A DNA stretch of 64,000 bases from a virus, in IMG/VR virus record IMGVR_UViG_3300046007_009543, positions 1 through 64,000 of that record; one strand, given 5' to 3'. Of this stretch, positions 1 to 64,000 are shown one piece after another. The notes under the pieces were generated by a model. The model was not told the DNA's origin. It ran no database searches and saw only the letters and a program-made list of their open reading frames with translations. The translations under genes were made by a program, and so were the position numbers. Every line of letters starts with the position of its first letter. Within the stretch, counting starts at the first letter, position 1.

Positions 1-602
1 GATTTATCAGCATCTGTTGTTGCTGTGTTTTCTTCTCCTGTTGATTGTCTTTCTGATGGGAATAAGGCATCCATAATCTGTTCAAAATCATCCCACCTCC
101 AATTGTTAGGATCAAAATATAAATTATTATCTAATAAACGTTTAGGGATAAAATTAATAACTTCTTCTTTTGAAAATAATTTATTTCCCTCATTATCTTC
201 AATACCATTAGTTATACCTTGTTTTAATTTTCCTCTTTTATTCATAAAACGAGCAGTATAACTTTGAGCTGTTTCTTTATCAATGTTTTCTTTTGATACA
301 AACTTTGCTACTGCTGCTTTTTTAATTTGCTCTGGGTTTTCTGGTATAGATTTAAGTAATCTAACTATATCAGCATATGAATATTGAGTAATATCTAAGT
401 ATTTCTTACTTTGCTTTAATTCATCAGGTAATACAAGTATTGGTAATCTACTAGATAGTGAGTCCTTTTTTTGGTCAAAAGTATTAATTAACTTTAATGC
501 TAAATCAGGAGTAACATTAGAATCTTCACCTATCCAACGGTCCGTAACTTTTTTTATTATTGCATCACTATATTCTTTTAATATTGTTGTAAATCTAATC
601 AT
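1..602 (-). CDS. Putative virion/internal protein, 3' end outside window
   Basis: The reading frame opens with ATG at 602 and runs off the left edge without a stop, giving at least 200 residues. I do not recognise the family. It starts MIRFTTILKE, a ten-residue segment ending in L-K-E, like the other capsid-targeting-type N-termini in this window and T4's MKTYQEFIAE. The rest is charged and mostly helical in appearance, with a Trp/Asp/Phe-rich stretch (NWRWDDFEQIMDALFP) near residue 170. The AT-rich promoter-like element lies 7 bases upstream. It probably encodes a packaged or structural protein; the function is unknown. Confidence 0.75.
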   Translation of the reverse strand, partial: MIRFTTILKEYSDAIIKKVTDRWIGEDSNVTPDLALKLINTFDQKKDSLSSRLPILVLPDELKQSKKYLDITQYSYADIVRLLKSIPENPEQIKKAAVAKFVSKENIDKETAQSYTARFMNKRGKLKQGITNGIEDNEGNKLFSKEEVINFIPKRLLDNNLYFDPNNWRWDDFEQIMDALFPSERQSTGEENTATTDADK

Positions 603-609
603 AATATGG

Positions 610-620
610 TTATAAATATT
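610..620 (-). promoter_or_regulatory. AATATTTATAA element before the gene at 602
   Basis: The coding strand reads TTATAATATTTATAA and ends 7 bases before the ATG. It is one of the recurrent late-promoter-like elements. It lies in the short spacer after the stop of the 627-1268 gene. Confidence 0.55.
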
Positions 621-626
621 ATAAGA

Positions 627-1268
627 TTATTGATAATACTTAGTGTAATCTTCTTTTATGTAAAGATTGAATTTAGGTAGTTTTAGGTTTTTTATAGCTA
701 ATTCTACCATATTTTTATTTACTCTAGCTACTTGTTGTTCATCTCCAGTTAATTGCCATGTTATATTAAATGGTAAATATAATTGCCACAATATTTGAGG
801 ATCTTTTGCTATTAATTTATCGTATTGATCTTTATTTATTTCAATATATAATATTTCGTTTGTTTTTTTACAAAAAAATCTTCTAAACTCTCCGTTTTGA
901 TAATCTTGTTGTGTTGGTTGTTGTGGATTATAATAAGGAGTGTAAGTTATTTGTTGTTGTGGTTTTAGATTATTATAAATAGAATTACTTTTAGGGTCTT
1001 GGTTTTCATTATTGTAAACTAATCCATCATAGTTGTCAGCTAATTGAATAAATGATTTTCCTGTTAATTCTGTTTCAGCTGTAGCTTCCCAAAAATCTTG
1101 GGTAATTGGAAAAAGTTCTAAATTAGGAAGATCATTAGGGGTTTTACCTGTAAAGTATTTTCCTTTACTTGTTTTAAAATAATATCCAGTATAACTTTCT
1201 CCATTAATGAAAAATTCATTTCCATTTGTATATAAATTAGGGGTGATTTGTGATAATGGATAATACAT
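627..1268 (-). CDS. Hypothetical baseplate-region protein
   Basis: 213 residues, rich in Tyr, Asn, Gln and Pro, with a central PQQ-type low-complexity stretch. No signal peptide or membrane segment is visible. The start is 2 bases after the stop of the large hub-like gene, so the two are surely co-transcribed. The N-terminus contains NGESYTGYYFKTSKGKYFTG, which looks like a small beta-rich attachment module. Position directly after the hub and gp53-like genes suggests a baseplate or tail-tip component. I do not recognise a family. Confidence 0.7.
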   Translation of the reverse strand: MYYPLSQITPNLYTNGNEFFINGESYTGYYFKTSKGKYFTGKTPNDLPNLELFPITQDFWEATAETELTGKSFIQLADNYDGLVYNNENQDPKSNSIYNNLKPQQQITYTPYYNPQQPTQQDYQNGEFRRFFCKKTNEILYIEINKDQYDKLIAKDPQILWQLYLPFNITWQLTGDEQQVARVNKNMVELAIKNLKLPKFNLYIKEDYTKYYQ

Positions 1269-1270
1269 AA

Positions 1271-4200
1271 TTACATTCCTTTAAATAAATCTTGGTATCT
1301 TACATCAGTAGCTAAGGCTTTTATTTTAGCATCATTAATACTTTTAGGTAAAGCTGTTGAACTTACATTAAATCCATTTCTGATTTCTATTTTGAATCCT
1401 TTATCCTCATATAGTGTGCTTACTAATTTATTTAAAGCCTCAGTAGATTCATTTTTTGCAGGGTTTAAATAATTTGTACCTATTCCATCAGGATTACCTT
1501 GAGCATTTTTATTTTTAAAATTAAATTGAGGGCCAGGACCTATACATCCTGCTAACCACCCTGGTGCTTTAGGAGCAGTATGTATTAATACCCAAGTTCT
1601 ATCTGTTGGATTTGATCCTGGAATTCGTTTCCATTGTCCTGATTCACTTCCTACTAACCAAAAATGTTTACCATATTTAGATGTTTGTCTACTGTTTACT
1701 AAATAATTACCTGTTGGAATACAACTACTTCCGTTTTGATTATTTTTCCAAGGTAATTCTACTGTAGCCAATCTATATATAATATTAACATGATTCACAT
1801 CATATATTTCTAAAATTCCTAAAGTTTGTGTGCCATCATCTAAAATACGTGTTAATGTAGCTCTATTTTTAGCTTGTTCCGGTGGTAAATTAGATTGGTA
1901 ATAAAATGTTGGAGATGTTGTACTATATTCTTGTGGTTCTCCTCTATTTGCACTTCTTTCTGCTTCACTAGATCCAGTAATAGCAAATGGATTTTTAGGA
2001 ATAGCCATTGATTCAATACTAGTAGTCCATTCATTGTTATCAATAACATGATTTATACCTTTAATTAAAAATTCTAAAGTACCAGGATAATTTGTTGGTA
2101 AGAAATTAGTATCAATAGTAAATTTTTGGTATACTTTCATTCCTGATAGTCCATCCATTTTTAAAGATAAATCAAATGGTAAAAATCCACTATTTGCTGA
2201 TGATATAGTTGGATCGAATTTTACATTTTTTTCTATTTCAGCGTATTGATAATATTCTAATAGTTGCGTTTGAAGATTTTTATAATCTTGTATTGAATCT
2301 AAAACATAGTTTGGGAGTTTTTTATTAACATTAGTTCCTAAATCTATAATAAAATTATCAAAAGAAGTAAGAGCTGCTTTATATTGAACCTCTAATGGTT
2401 TTGGCGTTTCTATTGTTTCTTCTGTTTCATCAGCATTTGTTATTTTTTCTTTAAATCTATCTGTTAAACCATTATTCATTCTAGATAAAGAAGTAGCATC
2501 TGCTCCTTTTATATATCCCTGTTTTGTTGATCCAATAGTAATCATTGTAGCTAATTCTGGTGATACAGTTGTAGTAAAACTTAAATCTTTAATAAAACCA
2601 GCATGTGGTACTTTATTACCATAAATACTTTCTAATGTTCCAGCATAATACCCATATGTATCAAATATTACTTCTTCTGTTGATATATCCTTATAAACAT
2701 CTGTAATGTATTTTGATTTTAATATAGCATCTTTATCTGGAAGTGCTACATCATCTACAATTCTAATAGTATTTGTTTCTGTGTCAATTATTGGTTCTAA
2801 TTTGTTGAAATTTCCTGTTGATTCATTGTATCCTTTACATAAAGCATCCAATAAACCATACAAAGATATTTTACCTTTATTATCTTTAATTTCATCTATT
2901 TTATTAAGAATCCATTCCATATTAAAATAAATATTCATTATATTTCCATATTTACCTTTAATATTAGTATCACCATTAAAATCTATTATAAAATCATCAG
3001 CACCCGGTATAAAATCATATTTTTGACCTTTAGATGTAACATAAATTGATTTTTTTACATAACATACTTTAGGATCTGCACTAATTGTATATGGTTGGGT
3101 GTAAATAATATTACCTATTCTATTAAAATCTACGTCTATTAACTTAATATTTGGATCATTATTTATATTAGGAATTACTTTTGCTTTTAAAAAGGATAAA
3201 AAAGCACCAAATCTTATGTAATATCCTTGCGATCCACCTTCAAATGTTTGTGAAAAATATTCTATATGTGAATATAATTCATTTTTATCTGGATCAGTAT
3301 AACTTACTTTGTATGGTGTTAAACCATATACATCTGGGGAGTTTTCATTTAAAAGATCATATATTAATTTAAATTCTTTTCCAATTTCATGGGCTTGTTC
3401 AAATGATTCTATTGGACTTGTTGGGTTAAAAAATTCACCAATAGCTGATATTCCTCGTTCTAGTAAATTAGAGTTTCTCTTTTCTTGAATTTCTGTAGTT
3501 TGAGTTTGAGTTCCACCTAGTAAAGTATTTGCTTTTAAAGATTCAATAACATCTCCTAAACTTATTAATTTTATTGTGATATCATATTTTCCATCATTAG
3601 TAACAGTCCAAGTAAAATTAACTACTTTAGCAAATATAGCATCATAATTTCCAAACGATGCTAATCTATATCTATCTATTAATGGTAATATTGAATTATA
3701 TGTTAATGGAATTTGTTTACTACTATCATTAGGATCAGGACAATTTCCTTTAAACCAATAACCCATTAAAGAATATGGATTATCTTTTATATAATTACCT
3801 TTATCGTCAAAATAAGAGCTTTGCCCCCACTCTAATAAAACACTATATCCTAAACGCATATATAATAAATCAATTATATCAAATTGTTGTCTATTATTTG
3901 CTTGGATTTTTACTGTTGCTGTTTTTATTGAGCCTCTTGTTTCCGTTCTAATTTCAGCTGAAAGTATACCAGGCATTGGTCTTAAACCGAATTCTGTACC
4001 TCCTAAACCATAAGCTCCTGTATTAAAAATACTGCCATCAAATGCTATTCCTTGATTATTTTTAAATGAGTTATTATCAGGATTATAAGATACAATACCA
4101 TTAAATAATACATTATTTTTTGCAAGTTGGGTTCCAGCAGGAATATTTAAATTTCTAATAGGTGTTGTTTGGTCAATACTTACACTAGACATTAATTTAC

Positions 4201-4327
4201 ACCATCCACTTCTAGTATTTAAATATGTTAATTCTGTATTGTTTCTATTTATAGAACCATATACTTTTTGACGCTGTGCAATTTGATTTGCTATTTTTTC
4301 ATTAATACCTTCACCTACTATATTCAT
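1271..4327 (-). CDS. Large baseplate hub-type protein with C-terminal DUF5675-like domain
   Basis: 1018 residues. The N-terminal two thirds are beta-rich. A segment near residues 110-175 (SAEIRTETRGSIKTATVKIQ followed by LLYMRLGYSVLLEWG) resembles hub or spike-scaffold proteins of large marine myoviruses. Roughly residues 820-960 look like a DUF5675 module: ELPWKNNQNGSSCIPTGNYL, then WVLIHTAPKAPGWLAGCIGPG, keeping the family's Cys-Ile-Pro-x-Gly, Ile-His and Gly-Cys-Ile signatures. DUF5675 occurs in phage proteins; its chemistry is not established here, but its His/Cys pattern recalls enzymes acting on the cell wall. The gene starts 3 bases after the gp53-like stop. I infer a central hub that carries a cell-envelope-active tip. 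Confidence 0.75.
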   Translation of the reverse strand: MNIVGEGINEKIANQIAQRQKVYGSINRNNTELTYLNTRSGWCKLMSSVSIDQTTPIRNLNIPAGTQLAKNNVLFNGIVSYNPDNNSFKNNQGIAFDGSIFNTGAYGLGGTEFGLRPMPGILSAEIRTETRGSIKTATVKIQANNRQQFDIIDLLYMRLGYSVLLEWGQSSYFDDKGNYIKDNPYSLMGYWFKGNCPDPNDSSKQIPLTYNSILPLIDRYRLASFGNYDAIFAKVVNFTWTVTNDGKYDITIKLISLGDVIESLKANTLLGGTQTQTTEIQEKRNSNLLERGISAIGEFFNPTSPIESFEQAHEIGKEFKLIYDLLNENSPDVYGLTPYKVSYTDPDKNELYSHIEYFSQTFEGGSQGYYIRFGAFLSFLKAKVIPNINNDPNIKLIDVDFNRIGNIIYTQPYTISADPKVCYVKKSIYVTSKGQKYDFIPGADDFIIDFNGDTNIKGKYGNIMNIYFNMEWILNKIDEIKDNKGKISLYGLLDALCKGYNESTGNFNKLEPIIDTETNTIRIVDDVALPDKDAILKSKYITDVYKDISTEEVIFDTYGYYAGTLESIYGNKVPHAGFIKDLSFTTTVSPELATMITIGSTKQGYIKGADATSLSRMNNGLTDRFKEKITNADETEETIETPKPLEVQYKAALTSFDNFIIDLGTNVNKKLPNYVLDSIQDYKNLQTQLLEYYQYAEIEKNVKFDPTISSANSGFLPFDLSLKMDGLSGMKVYQKFTIDTNFLPTNYPGTLEFLIKGINHVIDNNEWTTSIESMAIPKNPFAITGSSEAERSANRGEPQEYSTTSPTFYYQSNLPPEQAKNRATLTRILDDGTQTLGILEIYDVNHVNIIYRLATVELPWKNNQNGSSCIPTGNYLVNSRQTSKYGKHFWLVGSESGQWKRIPGSNPTDRTWVLIHTAPKAPGWLAGCIGPGPQFNFKNKNAQGNPDGIGTNYLNPAKNESTEALNKLVSTLYEDKGFKIEIRNGFNVSSTALPKSINDAKIKALATDVRYQDLFKGM

Positions 4328-4330
4328 ACA

Positions 4331-4654
4331 TTAACCATTTATTGAATTAAAATCATTTATCACATTTTGATAGTTTGCAGGAATTCTAATTTGTATTCCT
4401 TCTGGCGCTACTAATGAGTTTTGTGGTAAATCTGATGGTAAATCGGTTCCTGCTACTGCTGTATTTGCTATAGAAATTACCCACCATAAAGAACTATCAT
4501 TGTAAAACTGTTGAGCTAAAGTATCAAATCTATCTCCTTGTGTTGTATATACATAAATATCATTAGAGGATAAAGGAACCTCAGGATAACGTGAAGTTAC
4601 ATAAACTACATTTCCATCTATTTTTGTTTTTGGTATGTTTTGATATCTATTCAT
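4331..4654 (-). CDS. Baseplate wedge protein, gp53-like with LysM-type fold
   Basis: 107 residues. The motif YVYTTQGDRFDTLAQQFYND followed by SLWWVISIAN is characteristic of the LysM-like core of T4 gp53 and related baseplate proteins (x-GDR-x-D-x-LA-x-x-FY-x-D-x-x-LWW-x-I-x-x-AN), and IQIRIPAN near the end matches the usual final strand. gp53 joins wedges to the hub in T4. The flanking genes are the hub-like gene and a large tube/baseplate protein, which supports the assignment. Confidence 0.82.
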   Translation of the reverse strand: MNRYQNIPKTKIDGNVVYVTSRYPEVPLSSNDIYVYTTQGDRFDTLAQQFYNDSSLWWVISIANTAVAGTDLPSDLPQNSLVAPEGIQIRIPANYQNVINDFNSING

Positions 4655-4664
4655 TATATTTTAA

Positions 4665-7397
4665 TTACCAACTTCCTCCTGCACCGCCTCCGCCGAAGCC
4701 TCCGCCGCCAAATCCGTTCCTTGGTTTTTGTGGGATAAATAATTCAGGATTTGAATATTTGTCATCAGGAATACTATAACGTGGGGGTACTGATGTTTGA
4801 GGTGGAGGAGGAATATATTTTGGATTTTCAATTTTAGGATTTATTAATCTTTTTTCATCTGTATTCGTTTCGTTTGCTTCAGGTGTTACATCTGTCGGTG
4901 TAACATCAGGAGCAGTACTACCATATTCATTTCCTGTAGGATCTTCTAATGATATATAATGTTTATAATCATTATCAAAATATTGTACTTCAGGTCTGAA
5001 TTTTTGTATAGGTGTAAAATTACATGTTACTTTAAGAATATGGGGTAATTGTTTAATTTTTGTGTCTCTTTCTCCATCAACATCTATTCCTATTTCCCAT
5101 GTTGTATCTTCACTAATATCATACGTTAAACTAGTAATTATACCTGGTTGTTCATATATATAACCTCCAATAGTAAATTGAACCATATTACCTCTCATAT
5201 AACCATTAGGACTATACTCAGGAGTTAAAGATGATGCTAAATAATTTAATCTTTTATACATTGGAATTAACTCTTGTTTAGATTGAGCTGCTACTGTCCA
5301 AGATAATGACATTTGTCGAGTAAACCCATTATAATTATAAAAACTTTCACCTCTTCCTAGATATTTTGTTGGATTCCATTCTGCAGTATATGCATCTGAT
5401 ATTGAATTTAAAAATGCTCTAAAATGTAAAAATGTTTTTAAAGTAGGAGTATTATTGTCTATAATTGCTATTCTAAAATTACATAAATCTGATATTGTAT
5501 CGTCTGCTTCTGTATCTTTATAGCTAAGTAGTGCATTTATATCATCTAGTGGGCCTGTTCTTCCTCCTGAGTATACTACACCATTAGTATAATTAGCATA
5601 GCTTTTACCTGCTCGTGCTCCAGGGCCATCACCATTTAAACCACCTATTTTAACTCTTTTTTCTATACTTTTATCTATATAATTTGGAGCTTCTGTTAAT
5701 TGACCAGCATCTATAGCTTTTTGTTTAGAACCTGCTGACACTTTTTCTAATTTATCTCTTAGAACTGCTCTAAAATCTCGAATTGCAGGTGAAAAAGATA
5801 ATTTACCAGGATTATTTTTTTCATCTATTAAATCTGTTTGAGAATAAGTATAAGTATTATTATTCCTAATTAATTGATTATTTTTTAAAGAACCAGAATT
5901 ATATACATTATTATAACTTCCACTGTTGTTAATTTTAGACCCAGAAGCTAGTGTTTGATATGTGTTACTAACTCTATTTGTTAAACTAGAAGTATTTTTA
6001 GTTGCAATATCATATTGTGGATTCCATGATTTTTCACCAGTTATTTGTAAAATAGTTCCTTGATTTTGAGAAACTTTTACATTAAATTTAGGTAAATCTT
6101 GTTTTCCAAAACTACCTGATTTTATTTGATAAGAATCATAAGTCCATGATTGACTAACATTAAATATTAAACCACTTTCTTGTATAGCGTCTATATTTAA
6201 AGTATTAGGTTCTGTTTTTATGTTTTTTTGTATAAAACTTCCACCAACTCCTATTATTCTTTGATTTTCAGGAACTATTTCGTCAACTAATTTATTATTT
6301 TTTATATAAGGGGATTGTTCACGTTCAATCTCTAAAGATTTATTATTTTCAATATTACGTGAATTTTGAATTGTAACATAATTTAAATAATTACTAGAAA
6401 ATTTTTTCTTTTTACCCCATATAAAATCAGAACCTTTAGTGTATTGAGGTATATCAGTATTATTTTGAAGAATTGTTCCTGCTTCTTGTGGTGTGTTTAC
6501 ATCAAATAAAGGTAAAACAGATGATGTATAATTTATATATTTTGATTTTGAAACATCATAAATTTTATATTTACCTGTAGTTGTCCATGATTGGCTAGGA
6601 TCAATAAGTATACCACCTTGTGATATTTGATTATTATTTAATGTATCAATAGATCTTGAAGATCCCTTGTAAAAATATATTGGATTAGTTTTGGCTAATG
6701 AATTATTTACACCTGTTCTTTGATCTGCAAATCTTATATTAGTTTTTCCTACTCCTAAAGTAGATCCTGGTCCTCCTGAGTATGAAAGTAATAATGGATT
6801 TAAACTAATTGGGTCAGTTGCGAATCCTTTAATTCCTGGAAGAGAGCCTCTTTTATTTATTATTTTTTCATCGTATAAACTATATAACCTATTATCTTCA
6901 GGCTGTTGATTATTAGTTACTGTTTCTGAATATGGTATTATTAATGATTGTTTATTTAAATGAATTCCAAATGCTACTACACCAGCTTGTGCTATAGTAG
7001 TTAATGGATTATAAATACCTTCATTTAATCCTTTACCACTTGCTTGAGTACGAACAGCTGTGCGTGATAATATCTGTTGTTTAGAAGCAAATAGTAAACC
7101 ACTAGGTGATTTTAGATCACCAAACATTTTTGTTAATCTTAAAGCATCAGTAGCAGAATTTGAAACTGCTAAAGTTCCTCCTCTTAAAATAAAATCTTTA
7201 TTAACAGCTCCTAAATTACTTATGTCATCAGGAATTGGAATTTGAATATAGGGTTGGCCACTACTTCCTCCATCAATTCTATCTTTACCATAAGGGATAT
7301 TAGTCAAACCAGGCTGATTTCCGTTGCCGGTATAACCTTGTCCGCCATTATAAAACTTAAAGTTTTTTGGATCTGTAAGTAGGTTTATTAACCCCAT
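4665..7397 (-). CDS. Large baseplate / tail-tube-junction protein (gp48/gp54-like C-terminal domain suspected)
   Basis: 910 residues. Residues about 1-230 hold a conserved-looking N-terminal domain. The middle (about 240-560) is a low-complexity, Asn/Ser-rich stretch with three similar units around 'SQSWT..YKI' and 'GTILQ'. About residues 620-830 form a beta-rich domain (FRAFLNSISDAYTAEWNPTK ... FTIGGYIYEQPGIITSLTYD) that looks like a tail-tube-type fold. The C-terminus ends in a Pro-rich then Gly-rich tail (GFGGGGFGGGGAGGSW). It lies between the tape-measure block and gp53. I infer a protein that caps the baseplate and starts the tube; the exact T4 equivalent is uncertain. Confidence 0.65.
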   Translation of the reverse strand: MGLINLLTDPKNFKFYNGGQGYTGNGNQPGLTNIPYGKDRIDGGSSGQPYIQIPIPDDISNLGAVNKDFILRGGTLAVSNSATDALRLTKMFGDLKSPSGLLFASKQQILSRTAVRTQASGKGLNEGIYNPLTTIAQAGVVAFGIHLNKQSLIIPYSETVTNNQQPEDNRLYSLYDEKIINKRGSLPGIKGFATDPISLNPLLLSYSGGPGSTLGVGKTNIRFADQRTGVNNSLAKTNPIYFYKGSSRSIDTLNNNQISQGGILIDPSQSWTTTGKYKIYDVSKSKYINYTSSVLPLFDVNTPQEAGTILQNNTDIPQYTKGSDFIWGKKKKFSSNYLNYVTIQNSRNIENNKSLEIEREQSPYIKNNKLVDEIVPENQRIIGVGGSFIQKNIKTEPNTLNIDAIQESGLIFNVSQSWTYDSYQIKSGSFGKQDLPKFNVKVSQNQGTILQITGEKSWNPQYDIATKNTSSLTNRVSNTYQTLASGSKINNSGSYNNVYNSGSLKNNQLIRNNNTYTYSQTDLIDEKNNPGKLSFSPAIRDFRAVLRDKLEKVSAGSKQKAIDAGQLTEAPNYIDKSIEKRVKIGGLNGDGPGARAGKSYANYTNGVVYSGGRTGPLDDINALLSYKDTEADDTISDLCNFRIAIIDNNTPTLKTFLHFRAFLNSISDAYTAEWNPTKYLGRGESFYNYNGFTRQMSLSWTVAAQSKQELIPMYKRLNYLASSLTPEYSPNGYMRGNMVQFTIGGYIYEQPGIITSLTYDISEDTTWEIGIDVDGERDTKIKQLPHILKVTCNFTPIQKFRPEVQYFDNDYKHYISLEDPTGNEYGSTAPDVTPTDVTPEANETNTDEKRLINPKIENPKYIPPPPQTSVPPRYSIPDDKYSNPELFIPQKPRNGFGGGGFGGGGAGGSW

Positions 7398-7401
7398 TTA
7401 A

Positions 7402-7689
7402 TTATTTAGGTAAGTTATCTAAATAAGGTAATTTACCAGCTACTTTTGGTATTGTTCCATTTAGATCTAACTGTGATGGTTGTGGTAGTATATTTGGTAC
7501 ACCATCTCTATATTCATTATATGCTGCATTTACATCTATAAAATTACTCCCATTTAATGAATATGAAGGTTGTCCTCCATTAGCATGTAATTTTGATTGT
7601 TTTGTTGCACCTGGATTAATAGGTGGTGTTGCTCCATTGTCTACACTGAATGGTGTTCCTTGAGTTTTTAATTTATCTAATAGTCCCAT
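7402..7689 (-). CDS. Small hypothetical tail protein
   Basis: 95 residues with no recognised domain. The protein is Pro/Asn/Gly-rich (GAKL/QPSYSLNGSNF-type composition) and probably poorly ordered. Its stop lies 4 bases before the 910-residue baseplate gene, so the two are translated from one message. The promoter-like element is 15 bases upstream of the start. Its N-terminus (MGLLDKLKTQGTPFS) resembles that of the next gene (MGLINLLTDPKNFKF), hinting at a shared docking segment. Confidence 0.6.
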   Translation of the reverse strand: MGLLDKLKTQGTPFSVDNGATPPINPGATKQSKLHANGGQPSYSLNGSNFIDVNAAYNEYRDGVPNILPQPSQLDLNGTIPKVAGKLPYLDNLPK

Positions 7690-7704
7690 GATATTTGTTT
7701 TTGA

Positions 7705-7715
7705 TTATAAATATT
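7705..7715 (-). promoter_or_regulatory. AATATTTATAA element before the gene at 7689
   Basis: The coding strand reads TTTATAATATTTATAATC, 15 bases before the ATG. It lies between the tape-measure stop (7721) and the next gene. Confidence 0.55.
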
Positions 7716-7720
7716 ATAAA

Positions 7721-10462
7721 TTATTGAACTTGAAAAGTATTTGTGCTCATAGAATTACTAAATTTAGTTGAGTTATTACCTACACCTTTAGCTACTTTTT
7801 CACCATCCATTTCTACTGAAACTTGAACTGGTCTGTTATTTATTTCTTTAGCTATTGATATTGCTACGGCTGCTGCCATTTTATTATAATCAATAGTTAG
7901 TGGTGGTGGATTTATTGGTTTGTTTATTTTATTATTATTAATTGGTTGTGATAATGGAGAAGATGATTTATTGCCTCCTAAATCAGTACCAGCTATTATT
8001 GTATCTTTATCGTTTAACGCTATTGCACCTTCTGGTGCTAATAATGTGCGTTTACCATATCCTTCAGGTGATGATATTAAATCATCTGCTGCTACAGCTT
8101 TCATAACAGCATATCCAGCTAATGCTGCTGCTACTGCTACTGCTGCCCCTACCCCAAAAGTTAAAGCAGCACTTGAAGTTAAAGTAGCTAATGCTATTTG
8201 ATTTTTTATAATTAATTCTAAAGTAGCTCTTCCTATATTTTTTAATATAGCAGCTCCTTGAGCTATTATACTACCTAATATTGTTTGAGATAAAAAGGCT
8301 GAAATTGCTGATAATTTATTATCTTCTCTTTTCATAATTAAATTATATGCTAATACTGCTCTTTGAAAACCTAAGTTAGCTAAAATACTACCTCCTAATC
8401 CTAGTTGAGTTGTTTGGGATTTGGTTATAAATGCTTGTATTGCTGAAATTGATGTTAAGACAAGTTGTGTACTTTTTAATATAGCATAACCAGCAGCAAG
8501 GGGGCCTAATATTTTTCCAAAAGCACCTGCAATATTTCCTACTATACCACCAATAACTGATAATATTGGGGCTAATATATCTACTATAGGAGATATCACT
8601 TTTAATATAGGGCCTGCTAAACTAACAAATATTTCTTTTAATTTTTCAATCGAAGCATTAAAACGTTCTTGAATAGATTGAGAAGCTAACTGTTGACCAT
8701 ATTTTTCATCACCTAATTTTTGAATAGCTTTTTCATAACCATATTGTTTAACTAAATCATCAAATTTTTCTTTAGCGGCTGCAGCATCTTTTAATCCAAT
8801 TTTAGCTAAAGCTTCTCTTTCAATTAATGAAGCTGCTAAATCTTCTCTAGTCATACCAACAGATTTAGCTAATGCTTCTTGTGCTATAACATTTGTATTA
8901 GTAAAATCAGCAGCTGTACCTATTTGTCCTGCTATTTCTCTTGCTACTCCAGCTATATCATTATTTAAAGCATACATACGAGCACGCTCTAGATTTAAAT
9001 CTTTACCTGTTATTAACTCAGCTTCTAATTCTGAGGATATAGATGATTCAAAATTAAGTAAAGATTGAGATATTGCTTCTACTTTTTCTAAATTTGCTCC
9101 TAATGCTTTTGCTTGAGCCACGGCTTGAGCTAATTTACCTGAATGCATTCCTAAAGATAAAGTTGTTGCTTTAGATGCTTTAGCTACATCTTCAACAATT
9201 TCTTTTTCATTTAAAGCTAATTTATTAGTTATATTAAATGCTTTAGCTTGACCTAATATTTTAGCTGTATTATCTGATAAATCTGTTCCTGTTGCTACTG
9301 ATATTTTAGAAAGACGAGCTGCAGTTTCATTTGTGTAACCAGCTACTTCTGTTAATTGAGTAAAATCTTTTAATAATTCTCCACTAAGCATTGTTGCTGT
9401 TCCAAATTCTTTATTAACAGCTATTAATGATTTTTGTAATGCTAAAGTTGTAATATTAATATCTCCACTTGAATTAGCTATATTATTAAGTTCATTTCTT
9501 AAATTATTTGCTTCATTATATGAAGTACCAAATGCTTTTGCTAATTCTCCTGTTGCCTTATCTGATTTTATAAGAGCATCAATTATTTGTTGTATAACAA
9601 ATAAAGTTATGTTTGCTGGATTTGTAAGTGATGATTTAAGTTGATTACCTAATGATTTTAATCCTGCTCCTAATCCTTGAACGCCACTTTTTGTTGCTTT
9701 AGTAGTATTTTCAGCTTCTTCACGAATTTCTTTAAAATCAATACCTAAATTTTTTAATACTGGGATTCTTTCTAATCCTTTTAACGCACCTCCAAAAATA
9801 CCTAATTGTTTTTGTATTTCTTTTCTTTTTTCTTCTTCTTTTTTTAATTCAACATTTATTTTTTCTAATTCTTCTCGTTGTTTTTTAGTAATATAAAACT
9901 GTTTAGAAGAAAGACTCATATTTTTAAAATTACTTTCTATTAGTTTTTCATTGGTATATATTTTATTTCTAAGTTCTTTTATTTCATCTTTACGAAGATC
10001 TCTTTCATCTTTAGATAAAGATAATATATTACTTAATTCTTTATATTGTTTAACAACAGCTTTATTAAAATTTTCAATATTGTTTATTCTGTTAGCATCT
10101 TTTTCTGCTTTTTGTTTACCAAGAGCATTTAATTGACTTTCTAAACTGGTTTCAAATAATTTAGCTTTATTAATTGTGATAATATTTCTAGAAATTTGTT
10201 TTTGAATATCTTCTATTTCTTCAAATTCTAATCTTTGATCACGTATAGCTCTATTTATTTTTTTATTAATATCTAATATGCCAGATTCAAAAACACTTCT
10301 TCTAGATTCAATACCTAAAATATCTTTTAAGTCTTCTACTAGTGTTGAAGATAAATCATAACTTTCAGATTGAAGCTTTAATCTATCTCTAAGAATTTCG
10401 TTTTCTTTAACTAAAAGATCATTTAATTCTTTTTGTTTTTTTATTTCTTCAGGAGTAGGCAT
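7721..10462 (-). CDS. Tail tape measure protein
   Basis: 913 residues. Residues 1-230 are highly charged and predicted coiled coil (many K/E heptads). A Leu/Ala/Ile-rich central part follows, with hydrophobic stretches at about 610-690 and 780-820. A terminal segment near 825-850 (SSPEGYGKRTLLAPEGAIAL) closely resembles the C-terminal tail of tape-measure proteins in Bacteroidetes phages. The length would correspond to a tail of roughly 130-140 nm if about 1.5 angstrom per residue applies. It sits after the gp26-like and chaperone-like genes, as expected for the tape measure. Confidence 0.8.
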   Translation of the reverse strand: MPTPEEIKKQKELNDLLVKENEILRDRLKLQSESYDLSSTLVEDLKDILGIESRRSVFESGILDINKKINRAIRDQRLEFEEIEDIQKQISRNIITINKAKLFETSLESQLNALGKQKAEKDANRINNIENFNKAVVKQYKELSNILSLSKDERDLRKDEIKELRNKIYTNEKLIESNFKNMSLSSKQFYITKKQREELEKINVELKKEEEKRKEIQKQLGIFGGALKGLERIPVLKNLGIDFKEIREEAENTTKATKSGVQGLGAGLKSLGNQLKSSLTNPANITLFVIQQIIDALIKSDKATGELAKAFGTSYNEANNLRNELNNIANSSGDINITTLALQKSLIAVNKEFGTATMLSGELLKDFTQLTEVAGYTNETAARLSKISVATGTDLSDNTAKILGQAKAFNITNKLALNEKEIVEDVAKASKATTLSLGMHSGKLAQAVAQAKALGANLEKVEAISQSLLNFESSISSELEAELITGKDLNLERARMYALNNDIAGVAREIAGQIGTAADFTNTNVIAQEALAKSVGMTREDLAASLIEREALAKIGLKDAAAAKEKFDDLVKQYGYEKAIQKLGDEKYGQQLASQSIQERFNASIEKLKEIFVSLAGPILKVISPIVDILAPILSVIGGIVGNIAGAFGKILGPLAAGYAILKSTQLVLTSISAIQAFITKSQTTQLGLGGSILANLGFQRAVLAYNLIMKREDNKLSAISAFLSQTILGSIIAQGAAILKNIGRATLELIIKNQIALATLTSSAALTFGVGAAVAVAAALAGYAVMKAVAADDLISSPEGYGKRTLLAPEGAIALNDKDTIIAGTDLGGNKSSSPLSQPINNNKINKPINPPPLTIDYNKMAAAVAISIAKEINNRPVQVSVEMDGEKVAKGVGNNSTKFSNSMSTNTFQVQ

Positions 10463-10480
10463 CTGTCTATTTATTATTTA

Positions 10481-10491
10481 TTATAAATATT
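10481..10491 (-). promoter_or_regulatory. AATATTTATAA element before the tape measure
   Basis: The element ends 18 bases before the tape-measure ATG and directly follows the hairpin at the end of the upstream gene. Terminator and new promoter therefore lie back to back. Confidence 0.55.
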
Positions 10492-10513
10492 GAAAGCCTC
10501 TATTTTTTAGAGG
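10491..10513 (-). terminator. Hairpin overlapping the stop codon of the gene at 10500
   Basis: The coding strand has GCCTCT-AAAAAAT-AGAGGC, whose loop and 3' arm contain the TAG stop, followed by TTTC. The T-tract is short, so termination may be partial. Confidence 0.45.
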
Positions 10514-10775
10514 CCTTCGTAATGTATGTTGGTGGTGTAATAGGTTTAGCAGTTTTATTAAATTCGGATTTATTAACTTTACCTGATGAATCCATTAATA
10601 CTGTTTTACTTCCGTTTTGTGCTTTTTCATATTCTGATGCTTCATCTTCATAATGTTTTTGAATTTGTAAAAATGTATATTTACGTAACCATATTGGCAT
10701 ATTGTAAATTGTATTCCAATCAAAACCACCATTACCATGAAATACTATTTCGTGAATTTGTTTAAACAAACTCAT
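10500..10775 (-). CDS. Small tail-assembly (tape-measure chaperone-like) protein
   Basis: 91 residues. The segment NMPIWLRKYTFLQIQKHYED near residues 25-44 matches small proteins repeatedly found just upstream of the tape measure in T4-like phages of Bacteroidetes. The gene lies between the gp26-like protein and the tape measure, the usual place for tail assembly chaperones. No frameshift product was looked for beyond the visible frame. Family known by position and motif only. Confidence 0.6.
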   Translation of the reverse strand: MSLFKQIHEIVFHGNGGFDWNTIYNMPIWLRKYTFLQIQKHYEDEASEYEKAQNGSKTVLMDSSGKVNKSEFNKTAKPITPPTYITKASKK

Positions 10776-10791
10776 ACGAAATAAAGGAGCA

Positions 10792-11529
10792 TTATCCAGC
10801 GTCAGGCCAAAAAAAGTTAATCCCTATTGGGATAGCGACCTCCACTCCGCTATCAGTTATGAAAGTTAAATTAACATCAGGTTGTGTTTTTTTAATGTAT
10901 TCTCTTAAAGCACGTGAATCTTTAGCTAATAAAAAATTATCAACAAATTCTCTTATAGATTTATTATCTCTATCACCTTCAACTGAAGTTATCATATATT
11001 TTAAACGAGTAGATAATTCTGGCGAGAAATCTTTGTTAATTTTCTTTAATCCTTCAATTTCCTTATCAATATTTGTTTCATCATTTCCTGTTAATATTTT
11101 ATAGGTAATTTTATTATTAGAATGAGGTAAAGTATAAGAAAATTCATTTATTCCTTTAGTGAATTGAGATTCATCAAAAGATTTATTTTCTACTTTTGAT
11201 AAATCAACTGTTATTTCTCCTCCAGCATAATTAAATGAATAATCTTTACCGTATCCTAAAACACGAGCTGCAACGAATAATGCATTTTTATCTCCAACAA
11301 TTAAATCTTTAACATTTACTCCTTTTGTTACAATTAAGGATTCAAGTAATTTATCAAGTACTGTCCCTTTTTGAATATAGGATTGATTTGTTAATATATC
11401 TTCTTCTCTAGCTGTCATGTATTTCATTTCAACTGTTCCAGATGATAAAGGAGATGTTTCAGGGTAAATTAAACCTTTTGAAGGTAAATCTACAATTTCT
11501 GTTGGGAAACTAAATTTGTTTTCTTCCAT
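10792..11529 (-). CDS. Baseplate hub assembly protein, gp26-like
   Basis: 245 residues. It begins FSFPTEIVDLPSKGLIYPET and continues VEMKYMTAREEDILTNQSYI and KGTVLDKLLESLIV, the hallmark start of the T4 gp26-like baseplate family. In T4 this group takes part in hub assembly. The remaining sequence is alternating charged and beta-rich. The stop lies 16 bases before the chaperone-like gene, with which it is probably co-transcribed; a strong terminator separates it from the tube gene upstream. Confidence 0.8.
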   Translation of the reverse strand: MEENKFSFPTEIVDLPSKGLIYPETSPLSSGTVEMKYMTAREEDILTNQSYIQKGTVLDKLLESLIVTKGVNVKDLIVGDKNALFVAARVLGYGKDYSFNYAGGEITVDLSKVENKSFDESQFTKGINEFSYTLPHSNNKITYKILTGNDETNIDKEIEGLKKINKDFSPELSTRLKYMITSVEGDRDNKSIREFVDNFLLAKDSRALREYIKKTQPDVNLTFITDSGVEVAIPIGINFFWPDAG

Positions 11530-11571
11530 AATTTTTATTTATTATAACTTTTTGTCCTATATAAATATATA

Positions 11572-11603
11572 AGAAAAAAAGAAGCTCGCAAAAATTGCGA
11601 GCT
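11572..11603 (-). terminator. Rho-independent terminator after the tail tube gene
   Basis: The coding strand reads AGCTCGCA-ATTTT-TGCGAGCT, an 8-bp stem with a 5-base loop, followed by TCTTTTTTTC. It lies 24 bases after the tube stop codon. Confidence 0.85.
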
Positions 11604-11626
11604 ATCTTTAAAATTATTTTTATTAA

Positions 11627-12115
11627 TTAGAAGTTTAATACACAATAATCTGGTTGTACTGTAATTTGGATATTTTGTGCTGTTGATTCATTATCCCAGC
11701 TATAATCACCAAAGTTAGCATTTGTAATTAATGCACCTTTAATAATCCATTCTGATACAATATCACCTACTGGACCTAAAACATCTATTGTTAAATCTTT
11801 CTTATAGAAGTCAGAATAACCATCTCTACCTGTTACAGATTCGTGATGTAAACGTACCCATTCCATTACTGCCTGAGCACCCGAAGGTGTAATTGGATCA
11901 AATAATGTTAATTGGATTTCACCCCATTTAGATTTACCTTTAACGAAACGTTGTACGTTTATATGGTTAAGAGGAATACTATCTTGGGTTAGCGTCACAG
12001 CGTTTACTCCCTTAATTATATACGAAGGTATACCGTCAACATACATAATAAATCTATTTTGTTGTTTTGGTTCAAATGCTGTGAAAAATATTTCGTTTGG
12101 ATCTAATACTGCCAT
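11627..12115 (-). CDS. Tail tube protein, gp19-like
   Basis: 162 residues, the same size as T4 gp19 (163). Typical features are LDPNEIFFTAFEPKQQNRFI at the start, YIIKGV, VKGKSKWGEIQLTLFDPITP and a WIIKGALI strand. Tube monomers form the inner hexameric rings of the contractile tail. It follows the sheath gene directly, the T4 order gp18-gp19, has its own promoter-like element and is closed by a strong terminator, as suits a highly expressed structural gene. Confidence 0.88.
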   Translation of the reverse strand: MAVLDPNEIFFTAFEPKQQNRFIMYVDGIPSYIIKGVNAVTLTQDSIPLNHINVQRFVKGKSKWGEIQLTLFDPITPSGAQAVMEWVRLHHESVTGRDGYSDFYKKDLTIDVLGPVGDIVSEWIIKGALITNANFGDYSWDNESTAQNIQITVQPDYCVLNF

Positions 12116-12137
12116 GTTTTTATTTTATTTAATTTTG

Positions 12138-12148
12138 TTATAAATATT
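12138..12148 (-). promoter_or_regulatory. AATATTTATAA element before the tail tube gene
   Basis: ATAATATTTATAAC on the coding strand, 22 bases upstream of the tube ATG. This is the longest spacing among the clear copies. Confidence 0.55.
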
Positions 12149-12162
12149 ATGTTTTTAAAAAA

Positions 12163-13887
12163 TTATTCGAAACTTACTCCTGTAGGTAAAATGTTGAAGT
12201 TTAAGTAAATAAATTCAGCAGTTTTAGTTGGTTGTAAATAGATTTGACCTACTAATTGATTTCTATCAATTACATCTGGCGTATTGTTTGAATCATCCAT
12301 TACTACTTTAAATGCAAATAATCCTTGTCTTTGTTGAACTGATGTTAAGTATGGATTTACTTGTGCTAAGAAAGCATTACGAGTAGCTATACTATTTTGT
12401 TCAAATACTAAGTTATTAGCAACTTGAGAAATATATGATTTTAATGAAATTAATAATCTACGAACATTTACTCTATCTAATGAAGATGCTTTTGTTTGTA
12501 ATGTTTTTTGTCCATATACTACAACTCCAGTACCTGGGAATGTTGCAATTGGATTTACTTTATTATTATATAAAGTATCTCTTTGAGTTTGTGATAATTT
12601 TTGAGCTGCTCTAATAACAGTAGATAATCCACCTCTATTAATACCTGCAGGTGCAAACCAAGGCTCACTTACGCTATCATTAAATGCATACACACCTGCT
12701 ACCATTGTTGAAGCTGGTACCCAAACACGTTGTCCTGAATCTGGGTCAATTGTTTGAAGCCAAGGCCAATATGAAGCAGCATATGAAGTATTTCTTGAAG
12801 TTGATTGTGCTGTTACTGATGCTATTGTATTTACATTATAAGGAACTAAATCAAGTACAAAAATATTATCACCTCTGTTTTGAGTGTTATTAATTACACT
12901 TGTAACTTGAGAAGTTTGTAATGAATTGAATAAACCAGGAGCTATTAATACGTTAAATCTATAATCATCTTGATTAGATAACAAACTAATCATGTTGTTG
13001 TAACTTGCACTTGGAAGACCTTGTGAATTGTTACCACTTGTTATAGTTTCATAATAAGCAGCGCCAGCACCAAATAAATTACCAGTAGCATTACCGAATG
13101 AACCACTTTTATTTACTGGAATAGAACCTGTAAATTGTGATTTTGCAACACCGTTGTTATCAAAATAGAATGGAGTTGGAGTTAATACTGATTTTACTCT
13201 TACGTATCTTGAGAAATTAGGAGTTGAACCTGAAACTTCTATTTGATTTGTAGTAGAATTGTAGTTTGATTTAGAATCACCTATTACTTTAGTTACAAAA
13301 TTTGGAGCGGTAGGGTCCATTGATAAGTTAGTCCAAGTTTCTAATATACTAGGATCGTTTACAGTATCATCACCTTGTCTAATTAATAATGAGAAAGTAC
13401 CTGAAGCAGTATCGTTGTTTGTAATTTGCCATCTGATATTATCTGCTGATCCACTAGCTAAAGCACCACTAGCATCTTCACTACCTGTACTATTCATAAT
13501 AGTACCTTCAGATAAAGTAGCTAATACTAAAGAAGCTGATGTGTTAGCATTTGTGATACCATTTAAACCAGTTGCGCCTACTTCAGTAGTTGCTTCACTG
13601 AAAGTACCACTTACAACACGAGAAACTAACAATGTTTGACCACCGTTGTTAAAATAGTTGTAAGCAGCTATTGATGTAAAATAGCTATAAACTTGACTAC
13701 CACTAATAAAAGTAGTACCAAATTTGTTTTGATAATCACTGTAAGAAGTAACAATTGTTGGAACTTCTACAGGACCTTTAACTGTTGGACCAATAATAGC
13801 CGCACCTACGGTTACTGGTTGTTGGGTTATGAATGATTGATCGTTTTCAATCGCTAAAACACCAGGAGATATTAATGTTTCTACCAT
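12163..13887 (-). CDS. Tail sheath protein, gp18-like
   Basis: 574 residues. The start SPGVLAIENDQSFITQQPVT plus VGAAIIGPTVKGPVEVPTIV is the classical N-terminus of contractile sheath proteins. The C-terminal third (SYWPWLQT, AGVYAFND, EPWFAPAGINRGGL, VNVRRLLISLKSYI, FEQNSIATRNAFLAQVNPYL) carries the conserved sheath core. The shaft-building subunit contracts during infection. It lies upstream of the tube gene; a weaker AT-rich element (TAATAAATAT at 13919-13929) precedes it. Confidence 0.9.
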   Translation of the reverse strand: MVETLISPGVLAIENDQSFITQQPVTVGAAIIGPTVKGPVEVPTIVTSYSDYQNKFGTTFISGSQVYSYFTSIAAYNYFNNGGQTLLVSRVVSGTFSEATTEVGATGLNGITNANTSASLVLATLSEGTIMNSTGSEDASGALASGSADNIRWQITNNDTASGTFSLLIRQGDDTVNDPSILETWTNLSMDPTAPNFVTKVIGDSKSNYNSTTNQIEVSGSTPNFSRYVRVKSVLTPTPFYFDNNGVAKSQFTGSIPVNKSGSFGNATGNLFGAGAAYYETITSGNNSQGLPSASYNNMISLLSNQDDYRFNVLIAPGLFNSLQTSQVTSVINNTQNRGDNIFVLDLVPYNVNTIASVTAQSTSRNTSYAASYWPWLQTIDPDSGQRVWVPASTMVAGVYAFNDSVSEPWFAPAGINRGGLSTVIRAAQKLSQTQRDTLYNNKVNPIATFPGTGVVVYGQKTLQTKASSLDRVNVRRLLISLKSYISQVANNLVFEQNSIATRNAFLAQVNPYLTSVQQRQGLFAFKVVMDDSNNTPDVIDRNQLVGQIYLQPTKTAEFIYLNFNILPTGVSFE

Positions 13888-13947
13888 GTTATTTATTTAT
13901 TATTTTATTTATTGTTCTGTAATAAATATGGTAGATGTTTTTAAAAA

Positions 13948-14199
13948 TTAATTTAAACTAATGAATTCTCCACTGTTTAAATCAATATTTCCTTCTCCAT
14001 ATTTTTCTTGCAATTGTTGGCTAACTTTATTTTCTTCGATTTTTAAATCTGAAAGTACTTTTATTATCATTTCTTTTTGTGATTTTAATTCTTGAATTTG
14101 AAATTCAATTACACCAAAATCATTAATGATTTGACTTCTTGTTGTTTGAAAACCTTTTAATGATTGTAACTCTTCTGTTGTTAAAACTGTTTTTTCCAT
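13948..14199 (-). CDS. Small coiled-coil protein of the tail region
   Basis: 83 residues from the ATG at 14199; the longer in-frame extension to 14283 would overlap the gene ending at 14216 and ignores the promoter-like element, so I reject it. The sequence MEKTVLTTEELQSLKGFQTT followed by long charged heptads indicates an extended coiled coil, ending YGEGNIDLNSGEFI. Similar small proteins occur near fibre genes in Bacteroidetes phages. Possible fibre chaperone or structural adaptor; function unknown. Confidence 0.65.
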   Translation of the reverse strand: MEKTVLTTEELQSLKGFQTTRSQIINDFGVIEFQIQELKSQKEMIIKVLSDLKIEENKVSQQLQEKYGEGNIDLNSGEFISLN

Positions 14200-14203
14200 A
14201 TGT

Positions 14204-14214
14204 TTATAAATATT
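14204..14214 (-). promoter_or_regulatory. AATATTTATAA element before the gene at 14199
   Basis: Only 4 bases (ACAT) separate the element from the ATG, leaving no room for a Shine-Dalgarno site. The message would be leaderless or nearly so if this is a promoter. Confidence 0.5.
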
Positions 14215-14215
14215 A

Positions 14216-15013
14216 TTATTGTCCGTAAGATATATAATACCATCCTGGGACTGGTGTTGTTTTGTACATAAATTGAAACCCATTGCGATTATCTGTTGCT
14301 GGATTTAACGTTAAATCATCTAATGTATCACTTCCTCCTAAAGGAATATTTAAATTGTTATATCCAAAAATAGCTACACCTGAAGCAGTAATACTAATTT
14401 GTGAATAATCTAATGAAGTTGATTGTACATTACTTACAGCAAAATTAATTATTTGTCCATCTTGTGATGATGGTAAAAATAACAATCCTACAGATCCAGT
14501 TCCTATTTGATTTAAAAATATAAATGATTTATTTCCTCCAACCACATTATAAGGATTAATTGGTGGATTTGTACCACTACTAATATCAACATATGAAGGA
14601 GCAAATTGGAATGGAAAACCACTTAAAAAAGATGCTGTTTGTGCTAAAGATGAAGTAGCACAAAATGAAGCAGTACCTTGAAAATTTGTTACTGTTAATG
14701 TTTCTGTAACCGGATTAAAAGAAGGACCTGTTCCACTCCATTTTAACGGTGTAGGAGTTGAAGATGTTGAGTTAAAAAAAGCTATATTATATTCTCTATC
14801 AGTTAATGGAATCGTTGTGTTTGGTTCTACTTGTAATGTTTGAATTGAACGGTTAAAAGTTCCACTACCTGTTGTTCCTACTAAAGTAAAAGAACCTGAG
14901 ATGGTGATATCATATGCTTCCGTTCCTGTTAAAGCGTCTATACTTTGAGTTATTTGAGCTGCATTTATTATCTGCCCGTCTACTATACCTGTTGTTGAAA
15001 GATTTAAAGCCAT
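14216..15013 (-). CDS. Tail fibre / adhesin-like protein
   Basis: 265 residues. It opens with MALNLSTTGIVDGQIINAAQ, a start shared by many phage fibre proteins in which the first ~50 residues attach to the tail. The rest is Ser/Thr/Gly-rich and beta-strand-like, ending GFQFMYKTTPVPGWYYISYG, similar to the 'image a parameter, show the result' tails of fibre tips. It is the first of a run of adhesin genes continuing to 26.0 kb. Specific receptor unknown. Confidence 0.65.
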   Translation of the reverse strand: MALNLSTTGIVDGQIINAAQITQSIDALTGTEAYDITISGSFTLVGTTGSGTFNRSIQTLQVEPNTTIPLTDREYNIAFFNSTSSTPTPLKWSGTGPSFNPVTETLTVTNFQGTASFCATSSLAQTASFLSGFPFQFAPSYVDISSGTNPPINPYNVVGGNKSFIFLNQIGTGSVGLLFLPSSQDGQIINFAVSNVQSTSLDYSQISITASGVAIFGYNNLNIPLGGSDTLDDLTLNPATDNRNGFQFMYKTTPVPGWYYISYGQ

Positions 15014-15016
15014 TTA

Positions 15017-15027
15017 TTATAAATATA
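15017..15027 (-). promoter_or_regulatory. TATATTTATAA element before the gene at 15013
   Basis: The element is followed by TAA and then the ATG, a 3-base spacing. Confidence 0.45.
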
Positions 15028-15069
15028 TAAAAAATATTGATTTTTTAAAACTTAATGTATTATTTTTTA

Positions 15070-15312
15070 TTATTCAATGTCTTTAGCCAACATATCAGTT
15101 GTTGTTAAATCCATTGATATAATACCTACAGTTAAAATATCATCTTGAATTTCAAACTGGTTAGTTCTAATTAATTTTGTTCCTGATAGGATAGATGATG
15201 TATCTATTTTTAATCCATAAAGTGTTTCCTCTATTACTAGGTTTATGATTAAATTATTTACAGTTTCTACTGCTGTTAATGTTTTTCCATTTAAAAATTC
15301 TTTAGCTTTCAT
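15070..15312 (-). CDS. Small hypothetical protein in the fibre region
   Basis: 80 residues, acidic to neutral, with alternating hydrophobic strands (LIINLVIEETLYGLKIDTSS). No domain recognised. No promoter element precedes it; it follows the higher-GC island and precedes the fibre-like gene at 15013. It could be a fibre-associated accessory protein. Confidence 0.5.
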   Translation of the reverse strand: MKAKEFLNGKTLTAVETVNNLIINLVIEETLYGLKIDTSSILSGTKLIRTNQFEIQDDILTVGIISMDLTTTDMLAKDIE

Positions 15313-15392
15313 TTTTTATTTAATTAATAATTTAACTGTTAAGTAACGTATTATAAGTGTTTATTCTATTTCTGATATATCATTTTCAGTTT

Positions 15393-15584
15393 TTACCTCC
15401 AAACTCCTGATATTTTAATTTTTGGATTTGCAGTTTTCCATACCCCAGCTACTTTTATCCATGTTATAGCATCTTTCCACACACCTGCTATTTTAATCCA
15501 CATTATGTTTCCAGATACTGGTAGCTCAATAGGTACTTGTCCTATTTCAATCTGCGCCCCATCAAATAATCTTCTTGTTGCCAT
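15393..15584 (-). CDS. Short adhesin-like protein with IAGVWK repeats
   Basis: 63 residues containing three near-identical units: MWIKIAGVWKDA, TWIKVAGVWKTA and PKIKISGVWR. Such 'K-x-x-GVWK' units are common at the C-terminal ends of phage fibre and adhesin proteins, where each forms a short strand. Its stop at 15393 follows directly. The start is 1 base after the stop of the upstream gene (15586), so it may be an independent tip subunit for that adhesin. Confidence 0.6.
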   Translation of the reverse strand: MATRRLFDGAQIEIGQVPIELPVSGNIMWIKIAGVWKDAITWIKVAGVWKTANPKIKISGVWR

Positions 15585-15585
15585 T

Positions 15586-16395
15586 TTATGCTTCTGTTAA
15601 AATTATAGCACCTGTTAGTGATGTTGATACTGCAGAAAATACACTAATTGCAAGGCAAGCATCAGGGTCTATTTCTGCCAAAGAACCGATAATGCAACCT
15701 GTACTAACTGAATCTAATGGCATTGCACCTGTTGCACTTTCCAATGAAATCATTGCTAAAGGCTTGAACATACACACCCCAAAATTGCCTGCCGTTCCTG
15801 TGGTGGCAGTAACGGTTACTGATTCAATACTTTCCACACCTGTATCACCTGCTTGTAATGGTATTGGAATTAACAATCCTACTTCTCTATAAAAACCTGC
15901 ACCAATTGTTGTGGCAGTAGATGTTCTACCACTCACACCCGCTGAATTTGTGTAGCTTATTGTTACCGTTGTAACTGTGTTTCCTACTTGTGTATAAACT
16001 ACTATCCCTGCCATAACTCCCTCACCCGATGTATATCTTGTTAATGGTGCGGTTGGTAAGTTGGTTGTTTGAGCTGTTGTTAAAGTAGCATTCAGTCCTC
16101 CGCTAACATTTAACAAATCAACTAAAAGCATACCGCCTGCGCCAAATGTTGAAGTATTAAATCTACCGCCCAAAAATGTAAGTCGCCCTGTTGATATGTC
16201 AGGGATAGGTCCCATTGATTGTGCAGAATCCTTATTAAGAGCAACGCTTGTAGTAGGTACGGCAGGTGCAGGATTAAAAGATTGCCAACTTGCGTTCAAT
16301 CGCAAAGTTCTAGCGATTGATGTGGATAGCTGAAAATCTGCAACACGATTTTCTTTTAGCTTTTCTACATATTCATCAAAGTCTGTTAGTGCCAT
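15586..16395 (-). CDS. Adhesin-like protein, paralogue of the neighbour at 16395-17243
   Basis: 269 residues. The block GGLNATLTTAQT ... SYTNSAGVSGRTST ... IPIPLQAGDTGVESIESVTV ... TATTGTAGNFGVCMFKPLA matches the upstream protein throughout, so the two arose by duplication. The base composition is clearly richer in G+C than the rest of the window. Start and stop codons overlap with the neighbour (TAATG type). Likely tail-tip adhesin or decoration protein with a jelly-roll-like beta sandwich; no catalytic motif seen. Confidence 0.6.
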   Translation of the reverse strand: MALTDFDEYVEKLKENRVADFQLSTSIARTLRLNASWQSFNPAPAVPTTSVALNKDSAQSMGPIPDISTGRLTFLGGRFNTSTFGAGGMLLVDLLNVSGGLNATLTTAQTTNLPTAPLTRYTSGEGVMAGIVVYTQVGNTVTTVTISYTNSAGVSGRTSTATTIGAGFYREVGLLIPIPLQAGDTGVESIESVTVTATTGTAGNFGVCMFKPLAMISLESATGAMPLDSVSTGCIIGSLAEIDPDACLAISVFSAVSTSLTGAIILTEA

Positions 16396-17243
16396 TATTT
16401 TTCAATTGTTGCTAATGAACCAAATAATTCAGGTGCAGTTGCAGCACTTGGAATAAACATTAGTGCTAAACAAGCATTAGGGTCAATAACGGGTATGCCG
16501 GGCAATCCTGTTGTGTAATCTCTCCACCCCATTGTACCACCTGCCCCAACAGGTATCCAAGCCAAAGGTTGAGCAATGGTTATACCGAAGTTACCTGCAG
16601 TTCCCGTAGTAGCAGTTAATTGTATTTGCTCTATTGCTTGTATTCCACTATCACCCGCTGCTAAAGGTATTCTTTGCATTCTTGTAACCTCACGGAAACC
16701 CGTTGCACCTATGTTAATAGTTGATGTTCTACTTCCCGTACCTGCTTGGTTTGTGTAGGTCATTGTGAGAGTTGTAGATGTTGTTCCTATAATAGTGTAA
16801 ATTTCATAAAACGCTATGTTCCCTGCACCTCCCGTATTCCTTGTTAATGCAGGAGTTGGAGTTGACCCTTGAATTGTTTGTGCAGATGTTAAAGTTGCAT
16901 TTAACCCACCCTCGTGAAATAACCTATCGTACAATAAATACACGCCTGCGGTTAATGGTGTAATAGATGCCCCAATTAAGTGTTTATCTCTACCACCACC
17001 TGCGGCAGTAAAAGGTATTGCACCCTGAGTTGTACGGTCAGGTATTGAACCTATTGTTGGGACTGCACCTTTTGCAGGCATACCATCATACTCCCAAAGA
17101 GAACATCCCCTACCTGATATTGGTGAAGTTGCAGTAACACCTGCAACACGAGGTACTTTGTGAAAAAAGATATTTTCAGGAGTACCACTATTGCCGCCTG
17201 ATTGTCTGTTAATTAAATCAGATAAGTCTGTTATTGCTGCCAT
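16395..17243 (-). CDS. Adhesin-like protein, first copy of the duplicated pair
   Basis: 282 residues. Shares with its paralogue the run GGLNATLTSAQT, TYTNQAGTGSRTST, RIPLAAGDSGIQAIEQIQLT and TATTGTAGNFGITIAQPLAW. The N-terminus (ITDLSDLINRQSGGNSGTPE, then FHKVPRV) differs and may attach to a partner. Higher GC than flanking genes suggests acquisition from another phage. Starts inside the last 13 bases of the 68-residue gene upstream, so all four genes 15393-17437 form one translationally coupled group. Confidence 0.6.
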   Translation of the reverse strand: MAAITDLSDLINRQSGGNSGTPENIFFHKVPRVAGVTATSPISGRGCSLWEYDGMPAKGAVPTIGSIPDRTTQGAIPFTAAGGGRDKHLIGASITPLTAGVYLLYDRLFHEGGLNATLTSAQTIQGSTPTPALTRNTGGAGNIAFYEIYTIIGTTSTTLTMTYTNQAGTGSRTSTINIGATGFREVTRMQRIPLAAGDSGIQAIEQIQLTATTGTAGNFGITIAQPLAWIPVGAGGTMGWRDYTTGLPGIPVIDPNACLALMFIPSAATAPELFGSLATIEK

Positions 17244-17437
17244 ATTATTTCATTTTGTATTGCGTGTTCTTTTGCCTCTATGATTAGGTTAGCTAAATTG
17301 TCAAGATTAACTCCCGATTGATATACCAAACCACCTGCTTGTGGTAGTATCTCAAAACTTTCGTTACCAACTTGTAATGCCCAATCTCCACCATCTGATA
17401 GATATAGAAATGACTCCGTCTTACTAATTACTTTCAT
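17231..17437 (-). CDS. Small hypothetical protein heading the higher-GC adhesin group
   Basis: 68 residues, MKVISKTESFLYLSDGGDWA then QAGGLVYQSGVNLDNLANLI, a small alpha/beta-looking protein without recognised family. It overlaps the start of the adhesin gene by 13 bases. A variant AT-rich element (ATATAAATATG on the plus strand, 17480-17491) lies about 45 bases upstream. Confidence 0.55.
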   Translation of the reverse strand: MKVISKTESFLYLSDGGDWALQVGNESFEILPQAGGLVYQSGVNLDNLANLIIEAKEHAIQNEIIWQQ

Positions 17438-17491
17438 ATTTTATTTAATTGTATTGTTTTTTAGATTATAGATTATGCATATATAAATATG

Positions 17492-19111
17492 TTAAACATA
17501 TTGTAAATAAATATCTCCATCAGAACCGCCTGAAGGTGCTGCTGTTCCGCTTGTGATTGCTTTTTGTTTGTCATTAAATGTAGTCCAATCTGATGGACTT
17601 AATGCTCCCCTATTTGTAGCATCTGCAGTAGGTATGTTAAGAGTAATAACAGGTGTTGTAGTTGGATTCACTACTGAACTACTTACATCAGTACCTGTTG
17701 TACTAATTGTCAAAGCAGCAACAGAAGTTACTGTTCCAGAACCACCACCTAAAACATAAGATGCTGTTGATGCAAATGAAGAACTTAAAGCTTGTTCTGC
17801 AAATAAAGCATAAGATGCTGTTGCTATAGATCCTGATTGAGATACTGTTACAGGGAATGTTGTTCCGTCTCCTTTTGTAAATGTTATTGTTGTATTTAAT
17901 GCTGATGCAGTTATTATGCCTTGTAAAGGTAAAGAAGAAGTTGAAGCGAATGATGAACTTATTGCATTTCCTGATAAGAATGATGCTGTTAATGCATATG
18001 AGGCACTAACTACACTTCCTAATAAAAAAGATGCTGTAGATGCAAATGAAGAACTTAGAGCATTTGTAGCAAAAGATGATGTTCCTAACAAACTTCCAGT
18101 AAATGAACCTGTGAATGATCCACTTCTATAAGAACTAGTAAAACTATTAAATGTGGTTAAAGTTGTATAAGCAGGAGCAAATGATGCTGTAGATGCAAAT
18201 GATGAACTTGTCGCTATAGAGGCTGTAGAAGCAAATGATGAACTAACAGCTCTTGATGAGCTTATTGCAAACGAAGATGATAAGGCTTGAGTTGCATAAG
18301 ATGCAGTACCTAATAAAGATCCTGTTATTCCACTAGTTACTCTTAAACTACCAGTTATACTAGCACCGGTAGTTGTAACAGATAATACATCAACTGAAGC
18401 TGAAGTAACTGTTAATAATTCTGATGTTGCGTTTTCTGATACTTGAAATATACTTCCTTGTGAACCTGAAATGTTAAATATATTCGATCCACTTCCTATT
18501 ATTCCTACAGTATTACTTGAACCTGATACTATTAAACTTCCTGTTATTACAGCAGCTCCTACAAACGGAAACGCAGGCCCACCTCCACCACCATTTAAAG
18601 CAAATGATGCTGTTAATGAGTAAGAAGAACTTAAGGCATACGATGCACTTTGAATACTTCCTAATAATAATGATGCTGTCGCCGCATATGAAGAGCTTGT
18701 TGCAATAGAAGCAGTAGATGCATATGAAGCACTTACTACACTTCCTAATAATAATGAAGCGGTTGCTGCAAATGATGAACTTAAGGCTTGAGTAGCATAA
18801 CTTGATGTTCCTAAAACACTTCCTGTAAACGATCCTGTAAACGAACCTGTTCTAAATGATCCAGTGAAACTATTAAAAGAAGTTAGGGTTGTATATGCTG
18901 GAGCAAATGAAGCAGTAGATGCAAATGATGAACTTGTCGCTATAGACGATGTTAAAGCAAATGATGAACTTAAAGCATTTGTAGCGTATGATGAAGTACC
19001 ACTTAACGAACCAGAGATAGTTCCGTTAACTACAAGTGAACCTGAAATTCTTATACTTCCTGTTACACTTAAATTATCTATACTCGCTGAGTCTGTAAAA
19101 AATATTGGCAT
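17492..19111 (-). CDS. Repeat-built tail fibre protein 1
   Basis: 539 residues made largely of variations on 'TGSFTGSFTGSLLGTASYA', 'NALSSSFALTASFA' and 'ATSSSFASTASFAPAYTTLT'. The Ser/Ala/Thr-rich period fits a trimeric beta-structured shaft. The end (ADATNRGALSPSDWTTFNDK followed by SGGSDGDIYLQYV) is a common terminal module of fibres in Bacteroidetes phages. The start MPIFFTDSASIDNLSVTG is an attachment segment. Nearly the same units occur in the genes at 20317-24384 and 24389-25999. Confidence 0.75.
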   Translation of the reverse strand: MPIFFTDSASIDNLSVTGSIRISGSLVVNGTISGSLSGTSSYATNALSSSFALTSSIATSSSFASTASFAPAYTTLTSFNSFTGSFRTGSFTGSFTGSVLGTSSYATQALSSSFAATASLLLGSVVSASYASTASIATSSSYAATASLLLGSIQSASYALSSSYSLTASFALNGGGGGPAFPFVGAAVITGSLIVSGSSNTVGIIGSGSNIFNISGSQGSIFQVSENATSELLTVTSASVDVLSVTTTGASITGSLRVTSGITGSLLGTASYATQALSSSFAISSSRAVSSSFASTASIATSSSFASTASFAPAYTTLTTFNSFTSSYRSGSFTGSFTGSLLGTSSFATNALSSSFASTASFLLGSVVSASYALTASFLSGNAISSSFASTSSLPLQGIITASALNTTITFTKGDGTTFPVTVSQSGSIATASYALFAEQALSSSFASTASYVLGGGSGTVTSVAALTISTTGTDVSSSVVNPTTTPVITLNIPTADATNRGALSPSDWTTFNDKQKAITSGTAAPSGGSDGDIYLQYV

Positions 19112-19117
19112 TGTTTA

Positions 19118-19128
19118 TTATAAATATT
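19118..19128 (-). promoter_or_regulatory. AATATTTATAA element before fibre 1
   Basis: A 6-base gap (TAAACA) separates the element from the ATG at 19111. It lies just downstream of the propeller gene's stop. Confidence 0.55.
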
Positions 19129-19130
19129 AG

Positions 19131-20294
19131 TTAATTAATTCTTCTAGTTTGACCACCCGTAGTTCCATCAGGATTAATAAGAACCATACGCTCAGCAACA
19201 GAACCAGAGTATGTTGTGAAATTTCCTCCAATTAAAAACTTGCCATTAGATTGTTGGATTATTGGAATAACAATGTCATTAAAACCTGTTCCTATATTAA
19301 AAGTTGCATCCTTAGTTCCATCAGAATTTAGTCTAACTATTCTGTTATTAGCTGAACCAGAGTATGTTGTGAAATTTCCTCCAACTAATAATTTTCCGTC
19401 TGGTTGTTGGATTATTGGAATAATAGAAGCATCAAAACCTGTTCCCATATTAAAAGTTGTATCCTTAGTTCCATCAGTATTTATTCGAACTATTCTGTTA
19501 TTAGCAGAACCAGAATATGTTGTGAAATCTCCTCCAACTAATAACTTGCCATCAGATTGTTGAATTACTGTTCGAACAAAACCATTAAAACCTGTTCCTA
19601 TATTAAAAGTTGTATCCTTAGTTCCATCAGAATTTATTCTAACAATGTAGTTATTAGCAAAACCAGAGTATGTTATGAAATCTCCTCCAACTACTAATTT
19701 TCCGTCTGATTGTTGGATTATTGATAAAACTAAAACATCAAAACCTGTTCCCATATTAAAAGTTGCATCCTTAGTTCCATCAGTATTTAGTCTAACTATT
19801 CTGTTATTAGTAAAACCAGAGTATGTTGTGAAATTTCCTACAACTACTAACTTGTCAACAGATTGTTGGATTATTGTTCGAACAATACCATTAAAACCTG
19901 TTCCCATATTAAAAGTTGCATCCTTAGTTCCATCAGTATTTATTCGAACTATTCTGTTATTAGCAGAACCAGAATATGTTGTGAAATCTCCTCCAACTAA
20001 TAACTTGCCATCAGATTGTTGAATTATTGATAAAACAAAGTTATTAAAACCATTTCCTATATTAAAAGTTGTATCCTTAGTTCCATCAGGATTTATTCTA
20101 ACAATGTAATCATTAGCAGAACCAGAGTATGTTGTGAAATCTCCTCCAACTACTAATTTTCCGTCTGATTGTTGGATTATTGTTCGAACCTGACCATTAA
20201 ATGTAAATGATGTATTACCAAATTCATATTCAAAATCACCAACTAATGTTTTTCCTCCTTTTAAATTAAGAGAATTTGAGTTTATTTTTATCAT
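19131..20294 (-). CDS. Seven-repeat beta-propeller-like protein (delta-60 repeats)
   Basis: 387 residues. Seven tandem units of about 51 residues each carry IIQQSDGKLLVGGDFTTYSG followed by NNRIVRINTDGTKDATFN and GTGFN. This is the delta-60 repeat family seen in secreted Bacteroidetes proteins; seven units would close one seven-bladed propeller. The N-terminus (MIKINSNSLNLKGGKTLVGD) caps it. It stands between two fibre genes, so it is probably a receptor- or glycan-binding head on the adsorption apparatus. One odd unit (residues ~120-170) has SVDKLVVVGNF in place of SDGKLVVGGDF. Confidence 0.75.
   Translation of the reverse strand: MIKINSNSLNLKGGKTLVGDFEYEFGNTSFTFNGQVRTIIQQSDGKLVVGGDFTTYSGSANDYIVRINPDGTKDTTFNIGNGFNNFVLSIIQQSDGKLLVGGDFTTYSGSANNRIVRINTDGTKDATFNMGTGFNGIVRTIIQQSVDKLVVVGNFTTYSGFTNNRIVRLNTDGTKDATFNMGTGFDVLVLSIIQQSDGKLVVGGDFITYSGFANNYIVRINSDGTKDTTFNIGTGFNGFVRTVIQQSDGKLLVGGDFTTYSGSANNRIVRINTDGTKDTTFNMGTGFDASIIPIIQQPDGKLLVGGNFTTYSGSANNRIVRLNSDGTKDATFNIGTGFNDIVIPIIQQSNGKFLIGGNFTTYSGSVAERMVLINPDGTTGGQTRRIN
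19150..20235 (-). repeat. Seven tandem ~153-bp repeats inside the propeller gene
   Basis: Near-identical units such as 'ccatcagattgttg' and 'gaaccagagtatgttgtga' on the plus strand recur every ~153 bases. The high DNA identity between units suggests recent copy-number change or gene conversion. Confidence 0.75.
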
Positions 20295-20316
20295 ACTTTA
20301 TTTATAACTTTATTTA

Positions 20317-23300
20317 TTAACTTTCACCATAAGCTACAGAAATCCAATAAGTAGTCCCAGCTAAATTAGTACTACTGTTTGTATCTATTATAAAACTTCC
20401 TGATACTTTACTATCTATAGTCCAAGTTCTTGAATCCTCTCCTGTTATTGTTATAGCATAATTATTGTTTGTAAATGGTGTTGAAAAAGTAACAGTTGCT
20501 CTTTTAGGATTTCCTGTAAATGATGTATTTGCTACGTTACCTGATTTTGTTGTTAATCCTCCTGATCCTGCATTTAAAGCATAAGATGCTGTTAAAGCAA
20601 ATGAAGAACTTAAAGCAAATGAAGAACTTGTTGCTATAGAGGATGTTAAAGCAAATGAAGAACTTAATGCTTGAGTAGCAAACGATGAAGTTCCTAAAAC
20701 ACTTCCTGTAAACGATCCTGTAAATGATCCTGTTCTAAATGATCCAGTGAAACTGTTAAACGCTGTTAAAGTTGTATAAGCAGGTGCAAAGGAAGCAGTT
20801 AAAGCAAATGAAGAACTTAAAGCATTATTAGCATAAGAGGCTGTTCCTAATAAACTGCCTGTAAATGAGCCTGTAAAAGACCCTGTTGTGTTTGTTGGAG
20901 AAAATGATGCACTTAAGGCATATGAACTACTAATAGCAAATGATGAACTTAATGCATATGAACTACTTAAGGCATATGATGAACTAGTTGATATTGAAGC
21001 AGTTGATGCAAATGATGAACTAATTGCTTGTAAAGCATTTGATGCCCAACTAGCTGTTCCTAATAAACTACCTGTAAAACTACCTGTAAATGATCCTGTA
21101 GTGTTTGTTGGAGCAAATGAAGCAGATGTTGCAAATGAAGAACTTATACTAAAAGATGAGGTGGTTGCAAATGAAGAACTTAAAGCATTTGTAGCATAAG
21201 AAGCAGTACCTAATAAACTTCCAGTAAATGAACCTGTAAATGATCCAGTTGTATTTGTTGGAGCAAATGATGCTGTTAAAGCAAATGATGAACTTGTCGC
21301 TATAGAGGCTGTTGAAGCAAATGATGAACTAACAGCGTTTAGTACGTAAGATGCTGTTTGAGCAGTTACTACATATGATGCTGTTAAAGCATTAACTACA
21401 TACGAAGCAGTCGCAGCATAAGACGCACTAGTAGCAATAGATGCAGTTAATGTATAAGAAGAACTTATTGCATTAGAAGCTGTACCTAATAATGAACCTG
21501 TAAAATTACCGTTAAATGAACCACTAAATGAACCTGTGTTTGATAAAAATTGATCTACTCTATTTGCTGTTACAATAAGTGAAGGTATGCCTGGTACTAC
21601 TCCAAATGCTGATTCTGCATGTAATCGTACGTTAGCATCAGGTGAATACCACATTAATTGAAAGTAGTCATTTGCAGCAGCATTAACAAAGAAATTCCAT
21701 GCTGCGACATAGTGAGCACCATTACCTTGTAATTCTACAGATGTAGCAGAATCACTTATGTCAGTTCCATTTTTTCTAATCCATATCCATATCTCATCTG
21801 TTCCACTGTCTGTTTTATCTACTTGTGCTGAGAATTGTATGTCATAAACTCCTGGGTTTTGTACTTTAATATAGGTATTGAAGGGGTTTGTTGATCCTGA
21901 AATAGACACTCCATTAGTAATGTCAGTCACATTCAAAGACATTGATCTAGCTGTTCCTGCTACATTTGTCTGTGTTTGTGTAGAGTAAAAACTACCATAA
22001 GAACCGGTAGATGTATTAAATGAAGTACTTCCACTTAAATTAGCTGTTATTGTAACCTGTCCTAAACCACTTATTGGTGATAAAACAATATTAGGACCTG
22101 CTAATAATTGAGTTACACCACCATTTAAAGCATAAGATGCACTTAAAGCATTTGTAGCATAAGAGGCAGTTCCTAAAAACGAACCTGTAAATGAGCCTGT
22201 AAATGAGCCTGTTGTATTTGTTGGAGCAAATGATGCACTTAAAGCATAAGAAGCACTTGTAGCAATAGATGCTGTTGCAGCGTAACTTGAACTAACAACA
22301 CTTCCTAATAATACTGATGCTGTTGCTGCATATGAAGATGATCTTGCTTGTTCTGCAAATAAAGCATAAGATGCTGTTGCTACAGATCCGGATTGAGATA
22401 CAGTAACATCAAATGTAGTGTTATCTCCTCGTGTAAATGTTATGGTTGTATTAGCAGCTGAAGCTGTTATCACACCACGTAGTGGTAATGATGCAGTTGT
22501 TGCAAAAGAAGAACTTAAAGCATTATTAGCATAAGAGGCTGTTCCTAACAATGAACCTGTAAAACTGCCTGTGAATGAACCTGTAGTGTTAGTTGGAGCA
22601 AATGATGCACTAAGAGCATATGAACTACTAACAGCAAATGATGAAGTAGTAGCAAATGATGAACTTATAGCTCTTGAGGAACTTAATGCAAATGATGACG
22701 TTCCTAAAAATGAACCTGTAAAGGATCCTGTGAATGAACCTGTATTGTATGAGCTTGTAAAAGCATTAAAACTTGAAGTTGTTACAAATGAACTTGTGTT
22801 AATAGTTGTTCCTGCATTAAGAGCAAAAGATGCAGTTAATGCAAATGAAGAACTTAAAGCATTTGTAGAATAGGAAGCTGTTCCTAATAAACTTCCTGTA
22901 AACGATCCAGTAAATGAACCTGTAGTATTTATTGGAGCAAATGATGCACTTAAGGCATATGATGAACTTAAAGTATAAGATGAACTTGTTGCTATTGAAG
23001 CAGTAGCAGCATATGAAGCACTAGTTGCTCTTGAGGCTGTAGAAGCAAATGAACTACTTACTGCTTGTAATACATAAGATGCAGTTTGAGCTGTTGTTAC
23101 GAAAGAAGCAGTCGCCGCATAAGACGCACTTGTTGAACTAGATGCATAACTTGCACTTATAGCATTTAGCACATAAGATGATGTTGTTGCATAAGATGAA
23201 CTTAAAGCATTATTAGCATATGATGCTGTTCCTAATAATGAGCCTGTTATTGAAGGAATATTAGTACTACCTGTTACTTCAAAACTACCACTTACAATAG

Positions 23301-24384
23301 TTCTTCCTATTAAGGTTTGTGTATCATCAGTTGCATCACCAAATTGGTTTGATCCTGATGAATATATTACTGAAGCAGATTCATAACTTATATTTAAATA
23401 AGTTATACTTGCTGTTCCGTTTAGTGTTAAATTACCGTTAAATGTTAAATCTTGATTTAATGTATTTAAATAAGATGCTGTTGAAGCAAATGATGAACTA
23501 GTTGCTATTAAAGAGGTTGATGCAAATGAAGAACTTAAGGCTTGATTTGCGTAACTTGCTGTACCTAATAAACTACCTGTAAATGATCCTGTATAAGATC
23601 CAGTTCTAAAAGAACTAGTAAAATTATTAAATGTTGTTAATAGAGTATAACTTGGAGCAAATGAAGCAGTTGAAGCAAATGAAGAACTTAAAGCTTGTTC
23701 TGCAAATAAAGCATAAGATGCTGTTGATACAGATCCAGACTGTGAAACGGTTACATCAAATGTAGTGTTATCTCCTCGTGTAAATGTTAGGGTTGTATTA
23801 TTTGCTGAAGCTGTTATTATTCCACGTAATGGTAATGAAGAGGTTGATGCAAATGATGAACTTATTGATTGAGATGAACTTATAGAAAAACTTGAAGTAC
23901 CAAGTAATGAGCCGGTAAAACTACCAGTGAATGATCCTGTGTTATAACTTGAAGTAAATGAATTAAAGCTTGAAGTTGTTACGAATGAACCTGTGCTTAT
24001 AGTTGTTCCTGCATTTAAGGCAAATGATGCTGTTAATGCAAATGATGAACTTAAAGCGTTTGTAGAATAAGAAGATGTACCTGTTAAATTTCCTATAAAA
24101 GAACCGGAAAATGATCCTGTGTAAGAACCGGAAAATGTTGATAGGGTTCTCCAATTTGATGTACTATCCCAATCTAATGATCCTGTTGTTTGACCATAAA
24201 AACCATAAAATTCTTGTGAAGAAGATACAAATATAATAGCTCCTAGTTTTCTTTTATTATCAGGAATTGAACCTGTTTCTGATAGTGATCCTAAAGGGTA
24301 ACTATTTCCTCTTAATTGAGTTATATCAACTAAAGCCCTATCGGGATTATTATGTTCTAATATGTCAGGGTAAAAAATTGGCAT
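20317..24384 (-). CDS. Large repeat-built tail fibre protein 2
   Basis: 1355 residues, the longest protein here. N-terminal attachment domain about 1-90 (FYPDILEHNNPDRALVDITQ; REWRT-like tail). Long shaft of 'TGSFTGSFTGSLLGTASYA' / 'SSSFALTASFAPTNTTGS' units is interrupted by one globular insert around residues 740-930 (NPGVYDIQFSAQVDKTDSG ... WNFFVNAAANDYFQLMWYSP), which looks like a C1q/TNF-type jelly roll common in marine phage fibres. The C-terminus (KRATVTFSTPFTNNNYAITI, TGEDSRTWTIDSKVSGSFII, ISVAYGES) resembles a receptor-binding tip. Its start is 4 bases after the stop of fibre 3. Confidence 0.75.
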   Translation of the reverse strand: MPIFYPDILEHNNPDRALVDITQLRGNSYPLGSLSETGSIPDNKRKLGAIIFVSSSQEFYGFYGQTTGSLDWDSTSNWRTLSTFSGSYTGSFSGSFIGNLTGTSSYSTNALSSSFALTASFALNAGTTISTGSFVTTSSFNSFTSSYNTGSFTGSFTGSLLGTSSFSISSSQSISSSFASTSSLPLRGIITASANNTTLTFTRGDNTTFDVTVSQSGSVSTASYALFAEQALSSSFASTASFAPSYTLLTTFNNFTSSFRTGSYTGSFTGSLLGTASYANQALSSSFASTSLIATSSSFASTASYLNTLNQDLTFNGNLTLNGTASITYLNISYESASVIYSSGSNQFGDATDDTQTLIGRTIVSGSFEVTGSTNIPSITGSLLGTASYANNALSSSYATTSSYVLNAISASYASSSTSASYAATASFVTTAQTASYVLQAVSSSFASTASRATSASYAATASIATSSSYTLSSSYALSASFAPINTTGSFTGSFTGSLLGTASYSTNALSSSFALTASFALNAGTTINTSSFVTTSSFNAFTSSYNTGSFTGSFTGSFLGTSSFALSSSRAISSSFATTSSFAVSSSYALSASFAPTNTTGSFTGSFTGSLLGTASYANNALSSSFATTASLPLRGVITASAANTTITFTRGDNTTFDVTVSQSGSVATASYALFAEQARSSSYAATASVLLGSVVSSSYAATASIATSASYALSASFAPTNTTGSFTGSFTGSFLGTASYATNALSASYALNGGVTQLLAGPNIVLSPISGLGQVTITANLSGSTSFNTSTGSYGSFYSTQTQTNVAGTARSMSLNVTDITNGVSISGSTNPFNTYIKVQNPGVYDIQFSAQVDKTDSGTDEIWIWIRKNGTDISDSATSVELQGNGAHYVAAWNFFVNAAANDYFQLMWYSPDANVRLHAESAFGVVPGIPSLIVTANRVDQFLSNTGSFSGSFNGNFTGSLLGTASNAISSSYTLTASIATSASYAATASYVVNALTASYVVTAQTASYVLNAVSSSFASTASIATSSSFALTASFAPTNTTGSFTGSFTGSLLGTASYATNALSSSFATTSSFSISSSFATSASFAPTNTTGSFTGSFTGSLLGTASWASNALQAISSSFASTASISTSSSYALSSSYALSSSFAISSSYALSASFSPTNTTGSFTGSFTGSLLGTASYANNALSSSFALTASFAPAYTTLTAFNSFTGSFRTGSFTGSFTGSVLGTSSFATQALSSSFALTSSIATSSSFALSSSFALTASYALNAGSGGLTTKSGNVANTSFTGNPKRATVTFSTPFTNNNYAITITGEDSRTWTIDSKVSGSFIIDTNSSTNLAGTTYWISVAYGES

Positions 24385-24388
24385 TTTG

Positions 24389-25999
24389 TTATGATATTGC
24401 TAGTGTTGTTCCGCTTGCGAAAGCTTTGTCTGAATTTGATTTATATATTCTTACTAAAATGGAAGCACCGAATGCATTTGTTACAGTAAAATCTCCTAAA
24501 TTGGTAAATGCTGTTAAAACAGATAATGCTCCATTTTGAATTATATTTGATAAGTTTCCATAAGAAGCAGGATATATTACATAAGTAAAATTTCCTAATA
24601 TATTATTAGCTGCTGTACAAGTTGCAGTCCATGCTCTATCTGTATCTAAAGTAGAAGTAACTGAAGCATTTACTACTGTTTGTGCTGTAGCATTATCTGT
24701 TGGGGTGGTTGGTGATGCTGATAGATAATTTCTCCATTGAAATGATATTGAAGTAGTAGTACCTGTAATAGCTGCTCCTGTATCTGACCGTCTACCATTT
24801 ACAGTAAAAGTAACTGTACCGTTTGTAGTAGCTCTATTAATTGTATAACTACCTCCAATACTTCTTACATTAGATGATGATAATACATTATCTCCAAAAT
24901 AAAATGTTTGTGTTCCTATATCAGCTCCTGATCCTGTCCATGATGAGCTTATAGGAAATATACTTGTTGGGTTATCAGCTGCTGCTGAAAATGAAGCTGT
25001 ATTTACTGTAAATGAATCTCCTACATCTCTAGCAGCAGTTGATATATTAGATCCTCCATTTCTCATTACTAAAGATGATAAAGTAGGAGGAATATATGTA
25101 ACAAGCATTGTTCTTAATATACTCTCTAATCCTGTTCCTGTAGGTAATGTTGTTCCTGATGTTAAAGCACCAACTGTTTGATTAGTTAAAATTAGATTTT
25201 GTAATATTGTATTTGATGCTGTTGTTGCTATTCCATTAAATGAACCTGTAAATGATCCTGTGTTATAAGAGCTTGTAAAAGCATTAAAACTAGAAGTTGT
25301 TACAAATGAGCTAGTATTTATAGTTGTTCCTGCATTAAGAGCAAAAGAAGCTGTTAATGCAAATGAAGAACTTAAAGCGTTAGAAGCGTATGATGCTGTC
25401 CCAAGTAATGAGCCTGTAAAACTACCTGTGAATGAACCTGTAGTGTTTGTAGGAGCAAATGAAGCGCTTAAAGCGTATGATGAACTTACAGCATATGAAC
25501 TACTAATACTAAAAGATGAACTTACAGCTCTTGATGAACTTATAGCAAATGAAGAACTAAGAGCAAAACTTGAACTTAAAGTGTAAGATGAGCTTATTGA
25601 TTGAGATGAACTTACAGAAAAACTTGCTGTTCCTGATAAACTACCTGTAAATGAACCTGTGAATGATCCAGTATTATAAGATGAAGTAAAATTATTAAAA
25701 CTACTTGTAGTTACAAATGAACCTGTGTTTATAGTTGTTCCTGCATTTAAGGCAAATGATGCAGTTAATGCAAATGATGAACTTAAAGCATAAGATGAGC
25801 TTACTGCATTTGATATACTTCCTGAAAAATATGATGCTGATACTGAGTTTTCGGCCCAACTAGCTGTCCCTTGTAATGAACCGGTAAATGATCCACTAAA
25901 TGAACCGGTAAAGGAACCACTATTTGATATACCACCGCCATTTGGATTTGTTGCAAATACTCCAATAGGTACATTATCTAAAAATCTAATCTTTGCCAT
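24389..25999 (-). CDS. Repeat-built tail fibre protein 3
   Basis: 536 residues. Residues about 1-260 consist of the same Ser/Ala-rich shaft units as the two other fibres. About 265-536 is a distinct domain (LESILRTMLVTYIPPTLSSL, then Ig-like strands SFTVNTASFSAAADNPTSIF, and TFNV-type repeats) ending in a compact tip ILVRIYKSNSDKAFASGTTL. A promoter-like element lies 12 bases upstream of the start. Likely co-transcribed with the 1355-residue fibre. Confidence 0.72.
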   Translation of the reverse strand: MAKIRFLDNVPIGVFATNPNGGGISNSGSFTGSFSGSFTGSLQGTASWAENSVSASYFSGSISNAVSSSYALSSSFALTASFALNAGTTINTGSFVTTSSFNNFTSSYNTGSFTGSFTGSLSGTASFSVSSSQSISSSYTLSSSFALSSSFAISSSRAVSSSFSISSSYAVSSSYALSASFAPTNTTGSFTGSFTGSLLGTASYASNALSSSFALTASFALNAGTTINTSSFVTTSSFNAFTSSYNTGSFTGSFNGIATTASNTILQNLILTNQTVGALTSGTTLPTGTGLESILRTMLVTYIPPTLSSLVMRNGGSNISTAARDVGDSFTVNTASFSAAADNPTSIFPISSSWTGSGADIGTQTFYFGDNVLSSSNVRSIGGSYTINRATTNGTVTFTVNGRRSDTGAAITGTTTSISFQWRNYLSASPTTPTDNATAQTVVNASVTSTLDTDRAWTATCTAANNILGNFTYVIYPASYGNLSNIIQNGALSVLTAFTNLGDFTVTNAFGASILVRIYKSNSDKAFASGTTLAIS

Positions 26000-26011
26000 T
26001 AATGTTGTTTG

Positions 26012-26022
26012 TTATAAATATT
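26012..26022 (-). promoter_or_regulatory. AATATTTATAA element before fibre 3
   Basis: TTTTAATATTTATAAC on the coding strand, 12 bases before the ATG at 25999. Confidence 0.55.
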
Positions 26023-26027
26023 AAAAT

Positions 26028-27212
26028 TTATAATATCGTTATATAATTTGTTTTTGTTACAATACCACTTGAATTATTTCTTCCAGATATTAATGTAACT
26101 GAATAAGTACCTGAGGTAGAATAAATTTTAGTTGGGTTTTGTAACGATGATGATGTTCCGTCTCCAAACATCCACATCCAAGCAGTTGGTGCATTGGTTG
26201 TTAAATCAGTAAATGTAATTAATTCTCCAGTATTAGCTGTTAATTTATCTGACGAAAAATCAGATGTTGATATTAATATTGAAGGTATTGATGGAGCAGC
26301 ACTAGGAGCAAAAGTTACTTTTTTAGGTGATTTTGTTACATTTGATAAACTTGCTGGGTCTTTAAATGAAACATCGGTTTCTATTGCTAATAATATTTTT
26401 GCTTTATCATTAAATTTTTTAACAGCATTTAAATCTCTTTGTATTACTTCAGGAACTATATATCCATTTAATTTTACAGTAAATGTACTACGAACCAATC
26501 TTTCATCACTTGTATTTAATTCTGTTTGAAAATTAAAAGAATCAATCATTGCTCTGAATTGGAATAATTGAGGATCACCCCAATAAGCATCAGATGCATA
26601 TTCAATTGCTTCTATTATTTTATTTAATTGTTCTACATAATAAGTAAAAACTGTAAATGAATAAGTAATTGTTAAATAATCAGGCATTACTACAGCGTAA
26701 TGTGTTTTAACTGGTACTCTGTTATTTAATACATGAAAATTATCGTATGCATTTTTTGGATTATATTTTTTAGTAAATACACCAAAATTATTAGGATTAT
26801 TAGCATCTAATTTATTTGCTATTGTTCTATTTTTATCAATAGATTCACGCTTAAATGCAATTAATGGTGCTTGTATTTTACCGTTTTGATCTCTATAATA
26901 ACCATCCTTTTGATATGATTTCATTTTTTCAGGAGAAGCATATACTACAGGAACAGGCAATATTTGACCGTTTTGTATTACGGTAGGTTTAATTATATTT
27001 TGAAAGTAATAAAATATGGCCTCGTCAATATCTTTAATACCAACAGAAAATGGTTTTGTATTATCGTCTTTAAATGATAAATTTAAAGATCTATTTGTTT
27101 TTCCATCCTCAACAAATGAATTAGGATTACCTTGTTCTTGATCAAAAGCAGTATGTTGCTTTAAACTAAGTTCTCTTTGGGTAGGTGGTATTGGTTTTCT
27201 TACTTTAGCCAT
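26028..27212 (-). CDS. Tail terminator / completion protein (gp15-like) fused to a PKD domain
   Basis: 394 residues. About residues 70-290 match T4 gp15-type tail terminators: LPVPVVYASPEKMKSYQKDG, KTHYAVVMPDYLTITYSFTV followed by FTYYVEQLNKIIEAI. About 308-394 are a PKD domain: TNAPTAWMWMFGDGTSSSLQ then KIYSTSGTYSVTLI, with the signature W-x-F-G-D-G and Y-x-x-x-G-x-Y-x-V. T4 gp15 is 272 residues and has no such extension. gp13-gp14-gp15 order is preserved. The extra domain would project from the top of the tail, where it could bind glycans. Confidence 0.78.
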   Translation of the reverse strand: MAKVRKPIPPTQRELSLKQHTAFDQEQGNPNSFVEDGKTNRSLNLSFKDDNTKPFSVGIKDIDEAIFYYFQNIIKPTVIQNGQILPVPVVYASPEKMKSYQKDGYYRDQNGKIQAPLIAFKRESIDKNRTIANKLDANNPNNFGVFTKKYNPKNAYDNFHVLNNRVPVKTHYAVVMPDYLTITYSFTVFTYYVEQLNKIIEAIEYASDAYWGDPQLFQFRAMIDSFNFQTELNTSDERLVRSTFTVKLNGYIVPEVIQRDLNAVKKFNDKAKILLAIETDVSFKDPASLSNVTKSPKKVTFAPSAAPSIPSILISTSDFSSDKLTANTGELITFTDLTTNAPTAWMWMFGDGTSSSLQNPTKIYSTSGTYSVTLISGRNNSSGIVTKTNYITIL

Positions 27213-27769
27213 TACATTCTTGATTTAATAATATTTAATCTGTCTGAAGGAACGTAATGACAATCACATCTTACTTCAACACTGTATCCGAAATTTTCTA
27301 GGCCTGCATTTAATGGATTATCTCCATTAGCATCATAATAAGGATATTCTGGATTTTTACCCATAACATATTGTGTATTGTATGTATTATCTATTTCCCA
27401 ATATCCGTTTTGATAAGCTATTACATCTCCTACTACTGGTTGTAAATCAGCACCATATAAACTACCAGAATTAAAATCAGGATTCTTACCTATTAAATCA
27501 TCACGTAAAAATCTAAAAGTAATAGGCCATGTAAAGTCTACACCTAATTCATTTACTGGTGATTCAGGAGTTCCTAATTCTATTAAAGCAAATAATATAA
27601 CAGGTTCAGCAAAATTTCTTCCTTCTACTGATTCTCCATACATGTTTGATTTTGTAGTAGTTACATTATATTTGTAAAATATTACTTGTTGAGAAATAAT
27701 ATTACCCATCAATTCACGATTGATTCGTCTGAATAGACTTATGTCTCTTGCTTCACCGTATAATGCCAT
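27212..27769 (-). CDS. Neck protein, gp14-like
   Basis: 185 residues. MALYGEARDISLFRRINREL followed by MGNIISQQVIFYKYN and YGESVEGRNF is typical of gp14-like neck proteins of T4-related phages that attach below the portal. Location between gp13- and gp15-like genes fits the T4 order. The start codon overlaps the neighbour by 1 base at each end, so translation is coupled. Confidence 0.75.
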   Translation of the reverse strand: MALYGEARDISLFRRINRELMGNIISQQVIFYKYNVTTTKSNMYGESVEGRNFAEPVILFALIELGTPESPVNELGVDFTWPITFRFLRDDLIGKNPDFNSGSLYGADLQPVVGDVIAYQNGYWEIDNTYNTQYVMGKNPEYPYYDANGDNPLNAGLENFGYSVEVRCDCHYVPSDRLNIIKSRM

Positions 27770-27770
27770 A

Positions 27771-28994
27771 TTATCCTATAAAAATTGTCATTGGTACTTG
27801 ATTAATTTCATTTACACGAGCTAATGATTCTGCTGCTCTTCTCTCTAATAATGCTTGACGTGAAGTTTGATCAAAATAATCTCTTAATCTTGTTATTAAT
27901 GCTTCTTTAGTTGCAGTAGCTGATGATAATAAATCTTGTTGGTTTAATGTTACAGAATCACCTGGAATTGGGATTGTTGAATATTTTCCTCTAACATATC
28001 CTAACATTTCTTTAGCTAATGCTAAAGTATATTCAAAAATCCAACTTCTACCTATTGAATTTATTTGAGTATAAACAGGATTAATATAAGGTACATTTGA
28101 AGTATTTGTAATTAAATTATTACCATTAGAATAAGCAGAATTAATTCTATCTTCTAATTTAATATATTCAAATGATAAATAATAGTTATTAAACCCTTCA
28201 AGCTCTCCACCAAAACCATCTTGTAAACCTGTTCCAGGAATAGGAAATACACTTATTATATTATTTACTAATTCAAAAGTATAATTAGATAATGTTACTG
28301 TATTTTGCATTTCAATTGCGTTAATATTAGCCATAGTAAAACTAGTAGGCATCATCATATAGTTTGTATAACCATATCCTATACCGTAAATACCAGCAGC
28401 AGGAACACCTCCTAAACCACCAGGACCAGTACCTAACATTGGTGAATATAATTGATTAATTGCTGGTGGTGGTTGGAAAAATACTCTTTTAATCTCAATA
28501 CCTCCAGTAATACCTTCATTTGTAGCCCATTGTTTTAAATCATATCTTTGTTGACCTGCTACTAATGGTAATAATCCTTTATAATAAGTTACATTACCTC
28601 CAACACCAGCTTCTTCACCATATTGTTGAGATAATCTAACAATAGTTTCAAATGAAGGTGTTATTAATGAATTGTTTACATTTGTATTAGTTGAAGCACC
28701 TTCAAAACTTAAATAATTATCTCTTGTTTGAAATGCATATAATTCATTACCATAAATTGTTGTAGCTTCTTCAAATCCAGCCCAAAAATTAATATCTTGT
28801 AATTCAATATTTTCAATAGGATATCCTAAACGTAATGCACAAAAATTAGATACTTTATCAGCATCTGTCTGAAATTGAGGATCAGTATCATAAAAACCAA
28901 ATGGTGTGGGTGATGGTAATGTTCCACTGATATAAAATGAATTATATACTGAAGCAAATGAGCTTGAACCGGGCCAAATAGGGATGTTTGCCAT
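27771..28994 (-). CDS. Neck protein, gp13-like
   Basis: 407 residues versus about 309 in T4. The N-terminal domain contains DKVSNFCALRLGYPIENIEL and the C-terminal part SWIFEYTLALAKEMLGYVRG, then IPIPGDSVTLNQQDLL and a helical tail, the usual gp13 pattern. A Gly/Pro/Tyr-rich insert around residues 180-215 (GPGGLGGVPAAGIYGIGYGY) accounts for the extra length. gp13 forms the head-completion ring that receives the tail. Confidence 0.75.
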   Translation of the reverse strand: MANIPIWPGSSSFASVYNSFYISGTLPSPTPFGFYDTDPQFQTDADKVSNFCALRLGYPIENIELQDINFWAGFEEATTIYGNELYAFQTRDNYLSFEGASTNTNVNNSLITPSFETIVRLSQQYGEEAGVGGNVTYYKGLLPLVAGQQRYDLKQWATNEGITGGIEIKRVFFQPPPAINQLYSPMLGTGPGGLGGVPAAGIYGIGYGYTNYMMMPTSFTMANINAIEMQNTVTLSNYTFELVNNIISVFPIPGTGLQDGFGGELEGFNNYYLSFEYIKLEDRINSAYSNGNNLITNTSNVPYINPVYTQINSIGRSWIFEYTLALAKEMLGYVRGKYSTIPIPGDSVTLNQQDLLSSATATKEALITRLRDYFDQTSRQALLERRAAESLARVNEINQVPMTIFIG

Positions 28995-29004
28995 AATTGT
29001 TTAA

Positions 29005-29427
29005 TTAGTTTGTTATTACGTAATATTCTATTGAAGCAACACTACCTGATGGTTCAACTTTTATTGATTTTATATCACTAAAGTTTAAACCTGAAGTACT
29101 ACCTGTTATTTTACTTGTAGAAAGTATAAATGAACTTCCTGTTGCTATTAAAAAACTCATAGCTTCTGTTGAAGAAGATACAATTAATTTAACAGGTACT
29201 GTAGTTGAATTATTTGTAACTCTACCATATTGAAAACTACTGCTTACAAAAGTACCAGCTCCAGGTAAATTATCTAATGAAAATATAGTTGTTACAGATC
29301 CTGAAGGGATATTTAGTATTCTATTATCCATAAAATTAATATTATTAATTGTTTGAGTAACAGAAGATCCGACATCATCTCCATTAAGTGTTAATTGTTC
29401 TATTATTTTTAAGGTAAAAATTGCCAT
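29005..29427 (-). CDS. Small virion-associated protein, unknown
   Basis: 140 residues, beta-rich with Ser/Thr clusters (IPSGSVTTIFSLDN, VPVKLIVSSSTEAMSFLIAT) and no cysteine. It sits between PhoH and the neck genes and is followed 10 bases later by the gp13-like gene. Reads like a small decoration or head-tail joining protein. Family not recognised. Confidence 0.6.
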   Translation of the reverse strand: MAIFTLKIIEQLTLNGDDVGSSVTQTINNINFMDNRILNIPSGSVTTIFSLDNLPGAGTFVSSSFQYGRVTNNSTTVPVKLIVSSSTEAMSFLIATGSSFILSTSKITGSTSGLNFSDIKSIKVEPSGSVASIEYYVITN

Positions 29428-29437
29428 TTGTTTTTAG

Positions 29438-29448
29438 TTATAAATATT
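29438..29448 (-). promoter_or_regulatory. AATATTTATAA element before the gene at 29427
   Basis: TTTAATATTTATAACT on the coding strand, 10 bases from the ATG and directly after the PhoH terminator. Confidence 0.55.
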
Positions 29449-29453
29449 AAAAT

Positions 29454-29485
29454 AGAAAGGAAAAAGCCAATCTAACGATTGGCTT
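29454..29485 (-). terminator. Terminator after phoH
   Basis: AAGCCAATC-GTTA-GATTGGCTT, a 9-bp stem with a 4-base loop, then TTTCCTTTC; 23 bases after the PhoH stop. Confidence 0.8.
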
Positions 29486-29507
29486 CCACACATATTATTC
29501 TAAATAT

Positions 29508-30194
29508 TTAATCTCTAACTTCTTCGTAAATTCTAAGAATTTCTTCTACTATTTCATGACGATGATTTTTCTTTAATGAGATTGTTCTAACACCTTTTAC
29601 TCTTGCATCTAAAATATCAAAAAATCCAATACCAGAATCTCTTTTACTTTTTAGATCTACTTGCGAAATATCACCACAAAATACAATTTTACCCCCTTTA
29701 CCTAAACGACCTAACATCATTTCGGTTTGTGAGTGTGTTATGTTTTGACATTCGTCTACAATAACAAATGATTTAGGAAACGTTCTACCTCTCATAAATG
29801 CAAAAGGTACAATTTCTATTTGACCATCTGCTACTAATTTATCTATTTTTATTTTATCATATAGAAGATATAAGTTAGAATAAATAGGTGCTAACCAAGG
29901 ATCCATTTTTTCTTTTAAATCACCTGGTAAGAAACCAATTTCTTCTTTAGATACAGTTGGTCTTGTAATAATGATTTTTTCCATTTCTTTTTTAAAAACC
30001 ATATCTAAAGCTATTTGACAAGCTAATAGTGTTTTACCTGAACCAGCCATACCTTTTATAAGTGTTACAGGATTATCTAAAATTATCTGCTTGGCTTCTT
30101 TCTGTTCTGAATTTAATTCGATTTTGAATTTGATTGGACCTTTTGGTTTGGTTTTATTTTTAAAAACCTCGTCGTCATGTTTTGGTGGGTTCAT
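29508..30194 (-). CDS. phoH: PhoH-like ATPase
   Basis: 228 residues. Walker A GMAGSGKT at 48-55, ITRPTVSKEEIGFLPGDLKE at about 76-95 (the signature PhoH stretch), Walker B VIVDECQN at 144-151, and SGIGFFDILDARVKGVRTIS near the end. PhoH is a P-loop ATPase related to the RNA-binding/RNase-associated PhoH proteins, common in marine phages. Its role is unclear; it is not proven to concern phosphate. It lies between the head genes and neck genes and ends at a strong terminator. Confidence 0.9.
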   Translation of the reverse strand: MNPPKHDDEVFKNKTKPKGPIKFKIELNSEQKEAKQIILDNPVTLIKGMAGSGKTLLACQIALDMVFKKEMEKIIITRPTVSKEEIGFLPGDLKEKMDPWLAPIYSNLYLLYDKIKIDKLVADGQIEIVPFAFMRGRTFPKSFVIVDECQNITHSQTEMMLGRLGKGGKIVFCGDISQVDLKSKRDSGIGFFDILDARVKGVRTISLKKNHRHEIVEEILRIYEEVRD

Positions 30195-30218
30195 TTTGTT
30201 ATAATTTTAATAAGTTTG

Positions 30219-30797
30219 TTATTTATCATTTTTCCATAACCATACATAACCATGAGCTGTTTTAGCTCTACCGTTTAATACGTTATTAACACCGTTATAA
30301 ACATCATTTGCTTCACTACTACTTAACCATTCTTTAATTAATATTCCATCTTTTAATTGCAAACATGGTTTTCTATTAGATTCAGCTCGTTTTATAACAT
30401 ATTCTTGTGGTTGTTTTTTTCCTTTCATAGAATTTGGTTTTCCTTTATTTGATTTGCTAATATTTTGTTTTCTTAATTCATTATCTTTATATCCGGTAAC
30501 TTTTTTATTTTTACTTATTAATTTTTTAATTTCATCATCATGAAAATCCGGTCCTCCTCCTCCTTTATTTTTATTTAAAAGAATAAACCCCCACATTTTA
30601 AATTGAGATATCCAATATTTTTCCCAAAATTTCCATTCTTTTATATCTACAACATCTATTATTTCTAAAATAGTTTTTTTACCAAATGTTCTTTTATGAT
30701 TATTTATTCTATCCTTAATATTGTTTGTTTTTCCAATATAAAAAGGTATATTGTCATCATTATGTAAAAAATAAATATTTACCGTTTTTATTTCCAT
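30219..30797 (-). CDS. GIY-YIG homing-type endonuclease
   Basis: 192 residues. Residues 7-24 (NIYFLHNDDNIPFYIGKTNN) carry the GIY-YIG core (here YFLH/FYIGKT) with IKDRINNHKR, followed by KYWISQFKMWGFILLN. The middle holds NUMOD-like DNA-binding units (SKSNKGKPNSMKGKKQPQE) and the end SSEANDVYNGVNNVLNGRAK then HGYVWLWKN. Similar free-standing endonucleases (T4 Seg family) spread between genes. It overlaps the 3' end of the decarboxylase-like gene by 10 bases, so its insertion did not break that gene. Confidence 0.85.
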   Translation of the reverse strand: MEIKTVNIYFLHNDDNIPFYIGKTNNIKDRINNHKRTFGKKTILEIIDVVDIKEWKFWEKYWISQFKMWGFILLNKNKGGGGPDFHDDEIKKLISKNKKVTGYKDNELRKQNISKSNKGKPNSMKGKKQPQEYVIKRAESNRKPCLQLKDGILIKEWLSSSEANDVYNGVNNVLNGRAKTAHGYVWLWKNDK

Positions 30798-31504
30798 TTT
30801 ATTTTTATTAACTTATCCAAACCAGCCTCAACATGGGTGTGATCCTCTTGACATAGTTCAAAATCAAAGCGCTTATCTAAAGGTAATATTAATTCTGTTT
30901 GACTACCCCAACGCACTAACCCAAATCTATCGTTTTGTGAACATATATCTTGTTGTTTTTTAAATGAAGATATAACATTTACATCTTCATCAGCTATTAA
31001 ACACATATTATATTGATATTCTAAAGAAAGTGAATTTATTTTTATTTTCATTCTTTCATTATTTTTAAGATATTCTAGATTTGCTGGGTTAATTTTACCG
31101 TTAAAGATATCTTTTTCGGTTGCTAACATAGGCTTATTTGTTGATTCTATTGCCTCTAAATATTCATAATCAATAACACCACCATATGGAATTCTTATAA
31201 TGTGAGGATCATAAAATGACATAAATATACCAACAACTAAAGATGGTTTGTTATAATCTTTATCACCCATTGCATCTTGTAAAGTATAATTTATACCTTT
31301 AATTTCCACAATAGGTTCAGTAGGATCATTAATTACTTTTTGATATAAGATAGTTCCATCAGCTGGTGAATAAAAATGTTCATTATCAATATACATTGTT
31401 CTTAAAGGATCTCTAAAGAAAAATTGATTTGATAATTGTTCAATAGACATTTTTTCAGCCTTTTTTACATCTGTATTAATCCAGTCTTTTAATGTTTTAG
31501 CCAT
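30788..31504 (-). CDS. Phosphatidylserine decarboxylase-like pyruvoyl enzyme
   Basis: 238 residues. HFYSPADGTILY at 43-54, FMSFYDPHIIRIPYGG at 94-109 and RFGLVRWGSQTELILP at 193-208 line up with the three conserved blocks of phosphatidylserine decarboxylases: Asp49, His101 and the Gly200-Ser201 self-cleavage site that makes the pyruvoyl cofactor. Family members convert phosphatidylserine to phosphatidylethanolamine at membranes or decarboxylate related substrates. No membrane helix is obvious. Start overlaps the stop of the DDAH-like gene by 1 base, so the two are coupled. The true substrate is unknown; the fold assignment is the firmer part. Confidence 0.75.
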   Translation of the reverse strand: MAKTLKDWINTDVKKAEKMSIEQLSNQFFFRDPLRTMYIDNEHFYSPADGTILYQKVINDPTEPIVEIKGINYTLQDAMGDKDYNKPSLVVGIFMSFYDPHIIRIPYGGVIDYEYLEAIESTNKPMLATEKDIFNGKINPANLEYLKNNERMKIKINSLSLEYQYNMCLIADEDVNVISSFKKQQDICSQNDRFGLVRWGSQTELILPLDKRFDFELCQEDHTHVEAGLDKLIKIKWK

Positions 31505-32418
31505 TATATTAATGATTTAGTATAATCAACATAATTTAAGTGCATTACACAGCATGATAACATAGCACCTGATTTCATATATTCTGATAAATTGAATATA
31601 ACTGGTTCTAAACCTTCATTAGCGCATATTCTTTCTAATGTATCTATTTTATGTTTTTCTAACTCATATAAAGGATCAGTACGTTTTAATTCTGAAATGT
31701 TAGATGCACATAAAATCATATTTCCCATTCTTACTGAATTTGTTAATCCACCAAAAGCATCATCAACACTAATATCAATAATTTCTGTATATTTTCCTAT
31801 TTCTTCTAATTCTTCAGGTGTAAATAATTCAGTACAAACTAATGTTTTTTTATCAGTTAATGGAAATACTGAACAATCTAAATGATATAAATAAGGTTCA
31901 ACCATTTCTATTTTAATAATATTCATATCAAAGTTTTGTTCCATCCACTCATAAGCTTCTTTAGTTGAACGTTGACCGTATCCACCTATGTAAGTGTTAC
32001 CACCAATGTATTTTAAATCTGCTTCACCTTCCCATTTAAATGGACATAGATGAGTATTATAACCCATTAAATTAAAGAACGGTTTTGCTACTAATTCTTC
32101 ACCTTGTCTAGGTTCGGAAGTAAAATTGGATAATAACACAATATTATCGTCTTTAATGTGGGGTAATTGCATTCCCACATTAGCCACGTAAACTTGGTCT
32201 TGATAATCACCATACGATGGTAATAAATAAACTAAAGAACCACCAGCTATAAAATTATATAAATCCATAAACTGTTTATAAGCTTTAGGTTTATTAATTT
32301 TTAAATCTTCGGGTGATAATTCTTCCATCCAAATATTGTTTGGATTTTCAGTGCTTAGAGAAAAGGGGAAGTTTAATACATAACTTGGAACCTTTAATTG
32401 TGAAGGGGTTTCTATCAT
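31504..32418 (-). CDS. DDAH / amidinotransferase-superfamily enzyme
   Basis: 304 residues. DQVYVANVGMQLP at 74-86, then LSNFTSEPRQGEE, FKWEGEADLKYIGG at 127-140, YHLDCSVFPL at 178-187 with catalytic-type His179, SVRMGNMILCASN, and SGAMLSCCVMHLNY at 283-296 with catalytic-type Cys289 or Cys290. This is the pentein fold of dimethylarginine dimethylaminohydrolase, amidinotransferases and related guanidine-modifying enzymes. The catalytic pair looks intact. It sits alone after the major capsid gene with a terminator between, and is coupled to the decarboxylase-like gene. Substrate cannot be read from sequence. Confidence 0.8.
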   Translation of the reverse strand: MIETPSQLKVPSYVLNFPFSLSTENPNNIWMEELSPEDLKINKPKAYKQFMDLYNFIAGGSLVYLLPSYGDYQDQVYVANVGMQLPHIKDDNIVLLSNFTSEPRQGEELVAKPFFNLMGYNTHLCPFKWEGEADLKYIGGNTYIGGYGQRSTKEAYEWMEQNFDMNIIKIEMVEPYLYHLDCSVFPLTDKKTLVCTELFTPEELEEIGKYTEIIDISVDDAFGGLTNSVRMGNMILCASNISELKRTDPLYELEKHKIDTLERICANEGLEPVIFNLSEYMKSGAMLSCCVMHLNYVDYTKSLI

Positions 32419-32500
32419 TTTAAAACTATTTTTATTTATCTATACATATTATATAGGCCTATATAAATGTAATAAAGATATCTAAGTTAGCCAAATAAAA

Positions 32501-32527
32501 AGAAAAAACCCCACTTTTGGTGGGGTT
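32501..32527 (-). terminator. Terminator after the major capsid gene
   Basis: AACCCCAC-CAAAA-GTGGGGTT on the coding strand (8-bp stem) followed by TTTTCTTTTT; 33 bases after the capsid stop. Confidence 0.85.
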
Positions 32528-32559
32528 CTTTAATTTTAGTTATAAAGTGTTATCTAATA

Positions 32560-34293
32560 TTAGATAGTGTTTAAACCACTAACATAGATTTTCGCGTAGA
32601 ATTCAGGTCTTAACATTTTCTTAGCGTAACGAGTTAATAGACCTTTTCTTGGAGTGAAAGTTTCTGGATCGTACACTAACGGAGTCATGATTAACGGAAT
32701 GTACGGAGCAAATACAGCACCTGTTTCTAGGAACTGACTACCTCTGTAACCCATTAACATCAAATTCTCAGTCATGTAAGGATTTTTGTAAACCTTGTAA
32801 CGACCGTTTACAGTACCAATTTTTTGTACACCGAAAGCATATTCCATTTGATCAGCTTCACCATTGCTTGTAGAAGCAAATCCTGGGATTGATTCTAAGA
32901 TAGTAGCTACTGTTGGAGAAGTTACGATAAAATTAGCACCTCCACGTAAAGTTAATTGGTGGATTTTGTTGCTTAATTTTTGGATTTTAGTACCTAAAGT
33001 TTGGAACCATTGACCTTGAGTGTTATAATAACCTGAAGTTCCTAAGTTAGTTATAGTACCTTGGGTTGAAATAGTTTGGTTGTTAATTGCTGACCAGTAT
33101 TCAGTACCAGCTGCAGCATCTTCGATTAACATTTCTAAGATTTCTAAGTCAATTTCCATTGAAATATACTCACTCATGATGTTAGTTAATTCAGCTTCAG
33201 CATCAATGTTTTGGTAAGCACTTAAATCTTGAGCGAACTCAGGAGTCCATACAGCTTTTAACTTTTTAGTTTTAGCAGTGATGGCTTGTGATTGCATTTT
33301 AACATTAATTTCTGGGATTACGATGTTTGAACTACTTAAAGAGTTAGGTACAGATACGTCTGTTCTATCTGCTTCGAAATCAGCTCTAGCATCATTACCA
33401 GATAATGTACTACTGTTATTACCTTTGTTATAGAAAATAGTAGCAGAAGCACCGGCAGTATTATTAGCACCTAAAGTAGCTGAAGCTGTATAGAAGAAAC
33501 TAATAGTTCCTGCTGTATAGTTATAAGTTGTAAACTGAGGTAAAATATTAGAAGCAGTAAATGTAGAACCAGATACTAAAGTGAAACCTCTTACTGCATC
33601 TGGATCAAAGTTAGTTAATACAGAAGCTGTAGCAACAGTTACTTTGTATATTCTGTTTGCAATTACTGATGCTGAATATTCAGAATCAAAATTTAATTCA
33701 GCCCATGATGCTGTAACTACTGAACCAGTACCAGCACCAATAGTAGGTAAAACACCACCAGCAGTAGATCCAGTTAATGGAACAGAAGCTGAGAATTGGT
33801 TAGTAGAGTAAGTAAATTTGTTTGCTGGGTTGTATAAACCGCCTTCAGCTGCTGGAGTAGCAAATGGATATTGACCAGAAGCATTTCTGTTACCATATAA
33901 AGAAGAACCTGCAGTAAATGGATTTTTGTTGTTTCCGTATTGGAAATCTAAGAAGAATACTAAACCAGAAGGCATGTTCATTGGTTGAACAGAAACGAAT
34001 TCTTTAGCTACGATAGTTCCGAATACTTTTCTTACTAATGGTAATGCAATACCAGCCCAGTTTTCACCTTGTGTACCAGAAGTGAATCCAGAGTTTGAAG
34101 CAACAGTGTTAGTTTCTGTTACTAATTGTTTTGCTTGGTTTTCTAATAAAAGGGACATATTGTTACTGTCCACAGTAGTTAAGCCTTCTAATAGACCTGT
34201 TTTAGTCCATTTAGAAGCTAATTTAGCAGCATCACTTTGTAGTGATTTCCAGTTTCCTGCTGCGCTTTCTAATAATTGATGTACGTTTGACAT
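32560..34293 (-). CDS. Major capsid protein, gp23-like
   Basis: 577 residues against 521 in T4. After an N-terminal prodomain comes NQAKQLVTE at 52-60 and then TNTVASNSGFTSG, with KEFVSVQPMNMPSGLVFFLD and FQYG farther on, the gp23 signature (T4: V-Q-P-M-N-S-P-T-G). The C-terminal part has LYNKIHQLTLRGGANFIVTS-like and MGYRGSQFLETGAVFAPYIP blocks. Candidate protease cuts of the (I/L/V)-x-E type are LLE9, LLE36, LLE51 and VTE60; the last corresponds to the place where T4 gp23 is cut. Flanked by scaffold upstream and terminator downstream. Confidence 0.9.
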   Translation of the reverse strand: MSNVHQLLESAAGNWKSLQSDAAKLASKWTKTGLLEGLTTVDSNNMSLLLENQAKQLVTETNTVASNSGFTSGTQGENWAGIALPLVRKVFGTIVAKEFVSVQPMNMPSGLVFFLDFQYGNNKNPFTAGSSLYGNRNASGQYPFATPAAEGGLYNPANKFTYSTNQFSASVPLTGSTAGGVLPTIGAGTGSVVTASWAELNFDSEYSASVIANRIYKVTVATASVLTNFDPDAVRGFTLVSGSTFTASNILPQFTTYNYTAGTISFFYTASATLGANNTAGASATIFYNKGNNSSTLSGNDARADFEADRTDVSVPNSLSSSNIVIPEINVKMQSQAITAKTKKLKAVWTPEFAQDLSAYQNIDAEAELTNIMSEYISMEIDLEILEMLIEDAAAGTEYWSAINNQTISTQGTITNLGTSGYYNTQGQWFQTLGTKIQKLSNKIHQLTLRGGANFIVTSPTVATILESIPGFASTSNGEADQMEYAFGVQKIGTVNGRYKVYKNPYMTENLMLMGYRGSQFLETGAVFAPYIPLIMTPLVYDPETFTPRKGLLTRYAKKMLRPEFYAKIYVSGLNTI

Positions 34294-34320
34294 TGTTTTA
34301 ATTGTTTTGTTTTTTTATTG

Positions 34321-35382
34321 TTATATTTTTTTGATACCGGCTAATATTTGCCATCTGTTTAATTGGTCATTTACTTCAAGAATTGGTTTCTTTGGAGCAA
34401 TACCAGATACTTTAGATGCCGCACCTCTTAATAATGATTCGTTAACTGGAGTTTTTGTTTGTTTTAAACCTTCACTTAATGTTTCATATACTAATTTAGC
34501 TTCTTTTACGTTAACAGCTTTATCAAATGCTGCTAATACTTTTACTTTTTGTGATTCAGATAAGTTTTTGTTTCTGAAGATTTTGTTTGTGTAAAGTAAT
34601 TTAGCGTTGAATAAGTTAACTTCGTTTAATTCAGATTTAACAAGTCTTAAAGCGTCATAAGCTTCTTTAAGTTCTTTTTCCATCTTTTTAACTTTGTCTT
34701 CTTTATCATCTTCTTTACTTGATTTTTTAGTTACTGGTTTCTTTTTAAGTTCAGCTACTATAGCATCTAAGTTAATTTCTTCTTCATCATCACCCTCATC
34801 ATCCATTTTCATAACATCTTCTTCTTCGCCGCCTTCTTCGCCTTCTTCACCAGCTTCTAATTCACCTGCTGATACCATGTCTGAGATTACGTCTTTGATA
34901 AATGATTCTAAATCTTCTGTGCTCATGTCTTCAATGTTGATGTTTTCATCTTCATCATCATCTTCACCTTTAGCAACTTCATCATCTTCAGCTTCGTTTA
35001 GATTACCGTGATCATCGTTATCTTCATCTTCAGCGTAACCTGCGGCGTTGACTGTTTTGTCTTCTTCAATACCGTCTAATTCTCTTAGAAGAGCTTCTAG
35101 ATCTAATGTATCTGCTTCAGCTGCCATTTCTGCATTTTCCACTTCCATGGTTTCTTCCATCATGTCATCATCTTCAGAATAATTTTCGTCCATTACTTCT
35201 TCTGTTTCTTTTAACTCTGTTTCTTCTTCTGCTTCATCTAATTCGTTTAACTTTGCAGCTAATCTTTCTCTTAGATACGGGTTGAAAGTTTCTTCAAGAG
35301 CTAATTTTGCATTTGCGATAGCTGTTTCTTTAACTGCTTTGGCATCTGCGATTGCTTCTTTTAGCAAATCTCTGTTTGTCAT
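34321..35382 (-). CDS. Prohead core scaffold protein, gp22-like
   Basis: 353 residues, extremely acidic in the middle (runs of Glu/Asp around 55-215, e.g. EEGEEGGEEEDVMKMDDEGD) and predicted helical at both ends. The N-terminus MTNRDLLKEAIADAKAVKET offers L-K-E cut sites. The C-terminus (NDQLNRWQILAGIKKI) resembles the end of scaffold proteins in T4-like phages. Scaffold is assembled with the shell then degraded by the protease, which matches gene order protease-scaffold-capsid. Confidence 0.8.
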   Translation of the reverse strand: MTNRDLLKEAIADAKAVKETAIANAKLALEETFNPYLRERLAAKLNELDEAEEETELKETEEVMDENYSEDDDMMEETMEVENAEMAAEADTLDLEALLRELDGIEEDKTVNAAGYAEDEDNDDHGNLNEAEDDEVAKGEDDDEDENINIEDMSTEDLESFIKDVISDMVSAGELEAGEEGEEGGEEEDVMKMDDEGDDEEEINLDAIVAELKKKPVTKKSSKEDDKEDKVKKMEKELKEAYDALRLVKSELNEVNLFNAKLLYTNKIFRNKNLSESQKVKVLAAFDKAVNVKEAKLVYETLSEGLKQTKTPVNESLLRGAASKVSGIAPKKPILEVNDQLNRWQILAGIKKI

Positions 35383-35520
35383 TGTTTTTTGTCCTCAAAT
35401 TGTTTTGTTGGAAATACGCTTATTGTAGATAAAATCGAAGCGTAATAGAATATTTAAAATAGATACGATATAAAATGAACCGTATATTCCTCGATACATA
35501 TATGCACCTTTTCTAAAATC
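35383..35520 (-). other. Spacer upstream of the scaffold gene
   Basis: About 140 bases between the terminator after the 35.6 kb gene and the scaffold start. It contains no copy of the late-promoter-like element. A 34-codon frame (35395-35499, starting MYRGIYGSFYIVSI) is present but has no further support. GAGGA lies about 9 bases before the scaffold ATG, one of the few Shine-Dalgarno-like sequences in the window. A promoter of a different kind is expected here. Confidence 0.4.
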
Positions 35521-35552
35521 GAAAAAAGAAACCCTTCTTTTTAGGGAAGGGT
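35521..35552 (-). terminator. Terminator after the protease operon
   Basis: ACCCTTC-CCTAAAAA-GAAGGGT followed by TTCTTTTTTC on the coding strand; it closes the protease and small-gene unit before the scaffold. Confidence 0.75.
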
Positions 35553-35580
35553 CTATCAATGGATTCTATCCAGAGAGGGG

Positions 35581-35736
35581 TTAAGAGTTAATACCGAAAT
35601 TTAATATTACTAATCTGTAAGATTTTTTAGAAAAATCTATATTTAATTCAAATATAGACAAATAAGATATTCTTGCAGTTATATCTATTTTATCGAATTG
35701 TTTTGCTTTTGATTTCCAAGAGTTTATTATTTTCAT
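35581..35736 (-). CDS. Small hypothetical protein after the protease
   Basis: 51 residues from the ATG at 35736 (MKIINSWKSKAKQFDKIDIT), which lies 11 bases after the protease stop. A longer in-frame start at 35763 would overlap the protease and is less likely. No recognised family; basic and Ser/Ile-rich. Its place between protease and terminator suggests it is co-expressed with head genes. Confidence 0.5.
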   Translation of the reverse strand: MKIINSWKSKAKQFDKIDITARISYLSIFELNIDFSKKSYRLVILNFGINS

Positions 35737-35747
35737 AGTTTTATTGT

Positions 35748-36356
35748 TTAAAATATTGGACAAGAACCATTAGCACATAAGATTTCGGTTAATAATAAAT
35801 TCACCTTATTATATGGGTTTATAATATTATTTTCCTTACCTTCTCTTACTAAATTCATATATGAGCCCGGGTTTGAAGGTGTTGATACGAAATCCCAACA
35901 TAATAGTTCGAAATCATCTTGTACTTCTAAAGTACCTTCATTCATTTCTTTTAAACTACCCATTCCACGAGATGATACACCCACCATAACTCCGTTTTCA
36001 ATAAGAGCTTTTAATATGTTACCTGATGTTGTTGGTAATATTTCTATTTTACCTATTACTTTATCGTTGTCCCATCTAATTTCTCTAATAATATGAGATA
36101 CGTTTTTTAGATTAATAATTGTAGATTCTGGGTGGTCTAACTCGCCTGTTGCTCTATTTTCTTTAACAACATCCATGTATTTATTAATTTCTCTTTCCCA
36201 TAAATCTTTAGAATAGTATCTACCATTACCATTTTTTACTTCGGCAGTAGCTAAAATACCTTCAACTAAAGGATTACCAGAACGGGCTTTCATTCCTTCA
36301 GTTAATTGTATCGGAGATACATTAAACGGTATAGTTTCAATTAATACTTGTTTCAT
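35748..36356 (-). CDS. Prohead maturation protease, gp21-like
   Basis: 202 residues, close to T4 gp21 (212). Key blocks: NGRYYSKDLWEREI at about 44-57, GELDHPES near 76-83 with the catalytic-type His, VIGKIEILPTTSGNILKALI near 105-124 and GVMVGVSSRGMGSL with the catalytic-type Ser at about 131. The family is the T4 prohead protease (S77-type), which cuts after (I/L)-x-E. The N-terminus holds LIE7 and LTE20, plausible self-cleavage sites. Start overlaps by 4 bases with nothing; the previous gene stops 3 bases upstream. Confidence 0.88.
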   Translation of the reverse strand: MKQVLIETIPFNVSPIQLTEGMKARSGNPLVEGILATAEVKNGNGRYYSKDLWEREINKYMDVVKENRATGELDHPESTIINLKNVSHIIREIRWDNDKVIGKIEILPTTSGNILKALIENGVMVGVSSRGMGSLKEMNEGTLEVQDDFELLCWDFVSTPSNPGSYMNLVREGKENNIINPYNKVNLLLTEILCANGSCPIF

Positions 36357-36359
36357 TAA

Positions 36360-37583
36360 TTATCCGTTTTTAGCTTTTTGATATATAGAATTGATTTTAT
36401 CCCAATCATCATGACTTGCATAAATTGTTTTTTCTGTGCGATCATCAAATTGAATATCATATGATTTATCTCCATTTTGTGGACTAATTCTTCTAACTAC
36501 TTTTTTATCAACAAATGTATATTTGTTAGGGGGATTTTCGTTTTCGTTTTCAGTTATTTTTTCATTGGTTGGGCTCCAAACTACTTTTCCTGTTTCAGGA
36601 TCAACCATACTACCATCATCCATTAAATCATAATCTTCAGGATTTAAACCACCATAGTCTTCATCTTTATTTTCATCAACTATGGTTTTTTTACCACCTA
36701 ATTTTGATAATTTTTTCTCACAAGTCATTTTGTATTTTTCAAGTACTTTAATGTCTTTTTTAAGTTCATTAATTTTTTTAGGATCCATCATATCAGTTAA
36801 CTCATCAGATTCAGATAATGATACTTTTTGAGTTAATTCATTAATTGCTTCATCCAATGATGCTATTTTAGATTCTAAAGCTAATACTTCGTTTTGTTTT
36901 TCTAAATCTTTAATACGAGTTTGAACGTTTGATTTTTTAGCTTCATTTAAAGATTCTTTAACAACTTTAGCTTTAGGCATATCACCATATCCTGATGATT
37001 TATATTTGCCTTTGGGTGCTATTGCATCTCCACCACCAACTACATCTTTTGTATATCCAATTTCTTTAACACCAAATGATGCTTCAGTATGATAATAATT
37101 GATGTCTTTAACCATGTTTTTTAATACAATAGCTTTTAATTCATCAACTGTTTTATCAGCGTTTTTAGGATCTTTCATTTCAGTATAGTATCCCATTAAA
37201 AATGATTGTCCATAAACATTGTCTATGTTTTTATCATCTTTATTATCAAATTGATGATCTAAAGCATCTTGAACTTGTTTATCAATTTTTTCAAATTCGT
37301 TTTGATCACCATATTCTTTAGTGTTTTTAACACCTACTGCTTCTTTTAAATTAGTATCAAATATTTTAAACCAATCTGGTTTATTTGGATTTGAAGTGAT
37401 TACTCCTCCTATAGCGGTTTCACTTAAAATACTTTTTGATTTTAAAATATGAACTGTAGTATTATAATCATTAACTGGTGTAATGAATTCTGGGAATAAA
37501 TTTCTTGCTTGTTTAAGAAAGTGATCTTTATTTCCTTTACCTTCTCTAATAAGAGTATATTGTTGTTGTAATGTTTTTTCCAT
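36360..37583 (-). CDS. Head-region protein with predicted coiled coil, possible core protein
   Basis: 407 residues. MEKTLQQQYTLIREGKGNKD gives a capsid-targeting-type start (L-I-R-E at 11-14). About 215-300 is a long charged helix (TRIKDLEKQNEVLALESKIA) typical of coiled coil. A later segment (GGLNPEDYDLMDDGSMVDPE) is acidic, and the tail has a small beta domain (VVRRISPQNGDKSYDIQFDD). Location immediately before the protease suggests a prohead core or internal component. A promoter-like element lies 4 bases before the ATG. Confidence 0.65.
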   Translation of the reverse strand: MEKTLQQQYTLIREGKGNKDHFLKQARNLFPEFITPVNDYNTTVHILKSKSILSETAIGGVITSNPNKPDWFKIFDTNLKEAVGVKNTKEYGDQNEFEKIDKQVQDALDHQFDNKDDKNIDNVYGQSFLMGYYTEMKDPKNADKTVDELKAIVLKNMVKDINYYHTEASFGVKEIGYTKDVVGGGDAIAPKGKYKSSGYGDMPKAKVVKESLNEAKKSNVQTRIKDLEKQNEVLALESKIASLDEAINELTQKVSLSESDELTDMMDPKKINELKKDIKVLEKYKMTCEKKLSKLGGKKTIVDENKDEDYGGLNPEDYDLMDDGSMVDPETGKVVWSPTNEKITENENENPPNKYTFVDKKVVRRISPQNGDKSYDIQFDDRTEKTIYASHDDWDKINSIYQKAKNG

Positions 37584-37587
37584 TTTA

Positions 37588-37598
37588 TTATAAATATG
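37588..37598 (-). promoter_or_regulatory. CATATTTATAA element before the gene at 37583
   Basis: A one-base variant of the common element with a 4-base gap to the ATG. Confidence 0.45.
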
Positions 37599-37605
37599 TT
37601 AATTT

Positions 37606-37938
37606 TTATGCTCCTGTTCCTCTTAAATATAAAGTAGAACCTGTTATATTATTAGCAGGTGTAAACGTTAATGTACCTCCTCCTGGTGCTACAATAACTG
37701 AAGCTATATAATCTGATTGTATTAATTCTGCTAATCCTGTTCCTAATGAAAATGAACCTGAGGTGTTTTTAGGAGAAGTTGAATTATAAAATCCGTCATT
37801 GTTTCTTACTGTTTCTAATGTAAAATAAGAAGAACCAATTAAAGGATTTGATATAGTATAAGTTGTTACCTGACTAGCTAAAATATTTGCTGGTTGTATT
37901 ACTATACTTTGTGTAACTGAAACATTATAATTAGCCAT
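37606..37938 (-). CDS. Small beta-rich head-region protein
   Basis: 110 residues, strand-rich and Ser/Thr/Gly-rich, e.g. VTTYTISNPLIGSSYFTLET and GGGTLTFTPANNITGSTLYL. No cysteine, no helices visible. It is located among head genes and starts 3 bases after the stop of the 38.5 kb gene. A head decoration protein is a reasonable guess; family unknown. Confidence 0.55.
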   Translation of the reverse strand: MANYNVSVTQSIVIQPANILASQVTTYTISNPLIGSSYFTLETVRNNDGFYNSTSPKNTSGSFSLGTGLAELIQSDYIASVIVAPGGGTLTFTPANNITGSTLYLRGTGA

Positions 37939-37941
37939 GTT

Positions 37942-38502
37942 TTAATTTTTAAATAGTTCTAGTAAATCATTTAGATATTCGTTTGCAATATCTGTTCCAT
38001 ATAGAACGGTAAATGAATTTGGATCTTGTCTGTAAAAATCCATAGTTTTGTGTTTTGCTTGTTGTAATAAAGGAATTAATTCATTTAGTTTTGTTTCTAA
38101 TTCATCAAATCCTAAAATACGAGATGTAATAAATTTTTTATTATCTGGATTTGTTATATTTAATCCTGTAATAAATTCTTCAACATTAGTATTTGCTTCC
38201 CACAATGCTTTTATTTCAATACCTTTAGCTGCTTTATTTAGAGCAGGACGATTAACTAATTTATATTTAAATTTTTTAACATATACATTATCTTTAACAC
38301 CTTCAGGACCTGCTTTTGGACCAGGACCTACTGTAGCTCCAGGACCTTCTGTTACTTTTTTAAATCCTACTTGTGTATATGCTCCGTAAGTTGATTTTTT
38401 TTTAGAAGGCCCACTATGATTTTCTCCAGTGCCTCCAGATGTAAATCCAGAATCAGATGAAATAGTTGATTCTTCTTTTATTTTATATTTGTACTTGAAC
38501 AT
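37942..38502 (-). CDS. Head protein with capsid-like mature N-terminus
   Basis: 186 residues. MFKYKYKIKE is a ten-residue capsid-targeting-type segment ending in I-K-E. The next residues ESTISSDSGFTSGGTGENHS closely resemble the major capsid protein right after its predicted cut (TNTVASNSGFTSGTQGENWA). Residues ~35-80 are Gly/Pro-rich and basic, 95-186 helical. I infer a protein cleaved and packaged or built into the shell at maturation. The 20-base overlap with the next gene (38483-39352) indicates coupling. Confidence 0.65.
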   Translation of the reverse strand: MFKYKYKIKEESTISSDSGFTSGGTGENHSGPSKKKSTYGAYTQVGFKKVTEGPGATVGPGPKAGPEGVKDNVYVKKFKYKLVNRPALNKAAKGIEIKALWEANTNVEEFITGLNITNPDNKKFITSRILGFDELETKLNELIPLLQQAKHKTMDFYRQDPNSFTVLYGTDIANEYLNDLLELFKN

Positions 38503-39352
38503 TCGCTTTAGTTAGTTCTTCTAAAAGTGCATAGTATTGTAATAAATTAACTAGATCATCATTATCTATCTTAGATAATTTACCTAATGGGGTTAACATG
38601 TTGTTAACTTCTGTTAATTTAATTTGAATTGCTTTATCCGAAACTTTTTTACACAAATTGCTTAATTCAGACTTAATCTCAGTTATTTTAGTATTATAAA
38701 ATTCTTTTAATTTCGGTGTTGAATCTATTGAATTGATAAATTCTTTTAATACCATTTTTTGTGATGTATTTAATGATTCGTATTTACCATTAAATTTTTC
38801 TAACATTACACGATACGTTAAAATACGTAAATCTTTATCATATGTTTGAAATTCAGTCATCAAATCATCTTCTACTTTTTGTTTATCGATTGATTTTGTT
38901 GTTAATGTTTCTAATATTATAATTTTATTATCAATTATTTGGTCTGGATTTGATAAGTTTTCGCTATTATATATTTCTAATAATGTATATAATGCTGCTT
39001 GTGATTTATAACTAGGTAATTTTGTTTTAAAAAATTCATCTAAATTATAATGACTAGCTATCTCTTTAATTATATTATATTTTTGTCTTTTTAATGCTCC
39101 TCTATTTAAATTTTTAGAGGACTCAATTATAGAATTAATTACTACCTCAGCTTTACCCTCAGTAAGATTTTTATGTTTAGAAAGTGTTTCATATAATTTA
39201 TATTCTCTTCCTAATTCTGTTTTAACAAAGTATTTTTTTAAAATTTTAGTAGCTTTAGAATCAACACCAGATAATGTATCAGCGGTAATTTGTCTTACTA
39301 AAAGTTCAAACAGTATTCCTGTATTTTTGTACTTTGAGTGTTTAATATTCAT
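38483..39352 (-). CDS. Conserved head-assembly protein, helical
   Basis: 289 residues, almost entirely predicted helical and Lys/Leu-rich, beginning MNIKHSKYKNTGILFELLVR. No enzymatic motif. Found between portal and the protein above. In comparable phages similar proteins lie between portal and protease, where T4 has gp67/gp68 core proteins; whether it is a core protein or assembly factor is uncertain. Promoter-like element 13 bases upstream. Confidence 0.55.
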   Translation of the reverse strand: MNIKHSKYKNTGILFELLVRQITADTLSGVDSKATKILKKYFVKTELGREYKLYETLSKHKNLTEGKAEVVINSIIESSKNLNRGALKRQKYNIIKEIASHYNLDEFFKTKLPSYKSQAALYTLLEIYNSENLSNPDQIIDNKIIILETLTTKSIDKQKVEDDLMTEFQTYDKDLRILTYRVMLEKFNGKYESLNTSQKMVLKEFINSIDSTPKLKEFYNTKITEIKSELSNLCKKVSDKAIQIKLTEVNNMLTPLGKLSKIDNDDLVNLLQYYALLEELTKANVQVQI

Positions 39353-39365
39353 TCTTGAGATTTTG

Positions 39366-39376
39366 TTATAAATATA
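39366..39376 (-). promoter_or_regulatory. TATATTTATAA element before the gene at 39352
   Basis: 13 bases from the ATG, directly after the portal gene's stop. Confidence 0.45.
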
Positions 39377-39385
39377 TAATAATTT

Positions 39386-41278
39386 TTATTCTTTTAATCT
39401 AGATTCATCTAATAATGATTCTCCTGCTGAGTCTCTTTCAATAGATACTTTTTTACCTAAACTTTCAATTAATGTTTTATTTTTAAGGTAGACTTGTTTT
39501 GCCTCTAATGCTAACGGTGAACCACCTTTATATTGAGGACGAATTGAATCAGATTCGTTATCATCTTTTTTCATTCCTTGAACACCTAATCTGTCTTTTC
39601 CTAAGAAATCATCTTGTGTATTTCTATCAGTTACTTTTTCTTTTGGTCTTCCTAATGGTACTTTTTCATCATATCCATCAGGTACACTAGTTTCTTCATA
39701 TCTACCTCTACCATAAAGTGAAGCTAGATCGTGTGGTGTACCATATGATTTACCTGTTTCTTTAGGATCATTACCTTCTTCAAATAATTGATTATATCTA
39801 AATGCACGTTTTTGGTCTTCAGCTACTAAATCTCTATATTCATCAAATTGATCTTGACTGAAGTGGAATATATTATCGTAAATCCAATCTGTAGGTAATA
39901 ATTTAGCATCCATTATTGATTTAGCTAATTCTACCTTTTGAGTTAATAATGCAATTTTTTCCTGATCATAGATAATAGATGGAGTAGTTAAATCTAATTC
40001 AAAATTAGTTAATTCTTCACCTGTGTAACCTTGGGCATATAAATGTACAAGCGCAATTTTATATAATTCAGATAAGGTAATACGTTGTATACGGTCAATT
40101 GTGCGTGCAAAACGAATATCTTCAGCTGCTAATGTTGCTTTACCTGTTAAATCTTTTTCATACCCCATAAAAGCTTTAGGTACTTTTAAAGCAGCAAATA
40201 ATTTATCTCTTAAATATTCTACGTCTTGAATACCATCGTAAGTTAAACCTGGTGTAGTTTCTATTTTTGTTGTTTGATCATTACCTCTGATTGGGATATA
40301 AAAATCTTCTAACATGTTTTGCATGTTATATTTTAAATTATATTCACCTGTTTGGCTATCCATTAATGGAGTACGTTTCATTGTAGTGATAGTTTTCTGC
40401 ATGAAGTTTTCTACTTCATTTGGTGGAATTGATCCAACATTGATATAAAATATTCTTCTATCTGGTGAACGAGAAATTCTATGAATTAACATAGCATCTT
40501 CCATTAAAACATATTGTTTAAAAATACGACGAGCTGGTTCTAGATATGAACGACCATAAGGAAGATAGTTAACATCAGTTAATAATCTAAAATGAGCCAT
40601 TTCATAGTTTTCAAAAAATATACCTGGTTGATTATCAAATGTTCCAATATTTGGCGTACCATAGTAACCTGATCCTCCAGCATAAATACCTTCAGGTGCA
40701 TATTTAAATCTTACTGAGTTTGGACGTTCTTTATCATAGTTTTCTTGTCTTTCAATATGAAATGCTGTGTAAGGTATTACATTATATACACCATATTTTT
40801 CAGCAATTTCCATTTTTAAGAAAAAGTCACCATATTTACACATTTGGCGAATCCAAGACCATAAATTAAATTCGATATTTAATACATCATAAAATAAATT
40901 ATAAAGTATTTGTTGAACATCCTCGTTACTACTTCTGATTTGGAGTACTTCTCCCATGTCATTTTTTAACGTACATTCATCAGCAATAATATCAAGAGCA
41001 GAAGCTACAATAGCATCATAATCCATATTATCGTAATCTGAGTAAGTCATTGTACGTAAGTACTGCCAGTTTACGTTTAATTGAGAACCTAATAATGATG
41101 TTGTTGATGGTGAATATAGACGATTATATCTATCTACTAATGAATTTGTTGCTATATCTCCGGAACGTTGAATGGAATCAACATCCATTACTTTTAATTG
41201 ATTGCCTCCTTGATTACGAATAATTACATCTGTAGAAAATAATCTTTGTAATCGGGTAAATAAACTTTTATCAGCCAT
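39386..41278 (-). CDS. Portal protein, gp20-like
   Basis: 630 residues. Blocks typical of gp20: LVDRYNRLYSP, ASALDIIADECTLKNDMGEV, NFMQKTITTMKRTPLMDSQT then GEYNLKYNMQNMLEDFYIPI, and TTPGLTYDGIQDVEYLRDKL followed by KALKVPKAFMGYEKDLTGKA. Twelve copies form the ring for DNA passage and for tail joining. The last 130 residues are hydrophilic (RPQYKGGSPLALEAKQVYLK) and end with a helical tail. Gene follows the terminase as in T4. Confidence 0.9.
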   Translation of the reverse strand: MADKSLFTRLQRLFSTDVIIRNQGGNQLKVMDVDSIQRSGDIATNSLVDRYNRLYSPSTTSLLGSQLNVNWQYLRTMTYSDYDNMDYDAIVASALDIIADECTLKNDMGEVLQIRSSNEDVQQILYNLFYDVLNIEFNLWSWIRQMCKYGDFFLKMEIAEKYGVYNVIPYTAFHIERQENYDKERPNSVRFKYAPEGIYAGGSGYYGTPNIGTFDNQPGIFFENYEMAHFRLLTDVNYLPYGRSYLEPARRIFKQYVLMEDAMLIHRISRSPDRRIFYINVGSIPPNEVENFMQKTITTMKRTPLMDSQTGEYNLKYNMQNMLEDFYIPIRGNDQTTKIETTPGLTYDGIQDVEYLRDKLFAALKVPKAFMGYEKDLTGKATLAAEDIRFARTIDRIQRITLSELYKIALVHLYAQGYTGEELTNFELDLTTPSIIYDQEKIALLTQKVELAKSIMDAKLLPTDWIYDNIFHFSQDQFDEYRDLVAEDQKRAFRYNQLFEEGNDPKETGKSYGTPHDLASLYGRGRYEETSVPDGYDEKVPLGRPKEKVTDRNTQDDFLGKDRLGVQGMKKDDNESDSIRPQYKGGSPLALEAKQVYLKNKTLIESLGKKVSIERDSAGESLLDESRLKE

Positions 41279-41296
41279 TTTTTATTTTGTTATATG

Positions 41297-41307
41297 TTAT
41301 AAATATT
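41297..41307 (-). promoter_or_regulatory. AATATTTATAA element before the portal gene
   Basis: TTATAATATTTATAACATA, overlapping the terminase stop codon and ending 18 bases before the portal ATG. Confidence 0.55.
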
Positions 41308-42871
41308 ATAATAACCAATTAATATTCTCCATTCCATCTTTTGTTTGCATAGCATATGGATTTTGAATTTGGTTAGAATTATATCCTCCATTATACGATA
41401 CTTTTTTCATACTACCAAGAGTAGCTCGAGTAAGATCATGAGATTGTTGTTGGAATTTTAATGAAGTATCTCTTAAATACATTGCTATACCAAACGGCAT
41501 GACTAAATCATCATTGTATCCTGTTTGTGCTTCTGCTCTACCATTTTTCCATACAAATACTTTCATTTCCTCTAATAAACGTTTTGAACGAATTGTTACT
41601 GATTTATCACCAATATATTCTCTAAATTTATTAATTACTAAAGGTCTTGTTTTTAAGGACATTGTAAAACCAGGTGTAACATTTGTACTGTTTTCAAATT
41701 GATTAAAATAAGAATCTACAGTTAATGTATCTGATTTAGGAGAATAGTAAATGTTTGAATATCCTCTTTCTAATACAGAATCTATTGTAGCCCAACCAAT
41801 TGAAGCATTTTCAATTACTAATAATCCCATATTATATTCTGTAGCTATTGCTACTAATAAATAACCAAATTCTTTTGGTGGTAGTTGTCCTCTATATTCG
41901 GCTATTTGTGTATTTGTAGCTATATCCATAACATGAAATGTAGAATAATCTTTACCGTCTCCTCTAGCTACGTCAGCTATTATCATATATTCTCTTGAAT
42001 AATCAGCTACTTCCCATATCCATAAATTTTGATCTGCTCCTCTACGTTCTAATGGTTCTTGTATTGTTGTTTGATTTATAAATTCAACCCATTCAGGAAA
42101 AAACACAACATCACCTGATGTACTAAAATCGCAATCACACTCTTGTGCTGCTAATCTAGGATCTCCTAATAATTCGTCTTGACGTTTTCTCCATTCCTCA
42201 TTTCGTTCTGGATGTACGAACCAAGGTAGTTTGATAGGTAAAAAGTCGTTTTCCTTGTTCTCTGCTGATACCCATGTCTTGTGAAACCAGTTTCCAGTTC
42301 CATAAGGTGTTGATAGAACAATTGCTCCACCACCCGTTGCTAATGTTTGTTGTGCTGATGCCCATATTTCTCCAATTTGTTCAATAAATGCTGCTTCATC
42401 GACTATTAGTAAAGATACTGCTTCTGAACGACCTGCATCTGATGATGCTGAAGTTGCTTTGATTTGAGATCCATTACTTAATCGTAGTGTTAATTTGTTA
42501 TTTTCTTCTGCTGTTATTTTTAACCAAGAAGGTAAGTTATCAAACATGAATTTAACTTTCGTTACCATGTTTTTTGCTGTTTCTTGCTTAGTTGCAATAC
42601 AAAGTACGTTTTTGTCTTTATGAAACAACATTAGCCACAAGGAATAACCTGCGGCTAAAGTAGATATACCTAATTGTCTTGATTTTAGTACTATTGAATA
42701 TGGATTATCTCTCCATAAATGTAATACTTTATCTTGAAACGGGTATAAATTGAATATTACTCTACCTCTTTGTGGGTGTTGAATATTACAATATTTTTTC
42801 ATAAAGTGAGCCGGATCTTGGGAACACTTTATATATTCTTCTCTTATAATTGCTTTTAAATCTTGACTCAT
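41306..42871 (-). CDS. terL: Terminase large subunit, gp17-like
   Basis: 521 residues. ATPase: VLKSRQLGIST at 61-71 (Walker-A-like with conserved Arg/Gln-Leu-Gly), LLIVDEAAF at 154-162 (Walker B), coupling motif LSTPYGTGNW at 186-195. Nuclease: MIIADVARGDGKDYS with Asp300, LLVIENASIG with Glu354, and YNDDLVMPFG near 478 with the final acidic pair. Packages DNA into the head and cuts concatemers. No small terminase was recognised in the window. Confidence 0.92.
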   Translation of the reverse strand: MSQDLKAIIREEYIKCSQDPAHFMKKYCNIQHPQRGRVIFNLYPFQDKVLHLWRDNPYSIVLKSRQLGISTLAAGYSLWLMLFHKDKNVLCIATKQETAKNMVTKVKFMFDNLPSWLKITAEENNKLTLRLSNGSQIKATSASSDAGRSEAVSLLIVDEAAFIEQIGEIWASAQQTLATGGGAIVLSTPYGTGNWFHKTWVSAENKENDFLPIKLPWFVHPERNEEWRKRQDELLGDPRLAAQECDCDFSTSGDVVFFPEWVEFINQTTIQEPLERRGADQNLWIWEVADYSREYMIIADVARGDGKDYSTFHVMDIATNTQIAEYRGQLPPKEFGYLLVAIATEYNMGLLVIENASIGWATIDSVLERGYSNIYYSPKSDTLTVDSYFNQFENSTNVTPGFTMSLKTRPLVINKFREYIGDKSVTIRSKRLLEEMKVFVWKNGRAEAQTGYNDDLVMPFGIAMYLRDTSLKFQQQSHDLTRATLGSMKKVSYNGGYNSNQIQNPYAMQTKDGMENINWLL

Positions 42872-42911
42872 ATATTATATTATTGTCTAATATAAATATA
42901 TACAAGAAATT

Positions 42912-43490
42912 TTACTTCAATATTTGCCAGTAAATTCCAGCTTTAATAATTGGTTGAACTTGGTTTGTTACTCCAACCCCTAAACCATATATTGTTTTAC
43001 CTTTATGTTCATATAAACCATTTAAAGATATAAAACCACTATTTTTTCCTATACCAACTGATGGTCCAACAAATAATGCATTTTTTCTAACCATTTCTTT
43101 AGTTATAATACTAGTTATTGTTTTACGTTTAACACTTAAATTAACACTTTTTTCTAGTTTATATAATGGATCTTGACTGTATATTTTATATAATACAAAT
43201 AATCTTGTTGAATCATTTATAACCGAGATTGTGTCTTCAGTTAATGTAACATAACCATAAACTGGGTATGGGATAGAATCTATTAAAGTATCATGAGTAT
43301 GGATTGTTATTTTCTTCCATTTTGGTTTTGTAATTGTATCATGAATACTAAGAGTATCCCATTTTGATGTCTCAATATATTGAGTATCAGAATTGCCTGT
43401 TGGAATAAATTTACCATCTCCACATTTAGTCATGAAAATAATTATAGCCACTAACGCGGCTATAATAATATAAGAGATTTTAATTTTCAT
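42912..43490 (-). CDS. Membrane-anchored protein of unknown function
   Basis: 192 residues. Single N-terminal membrane helix (KISYIIIAALVAIIIFMT, residues 4-21) followed by Lys-Cys-Gly; this could be a signal anchor, or a lipoprotein-like signal with Cys23. The remaining part has WDTLSIHDTITKPKWKKITI and a beta-rich C-terminus (GPSVGIGKNSGFISLNGLYE, YGLGVGV) similar to Bacteroidetes phage membrane proteins. Could be an envelope-spanning lysis factor (spanin-type) but evidence is thin. Confidence 0.5.
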   Translation of the reverse strand: MKIKISYIIIAALVAIIIFMTKCGDGKFIPTGNSDTQYIETSKWDTLSIHDTITKPKWKKITIHTHDTLIDSIPYPVYGYVTLTEDTISVINDSTRLFVLYKIYSQDPLYKLEKSVNLSVKRKTITSIITKEMVRKNALFVGPSVGIGKNSGFISLNGLYEHKGKTIYGLGVGVTNQVQPIIKAGIYWQILK

Positions 43491-43491
43491 A

Positions 43492-43728
43492 TTATTCTCC
43501 TCTTAATTTTTTGATTATTTTAGACTTATCTTCTTCTAATGGTGTTACACTAGCAATGTTTGGGTTTTTAGATTTAAAATCAGTCATATCTTTTGTATTT
43601 GAAAAAGACGCTACTGTTTTCTTACCTGTTTTACCTGTAATTTCAGCACCAATAGCCTCATTTACGTCTTCAGATAATATTTCTGAAATATATTTTTTAA
43701 TTTCTAGTTTTAGGTCAGATTTTTTCAT
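43492..43728 (-). CDS. Small internal-type protein with capsid-targeting-like start
   Basis: 78 residues from the ATG at 43728. The ATG two codons earlier lies inside the AATATTTATGG element, so MKKSDLKLEIKKYISEILSE is preferred. This start is the long form of the capsid-targeting-type segments ending L-S-E at residue 20. The rest is small and charged. Stop is 1 base before the membrane protein's start. Possibly packaged and trimmed by the protease. Confidence 0.6.
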   Translation of the reverse strand: MKKSDLKLEIKKYISEILSEDVNEAIGAEITGKTGKKTVASFSNTKDMTDFKSKNPNIASVTPLEEDKSKIIKKLRGE

Positions 43729-43730
43729 GA

Positions 43731-43741
43731 CCATAAATATT
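43731..43741 (-). promoter_or_regulatory. AATATTTATGG variant element before the gene at 43728
   Basis: Two bases separate it from the preferred ATG; its own internal ATG would create the alternative, less likely start. Confidence 0.4.
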
Positions 43742-44264
43742 ATGAAAATAGTGCCTCTTTAATGGTTGTTATTCTATCTTCAGTAGTACCTTTTACCTCA
43801 ATTAATTTAACAGGAGTCCATTCTACTAACATTTCCTTAATAACTTTATCTATTTTATCTCTGTATTCTGAGTCAGTAGTTCTAACTCCATTATCTTCAA
43901 TTTCAATACCTTCAGGAGATACATAAATTATAACATCATATTCTTTATGTAATTGCATTATTAATTGAACAAATGTTTCTCTAATCCACCACTCAATAGA
44001 TTTGGCACTTAATGTAAAAGCACTAACATCATAAACTGTTCTATCAGTTATAATATTTTCTTTCATTAATTCTAATGAACGTTCAGCAGCAAATACTAAT
44101 TGACCTTTAAAAGTTGAATCACTATTTAAAGCAATACCTTGATCTCTTAAATATTTTGAACGCTCAGTTGCTATTTCATAATCAGCAAATTCAGGTAATT
44201 CCTTAAGCGCATTTACAAGTGTAGTTTTTCCTACACTTACTGTTCCACATAATCCTATTTTCAT
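43740..44264 (-). CDS. P-loop kinase, NadR/AAA_28-like
   Basis: 174 residues from MKIGLCG at 44264; a longer frame to 44357 overlaps the upstream gene and lacks support. Walker A GTVSVGKT at 6-13, DYEIATERSKYLRDQGIALN, FAAERSLELM, ENIITDRTVYDVSAFTLSAK (a DR-x-x-x-D motif) and YDVIIYVSPEGIEIEDNGVR. This fits the AAA_28/NadR-like kinase family, small nucleotide or nicotinamide-ribose kinases. The substrate is not clear. Start lies 1 base after the stop of the 83-residue gene. Confidence 0.75.
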   Translation of the reverse strand: MKIGLCGTVSVGKTTLVNALKELPEFADYEIATERSKYLRDQGIALNSDSTFKGQLVFAAERSLELMKENIITDRTVYDVSAFTLSAKSIEWWIRETFVQLIMQLHKEYDVIIYVSPEGIEIEDNGVRTTDSEYRDKIDKVIKEMLVEWTPVKLIEVKGTTEDRITTIKEALFS

Positions 44265-44265
44265 A

Positions 44266-44517
44266 TTAAAACCTATTTGTTCCTCCTTTATTAGCTGATT
44301 GTTTATACCATGGAAGACCCTGTCTATTTTTACGAGCTTCTTTCCAAGCATCTTCACTATATTTTATACCATGAATATAATATTCTCTTTTACGATTATC
44401 ACCCTCAGGTATTAAAGCTGGTCCTTCCCAGCTATGCAAACAGTTTTCCCAAATATATGCTATTGTTCCATCAGCCTTAGTTAATTTTCTCGAAGGTTTC
44501 CACTTATTATTTTCCAT
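44266..44517 (-). CDS. Small hypothetical protein, MORN-like motif
   Basis: 83 residues. The sequence SRKLTKADGTIAYIWENCLH, then GPALIPEGDNRKREYYIHGI, resembles short phage proteins built on one MORN-like 'G-x-A-x-I-x-x-x-G-x-x-x-Y-x-x-x-G' turn. Overlaps the last 37 bases of the HNH gene. No further assignment. Confidence 0.5.
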   Translation of the reverse strand: MENNKWKPSRKLTKADGTIAYIWENCLHSWEGPALIPEGDNRKREYYIHGIKYSEDAWKEARKNRQGLPWYKQSANKGGTNRF

Positions 44518-45158
44518 ATTGATTTTTTATATATTTTATTATTTTTAAATGAATTATATATAGATGATATACTAAATTCTTTTTTTAATTCTTCCAATCC
44601 ATCCCACTCTTTAATAATATTTCCTTCTATGTCATATTGTATAAAAAGAGATTTATTTCTACCCACATTCCAACTTATTTTTCTATTTTTTCCCCTACTT
44701 ATACCTTTGTTACTTTTTCCAATTTTTTCAGCTAAACCTTCTTTCATTAATTTACTCAAATTAATGCCATATTCTTTAGGTTTAGGTTTTTGATTTTTTA
44801 ATCCTATATTTCTTTTACTTTCCTCAGTATGCTTAGGTTTACCTTTATATTCTTTTATATAATTTAATCTAGCTTCTTCATATGTCCTAGATGATGGTAT
44901 ATATCTTCTCATATTTTTATTACCATTAAAACACATTCTCCAAAAGGCAGCAGCTAATGATTTATTTTTATATTCTTTATATAACAACCAATGAGCTATA
45001 AAATGTTCTCTTGCTGTTAATTTAATTATATTTTCTTTATCATTTGTTCCACCCATACATTTTGGTATTATATGGTGTTTTTCATAATATTGATTTAAAT
45101 CTAAAACTCTATTTCTTCTAGTTTCTATTAAATTATTATAATGTTTTTTATAATTCAT
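44481..45158 (-). CDS. HNH homing-type endonuclease
   Basis: 225 residues. HHIIPKCMGGTNDKENIIKL at about 28-47 then TAREHFIAHWLLYKEY is the HNH core of free-standing homing endonucleases. The C-terminal half has NUMOD/IENR-like DNA-contact units (SKLMKEGLAEKIGKSNKGIS; SLFIQYDIEGNIIKEWDGLE). Such genes move between phages by cutting gene-free copies of their insertion site. It overlaps its downstream neighbour, and a variant AT-rich element (AATATTTATTAA, 45171-45183) precedes it. Confidence 0.85.
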   Translation of the reverse strand: MNYKKHYNNLIETRRNRVLDLNQYYEKHHIIPKCMGGTNDKENIIKLTAREHFIAHWLLYKEYKNKSLAAAFWRMCFNGNKNMRRYIPSSRTYEEARLNYIKEYKGKPKHTEESKRNIGLKNQKPKPKEYGINLSKLMKEGLAEKIGKSNKGISRGKNRKISWNVGRNKSLFIQYDIEGNIIKEWDGLEELKKEFSISSIYNSFKNNKIYKKSIWKIISGNLREN

Positions 45159-45180
45159 ATATTTTATTTATTAATAAATA

Positions 45181-45240
45181 TTATAAAATATAAAAATCTT
45201 CCCAGTTGTAAAATTTACTTGCTTCAAACTTTTTACTCAT
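45181..45240 (-). other. Very short reading frame between the FAD enzyme and HNH gene
   Basis: A 19-codon frame (MSKKFEASKFYNWEDFYIL) fills most of the 99-base spacer. It could be a truncated gene start left by the HNH insertion, or chance. No support beyond an ATG and the spacing. Confidence 0.15.
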
Positions 45241-45257
45241 AATTATAATATACGAAA

Positions 45258-46598
45258 TTAATTTTTATTTACCAAACTTTCTGCTACATAAATTCCATGT
45301 GCACCACTAACAGTTATCCCGCGCGCTGATAAAGCATCACCTACAAAATGTACATTTGGATATTCATTTAATGATAAATCTGTGTAATTTACTAATGGTT
45401 CAGGAGATAAGTATTTTACTTCAGGAATATACATTCCCCAATCATCTCCAAATTCAAATATTTTATTCATATCTTCAATGAATTTTTCTATATGTTCAAA
45501 ATAACCACCCATAGCATTTCTAATATTATCTAGTGAATGTTCAGATATTTCCCAAGCTGATACTGTTGTACCTTCTGATGTTAATCCTGGTTTACGAGTC
45601 ATATTAGGTGAGTAATATAATCCTGTTTTATTGGCTTGACATGATTCTACTACCTTTCTTGACCATTCAAACGGATTTTCAATACCTTTAATTTCCATTA
45701 AAATACCAAAATTGGTCATATCGTTTCTAAATTCCTCACCTTTTTTAGCATGACCATTGTAACTAATATCACCATATGTTTCTTCAACAGCTACATAAGC
45801 TGCATTATTGTTAGTACAGAATGATCTTAAAGATACATTATCAAACTTCTGATATAGTTTAAAATCATAACTTATATCAATTAATTTTTGAAAATATTTT
45901 TGTGGTGCTTCAAAACGTACTCCAATTTGAACTGATTTAGGTTCATTAGGTAATTTATAATCATTAGCTAATTTTTGAGCAAAATCAATACCTGATTTGC
46001 CTACTGCAAATATTAAAGTATCATAATGGTGAGTATCAAAATGTTCTCCTTTTTCGTTTATCCATTTACCATAACATGTTCCTCCAGTAAATAGAGGATC
46101 ATCATTATTAAAATCAATCTTAATTATTTCAGTCCCCCAATGAAAATCTACTCCTTTATCAACTAAATATTGATACCATGCTTTAGCAATTTCATGTAAA
46201 TAATTTGAACCTATATGCCATACAGGAAACATTCTTAAACCAAAATATGGTTTAATAAAATCAGGTTCTGTTTGTGGATCTGACATAAATATTTCTTCTG
46301 GTTTTGGGTGGAAACGTCTAAAGTTACTAATAACTTGATCCATCAATTCCATAGCTTTTTCCTCACCACAATATTTTGCTAATTGACCTCCGATTTCTGT
46401 GTGGTAAGTTAATTTACCATCTGACCATCCTCCAGCTCCTAACATACCTGTCATTACCTCTTCAGGTAAGCGGTTATGTGGGTCATTACCTTTATCGATA
46501 ATTGTGATTAACTCTCCAGGATAACCATTATCTACTAATTTAGTAGCAGCATTAATACCTGCTACACCGGCTCCTATAATTACTATTTTTTTATCCAT
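45258..46598 (-). CDS. FAD-dependent dehydrogenase, COG2509-like
   Basis: 446 residues. Dinucleotide-binding IIGAGVAGINAATKLV at 6-21, LGAGGWSDGKLTYHTEIGGQ at about 54-73 (the COG2509 'GxxxxSDGKL' mark), LIFAVGKSGIDFAQ, QIGVRFEAP, and FVGDALSARGITVSGAHGIY near the end, matching the second FAD-binding block (GD-x-x-x-x-RG). COG2509 proteins are bacterial FAD oxidoreductases of uncertain substrate. No obvious neighbour pathway. Preceded by a terminator/ncRNA region, followed by the HNH gene. Confidence 0.8.
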   Translation of the reverse strand: MDKKIVIIGAGVAGINAATKLVDNGYPGELITIIDKGNDPHNRLPEEVMTGMLGAGGWSDGKLTYHTEIGGQLAKYCGEEKAMELMDQVISNFRRFHPKPEEIFMSDPQTEPDFIKPYFGLRMFPVWHIGSNYLHEIAKAWYQYLVDKGVDFHWGTEIIKIDFNNDDPLFTGGTCYGKWINEKGEHFDTHHYDTLIFAVGKSGIDFAQKLANDYKLPNEPKSVQIGVRFEAPQKYFQKLIDISYDFKLYQKFDNVSLRSFCTNNNAAYVAVEETYGDISYNGHAKKGEEFRNDMTNFGILMEIKGIENPFEWSRKVVESCQANKTGLYYSPNMTRKPGLTSEGTTVSAWEISEHSLDNIRNAMGGYFEHIEKFIEDMNKIFEFGDDWGMYIPEVKYLSPEPLVNYTDLSLNEYPNVHFVGDALSARGITVSGAHGIYVAESLVNKN

Positions 46599-46615
46599 AC
46601 TTTATATTAATATAC

Positions 46616-46650
46616 GAAAAAAAAACTGTAACCCAAAATTGAGGTTACAG
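46616..46650 (-). terminator. Strong terminator upstream of the FAD gene
   Basis: CTGTAACC-TCAATTTTG-GGTTACAG, an 8-bp stem, followed by an unbroken TTTTTTTTT on the coding strand. It would end both the 46.7 kb gene's transcript and the candidate small RNA. Confidence 0.85.
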
Positions 46651-46709
46651 CTCTCTTAAAATTTTTGTTTAATCGAACAGGCTATAAATCTGTTCTGTAG
46701 TTTATTTAA
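46618..46709 (-). ncRNA. Candidate small RNA between 46.7 kb gene and FAD gene
   Basis: A copy of the promoter-like element (46710-46720) is followed by about 90 bases with no reading frame. They contain a 6-bp hairpin (GAACAG / CTGTTC at 46675-46695) and then the strong terminator hairpin. Such an arrangement (promoter, short structured RNA, Rho-independent end) is the usual layout of a phage small RNA. The alternative is a long leader or an attenuated read-through region for the FAD gene. Confidence 0.4.
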
Positions 46710-46720
46710 TTATAAATATG
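46710..46720 (-). promoter_or_regulatory. Orphan CATATTTATAA element
   Basis: Ends 6 bases after the 46727 stop codon; unlike the others, no start codon follows within 100 bases. Confidence 0.45.
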
Positions 46721-46726
46721 TTTAGT

Positions 46727-47536
46727 TTATTGGAGATTATCAAAATATTTTTTAGTATATACTGGAGATATTCTTTTTATTGTTGTTAATTTTCCTCCTT
46801 TAAGTACTGGTTTTGAGTTTTTAAAATCTACATCTACCCAATCTAATTTTCCTCTAGCATCTCCCATTCCCGCTTTTCCATTTGATGTATCTACTACTAC
46901 TCCTTCTCCATAAATTTTATGATTAAAACTAGTATCTTTTCTATAAGCCATATTAACTTTGTATTCTACTGAGTCTTTTGACGGTGTTTTATTTACTTGT
47001 TGACTTTTTCCATATAATTTATCAAGATCTATAATATAATCATAATTTGATGATTCTATAATTTTAACATTAGCATTACGAATTTCTTGTTCTATTTCAA
47101 GATTATGTGCTATTCTATGTTCTAATTCAGTATTACTAATATCACTACTTAAAATTAAGGTAATAAGTTCATCTTTATTTACTACAGCATAATATAAATC
47201 TCCGTATTTTTTTCTTTCTTTATTTTTTTCTTGATAATCTACATACATAACAATAGGATATTTTTTACCATTACTAATTAATATTGGTTTAAATACTCTA
47301 TATCCAACATAATATTTAAAGGACGATACTATATTTATTTTTTCTAGATTATTCAATCTATCAAGTATTTCTTTTTTTAAAATACTTATTAATTTAATGT
47401 TAGTTTCTTTGACATCATAACCACCATAAGCTTCATCAGGGATTTTTATTCTAGATATATTTGTTCGTTGAAATTTTCTTTCAGTGTAATGCTTACGCTG
47501 TCCTAATTCCTTTAAAATTTCAACTAAACTAATCAT
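46727..47536 (-). CDS. Hypothetical protein with capsid-targeting-like start
   Basis: 269 residues. MISLVEILKE is a ten-residue segment ending L-K-E. The body is basic, with KYYVGYRVFKPILISNGKKY and ending TIKRISPVYTKKYFDNLQ; a tail region DSVEYKVNMAYRKDTSFNHK, GEGVVVDTSNGKAGMGDARG and KLDWVDVDF looks like a small SH3-type barrel. Follows the 572-residue gene by 4 bases, the last gene of the internal-protein cluster. Confidence 0.6.
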   Translation of the reverse strand: MISLVEILKELGQRKHYTERKFQRTNISRIKIPDEAYGGYDVKETNIKLISILKKEILDRLNNLEKINIVSSFKYYVGYRVFKPILISNGKKYPIVMYVDYQEKNKERKKYGDLYYAVVNKDELITLILSSDISNTELEHRIAHNLEIEQEIRNANVKIIESSNYDYIIDLDKLYGKSQQVNKTPSKDSVEYKVNMAYRKDTSFNHKIYGEGVVVDTSNGKAGMGDARGKLDWVDVDFKNSKPVLKGGKLTTIKRISPVYTKKYFDNLQ

Positions 47537-47540
47537 TTTA

Positions 47541-49259
47541 TTATATTAACTTATTAATCCAAGTTTTTAATTTTTCATGAAATTCAAAAGCGTCATCATC
47601 ATTCATCTCACGAGTACGTTTTCTTATTAATTCAAGTATTTCATCAAATAGTTCTTTTGCTTTACCTTCAACGATAGTATTTTCTGTTACTGAAGATGTT
47701 ACTGTATATATATTTTTTCCTATTTTTAATTTAGTAAGTGTATTAACATTAATTGTTCTATATGCTTTTTCTGGATTTTCTTTATATTGCATATCATAAA
47801 CAGGAATTAAACCTTTAGATTCAGCGTCATAAGCTAATGTTCCTCCTTTTAAATATTTTTTTACACCTAAACGAGCATTCATTACTCTTTCAGTACCATC
47901 CTTTTTATTAAATGTTGCTGTGAAAATTTTACCGTTTGTATCTTTTATTAAACGTTTAGCTTCTTCAGCACTAATTTCACCTGGTGGGGTTGATGGGGTT
48001 GGAGCCGGTTCATTAGATCCTTCAAGTTCATTATTTTCATTTTCATCTAGACCTTCAAATTCATCATTTTTATCTAAGAAAAATATGTCTTTAATTTTAC
48101 CATCAATACTAGATAATATTAATTTAATATCACCACCGGATGGGGTTTTTGATGATACTCTAACTTTATTTCCGTTTTTAAATTTACCCAAATCAGCAGA
48201 TAATGTAAAAATATCACCTACAGCAATGTTTTTTCCTTTTATTTCATCTATTTGTCCTTCATCTAATCCACTTAAACCAGTATCATCTTTTTTAAGATCT
48301 TTTTCAATATCTTTCATTTCACCCAATGCCCATCTTTTTTGTTCAGGTGTTAATTGATCATTAACAGCATTTTCTACAAATGGAAAAAATTCATCATCTC
48401 CTAGTTTATATAGCGATGCAAAAAATAATTCACGTATTCTATTGTCATCTAAGTTACTCTCATTATATAACTTTGTTATCGCGTCATATATGAATTTTCC
48501 GAATCGAAAATCGTTAGGCTCATTTGATACTTTATCTACAGCACCAACAATAGCTTTATTTTTTTCTTTATCAGTTCCAAATCCTTCAGTTCCTACTATT
48601 TCATACAATCCTTTTACAATTTCATGTACTAACATTGGAAAACAAAGTGCACGTGCTTTAATAACAAATTGCTCATTTTCTTCATCATATTCAACTTCAC
48701 TTTCACCACCTTGCATTTTTTGACCTTGTGCTAAAGCAGCTAACATCATAGCAATAGCATTTTCATCATCATATATACCAAATACTAATTTTAATATTTC
48801 ATTATATCTATCTACTAAAGTATCATCCATCATATCAAGATATTCTCTAAATAAATAAAAAGCAAATGCTCCTCTAATTGATGCACCTTGAGTAATACCA
48901 TTAATAATACGACGTCTTGCTTTTTCGGCTTCTGCTGGAATTTCTAGTGAAGGTTCATCATCTGATGGTTCTCCACTACCTATATCTCCTCCTATTTTAG
49001 CATCTATTTTAATATTAGCATAATCAATAATTGGATAAGCTTGAGTTACCATTTCTATTGCTATTCCTTCTAGTAAATCATGATATCCTTTTTCTGCTGC
49101 TATTATGTCATTTAATACTTCTTTAGATCTTATAAGGGTTTGCATTAATTCCTTGTTTCCAAGCATTTGTCTTAATGATTCACCTGATTTGCCTTTTAAG
49201 GCTGCCATTGTTTCAGGACGAAAAATATCTTCGTATTCTGCTTCTAGTAAATTAATCAT
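47541..49259 (-). CDS. Large helical phage protein, possibly internal
   Basis: 572 residues. Predicted helical domain ~1-330 (MINLLEAEYEDIFRPETMAA; KALCFPMLVHEIVKGLYEIV), acidic linker about 400-430, then a small beta domain repeated in form (SAEEAKRLIKDTNGKIFTAT; KKYLKGGTLAYDAESKGLIP). Start overlaps the upstream gene by 1 base (TAATG). No known catalytic residues. Position in the cluster of capsid-targeted genes suggests a packaged protein; its own N-terminus (L-L-E at 4-6) is a weak cut-site candidate. Confidence 0.55.
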   Translation of the reverse strand: MINLLEAEYEDIFRPETMAALKGKSGESLRQMLGNKELMQTLIRSKEVLNDIIAAEKGYHDLLEGIAIEMVTQAYPIIDYANIKIDAKIGGDIGSGEPSDDEPSLEIPAEAEKARRRIINGITQGASIRGAFAFYLFREYLDMMDDTLVDRYNEILKLVFGIYDDENAIAMMLAALAQGQKMQGGESEVEYDEENEQFVIKARALCFPMLVHEIVKGLYEIVGTEGFGTDKEKNKAIVGAVDKVSNEPNDFRFGKFIYDAITKLYNESNLDDNRIRELFFASLYKLGDDEFFPFVENAVNDQLTPEQKRWALGEMKDIEKDLKKDDTGLSGLDEGQIDEIKGKNIAVGDIFTLSADLGKFKNGNKVRVSSKTPSGGDIKLILSSIDGKIKDIFFLDKNDEFEGLDENENNELEGSNEPAPTPSTPPGEISAEEAKRLIKDTNGKIFTATFNKKDGTERVMNARLGVKKYLKGGTLAYDAESKGLIPVYDMQYKENPEKAYRTINVNTLTKLKIGKNIYTVTSSVTENTIVEGKAKELFDEILELIRKRTREMNDDDAFEFHEKLKTWINKLI

Positions 49260-49705
49260 TATTGTTTTGATTTTTCTCTTAATTTTTTAAGTACATTTGA
49301 ATTAGCTGGGACATTCCATATTCCTTTATTAATGGCTGCTTTTGCTTGTTGTGGAGTCATTGCCTCTATTTCTTTATCAGTATATAAAGGTTTTGCTTTT
49401 GAATCTGATTTTTTGGAATCATTATCATCACCCAAAGTTAAAAGCTCATCCATTTGTTTACTTTTAAATCTTTTTGTAATTTTAGATATAATATCTGCTT
49501 CTTTAAGTGTAGCTTTAGCTTTAGGAGCTGGTTTAACATTAGGATTACCTAATTTTCTACGTTTTTCCTCTTTACCTGGTTTAGTTCCCGGTTCAGCTAC
49601 TTCTCTACCAGGGGTTTCACGTGGTTTAGCAGGAGCAGGTTGATTTTCACTCAACACACTTTTGATTTCTTCTCTAATTATTTGTCTTAAATCTTTAATT
49701 TTCAT
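49259..49705 (-). CDS. Basic internal-type protein with capsid-targeting-like start
   Basis: 148 residues. MKIKDLRQIIREEIKSVLSE is the longest clear targeting-type segment, ending L-S-E at residue 20, with I-R-E at 10-12. A Pro/Ala/Lys-rich linker (KPGKEEKRRKLGNPNVKPAP) and a basic C-terminal part follow, like small DNA-interacting internal proteins of T4. Start 1 base after the 889-residue gene stop. I infer a DNA-bound head protein. Confidence 0.65.
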   Translation of the reverse strand: MKIKDLRQIIREEIKSVLSENQPAPAKPRETPGREVAEPGTKPGKEEKRRKLGNPNVKPAPKAKATLKEADIISKITKRFKSKQMDELLTLGDDNDSKKSDSKAKPLYTDKEIEAMTPQQAKAAINKGIWNVPANSNVLKKLREKSKQ

Positions 49706-49706
49706 A

Positions 49707-52376
49707 TTATTTGTTGGTTTGTTTTTCGGTTATGGTTTTTTTAATTAATTCTTTAAATTCGTTTTTATGTTGTGGATTCCGTTCTAAATATTCATTCATT
49801 ATGTATCCTCTTGCTTCTGCTAAATTTCTTTGTTGTAAAGCATTTAATAATTCAGCGGGTGAATTTAAAGAGATAGCATTTGTTGAAGTAATTAAGTAAT
49901 GTAAGTTACCTGGTTGTACTACAACTGATGCTACATTTGAACCATTGGCTAATCTAATTATATAAATATCACTTGGGCCTACTGAAATGTTTCTTACTAC
50001 ACGACCATTATTTCCTAATAAATTATTACGACGAGTAGCACCTCTATTATTAGTTATTTGTTGTCCAACTCCTGTGTTTGTATTTAATCTAGTAAATGAA
50101 CGACCCGGTAATTGAGTAAATCCATTTCCTAATTCATAGTTTGCCATAATTCCTGCTACAGATTCACCTTGACCTGCTGGGACGTTTGCTGCTGGAGCTA
50201 CAGGAGCATTAGGTACGCCTGCTGGTCTGCCTCTTCTACCAGTACCTGCTACTGGAGTGGCTACTCGTTCACCTGCCCCTTGTGCTGCTGGTGCCGTAGT
50301 ACCTATTAATCGTGATGCTTGAGCAGGTGATATATTAGCTTTAACTAATTTACCACTTCTATCTGAAAGTTGTAAACTTTCTCTTGGATTAGCAGTATTA
50401 ATAATAAGTAATGTATCATTAAATATTACTGGTCTGTATCTATTTTCAGCTGCTAGTGGTGGGTTTAATCGTACAAATTGTTTAACAATATCTACTTCAG
50501 GTTCATAATATTGTGATGCTCTTAAAGTATTTAATAATGATTCATCATTTAGTGTTTTACCTGATCCTCTTAAGTAATTAATAATAGCTTGTATTTGCTC
50601 AGAGTTACTAACAGCCTTTCTATTTCTATTAAAAAGTCTCCAATTATTATTACTACCAATATACACAGTTGGCATTATTAAATAAGAGTTAGTTCCACCA
50701 TTTGTATTAATTGTAAAGAAATTTGGGGCTTCATCACCTGGTATTGTTAATAATACAGCCGGGCCATTAGTCTCTTCTGTTGTGAATGTTCTTTCATTGT
50801 ATGGTGTTGCATTAACAATTGATGCTAAACCTTCCTTATTTATAGTTCCTGGAATATCTTCTTCATTTTTAAATATATTTAATGCTGATTCTTGAAATCC
50901 TTTATTATTTTCTTCTTGTGCAAATGCTGTTTGTACATCTTCGTCATTAAATGGAACTCTAGTTATTGTATCTCCTTCTATTTTATAAGAAAGAAATGAA
51001 TTTGCATCTATTAAGATTTGTTTACCATCTATTTCTTTAACAACAATTGACGAATTTGGATTTGTTTTTGCTTGTTCTAAAACAGCACCTAATACACTTT
51101 TATCAACAACACCTTCAGATGCTAAATCTATTAAGTTCTGAAAGGGGATTTTATCTAATTCAGGGTATTCTAATAAGTATTTGGATGTTCTTTTATTTAA
51201 TTTAACATTAGGATAATCATCATCTGCTTGATATAAACCCATTCTAATATTTTCACCTAAAGTTAATAATACAATTGTACTACCATCTTCAGTAATATAT
51301 ATTCTTTGATCACCATTAATATCCCATTTCTTTAAAGTAGTTATTAATTTTTTAACATCAAATGAGAAAAAATCTTTTGGTAAATAATTTAAACTTATAG
51401 AATTTTGTAAATTTGCAGTAACTGATCTTCTATCATTACTTGAAAAGCTATCTAAATTTTTTAATAATTCATCACTATCAAAAATACCAGGAGTAATAGC
51501 AATAAAATTAGCTAATTGTGGAAATTTAGGTAAGTATTTAGAAATAAACTCATTATTAGAAACATCATCAAACATTTCTTTACCTTTTCTAACAACAAGA
51601 TATTGTTTTTTAGCTGAAAATTCTAATTTTAGCCATTCTCTTATATTTATTGGGTTGTCTTTATATAGTTGATTTAATTTTTCTGATGATTTTAAAGGAA
51701 TGTATTTTAATATATTTTTAATATTTGGAATATCTGCTAACCAAGGAATTTCACTCATTAGTTTACTAAAATCCATAGGTGATGATTCATTTGGACTATT
51801 ATCTCTATTAGTATAAACATATCTATTAGTTTCCTGAGGTGTATCTCTAACTTGTATAGCAACAAAACTTAATTTATTAGAGCTAGGTAAATTTTCATTT
51901 TTAGCTAAATAAAATGTTGGATATCCTCTATCTCTACTATATCTATAATTACCATATGATCCTCTAGTAATACACCATCTTTCACCCCTACCATACAGTA
52001 GGCAATTACCTTCTTTAGAACCATTATATATAGTTTTACCACCTTCATTATAAACAACATCTGGTGTGTTTTCTATCTCATCATCTCCACTATTAACACC
52101 TTCAGAAGATGTTATTAATTTTATTAATTGAGATAAAGTGTAATTACGTAATTCTTTATCAGTAATTTTAGGTGAATTTTTTATTTGATCAAAACGCTCA
52201 ATGTATTTTCTCAGTTGATTATCTGATATTGTTATATTTAAGTCATCTGCTTCTTCTTTAAATTTTTCAATGTATTTTAATATTACATTTTCTGCATATT
52301 CAAGTAATGGATATAAATTACTTGCAACGTGTGTTATAAATTTGTATATTGGGGATGTTGTTTGTTTTAAACTCAT
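49707..52376 (-). CDS. 889-residue protein with WCIT motif, unknown
   Basis: 889 residues. About 110-170: GKTIYNGSKEGNCLLYGRGE, RWCITRGSYGNYRYSRDRGY, PTFYLAKNENLPSSNKLSF; the pattern Y-G-x-G-x-x-W-C-[IT] ... Y-x-x-x-G-x-x-x-F/Y is shared by many uncharacterised phage and Bacteroidetes proteins (PcfJ-like proteins have a related W-C-x). The rest includes several repeated beta segments. The C-terminus has FKELIKKTITE, similar to the targeting segments but at the other end. No enzyme can be named. Start 5 bases after the 108-residue gene. Confidence 0.6.
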   Translation of the reverse strand: MSLKQTTSPIYKFITHVASNLYPLLEYAENVILKYIEKFKEEADDLNITISDNQLRKYIERFDQIKNSPKITDKELRNYTLSQLIKLITSSEGVNSGDDEIENTPDVVYNEGGKTIYNGSKEGNCLLYGRGERWCITRGSYGNYRYSRDRGYPTFYLAKNENLPSSNKLSFVAIQVRDTPQETNRYVYTNRDNSPNESSPMDFSKLMSEIPWLADIPNIKNILKYIPLKSSEKLNQLYKDNPINIREWLKLEFSAKKQYLVVRKGKEMFDDVSNNEFISKYLPKFPQLANFIAITPGIFDSDELLKNLDSFSSNDRRSVTANLQNSISLNYLPKDFFSFDVKKLITTLKKWDINGDQRIYITEDGSTIVLLTLGENIRMGLYQADDDYPNVKLNKRTSKYLLEYPELDKIPFQNLIDLASEGVVDKSVLGAVLEQAKTNPNSSIVVKEIDGKQILIDANSFLSYKIEGDTITRVPFNDEDVQTAFAQEENNKGFQESALNIFKNEEDIPGTINKEGLASIVNATPYNERTFTTEETNGPAVLLTIPGDEAPNFFTINTNGGTNSYLIMPTVYIGSNNNWRLFNRNRKAVSNSEQIQAIINYLRGSGKTLNDESLLNTLRASQYYEPEVDIVKQFVRLNPPLAAENRYRPVIFNDTLLIINTANPRESLQLSDRSGKLVKANISPAQASRLIGTTAPAAQGAGERVATPVAGTGRRGRPAGVPNAPVAPAANVPAGQGESVAGIMANYELGNGFTQLPGRSFTRLNTNTGVGQQITNNRGATRRNNLLGNNGRVVRNISVGPSDIYIIRLANGSNVASVVVQPGNLHYLITSTNAISLNSPAELLNALQQRNLAEARGYIMNEYLERNPQHKNEFKELIKKTITEKQTNK

Positions 52377-52381
52377 TTTTA

Positions 52382-52708
52382 TTATACTGTTGTTGGAGTT
52401 GATGTAAATTTGGCTGTGTATATAGATGGTATTCTTTTGATACCTGCTAATATTTTTGAATAAGATTTTCCATCAAATGGTTCAAATGGAGATGGATCAA
52501 TTTTTAAGCTAAGATCAACAACGTGTCTTATACCGTGTGTTTCATCATCAGCATCTACTATATCTACAATAGTAACACCAGGAATAGCTCTAATATCCGA
52601 TAATATTTCTTGCATGGGTCTTGCATCACTGTTAACAACAATTCTACAATATACTAAATATATGTTAGGATTTGTTGATTCACGAATGATGTCTATAAAC
52701 TTGATCAT
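52382..52708 (-). CDS. Small internal-type protein with capsid-targeting-like start
   Basis: 108 residues. MIKFIDIIRE then STNPN: a ten-residue segment ending I-R-E, closely analogous to T4 internal proteins' MKTYQEFIAE. The rest is a compact alpha/beta body (IYLVYCRIVVNSDARPMQEI, LSDIRAIPGVTIVDIVDADD), which resembles an ACT-like or ferredoxin-like fold. Promoter-like element 2 bases upstream. Confidence 0.65.
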   Translation of the reverse strand: MIKFIDIIRESTNPNIYLVYCRIVVNSDARPMQEILSDIRAIPGVTIVDIVDADDETHGIRHVVDLSLKIDPSPFEPFDGKSYSKILAGIKRIPSIYTAKFTSTPTTV

Positions 52709-52710
52709 GC

Positions 52711-52721
52711 TTATAAATATT
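52711..52721 (-). promoter_or_regulatory. AATATTTATAA element before the gene at 52708
   Basis: Followed by GC and the ATG, a 2-base gap. Confidence 0.5.
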
Positions 52722-52746
52722 ACAAAAATTTTGATTATTATCTTTT

Positions 52747-53364
52747 TTATACAGTTTCATTTATATCGTAATAATAAGAATCTGTGTCTTCAGTTATCCA
52801 TTTATCTGCTACTGATTCTACTGAGAGTAAATATTTATCTACTTTTATGTCTTTAACATTTAATGGAAATTCAGATGTAACCCAATTTGAATCTCTCCAA
52901 TAAATTCTATTATTAGGCATACATAAAAGATAACCACCATCTGCTACTAAAACATGACCTGCTTTATAATCAGTAGGTTCGTCAGAATATGGATTATCGT
53001 ACCAATCTACAGTAAATAAATAAGTAGCCCAAACTTTAGTTTTATTTCTTAAAATAACCTGGCATCTTTTTTCTAGTAAAAATGAATATTTTGTAACAGA
53101 TACATTTTCACTAAAACAATCCCATAATTGTTTATAATAGAAAGGAATATCTTTAGTTGGTTCTTTTATAAAAAGTTCTGAAATGGGGACTCTACTTCTT
53201 ACCATTCCAAAATCTGTCATAATATGAAAGGTTAGTATTTTACCTGTAATAGATTGTATTCCAAAAACATAGGCATTATCAAAAATGTTATTATCTTTAG
53301 AATTATGAGTATAATGAGAGCGTCTTATTAAACATTTAAAATAAGGAATATTTTCATTTAACAT
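52747..53364 (-). CDS. Conserved hypothetical phage protein
   Basis: 205 residues. Segments GIQSITGKILTFHIMTDFGM, VRSRVPISELF, YLFTVDWYDNPYSDEPTDYK and AGHVLVADGGYLLCMPNNRI form a beta-rich protein also recalled from T4-like phages of marine bacteria. No catalytic motif. Start overlaps the stop of the 53.7 kb gene by 1 base. Role unknown; probably not targeted, as the N-terminus differs from its neighbours. Confidence 0.55.
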   Translation of the reverse strand: MLNENIPYFKCLIRRSHYTHNSKDNNIFDNAYVFGIQSITGKILTFHIMTDFGMVRSRVPISELFIKEPTKDIPFYYKQLWDCFSENVSVTKYSFLLEKRCQVILRNKTKVWATYLFTVDWYDNPYSDEPTDYKAGHVLVADGGYLLCMPNNRIYWRDSNWVTSEFPLNVKDIKVDKYLLSVESVADKWITEDTDSYYYDINETV

Positions 53365-53690
53365 TATTTTTCTCTTATTAGTAATTCACCTAATACCTCT
53401 AAACGACCAACTTCTCTTTGAAATTCAATTGGTGTCATGTTTAAAGATATTTTTTTAAGTGTTTGTTCAAATTCTTTTGTAGCAACTTCTTTATCAAATT
53501 TACCGTTAGTTGCTTTTTTATAATAAGGAGCTTTAACTTTAAAGTGGTGCCAAGTTAATAATGCTAAACCACCTTTTTCTTCAGCATTTGAAGCTATTTT
53601 AGCAGCACCTTCACCACGTTTTTTAGCAAATTCCTCAAAAGTTTCTTTAAGTTTTTTAGCTTCTTTTAATATATCTAATAATTTTATCAT
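53364..53690 (-). CDS. Small basic internal-type protein with capsid-targeting-like start
   Basis: 108 residues from the ATG at 53690, whose ATG overlaps the previous stop (ATGA). A TTG start 5 codons earlier is less likely. MIKLLDILKE then AKKLKE is nearly identical to the first ten residues of the upstream gene (MIKLLDILNE). The rest is Lys/Glu-rich and helical (EEFAKKRGEGAAKIASNAEE), with a Trp-His-rich middle. Likely packaged in the head. Confidence 0.65.
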   Translation of the reverse strand: MIKLLDILKEAKKLKETFEEFAKKRGEGAAKIASNAEEKGGLALLTWHHFKVKAPYYKKATNGKFDKEVATKEFEQTLKKISLNMTPIEFQREVGRLEVLGELLIREK

Positions 53691-54709
53691 TTTATTTTTA
53701 CACAATTTGGATATTTTTTACCAAACATTGTTTTCATACCTTTTTGAGTATATCCTTTCCAACATTTTTCAGTAAGTATATCTTCTTCTAACATTTCATT
53801 TAACCATTTAGCATTTAAACCAATATAAACATTAGGTTGAATAAAACCTTCAGGATACATTTTAAATGCTTGTGTAGTTCTATGCCAGCCTTCTCCTAAT
53901 TCATATTTACCATCTTTAGTTTTAAATATAATAATAGGTTCTTTAGATATTCCTTGACTTTTTAATAATTTTTGTTGTGTATTGTGTCTTTCAATATCCT
54001 TACCTACATCTTGTCTAATTTCCCCTCCAATTCTTGATTTTAATTCTTGTTGAGTTTTATTACCAAAAATATCCATTGTTATAGGAAAGTTTGTCTTAGT
54101 CTCCCATTTTAAATCTTTAAGTTGACTATCAATCCAATCCTGAATACCTTCGGCTGTGTTGATATTATCATCTTTTTTAATCATTTTATAAATCCAATCC
54201 TTTATAACATAATCAGGGAAATTTGGAAGTTGTTGTTTTAAATAATCTAAAAGACCTTGTCTTAACTCATTTATATTTTTATTTTTAACAGGAGCATAAC
54301 CAGAACCATATGGTGCTGCTTTACCTGATTGTGGGTCTGCTGTTTCTTTTACTTTATTTAAACGTTGTGTTTTAGCTTTAGATGATTCTTTACGTTTTTC
54401 AATATAATCTAAAGCACGTTTTAATCTAGATTTTACTTCAGGATCTTTTGCTTTACCATATGCTGCTCTTACTCGTTGATGAATTAAATTAATAATTTGT
54501 GATTGACGAGCATGTGGTTTAGATTTAAATGAATCTTTATTTAATGTATCAACTATATCTTCTTTAGTTTTAAATTTAATAGATACAGTATCTTTTGGAT
54601 TTTCATCTGTGTATAAACGACGACCTGATCCTTTAGGTTTTTTACCTGTTCCTTTTTTAGGATCATTTTCAGATAAAACCTCATTTAATATATCTAATAG
54701 TTTTATCAT
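53687..54709 (-). CDS. Internal-type protein with ParB-like segment
   Basis: 340 residues. MIKLLDILNE start plus V-L-S-E at 11-14. Basic N-terminal half with KARQSQIINLIHQRVRAAYG-type helices, then DPQSGKAAPYGSGYA near residue 129, also present in the next gene. About 250-300: PIIIFKTKDGKYELGEGWHR, a ParB/Srx-like core with G-x-x-R-x-x-A features. C-terminus EKCWKGYTQKGMKTMFGKKY, then PNCVKIK, a Cys-flanked tail frequent in marine phage proteins. Possibly a DNA-binding head protein. Confidence 0.6.
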   Translation of the reverse strand: MIKLLDILNEVLSENDPKKGTGKKPKGSGRRLYTDENPKDTVSIKFKTKEDIVDTLNKDSFKSKPHARQSQIINLIHQRVRAAYGKAKDPEVKSRLKRALDYIEKRKESSKAKTQRLNKVKETADPQSGKAAPYGSGYAPVKNKNINELRQGLLDYLKQQLPNFPDYVIKDWIYKMIKKDDNINTAEGIQDWIDSQLKDLKWETKTNFPITMDIFGNKTQQELKSRIGGEIRQDVGKDIERHNTQQKLLKSQGISKEPIIIFKTKDGKYELGEGWHRTTQAFKMYPEGFIQPNVYIGLNAKWLNEMLEEDILTEKCWKGYTQKGMKTMFGKKYPNCVKIK

Positions 54710-55179
54710 TTTGTTTTACCCCATTTAGTACCTTTACCTTTTGCTTTACATCCTGCTGGAGTTGGTCTGCAAGCTGGATATGCTCGTTTTTCGCCTTTTT
54801 GTCTTCCACAAGGTTTGTAACCAGTTATTTTACCATCTTTTCTAATTGGAGCATTACAATCAACCCACCCACCTGTTTTACCAGGAGCACCTTTACGAGA
54901 AAACCAAGTTCTAAGTGTTTCTTTTACTTTTTCAAGAATTAATTCTTCTTCAACCTTAGCATATCCTGATCCATATGGTGCTGCTTTACCTGATTGAGGA
55001 TCGTCTGTTTCTTTTATATCTTTCCAAATTTTTCCAGCGCGACATCTTACAACAGCTCCTGATTTGTAAGCTGATGGTTTATCAAACTTACGATCAGCAA
55101 TACGAAGACATCTGTCTCGTTTTACTTTTTTTTCAGAAAGTATTTCTCTAATAAGTTGTTGTAATTCAGATGTATTCAT
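54706..55179 (-). CDS. Cys-rich internal-type protein
   Basis: 157 residues from the ATG at 55179; an upstream in-frame ATG at 55263 overlaps the previous gene by about 80 bases and is rejected. MNTSELQQLIREILSE is a targeting-type start ending L-S-E. Then RDRCLRIADRKFDKPSAYKS, GAVVRCRAGKIW, DPQSGKAAPYGSGYA, and a Cys-rich tail (GGWVDCNAPI, YKPCGRQKGEKRAYPACRPT, AGCKAKGKGTKWG), a zinc- or metal-binding-looking module seen in phage proteins (DUF5872-like, uncertain). Confidence 0.6.
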   Translation of the reverse strand: MNTSELQQLIREILSEKKVKRDRCLRIADRKFDKPSAYKSGAVVRCRAGKIWKDIKETDDPQSGKAAPYGSGYAKVEEELILEKVKETLRTWFSRKGAPGKTGGWVDCNAPIRKDGKITGYKPCGRQKGEKRAYPACRPTPAGCKAKGKGTKWGKTK

Positions 55180-55180
55180 A

Positions 55181-55825
55181 TTACCATTTTTTACAAGACC
55201 AGTAACGAGCTTTCCATCTTGGACCTGGGTTTTTGCAATTGTGTCTTGCTCTAAAGGCTGCACGTCTTTTAGGATTTTTATCCTTAATTACCATTCTTTT
55301 ACCTTTAGCTGATTTACCACCAAATCCAAAGTTAACTTTTACTACATTACCTTTATCATTTTTAACATATACTTTGAATTTCTTAACATCACCCTGCATT
55401 GGTTTACCTAAAGTTACTTTACGACCTTGGTATTCTGCCTCGGTTAATATATCATTATCAGGCATTGGTAAGTCTAAAGGTACTTTTTTACCTTCATATA
55501 TTCCATATTCACCCAAGTTAGTTTCAGTAATTTTTTCTTTATCAATACCTTCAACATTTAAAGCACCACGAGAATATAAGTATCTTGCTTCAGCCCATAA
55601 ATTTAAATATTCTTTTGAACCGTATGGTAAAGTTGTTTCAAATAGCGGTGTTTTAGCGTCTATATGGTATTGCATATTTTCAGTCATAACAATACGCGCT
55701 TTTAAACTTTCATTTAATATAGGTGCATCAAAACACTTAGCAGTACCCTTACAACCACAACCACAATCTGGTTTTTTAGAGGTCTCTGATAGCACTTTTC
55801 TTATTAATTCTTTTAAATTATGCAT
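55181..55825 (-). CDS. Internal-type protein with RHNC/YWSCKxW C-terminal module
   Basis: 214 residues. MHNLKELIRKVLSE ends L-S-E at residue 14, then a Cys-cluster (KKPDCGCGCKGTAKC). The C-terminus (KRRAAFRARHNCKNPGPRWK then ARYWSCKKW) is a module frequent in marine phage virion proteins, with conserved Cys pair. Middle segment has MTENMQYHIDAKTPLFETTL. Promoter-like element 2 bases upstream. The stop lies 1 base before the next gene. Confidence 0.65.
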   Translation of the reverse strand: MHNLKELIRKVLSETSKKPDCGCGCKGTAKCFDAPILNESLKARIVMTENMQYHIDAKTPLFETTLPYGSKEYLNLWAEARYLYSRGALNVEGIDKEKITETNLGEYGIYEGKKVPLDLPMPDNDILTEAEYQGRKVTLGKPMQGDVKKFKVYVKNDKGNVVKVNFGFGGKSAKGKRMVIKDKNPKRRAAFRARHNCKNPGPRWKARYWSCKKW

Positions 55826-55827
55826 GA

Positions 55828-55838
55828 TTATAAATATT
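55828..55838 (-). promoter_or_regulatory. AATATTTATAA element before the gene at 55825
   Basis: TATAATATTTATAATC, then ATG: 2-base spacing. Confidence 0.5.
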
Positions 55839-56742
55839 ATATTTTTAATCTAGGAAATAAATCAGAAGGATATGAAATTTTTATTTCTTGTTTATTTATT
55901 GCTTCTACAAAATCTTCATTTTTAAAAAATTTAAAATGTCCTATATAGTTAGCGAATATTATTCCTTTAAAAGTAGAAGTTTGGATATATTCAGTAGATG
56001 ATAATTGAGTTAAATATAAATTAAAAGCTTCATAATTAAATGTATCTGTTATAAATGGTGTAATGTTTATACCAAATGTAGGATACATTATTTTAAGAAC
56101 ATTATTAAATTCTTGTATAAATAAATCTTTATCCCCACTATATTCTAAATATTGTTTATAGATATTATTTATTTTAATTAACCAACTGTGTCCTCCACTA
56201 ACATTAAATTTTTCTAATTGGTAAGTATGTTCCGTAGATAATCTAAGATTATTAATTAATGTTGAGATGTGAGGTTTTACAGATGTTGAAAAACTACCTC
56301 GAGTATAATATTTGGATACAAATAAAGAACCATGATTTCCTGTTCTTGATTTTAATTCTACTTCTCCTATTTCTTTTATATATAAATCCCCTTTAATACT
56401 ATTTTGAGTAACATTTTCAAAGAAAATAATAAGAAAAAGTTCACCTGGTCCTAAAGATACATTACCTTTAGTTGAATCTTTCATAGACACAAAAATATAT
56501 TCTAATTCATCTGGTATAAAACCGGGGATTTGTGTAAATATATTATTTTTAGTTATATCGAAAGATACTGGTTGTTTTATTAAATTATAAAATACTTTTG
56601 TTTTATTTATTGAATTTAATAAATGTAAAAAGTAAATACTTTCTTTAGTATTTATGTTTTTTCTTAACAAATAATTAAATATTTTTTTATAAAAAAATAG
56701 ATTATAAGTATAATTTGTTATTTTTTTGAAGATATTCTTCAT
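55837..56742 (-). CDS. Possible PD-(D/E)XK-type nuclease
   Basis: 301 residues. GPGELFLIIFFENVTQNSIK, then GDLYIKEIGEVELKSRTGNHG and SLF: the pairing of an acidic residue (GDLYI/GEVELK) with a Lys on the second strand is the layout of PD-(D/E)XK nucleases. The N-terminus is basic and hydrophobic (KKITNYTYNLFFYKKIFNYL). No other motif is strong. No promoter element precedes it; it lies at the start of a spacer to the next gene. Confidence 0.45.
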   Translation of the reverse strand: MKNIFKKITNYTYNLFFYKKIFNYLLRKNINTKESIYFLHLLNSINKTKVFYNLIKQPVSFDITKNNIFTQIPGFIPDELEYIFVSMKDSTKGNVSLGPGELFLIIFFENVTQNSIKGDLYIKEIGEVELKSRTGNHGSLFVSKYYTRGSFSTSVKPHISTLINNLRLSTEHTYQLEKFNVSGGHSWLIKINNIYKQYLEYSGDKDLFIQEFNNVLKIMYPTFGINITPFITDTFNYEAFNLYLTQLSSTEYIQTSTFKGIIFANYIGHFKFFKNEDFVEAINKQEIKISYPSDLFPRLKI

Positions 56743-56783
56743 ATATTCTATTTTATTAAAAATAAGAATTTTAAATCTAAAGG

Positions 56784-57308
56784 TTATGCTGTTGGTGCTT
56801 CTTCAGGTGCTTCCTCTTCAGGTACTTCCTCTTCAGGTGTTTCTGTATCAGGCATAGAAAAATCTTCTGGATTTACTTCTGGGATTTCATCTTTGAAATT
56901 TCCAGTTGGATCTTCTTCTTCTTTAGGAGCACCGTATGATAATATTCTAGATATTGATTCGGCTGCTGATTCTTCTTCACTTAAATTTAATAAATAATAT
57001 TTTTTACCTTCAACTTTAGCTATCCAACTTCTTTCAGTATAAATTAAATAAAATGTTTCTTTATTTCCTAATATAATACGAAAAGTAGTAGGACGAGGTG
57101 CTACCCATTGAATATCAGTCATAAAAACCTCATACTGTTTAGTAAGTAAACTTACAATTACTTTTTTAAGATCAGGAAATTTACCTAAAACAGGAAATTT
57201 TAATGCATCAAGAGACACATCGTTTCCTTTATCTAAATCAACTGATTTAGGTATTAGAGCTTGTTTAGCTAATGTTTTTATTTTATCTCTTAATTCTGAC
57301 TTAGTCAT
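56784..57308 (-). CDS. Hypothetical protein with acidic C-terminal repeats
   Basis: 174 residues. Compact N-terminal region (GKFPDLKKVIVSLLTKQYEV; DIQWVAPRPTTFRIILGNKE) of alternating strands and helices. The last ~35 residues are Glu/Pro repeats (EEEVPEEEAPEEAP) coded by a short DNA repeat. The start overlaps the stop of the preceding gene by 1 base. No capsid-targeting motif; no family recognised. Confidence 0.55.
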   Translation of the reverse strand: MTKSELRDKIKTLAKQALIPKSVDLDKGNDVSLDALKFPVLGKFPDLKKVIVSLLTKQYEVFMTDIQWVAPRPTTFRIILGNKETFYLIYTERSWIAKVEGKKYYLLNLSEEESAAESISRILSYGAPKEEEDPTGNFKDEIPEVNPEDFSMPDTETPEEEVPEEEAPEEAPTA

Positions 57309-58381
57309 TATTTAATGTCTTCTGGTTTTTTAACACCTATTTTAGTAGATTTACCCCAAACAGCTGTTCTAGTTTTACCGCCTTTTTCTAATGTAACATC
57401 AACTTTTCCACCTGGAGTATATGCACCCGATGATACAGAAACTACTGTTTCTCCACTACCTATAACGTCTCCTTTTTTTAAATATTGAGCTTCTTTTGAA
57501 TTTGAAGGTGCTTTATAACTAGATTCTTTTAATTTTTTAGCAATAGTTTTTGCTAATCCTTTTGCGTTTTTAATAGCTTTATCTTTTACTCCTTTGTATT
57601 CTTCTTCAGGTGATTCTATTTTATTATCCCCATCATAATCTTTTTTTGCTTTTTTCTCGTAAAGTTCTTCAACTTCACCTTCTTCACCTGTTAAATAATC
57701 ACTAACAGATTGTAAATAATCTTGTGCTTTAGTTAATTTAGATTGTACCCAAGCATCTAATTGCTCATTGTTATCAATCATATTCATTAATTTAGAAGCA
57801 TTTGATTGAATTGATTTTAATTGTGAATCAGCCATATCAGACTCATCATCCGCTTGTTTCCAATCATCTTCATTTAATGATTCCATTTCACCAATAATAG
57901 TTTCATAGTCATCCATAGTTAATGTTTTATCTTCACTACTTAAACCGATTGCTTTTTTAGCAACATCGTGTAAATCAACATCAGTACTAGCATCTTCACG
58001 AGCATATTCTAACATACGAATAAATAAAGGAACATCCATAGTAATTTTATCTTCTGGATTTTCTTCTCTTTCTGAGATGTATTGTTTAGAGTTTATTGAC
58101 TCTGATTCAGCTGTTAATTGTTTTCTTACTAATTCTTTTATGTCTTGTTGTTTCATGTCTTCTATATATTTTTTAGCGTCTTTAATTGCTCTACCTACTA
58201 ATACTTTTTCAGCATCTTTACCATAACGTTTTACTAAATTCTTTTTATTTTTTAATAACGCATTGATATATTCTTGGCGTTTATTTAAAAATGTGTTTTT
58301 GTACTTATCATCAATAACAGGAGAGCCCTTATCTTCAGATAAGAACTCTCTAATTACTGTTTTAAGTTGGGTTTTGTTCAT
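57308..58381 (-). CDS. Internal-type protein with marine-phage head-associated domain
   Basis: 357 residues. MNKTQLKTVIREFLSE ends L-S-E at residue 16. A domain near 190-230 (ASKLMNMIDNNEQLDAWVQS, KLTKAQDYLQSVSDYLTGEE) resembles a module found repeatedly in head-associated proteins of marine T4-like phages. The C-terminal beta region has KKGDVIGSGETVVSVSSGAY then GKVDVTLEKGGKTRTAVW, and KKYDGDN-type linker is Lys-rich. Coupled to the Hc1-like gene by a TAATG overlap. Confidence 0.65.
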   Translation of the reverse strand: MNKTQLKTVIREFLSEDKGSPVIDDKYKNTFLNKRQEYINALLKNKKNLVKRYGKDAEKVLVGRAIKDAKKYIEDMKQQDIKELVRKQLTAESESINSKQYISEREENPEDKITMDVPLFIRMLEYAREDASTDVDLHDVAKKAIGLSSEDKTLTMDDYETIIGEMESLNEDDWKQADDESDMADSQLKSIQSNASKLMNMIDNNEQLDAWVQSKLTKAQDYLQSVSDYLTGEEGEVEELYEKKAKKDYDGDNKIESPEEEYKGVKDKAIKNAKGLAKTIAKKLKESSYKAPSNSKEAQYLKKGDVIGSGETVVSVSSGAYTPGGKVDVTLEKGGKTRTAVWGKSTKIGVKKPEDIK

Positions 58382-58554
58382 TAATTTGCTTTGTCTTCAG
58401 CAATTGAAGCTTTTCTATAGTCGTTAGCTAAAGCTTTAACTTCACCTGCAATTTTACGTGCGCGACCATGAGCAGCTTTAGTAGTTTTAGCGTTTTCCAC
58501 TTTTAATTCTACTAATAATGACTCGATTTTTTCTAATAACTCTGTTGTGTTCAT
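58381..58554 (-). CDS. Hc1-like histone-type protein, 57 residues
   Basis: 57 residues starting MNTTELLEKIESLLVELKVE and continuing NAKTTKAAHGRARKIAGEVK then ALANDYRKASIAE. This closely follows the Bacteroidetes Hc1 (histone H1-like) pattern: a helix, then 'K-A-A-x-x-R-A/V-R-K' and a long helix with 'R-K-x-S/x'. These basic proteins coat and bend DNA in Bacteroidetes. It shares a stop/start overlap with the next gene and lies in the capsid-targeted cluster, so it may help condense packaged DNA or modify the host nucleoid. Confidence 0.75.
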   Translation of the reverse strand: MNTTELLEKIESLLVELKVENAKTTKAAHGRARKIAGEVKALANDYRKASIAEDKAN

Positions 58555-58583
58555 ATTGTTTGTTTTTTATTGTTTATTTTATA

Positions 58584-59300
58584 TTAACGAATTGGTTCTT
58601 TATTAGCAATGTGAGTACGAGTAAACATTGTAATTGTATTACCAATTTGTTGTGTTAATTTTTCATCTTGAATTTTTTCAGCTGCGGCTTGTGCTTGTGT
58701 TAAAGCATCTTGAACAGCTTTAATATTAGGATCTACAGCACTTGTATCAATATTGAAATTATCTGTAGGTTCTGCATTATCTCCACTAAAATTAATATCT
58801 AAATTTTCTTCACCTTCTGGTGTTTCTTCACCTAAATCAAGATTTATATCTTCTTCAGGAGTATCTTCTTTTTTCTTTTTTTTAGCTTCTCTAATTTTAA
58901 GAGCACTTAATGCATCTCTAGTTCCTTCAAAACCAGGTATATCATATGATAATTCTTCTTCATCATCCATCATTTCATCATCCATCATTTCATCATCATT
59001 AAAGAAGTCTTTGAAATCAAGTTTTTCATCATTTGGATTAATACCGTATTCTACTTCACGACCTGCTTTTTCATAATCTTCATCATCTGGTCCTTCTGTT
59101 ATTGCAGCACCATCTAACTCAGCAATAATCATTTCTTTGATTTTTTGCTTAAATTCTTCTTTGGTCATTTTTTGTTTTTCTTCGGCTTTACCTTCAGCTT
59201 TACCTTCTTCATATTCATAAGCACCAAAACCTTCTCTTAATATTGAGGCCTTGGTTAATTTATTTTCAGTTAAGAATTTTTTGTAATCAAATTTTTCCAT
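58584..59300 (-). CDS. Acidic internal-type protein with capsid-targeting-like start
   Basis: 238 residues. MEKFDYKKFLTE then NKLTKASILRE offers cuts after L-T-E and L-R-E. 'FDYKKFLTENKL' starts are frequent in marine phage virion proteins. The middle is highly acidic, with a repeated DDEMM run coded by a 15-base tandem repeat. The C-terminal helix (AVQDALTQAQAAAEKIQDEK) could be coiled coil. Promoter-like element 16 bases upstream. Confidence 0.65.
   Translation of the reverse strand: MEKFDYKKFLTENKLTKASILREGFGAYEYEEGKAEGKAEEKQKMTKEEFKQKIKEMIIAELDGAAITEGPDDEDYEKAGREVEYGINPNDEKLDFKDFFNDDEMMDDEMMDDEEELSYDIPGFEGTRDALSALKIREAKKKKKEDTPEEDINLDLGEETPEGEENLDINFSGDNAEPTDNFNIDTSAVDPNIKAVQDALTQAQAAAEKIQDEKLTQQIGNTITMFTRTHIANKEPIR
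58960..59005 (-). repeat. Short tandem repeat coding DDEMM
   Basis: The plus strand carries about three copies of 'catcatttcatcatc' (15 bases). It can slip and change the acidic tract length by five residues. Confidence 0.6.
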
Positions 59301-59316
59301 TATTTTGTGTGTTTTG

Positions 59317-59327
59317 TTATAAATATT
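59317..59327 (-). promoter_or_regulatory. AATATTTATAA element before the gene at 59300
   Basis: ATAATATAATATTTATAAC on the coding strand, 16 bases before the ATG. Confidence 0.55.
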
Positions 59328-59330
59328 ATA

Positions 59331-59942
59331 TTATCTTTTCTTATTTAAATATTCTGTAAGTAATGAACCAATTGCTCCTACTTTCTGACGTATAAATATC
59401 CATTCTTCTTTAGATAATTTATGTTCTGTATTAAATGCAATTCCTATTACTCCAATAAAATGACTGTCTAAATCATCGATTGCTAACATATAAAATGATT
59501 TTGTTCCATAATCACAAGCAAATGAATGTAAATCATAATTTTCATGTTCATTATAATTTAAAATACCTAATTCACCATCTTTATATAATTTAGCTAATGC
59601 TTTTGGAAATAAACTTACTGGAATATTTTGGAATATGTGTTGTATTGATTGTGTATTTGGAGATACTTTTTCGTAAAATAATGAAAATTTTTGTATTGAT
59701 TTTCCTGTAGGATAAAAATGACCTCCATTATGAAATTGGGCAATCCATATTCTATCACATTCTAAAATTTCCATCATACCATCTAACTGATGATCAACCA
59801 ATTCATTTAAATCAATTGCCTCTTTCATTAGGGATTCTTTGTTAGATTGTTTATTAAATTTAAGTTTAATCCATTCTAGTACTGCAGGGCCAATTACCGC
59901 TGTTATTAATGCAACGGTTATAGTAGTAATCATAGTTATCAT
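59331..59942 (-). CDS. Membrane-anchored GAF-like sensor protein
   Basis: 203 residues. One N-terminal membrane helix (ITTITVALITAVIGPAVLEW, about 5-24). About 55-200 resembles a GAF domain: CDRIWIAQFHNGGHFYPTGK, SIQKFSLFYEKVSP, NYDLHSFACDYGTKSFYMLA, DSHFIGVIGIAF. No output domain follows. In phages such proteins could sense a small molecule at the membrane or alter host signalling. Overlaps the next gene by 4 bases. Confidence 0.6.
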   Translation of the reverse strand: MITMITTITVALITAVIGPAVLEWIKLKFNKQSNKESLMKEAIDLNELVDHQLDGMMEILECDRIWIAQFHNGGHFYPTGKSIQKFSLFYEKVSPNTQSIQHIFQNIPVSLFPKALAKLYKDGELGILNYNEHENYDLHSFACDYGTKSFYMLAIDDLDSHFIGVIGIAFNTEHKLSKEEWIFIRQKVGAIGSLLTEYLNKKR

Positions 59943-60505
59943 TTTTTCAAACTGTGTAAATATTTAAGTGCTTCTTCTTTATTTTTTAATAATTGTTGTT
60001 TACCAGAACCATCCCATTTTTCAACATCACCAGCCTCAGTTATAAATTGGTCTTTTTGATTTATTAACTCTTCAAACCAAACTTCAAAATCATTAGTCAT
60101 TCCATCAACATAATCATTTGTTATTTGTTTTTCGACTTCTTCTAATTTACCTTGTTTACGTAATTCAGCCTCAGCATTTACCTGACAATTAAAACAATGT
60201 CCATACATTATATACCACTGTTTGTCTAAATGGGGTTTTAATGCTTTAGTACAACAAGGACAAAATAAAGGTAAAATTATACCTTCTTTTGCTTTATCTA
60301 ATTTAGTAACATTTTGTTTAATTCCATTCTTAATAGTCCATGTACGACTATCTTCTTCCCACACATCTCCCTCACTATGGAATTCTTTTGCTTTTTCATA
60401 ACCTATCCCCATCGTGGTGCTATCCCCGTATTTACCTTGAACAAGGTTACGAAGACGTTCTACATCACGTTGCTTAAATTCTTTTTTTAAAACCGTATTT
60501 TTCAT
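59939..60505 (-). CDS. Zinc-ribbon-type phage protein
   Basis: 188 residues. Cys-pairs PLFCPCCTKAL (residues ~82-92) and GHCFNCQV (~109-116) form a zinc-ribbon-like site. Other parts: KNTVLKKEFKQRDVERLRNL at the start and an acidic C-terminal half ending EEALKYLHSLKK. Similar proteins are common in T4-like marine phages, with no established job. Overlaps the GAF-like gene by 4 bases. Confidence 0.6.
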   Translation of the reverse strand: MKNTVLKKEFKQRDVERLRNLVQGKYGDSTTMGIGYEKAKEFHSEGDVWEEDSRTWTIKNGIKQNVTKLDKAKEGIILPLFCPCCTKALKPHLDKQWYIMYGHCFNCQVNAEAELRKQGKLEEVEKQITNDYVDGMTNDFEVWFEELINQKDQFITEAGDVEKWDGSGKQQLLKNKEEALKYLHSLKK

Positions 60506-60511
60506 TATATT

Positions 60512-61045
60512 TTATTTATTTATAATGTTTTTGATTTCTTCTCTAATAAACTGGCGGATTTGTTTTATTTTTCTACCTTCTTCTATAGAACTACCACTTT
60601 CTTTTTTAATTAATTTATATTTAGTAATGCCAGCACTTTTCATAACAGTATCAATTATTCTTTTTATATTTTCTTTTGTTTCATTTGATTCTTTAGGAAA
60701 TATAATAGTATTACCTTCTACTTTATAATCTAATAAATTAGGTTTACTGGTTAGTGATTTGATAAAATCATCTACTGATTGTTTTGTTCTAAGAGGAAAT
60801 GGTTCTCCTCCTCTTGCTTTTAATGCTGTTTTCTTTTTTGAAGGATTTGATGGACCAAAATAATCTTCTATTGCTTTATTAGTATTTGGTTTTCTAATAT
60901 TTGATAAATATATTCCATAATTATCAATATTTTCTAAGGCATCTACGACTTTTTGAATATTTTCTGTTGTTGTTAAAATAAGATCTTGATCTAAGCGTAT
61001 TGATGATGATTGATTATCTTCGTCTTCTCTAATATTGTAATTCAT
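60512..61045 (-). CDS. Hypothetical protein with short targeting-type start
   Basis: 177 residues. MNYNIRE ends I-R-E at residue 7, the shortest candidate. It contains VVDALENIDNYGIYLSNIRK and a mixed alpha/beta core with phosphate-binding-like GNTIIFPKES. C-terminal IKQIRQFIREEIKNIINK looks like the same amphipathic segment placed at the C-terminus. No known family. Not preceded by the promoter-like element. Confidence 0.5.
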   Translation of the reverse strand: MNYNIREDEDNQSSSIRLDQDLILTTTENIQKVVDALENIDNYGIYLSNIRKPNTNKAIEDYFGPSNPSKKKTALKARGGEPFPLRTKQSVDDFIKSLTSKPNLLDYKVEGNTIIFPKESNETKENIKRIIDTVMKSAGITKYKLIKKESGSSIEEGRKIKQIRQFIREEIKNIINK

Positions 61046-61052
61046 ATTGTTA

Positions 61053-62141
61053 TTAATTTTTTATACTATCTTCCCAATTACGTAACATCATATTACCTTT
61101 TTCATATGCTTCTTTTTCTAATTCAGGTAAATCACCATCTTCGTTTGTATTAGTAGTTTGAATATTATTTAATCTACCTTCTAAATTTTGAATGTGGTGA
61201 ATCATTTCATGAGAAAATGAACGTAAAATATCTTTTGGATGTCTGTTTAAAGTAAATAAAGTAATTGATTTTTCTGATGGATTGTAATACGCTGTTTTAC
61301 CTAAAATATTATTTGCATTTTCATTATCATTGCTTATAAATTTTATTTTAGGTAGAGGTTTAATATTTAATCCGTTATCGAGCATGTATTTCGATAAACG
61401 TACGATTCCTTCTTTAAGATCCAAAGTTTTAGTTTGATTTTCTTTTACAGGAAATACGTTAGTTGGTATTAAATATAATGCTTTAGGTGTTGATGAAAAT
61501 TTATATTTTTTATGAAATCGATCTAAATTTTTAACAATATATTCTTTATATAATTTACCTCTTTTAGAATTAGCATCATTGCCAATACCATCATCTGCTT
61601 TGGGGTGAAATTGAATTTCTTTAATAATTACATCGTCTATATTATCATCTACTGTGTTTACAAAATTAGATATAATATCTAACATAGTAGCCATTATTCT
61701 ATATTGTTCTTGATAGTTAGTTATTTCCTCTCCTCCACTTTTTAAACCAAAACCAAAAGCCATATACATTTGGTGTTTACCATTAGTTGTTGTAGGTGGT
61801 ATAGTTTTAATAAAAACATTTACAACATAATCAGCATTATCTGATTTAAAGGCGTATTGATATGTACCATCACCATATTCGGGTGCCATTTCTTTTAATT
61901 TATCAACATAAGTTTCTATGCTATAATTACCTAAAGTACGCCACTCAAATGGTTTAACATTTCCTTCTCCTAATTCATTTAAAGTATCAGAAGTATTATC
62001 ATACCCACACTTATGGCAAAGATATAAATCATCCCCACCATCTTCTTTAGACCACTTCCAATTACAATTATTACATATTATATCAGTAGCTGTAATAAGT
62101 TCGGTAAGGTGTTCAACTAATGAGGAAACTAGGATATTCAT
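61053..62141 (-). CDS. Zinc-ribbon metalloprotease, possibly packaged
   Basis: 362 residues. MNILVSSLVEHLTE ends L-T-E at residue 14 (targeting-type). Zinc ribbon CNNCNWKW ... CHKCGYDN at ~23-48. Central domain (FEWRTLGNYSIETYVDKLKE). Catalytic FSHEMIHHIQ near 309-318 is an HExxH zincin site with further Glu in LPELEKEAYEKG downstream as possible third ligand. A virion-borne zinc protease would act on host proteins after injection. Promoter-like element 3 bases upstream. Confidence 0.75.
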   Translation of the reverse strand: MNILVSSLVEHLTELITATDIICNNCNWKWSKEDGGDDLYLCHKCGYDNTSDTLNELGEGNVKPFEWRTLGNYSIETYVDKLKEMAPEYGDGTYQYAFKSDNADYVVNVFIKTIPPTTTNGKHQMYMAFGFGLKSGGEEITNYQEQYRIMATMLDIISNFVNTVDDNIDDVIIKEIQFHPKADDGIGNDANSKRGKLYKEYIVKNLDRFHKKYKFSSTPKALYLIPTNVFPVKENQTKTLDLKEGIVRLSKYMLDNGLNIKPLPKIKFISNDNENANNILGKTAYYNPSEKSITLFTLNRHPKDILRSFSHEMIHHIQNLEGRLNNIQTTNTNEDGDLPELEKEAYEKGNMMLRNWEDSIKN

Positions 62142-62144
62142 TAA

Positions 62145-62155
62145 TTATAAATATT
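62145..62155 (-). promoter_or_regulatory. AATATTTATAA element before the metalloprotease
   Basis: ATTAATATTTATAAT, 3 bases before the ATG. Confidence 0.5.
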
Positions 62156-62170
62156 AATGAAAAAAATAAA

Positions 62171-62950
62171 TTATGATATTTTAATAGTAGTTGGGAGTGT
62201 TTGAGTTAATGGTTTGTAGTCAGGATTTTCCATTTTAAAAATATCATATATTTTAGTAAACATATTAAAATTATGTTCTATATTACCTATTTGTTTTAAT
62301 TGCCATCCACTACCTTGAATTTTATCTTTAGCAGGACCTCGTGTAGCTGCTTTTAACCATACTATACCTGTATCTGTTACTTTTTCACTATGTGTTTCAT
62401 TCCATGCTTGAGCATAGGCTGCTAGTTGTAAATTATATGAATTATGAATTGAATTTGATGTTTTAATATCTAATAAATATAATACTCCTGCTATTCTACA
62501 TATAATATCTGCAGTACCTGCGAATTTATATTCATCTGAAAATAAATGATATTCTGTTGCTATTAGTTCTGGTTTATGTGTATTCCAAAAATCAGCAAAT
62601 TTTAATATCATTTTCCAAATTTCTAAACCGTATAAAGCATTTCCATCCTCATCAATCCAACTTAATTCATTTCCATTAAGAAAATGTTCAATAGCATTGT
62701 GTACTTGTGTACCTTCCCATGCTGCTTTTTGAGCAATAATTTCACTATTATGACCTACATCTTTAAGCCAATCGTGAAAAAATTTATTTTTAGGAAAATA
62801 GTTTAATATACTAGATACTGAAGGATAATATTCCTCGTTTCGTCTGTAAAAACGTTGATCTAATACGTTAATTTGTTTATTATCAGAACTATATTGTATA
62901 ATTCGTTTAATTTTAGGATCATGGATAATATTTGAGTTTTTGTCTATCAT
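62171..62950 (-). CDS. PD-(D/E)XK nuclease, Cas4/RecB-like
   Basis: 259 residues. KAAWEGTQVHNAIEHFLNGN at ~73-92 (the 'G-x-x-x-H-x-x-I-E' motif I), FAGTADIICR at ~143-152 with Asp, LYLLDIKTS at ~156-164 (D-x-K) and NLQLAAYAQAW at ~172-182 (Q-x-x-x-Y). This is the RecB-family nuclease core. Likely acts in recombination, repair or host DNA degradation. Its start overlaps the primase stop by 4 bases, so it is expressed with replication genes. Confidence 0.85.
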   Translation of the reverse strand: MIDKNSNIIHDPKIKRIIQYSSDNKQINVLDQRFYRRNEEYYPSVSSILNYFPKNKFFHDWLKDVGHNSEIIAQKAAWEGTQVHNAIEHFLNGNELSWIDEDGNALYGLEIWKMILKFADFWNTHKPELIATEYHLFSDEYKFAGTADIICRIAGVLYLLDIKTSNSIHNSYNLQLAAYAQAWNETHSEKVTDTGIVWLKAATRGPAKDKIQGSGWQLKQIGNIEHNFNMFTKIYDIFKMENPDYKPLTQTLPTTIKIS

Positions 62951-63876
62951 AATGTTAGTTTTTTTCCTAGTAAACTAGAAAAGGTTAATGGATAAGTGTC
63001 TTGAATTAATTTTGTAAAGTTTTCAAAACCCATTTCGCTTGGGTCTTTATCTTGCATATCTACTAGATAAACTTCTTTACCTTCAGACATTAGCTTTTCA
63101 CAAAAACTCAAGGCTTGTTTTTGAGCATCCCTGTCTAAGGCGATATATATTTTGTCAACACTAGATTTTACAATTTTCTTCATTAAATTAGATTGTATAT
63201 TTTTACCTAGTAGTGGGATAGTATTTCTTTTAATTGTTGTTGCATCAAATGGTCCTTCACACAATATAATTGGTAATTCCCAATTTATATATAATTCAAA
63301 AGGAATTATATCACGTGATACTGTTGGGTTTTTATATTTTATAAATGAATCTTTTTTAAATGAACGTCCTGTAAAATAATTTAATTTACCATTTGCATCG
63401 TATGAAGGAATAATTATCATATTAGCATATGGTCCTGAATCGCAATAACCCATATTATATTTAATTATATCTTCTTCTAATATATTTCTAGATTTTAAGT
63501 ATGATAATGCATGTCTACCTATAATATTTAATTGACTAATATTCAATAGTGATTTATATTCTTTAGGTAGTTCTACTTTTTCCTCTACTGTTATTTGTTT
63601 TTCTGAGAATCCTCCTTTAGTAAGTGATTTTAATTCTGATATTATTTCAGGTGATAATGGGGATAGTTTTAAAACTTGATATGCTTTTTTACCTTTTTTA
63701 TCACATGCCCAACAATGCCAAGGATTTTCACCCTTTTCATTTTCGTTAAAATTAATTTCTAGTTTTGGTTTATGGTGATTACAAAAAGGACAATGATATG
63801 CATAATTTCCTCTAGAAGTAGATTTACCTGTTCCTAATACAGAATTAACCAAAGCTATTAAAGGTTGATTTAACAT
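62947..63876 (-). CDS. DNA primase, DnaG-type (gp61-like)
   Basis: 309 residues, close to T4 gp61 (342). N-terminal zinc finger YAYHCPFCNHHKPKLEIN then WHCWACDKKG (residues ~25-62). TOPRIM-type core: PIILCEGPFDATTIKRN (E at ~207), KIYIALDRDAQKQALSF (D at ~248). Synthesises RNA primers on the lagging strand for phage replication. Followed by the nuclease; preceded by a terminator. Confidence 0.88.
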   Translation of the reverse strand: MLNQPLIALVNSVLGTGKSTSRGNYAYHCPFCNHHKPKLEINFNENEKGENPWHCWACDKKGKKAYQVLKLSPLSPEIISELKSLTKGGFSEKQITVEEKVELPKEYKSLLNISQLNIIGRHALSYLKSRNILEEDIIKYNMGYCDSGPYANMIIIPSYDANGKLNYFTGRSFKKDSFIKYKNPTVSRDIIPFELYINWELPIILCEGPFDATTIKRNTIPLLGKNIQSNLMKKIVKSSVDKIYIALDRDAQKQALSFCEKLMSEGKEVYLVDMQDKDPSEMGFENFTKLIQDTYPLTFSSLLGKKLTL

Positions 63877-63889
63877 AACCTTAATATAA

Positions 63890-63915
63890 TAAAAAAAGCT
63901 TGGTTTTCCAAGCTT
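63890..63915 (-). terminator. Terminator upstream of the primase
   Basis: AAGCTTGG-AAAA-CCAAGCTT, 8-bp stem and 4-base loop, followed by TTTTT on the coding strand. It ends the transcript of the partial gene at 63925. Confidence 0.85.
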
Positions 63916-63924
63916 AATTTAAAA

Positions 63925-64000
63925 TTATTTTATTTTTTTGATTTTTGCTTTTGTTTCCTCAGCTTTTTCTTTAATAGCTTTTTGAGCACTTCTATATTCT
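63925..64000 (-). CDS. C-terminal end of a lysine-rich protein (partial)
   Basis: Only the last 24 residues are in the window: EYRSAQKAIKEKAEETKAKI then KKIK and stop. Strongly basic and helical. The family cannot be known from this piece. The stop is followed by a strong terminator. Confidence 0.5.
   Translation of the reverse strand, partial: EYRSAQKAIKEKAEETKAKIKKIK

Follow-up and report, generated by a model that had tools for sequence, protein, structure and literature searches.

About a dozen proteins of a T4-like phage, otherwise unrelated, carry short N-terminal leaders that are very probably T4-like capsid-targeting sequences (CTS), by which cargo would be packed into the head, trimmed by a gp21-type protease and probably ejected with the DNA. 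The leaders, their excess over expectation, their conservation and interchangeability, and their fit to domain boundaries were computed directly. The steps that would connect them are inferred. Late in infection, a short amphipathic N-terminus would bind the prohead core and carry the protein inside, and the gp21-type protease would cut after [I/L]-x-E, leaving the mature protein free in the head. For this phage, core binding and cleavage are sequence-based predictions that we consider well supported; for packaging, the support is an analogy with other T4-like phages whose virions have been measured. Cargo with further [IL]xE at domain junctions would probably yield several packaged pieces. 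Once mature, the cargo would probably leave the head with the DNA and act ahead of phage gene expression, ejection or injection into the host and the function of the cargo being inferred from T4 (PMC9026906, PMC12373910).

The head module and the leader-bearing genes

The window (64 kb, the whole stretch of DNA analysed) is the first part of a source record of 94,716 bases with 30% GC. The phage is T4-like and its host is probably a marine or freshwater member of the Bacteroidota. Among isolates, Flavobacterium phage immuto is nearest (capsid protein identity 53%), and no close DNA relative of the record was found in the phage collection. A related record (G001, 171.7 kb) has the same genes, with protease and zinc-protease proteins identical to those of the window. 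Nearly all genes lie on the minus strand. The head module comprises a gp23-type capsid protein, scaffold, S77 protease, portal and terminase, and the gp21-like protease named in a preliminary description of this DNA is indeed encoded. Across the clade, conserved [IL]xE sites occur in the kinds of protein known as gp21 substrates, namely the capsid protein (LLE9, LLE36, LLE51, VTE60), scaffold (LKE9), protease (LTE20) and core proteins. The relevant head-module features are as follows, with a slash at each predicted cut.

35748–36356, minus strand: gp21-type prohead protease (S77; PF03420, E=4e-30), own site LTE20/G in 65 of 67
34321–35382, minus strand: scaffold-like core protein, N-terminus MTNRDLLKE/A kept in 53 of 57, many conserved LxE sites
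32560–34293, minus strand: gp23-type major capsid protein, predicted propeptide with conserved QLLE9/S, TGLLE36/G, LLLE51/N and QLVTE60/T
38473–38502, minus strand: N-terminus MFKYKYKIKE/E of head-module protein 37942–38502, IKE10 in 57 of 57
37542–37583, minus strand: N-terminus MEKTLQQQYTLIRE/G of head-module protein 36360–37583, site kept in 32 of 36

The last two had been grouped with the accessory leader proteins. Their sites are conserved, but the form is different, and judged by sequence they are head-module proteins and not accessory cargo.

The leaders form at least four classes. Class A resembles MIKLLDILKE, and five genes have the T4 form (hydrophobic residues at 4, 7 and 8, E10). 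Class B resembles (K)xSELKxxIREx(I)LSE and is 12–22 residues long. Class C, FKRMQKLAGIITE, is prominent among relatives, with five genes within one stretch of G003, and class D is NFDLKKFLTENKLT. The motifs are placed at the N-terminus in 10/11 cases for class C and 6/6 for class D. Classes B and D are longer than ten residues and have the T4 CTS form only in part; the fit of B, C and D to the T4 CTS is looser than that of A. The putative leaders and related features of the window are:

573–602, minus strand: class A, MIRFTTILKE/Y, gene 3–602 (truncated here; 772 aa in G001)
47507–47536, minus strand: class A, MISLVEILKE/L, gene 46727–47536
52679–52708, minus strand: class A, MIKFIDIIRE/S, gene 52382–52708, upstream ATTTATAA box
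53661–53690, minus strand: class A, MIKLLDILKE/A, gene 53364–53690 (family K)
54680–54709, minus strand: class A, MIKLLDILNE/V, gene 53687–54709, second site LSE at residue 14
43669–43734, minus strand: class B, MVMKKSDLKLEIKKYISEILSE/D, gene 43492–43734
49646–49705, minus strand: class B, MKIKDLRQIIREEIKSVLSE/N, gene 49259–49705
55132–55179, minus strand: class B, MNTSELQQLIREILSE/K, gene 54706–55179 (basic cargo, net +21)
55784–55825, minus strand: class B, MHNLKELIRKVLSE/T, gene 55181–55825 (family D)
58334–58381, minus strand: class B, MNKTQLKTVIREFLSE/D, gene 57308–58381
59265–59300, minus strand: class D, MEKFDYKKFLTE/N, gene 58584–59300, upstream ATTTATAA box
62100–62141, minus strand: leader MNILVSSLVEHLTE/L, zinc-ribbon/zincin (HEMIHH) protein 61053–62141
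63925–64000, minus strand: in-window part of family V gene 63925–64281, class B leader MKLTDLRKLILE just beyond the window
60515–60571, minus strand: class-B-like motif KIKQIRQFIREEIKNIINK at the C-terminus of 60512–61045

All N-termini listed in the preliminary description are present on the minus strand. The one at 61045 was dropped, as MNYNIREDED does not have the leader form, and the Hc1-like protein cannot be kept as tagged cargo, since Pfam Hc1 spans residues 5–55 of its 57 and the N-terminus lies within the domain. Not listed there were 63925–64281, a further leader gene at 80808–81152 (same record, outside the window), the head-core proteins' own sites and the internal cargo sites.

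Almost no function was found for the window's own cargo with Pfam, PHROG or NCBIfam. Of 114 genes, 22 have a ATTTATAA box at most 45 bases upstream vs 1.8 expected, and none was found in the 84–94.7 kb block. Because the box is common to head and tail genes and several leader genes, it suggests that the leader genes are late genes, which is unproven.

To count the leaders we used a short pattern, M-x-x-phi-x-x-phi-phi-x-E at residues 1–10, derived solely from the T4 CTS and requiring a hydrophobic residue at positions 4, 7 and 8 and E at 10. Expected counts were those of the same motif at internal positions of the same proteins. The short pattern occurs in 5 of the 115 genes of the 94.7-kb record vs 0.22 expected (p=3e-6), and in 4 of 114 when similar N-termini are removed (p=7e-5). 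A looser motif, phi-x-x-phi-phi-x-E ending at residues 10–22, gave 20 vs 3.3 expected in the record (p=5e-10) and 60 vs 18.6 in nine clade records (p=2e-14), with the caveat that its form was settled after the data had been inspected. By both counts the N-terminal likeness noticed in the preliminary description is beyond chance. As a positive control, the short regex returned ipII, ipIII and gp24, plus 61.1, from the 243 genes of T4; these matches are known substrates, and ipI was missed with the gene calls of this analysis. A positional count of plain [ILVFM]xE was dropped as too weak to separate signal. Matches in the terminase, a baseplate protein and Hc1 were set aside as coincidence or other homology; that of the terminase N-terminus (MSQDLKAIIREEY) stems from terminase homology.

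Predicted cut sites, exchange of leaders and internal junctions

Mutagenesis of the T4 CTS assigned targeting to residues 4 and 7 and processing to residues 8 and 10 (PMC9026906). Class A leaders occupy exactly these positions. The residue after the predicted cut (P1') is A, S, T, V or G in 15 of 24 non-redundant class A leaders vs 24% after internal motif copies (p=6.5e-5), and P1' residues played no part in finding the motif. The small residue is not universal, and leaders with Y, L, D, K or N at P1' also occur. Membership of the T4 type was tested by a roughly ten-residue N-terminus with hydrophobic residues at 4, 7 and 8 and E10 (met for five class A genes), an S77 (gp21) prohead protease in the same phage (met), a predicted [I/L]-x-E cut site followed by a small residue (met), and one leader type on unrelated bodies and separable from them (met).

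Among relatives, orthologous bodies retain a leader as its sequence and class change. In family K (53364–53690) the leader is kept in 58 of 63 distinct N-termini, including class D replacements; three members have G for E10. In family V (63925–64281) all 50 distinct N-termini of relatives have a leader, of class A or B. The Zeta_toxin match of P-loop kinases begins at residue 11–13, directly past the leader (E down to 3e-16). Other leader-borne cargo of relatives includes a kinase-like protein, and HAD or nucleotidyltransferase domains fused to a zinc-protease module of the window's type. The relatives of 61053–62141 are fusions of 832–1220 aa with the same leader type before differing domains, and for this reason the zinc protease, proposed earlier as a tagged protein, was retained. 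A solved-structure search with the zinc protease gave no match, and one with a relative's cargo gave only a weak protein-kinase match.

Sites of the same kind are predicted inside cargo, as in the family D protein 55181–55825:

55439–55441, minus strand: putative internal gp21-type site ILTE129/A, before the basic C-terminal domain (phrog_7595)
55679–55681, minus strand: putative second internal site VMTE49/N, before the xLKYH domain

The phrog_7595 domain is found fused to a wide range of partners. Of 93 distinct contexts, 84 have [ILMVF]xE directly before it, 6 have a start Met there and 3 have something else. Position P3 is nearly always L, I, V or M, and P2 and P4 can be almost any residue. 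The second junction reads [LMV][ST]E in 27/27 contexts. In the S77-negative siphophages Kolga and Aegir the domain is a free-standing ORF that starts at the junction residue (MAKYQGR). In HTVC008M and C48C1, T4-like phages with S77, LEE or LTE stands before the domain, and MKKFKQYIDE, the N-terminus of the C48C1 protein, comes close to the T4 CTS. S77 is present in 14 of the 19 contigs >80 kb that carry the xE-type phrog_7595 (D) domain. The five S77-negative contigs were rejected as counter-examples, as four also have no gp23 and one is cut at gp23. The junctions resemble cleavage sites, which suggests that cargo polyproteins may be split by the prohead protease.

These data bear on the possibility that leaders target without general cleavage, docking cargo in the core with many proteins left unprocessed and [IL]xE forming part of the docking helix. 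We consider this unlikely, but it survives better than the other alternatives. In T4, Asp at residue 10 stops processing and targeting is still possible (PMC9026906), and the family K members with G for E10 could be read in the same way; yet docking alone does not account for a near-invariant E beside a free P2, for the P1' bias or for the sites at junctions.

Virion proteomes and control phages

The association between leader and virion was evaluated in S-CREM2, a T4-like cyanophage with 48% GC whose virion proteome was determined by mass spectrometry (PMC10665884, Table 3). A leader is present in 5 of 26 detected non-structural or hypothetical proteins vs 2 of 167 undetected ORFs (odds ratio 19.6, p=5e-4), and in 0/20 structural proteins outside the head core. 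The five are a SAM hydrolase (MKDFDSFLEE), an APH-like kinase (MKRFDAFLTE), a cytidylyltransferase (MKNFSSFLTE) and two unknowns. Some S-CREM2 virion proteins have no leader, so a leader is not required for presence in the virion, nor is it enough by itself. In S-SCSM1, an NMN adenylyltransferase (NMNAT) was detected in the virion (PMC9602691). Its N-terminus is MKSFLQFLKE/A, and in the 127 kb examined, a partial test, the two regex matches are this protein and a RecA-like protein. The cytidyltransferase of Caulobacter phage Cr30 has no leader. The association with virion presence is thus shown for another T4-like phage and not for this clade, for which the available sources contain no virion data.

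Short amphipathic N-terminal helices can have many roles, and the available part of the literature attributes to the T4 gp23 N-terminus the directing of gp23 to GroEL (Snyder and Tarkowski 2005, via PMC10052503). We nonetheless find it improbable that the leaders here direct proteins to GroEL, a membrane, the tail or baseplate, or host RNA polymerase with no gp21 cleavage, given that the cleavage motif, the P1' bias and the reuse of the motif at internal junctions indicate a protease and that virion presence in S-CREM2 indicates packaging. Least credible of all is an effect of initiation or composition without targeting, in which AT-rich early codons (ATG ATT AAA ...) favour starts of the form M-I/K-K-hydrophobic: the genome is AT-rich, as are the class A starts, but the S77-negative phages crAss001 and Cellulophaga phi14:2 and phi19:1 (the latter two flavobacterial phages with 29–31% GC) show no excess of the motif (4 vs 5.9 expected), the S-CREM2 association holds despite that phage's GC content, and the terminal E, the small P1' and the domains starting right after the leader are left unexplained. 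A set of proteins packed in the head and trimmed there, as the preliminary description proposed, remains the best explanation of the protease, the statistics, the leader swapping, the P1' composition, the domain boundaries and the external virion proteome.

Relation to known systems

T4 is where the CTS principle was established, and a wider occurrence among T4-like phages has already been suggested (PMC9026906). The leaders resemble the CTS of IPI–IPIII, processed by gp21, in length, in positions 4, 7, 8 and 10, in E at P1, in the S77 protease and in the use of a leader on unrelated bodies. This phage differs from T4 in having about a dozen predicted cargo proteins, compared with three IPs plus Alt, and it and its clade differ in having at least classes A–D and predicted cleavage sites at the junctions of cargo domains. 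The clade also has recognisable enzymes as putative cargo (zeta-type kinases, kinase-like, HAD, nucleotidyltransferase, zincins). In phiKZ and SPN3US, an S77-related protease likewise cuts many head and ejection proteins after a short x-x-E (PMC9026906, PMC10052503), although the propeptides are mostly long (111–254 residues) and the motif is S/A-x-E or A-x-E. Polyvalent proteins, encoded by both phages and conjugative elements (Iyer et al. 2017, PMC5512222), so far as the accessible text describes them, are multidomain like the fusions related to 61053–62141, with zincin-like peptidases and kinases, and are predicted to be packaged and delivered; processing is suggested to be by the zincin domain, and that portion of the text mentions neither an N-terminal leader nor prohead-protease sites at junctions.

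A literature search with partial coverage did not turn up any account of Bacteroidota phages with leaders, any mention of classes B–D, or any report of prohead-protease sites separating one cargo domain from the next. The leader classes, the cargo and the polyprotein-like junctions therefore look new, the CTS principle being known from T4. We lean, if only slightly, towards a broader reading that takes in T4-like phages whose hosts are Bacteroidota and, in part, those of SAR11 and cyanobacteria: the prohead protease may be a general cargo processor, with interchangeable leaders loading enzymes and basic proteins and polyproteins split at [IL]xE, so that each virion would deliver a variable host-modifying set. 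The three internal proteins of T4 each block one GmrSD type IV restriction enzyme in particular (PMC12373910), which makes prime candidates of the cargo sets in the search for anti-defence and takeover factors. Interchangeable leaders and junction cleavage could also serve for loading chosen proteins into laboratory phage heads. If the tags act by drawing proteins into the head and are removed afterwards, the phage can bring ready-made enzymes to its next host, with ejection inferred from T4. The leader would then be a sequence rule for singling out, from the many uncharacterised proteins of abundant aquatic T4-like phages, those that travel in the head and so are the first to act on the host.

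An upstream sequence box

The box ATATTTATAA lies 5' of 22 of the 114 genes, against 1.8 expected (sense strand of the record), and many late-type genes have one upstream. Examples are:

Just before the start at 602, sense strand of the record, ATATTTATAA box
Just before the start at 15013, sense strand of the record, ATATTTATAA box
Just before the start at 55825, sense strand of the record, ATATTTATAA box

It is possibly the late promoter of the phage; its orientation is unlike that of TATAAATA in T4.

A resemblance between head proteins, and further leader motifs

In the 186-aa head protein encoded at 37942-38502, residues 11-23, directly after E10 (ESTISSDSGFTSGG), resemble residues 61-74 of the capsid protein (32560-34293), directly past the conserved VTE60 (TNTVASNSGFTSGT). 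The same likeness is clearer in relatives (SNIASNSFYTSGG versus SNQIASNSYFTSGG). The counterpart of gene 3-602 in the related record G001 (L096:14226-16544) encodes a 772-aa protein that looks like a fusion of two tagged ones: it begins with a class A leader, and residues 667-679 form a class C motif. In another sequence, five genes with a class C leader occupy a single 4.7-kb stretch (L107:10213-14926) and have little in common past the first 17-20 residues. The protein encoded at 60512-61045 carries a class-B-like leader helix at its C-terminal end (KIKQIRQFIREEIKNIINK), and targeting via the C-terminus is possible.

S-CREM2 and T4

The product of S-CREM2 ORF12 (OR473000 7704-10313), annotated as a Cas9 nuclease, was detected in the virion. 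Its leader-like RFASFMAE|A ends at residue 25, which suggests a misplaced start or a longer leader. T4 gene 61.1 (L136:18966-19130) encodes a 54-aa product whose N-terminus, MKTFKEFIKE, is a near-copy of the capsid-targeting sequence of the internal proteins; this product is possibly an additional T4 head protein.

Follow-up and report, generated by a model that had tools for sequence, protein, structure and literature searches.

What do two coupled enzyme genes do beside the major capsid gene of a T4-like phage? The window examined here, a stretch of 64,000 nucleotides (positions 1 to 64,000 of IMG/VR record IMGVR_UViG_3300046007_009543), carries on its minus strand an ArgZ-like putative arginine dihydrolase of the pentein fold (304 aa, 31504-32418) and a pyruvoyl decarboxylase of the phosphatidylserine decarboxylase (PSD) fold (238 aa, 30788-31504; PF02666, E=5e-21), proposed below to be an ornithine decarboxylase. 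The two genes are coupled through a TAATG stop/start overlap (31502-31506, minus strand), in which one base is common to the stop and start codons. The first-pass annotation had reported both reading frames and their one-base overlap, which we confirmed, and had placed the pair between the capsid gene and PhoH. The upstream neighbour is indeed the major capsid protein gene gp23 (32560-34293, minus strand; PF07068, E=3e-77), but a GIY-YIG homing endonuclease (30219-30797, minus strand; PF01541, E=2e-5; phrog_314 homing endonuclease, E=3e-10) separates the decarboxylase gene from that of the PhoH-like ATPase (29508-30194, minus strand; PF02562, E=3e-61). The homing endonuclease is missing at this position from most relatives; in one contig (L004), a related GIY-YIG homing endonuclease (1904-2661) is located between both enzyme genes. 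The 171,684-base contig G001 represents the same T4-like phage in circularly permuted form, and is essentially identical to the window phage across 94.7 kb.

The pentein matched no Pfam family at E<=1. It matched the NCBIfam Arg_dihydro model (NF052232) at E=1.9e-19, with 70 bits against a cut-off of 450, and the NCBIfam dimethylargininase model was also matched significantly (88 bits against a cut-off of 300). Judged by sequence, the protein is a relative, and not a member, of the curated NF052232 equivalog. ArgZ/AgrE proteins were the only matches with credible E-values in a PDB sequence search. When the AlphaFold model of the pentein (pLDDT 81.6) was submitted to Foldseek, ranks 1-13 were all taken by ArgZ/AgrE structures (E 7e-17 to 1.2e-14), with DDAH at 1.5e-10, a range of 3e-9 to 1e-7 for amidinotransferases and agmatine deiminases (6e-8 for agmatine deiminase), and SxtG, HsvA and AGAT far below ArgZ.

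His179 (codon 31882-31884) is invariant in 45 homologues, and Cys289 (31552-31554) is present in every row that reaches that column. The nucleophile had initially been given as Cys289 or Cys290; since position 290 is not conserved (M, L or N), Cys289 is the nucleophile. Furthermore, Asn22, Asn71, Arg90 and Arg139 of AgrE align with phage Asn28, Asn80 (32179-32181), Arg104 and Arg150, all of which are invariant in the 45 phage and bacterial sequences. Asn71 of AgrE is reportedly needed for dihydrolase activity, a role in line with the title of PDB entry 6juz, which names a trapped intermediate in ArgZ N71S. In ArgZ and DDAH, two arginines hold the alpha-carboxylate of the substrate, and the DDAH of Pseudomonas aeruginosa has the acidic residue Asp66 where ArgZ has Asn71. 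In 45 of 45 sequences, the residue at that column was Asn and not an acidic one. DDAH was rejected as an identity based on this Asn, the score under the curated cut-off and the weaker fold match, and amidinotransferase on the missing Pfam match and the low rank of amidinotransferase structures relative to ArgZ. Taken together, sequence and predicted structure suggest that the pentein is very probably an arginine hydrolase. It resembles ArgZ/AgrE (Synechocystis Sll1336 and Anabaena Alr4995) in fold, in the Cys/His residues, in the counterpart of Asn71 and in both carboxylate-binding arginines; however, identity is only 20-23%, the phage protein falls under the curated family cut-off, and it stands alone with a decarboxylase as partner, whereas the dihydrolase domain of ArgZ/AgrE is fused to an ornithine cyclodeaminase.

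With regard to the decarboxylase, Asp49, His101 and the self-cleavage site Gly200-Ser201 (codons 30902-30907, minus strand) are invariant in 40 homologues. Asp49, Asp99, His101 and Ser201 align with Asp90, Asp142, His144 and Ser254 of Escherichia coli Psd (PMC7952604). The first-pass description of two catalytically intact enzymes is borne out. The decarboxylase shares with the PF02666 enzymes E. coli Psd and PsiD both the fold family and the Asp/His/Gly-Ser self-cleavage apparatus, but it departs from the lipid enzymes in several respects. Within the PSD-like proteins, QIAD(Y/E)DVxxI replaces QIAGLIARRI, so that an invariant acidic D172-x-D174 stands where canonical PSDs have G-L-(I/V)-A-R-R, and GSQ replaces GSR (or GST). 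They lack an N-terminal hydrophobic segment and have a net charge of -3 to -19. The best 19-residue hydropathy within the first 60 residues is -0.21 in the window protein versus 1.1-2.2 in canonical short PSDs, a comparison that speaks to short PSDs only because the long-form E. coli Psd scores 0.2-0.6. The E. coli lipid enzyme relies on amphipathic helices at its N-terminus as well as on acyl contacts, and accepts neither serine nor phosphoserine (PMC7952604). Against curated PSD models, the window protein reached at best 80 bits versus a cut-off of 183. Six of eight operon genomes additionally encode, at a separate place, a canonical PSD that scores far higher against PF02666 (145-211 bits), and all nine PSD-like copies in these eight genomes adjoin an ArgZ-like gene. 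The top Foldseek match of the decarboxylase model was PsiD (E=2e-3), an L-tryptophan decarboxylase showing that a PF02666 enzyme is able to act on a free amino acid; this structural support is weak, and it is biased, as PDB entries contain the lipid PSDs as split chains. The PSD-like protein appears, with high confidence, to be an amino-acid rather than a lipid decarboxylase. Of the enzyme types first suggested, a pyruvoyl-type decarboxylase and a guanidine-modifying pentein were upheld, while the DDAH/amidinotransferase label gives way to arginine dihydrolase, the best match.

The pair is coupled in about 100 aquatic T4-like IMG/VR contigs, and the recurrence of an identical one-base overlap in most of these independent contigs is far beyond chance. 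Among the 87 contigs whose length allowed a check, 85 have gp23 upstream, and PhoH follows the pair directly in nearly every contig that was listed. In an annotated phage collection, the decarboxylase matched 45 records and the pentein 46, from the same two host groups: all were Campylobacter phages (Fletcherviruses, among those matches that we examined) or Bacteroides DAC phages. A search of viral contigs with a DAC protein yielded no match. Both genes are adjacent in Bacteroides phage DAC19, matching the window enzymes at 9e-66 and 9e-42, although at E<1e-4 the two phages otherwise have almost nothing in common: matching head, tail and DNA polymerase genes are absent, and other matches are confined to GroEL/ES, dUTPase, a reductase and a few more. 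Fletchervirus carries the two genes tens of kilobases apart. Its homologues show 33-41% identity to the window proteins over nearly their full length, and its pentein is the best-matching protein in the whole genome comparison with the window phage (2e-63). The PSD-like gene is encoded by all Fletcherviruses (PMC8713573). The pair, initially called unusual in a T4-like phage, is therefore the rule in this clade and occurs in three phage lineages. The genes are currently labelled as lipid and amidinotransferase genes in cultured phages, and PHROGs lists phrog_12670 and phrog_12759 as 'unknown'.

In gene trees, the phage pentein sequences call for two or more label changes on branches with good support, and the decarboxylase is compatible with a single phage group; the joins of DAC19, Fletchervirus and Saprospiraceae are unsafe because of long branches. 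Each of the three phage lineages has a homing endonuclease directly next to or within the enzyme pair (GIY-YIG in the window and in L004, Hef as gp084 of NC_015464, and HNH as DAC19_245, L108 16811-18331), and such endonucleases may have helped the module to spread.

Several other genes of these phages were noted. The complete phage genome G001 encodes QueC, a QueD-like protein (PTPS), a radical-SAM protein and GTP cyclohydrolase I (67832-68734, 70016-70483, 70480-71262 and 73985-74662 in L123), which likely form a preQ0 pathway that provides 7-deazaguanine for the phage DNA, and QueC is also present in two related contigs. A tightly packed region at 84-97 kb of G001 (L124), with a DegT aminotransferase, an NAD epimerase, a TylF-like methyltransferase, two glycosyltransferases and a transketolase-like protein, is probably a glycan or sugar-modification cluster. 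GroEL (80201-81811 of G001; E=1e-154 to DAC19) and its GroES-sized neighbour (79887-80195) are among the few further genes common to the window phage and the otherwise unrelated DAC19. In DAC19, an IMP dehydrogenase/GMP reductase family gene (DAC19_247, L108 18907-19881) lies three genes after the pair and could possibly change the guanine pool. The window also carries an FAD/NAD-type oxidoreductase (45258-46598, minus strand; phrog_12409 dehydrogenase) matching Fletchervirus gp008 (E=2e-25) and not DAC19, and self-comparison revealed many diverged direct repeats (78-91% identity) within long ORFs at 17.7-25.8 kb.

The pair is also found in bacterial chromosomes. When genomes were scanned with the pentein alignment, 36 loci emerged; one of them (L139) is evidently a phage contig. 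Among the other 35, a PSD-like gene adjoins the pentein gene in 28, in the opposite gene order in all but one. The hosts include Verrucomicrobia, Pseudonocardiales, Xenorhabdus, Glomeribacter, Latescibacterota, Caulobacteraceae, Acidobacteria, Saprospiraceae and more, and the operon pairs of Verrucomicrobia, Actinobacteria, Xenorhabdus and others show about 50% identity. A scan of Pseudonocardiaceae found the PSD-like gene adjacent in 17 of 19 pentein loci (four of the 19 already counted in the first set); the extra pentein copies at L247 and L252 have a GNAT-like gene downstream and no decarboxylase neighbour. This conservation, with the coupling in about 100 phage contigs, agrees with the earlier suggestion of a single metabolic unit, and the occurrence in Fletchervirus, Bacteroides DAC phages and bacterial operons answers where else the pair is found. 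Whether it has spread as a module among unrelated phages while also serving as an operon for a new arginine-to-putrescine route in many bacteria is, in our estimate, evenly balanced.

Two of the seven loci without an adjacent PSD-like gene are truncated or broken contigs (L169 and L171), and five are cyanobacterial. In all five cyanobacteria, whose genomes contained no PSD-like gene, a PLP decarboxylase adjoins the ArgZ-like gene. It is a fold III protein (Orn_Arg_deC) in Tolypothrix, Xenococcaceae, Dulcicalothrix and Cylindrospermum (L143/L144/L152/L156), and a fold I Orn/Lys/Arg decarboxylase in Spirulina (L174; PF01276, E=1.7e-77). The fold III proteins have lysA as their best curated model, well under its cut-off, and contain NDGVYG/NDGIYG/NDGIFG and GPTCDS/GVTCDS/GATCDS motifs; we take the TCDS type to be the pattern of ornithine decarboxylases and not of diaminopimelate decarboxylases (CES). 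A scan of 386 cyanobacteria and 391 genomes of one order for more PLP variants returned only the already known loci. That three unrelated decarboxylases occupy one slot argues more strongly than any other finding for a basic amino acid as the substrate of the PSD-like protein.

Based on these data, we propose, with a probability of roughly 0.6, that the pair constitutes a translationally coupled route from arginine through ornithine to putrescine, in which the second enzyme is an ornithine decarboxylase of the PSD fold; the exact order of the steps is held with the same degree of belief. In the first step, a stand-alone dihydrolase would convert L-arginine to L-ornithine, CO2 and two NH3, as suggested by family, fold and residues. 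Cys289 and His179 would carry out the chemistry, Asn80 would enable the second hydrolysis, and Arg104 and Arg150 would hold the substrate carboxylate. In the second step, the PSD-fold protein would cleave itself at Gly200-Ser201 to form a pyruvoyl group and decarboxylate ornithine to putrescine, with the acidic region of Asp172/Asp174 standing where lipid PSDs have the Gly...Arg-Arg segment; this step is deduced from the motif for self-processing, from the gene neighbourhood and from the replacement of the protein by PLP decarboxylases. The weakest step is the last, in which the diamine would add to the polyamine available for replicating DNA, for translation or for neutralising the charge of packaged DNA, and we regard such a benefit to the phage as about an even chance. 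Growth of T4 and T7 is slower when the E. coli host is deficient in spermidine, phages encode pyruvoyl-dependent ornithine and arginine decarboxylases that evolved from AdoMet decarboxylase, and no phage arginase was found (PMC9992855). A longer phage polyamine pathway was rejected, as no match to AdoMet decarboxylase (PF02675) or spermidine synthase was detected in the four phages examined. Adjacency to gp23 was also discarded as evidence for a role in packaging, since in Fletchervirus and DAC19 the genes are situated among replication genes or at other places. The observations that run counter to this proposal include the exporters beside bacterial operons, the distance between the Fletchervirus genes, the negative result for AdoMet decarboxylase and spermidine synthase, and the weak Foldseek match of the decarboxylase model. 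In addition, three cyanobacterial clusters carry an agmatine-deiminase-like pentein that the proposed pathway does not need.

That extra pentein would fit a reverse order of reactions, in which a PSD-fold arginine decarboxylase makes agmatine and the pentein hydrolyses it to putrescine or N-carbamoylputrescine. However, the window pentein retains Arg104 and Arg150, which correspond to the holders of an alpha-carboxylate that agmatine lacks, it is much less like agmatine deiminases (6e-8) than AgrE/ArgZ (7e-17), and the cyanobacterial PLP partner bears motifs like those of ornithine decarboxylases. We consider this order unlikely, even though arginine decarboxylases are among the known phage pyruvoyl enzymes (PMC9992855). 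Similarly improbable is that the pair makes or tailors another small molecule, derived from citrulline, ornithine or an amidino compound, which phages use against or inside the host and which is possibly an exported signal or a precursor of an antibiotic or siderophore. Many bacterial operons are accompanied by an ABC or MATE exporter, so what these operons make may leave the cell and be either a derivative of putrescine or a different metabolite; the Cylindrospermum locus includes a condensation-domain gene, and the patchy distribution is typical of accessory metabolism. Yet the phage copies have no common exporter or further tailoring gene, and the three interchangeable decarboxylase families all indicate a basic amino acid.

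Remodelling of membrane head groups during infection, by a true phosphatidylserine decarboxylase together with a DDAH or amidinotransferase, would suit the PF02666 membership, the intact D-H-S/Gly-Ser motif and the Fletchervirus annotations. It was rejected as very unlikely: the decarboxylase is acidic, stays far below the curated PSD cut-off and has no membrane helix of the kind by which the E. coli enzyme works (PMC7952604), a canonical PSD is encoded separately in most of the operon genomes checked, and no CDP-alcohol phosphatidyltransferase was found in the four phages. Of the substrates first offered, arginine and polyamines thus survive and lipid head groups do not. The least probable alternative is DNA base hypermodification, with decarboxylation and amidine chemistry acting on a modified guanine. 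In its favour, the genes of the window phage include those for FolE, QueD, QueC and a radical-SAM protein, and deoxyinosine replaces dG in Fletchervirus DNA according to PMC8713573, which cites Crippen 2019. This link was dropped because DAC19 and Fletchervirus keep the pair while lacking QueC, and the IMP dehydrogenase/GMP reductase gene is only in DAC19; moreover, the pair is also chromosomal in bacteria.

In comparison with known systems, the arginine-to-putrescine route proposed here is reminiscent of the phage ornithine and arginine decarboxylases derived from AdoMet decarboxylase (Li et al. 2023, PMC9992855), which are likewise pyruvoyl enzymes proposed to feed putrescine synthesis; those belong to PF02675, whereas the window pair has no PF02675 member and adds a coupled arginine-to-ornithine enzyme. 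The Fletchervirus 'amidinotransferase' and 'phosphatidylserine decarboxylase' are homologues of both window genes, but they are annotated separately and are unlinked, and none of the papers found presents them as a single pathway. We found no paper treating both gene families together with Campylobacter phages and no description of a PSD-family ornithine decarboxylase, although absence from the literature searched does not prove novelty. A two-enzyme arginine-to-putrescine operon in many bacteria has apparently been undescribed so far. If our assignment is true, the pair would contain the first ornithine decarboxylase of the PSD family and the first arginine-to-ornithine step in a phage, thereby adding another lineage of pyruvoyl enzymes to putrescine synthesis and supplying the step that phages seemed to miss. 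The gene pair would then be reassigned from lipid, amidinotransferase or 'unknown' labels to polyamine metabolism, and 'psd' calls in surveys of viral auxiliary genes may not mean lipid metabolism.
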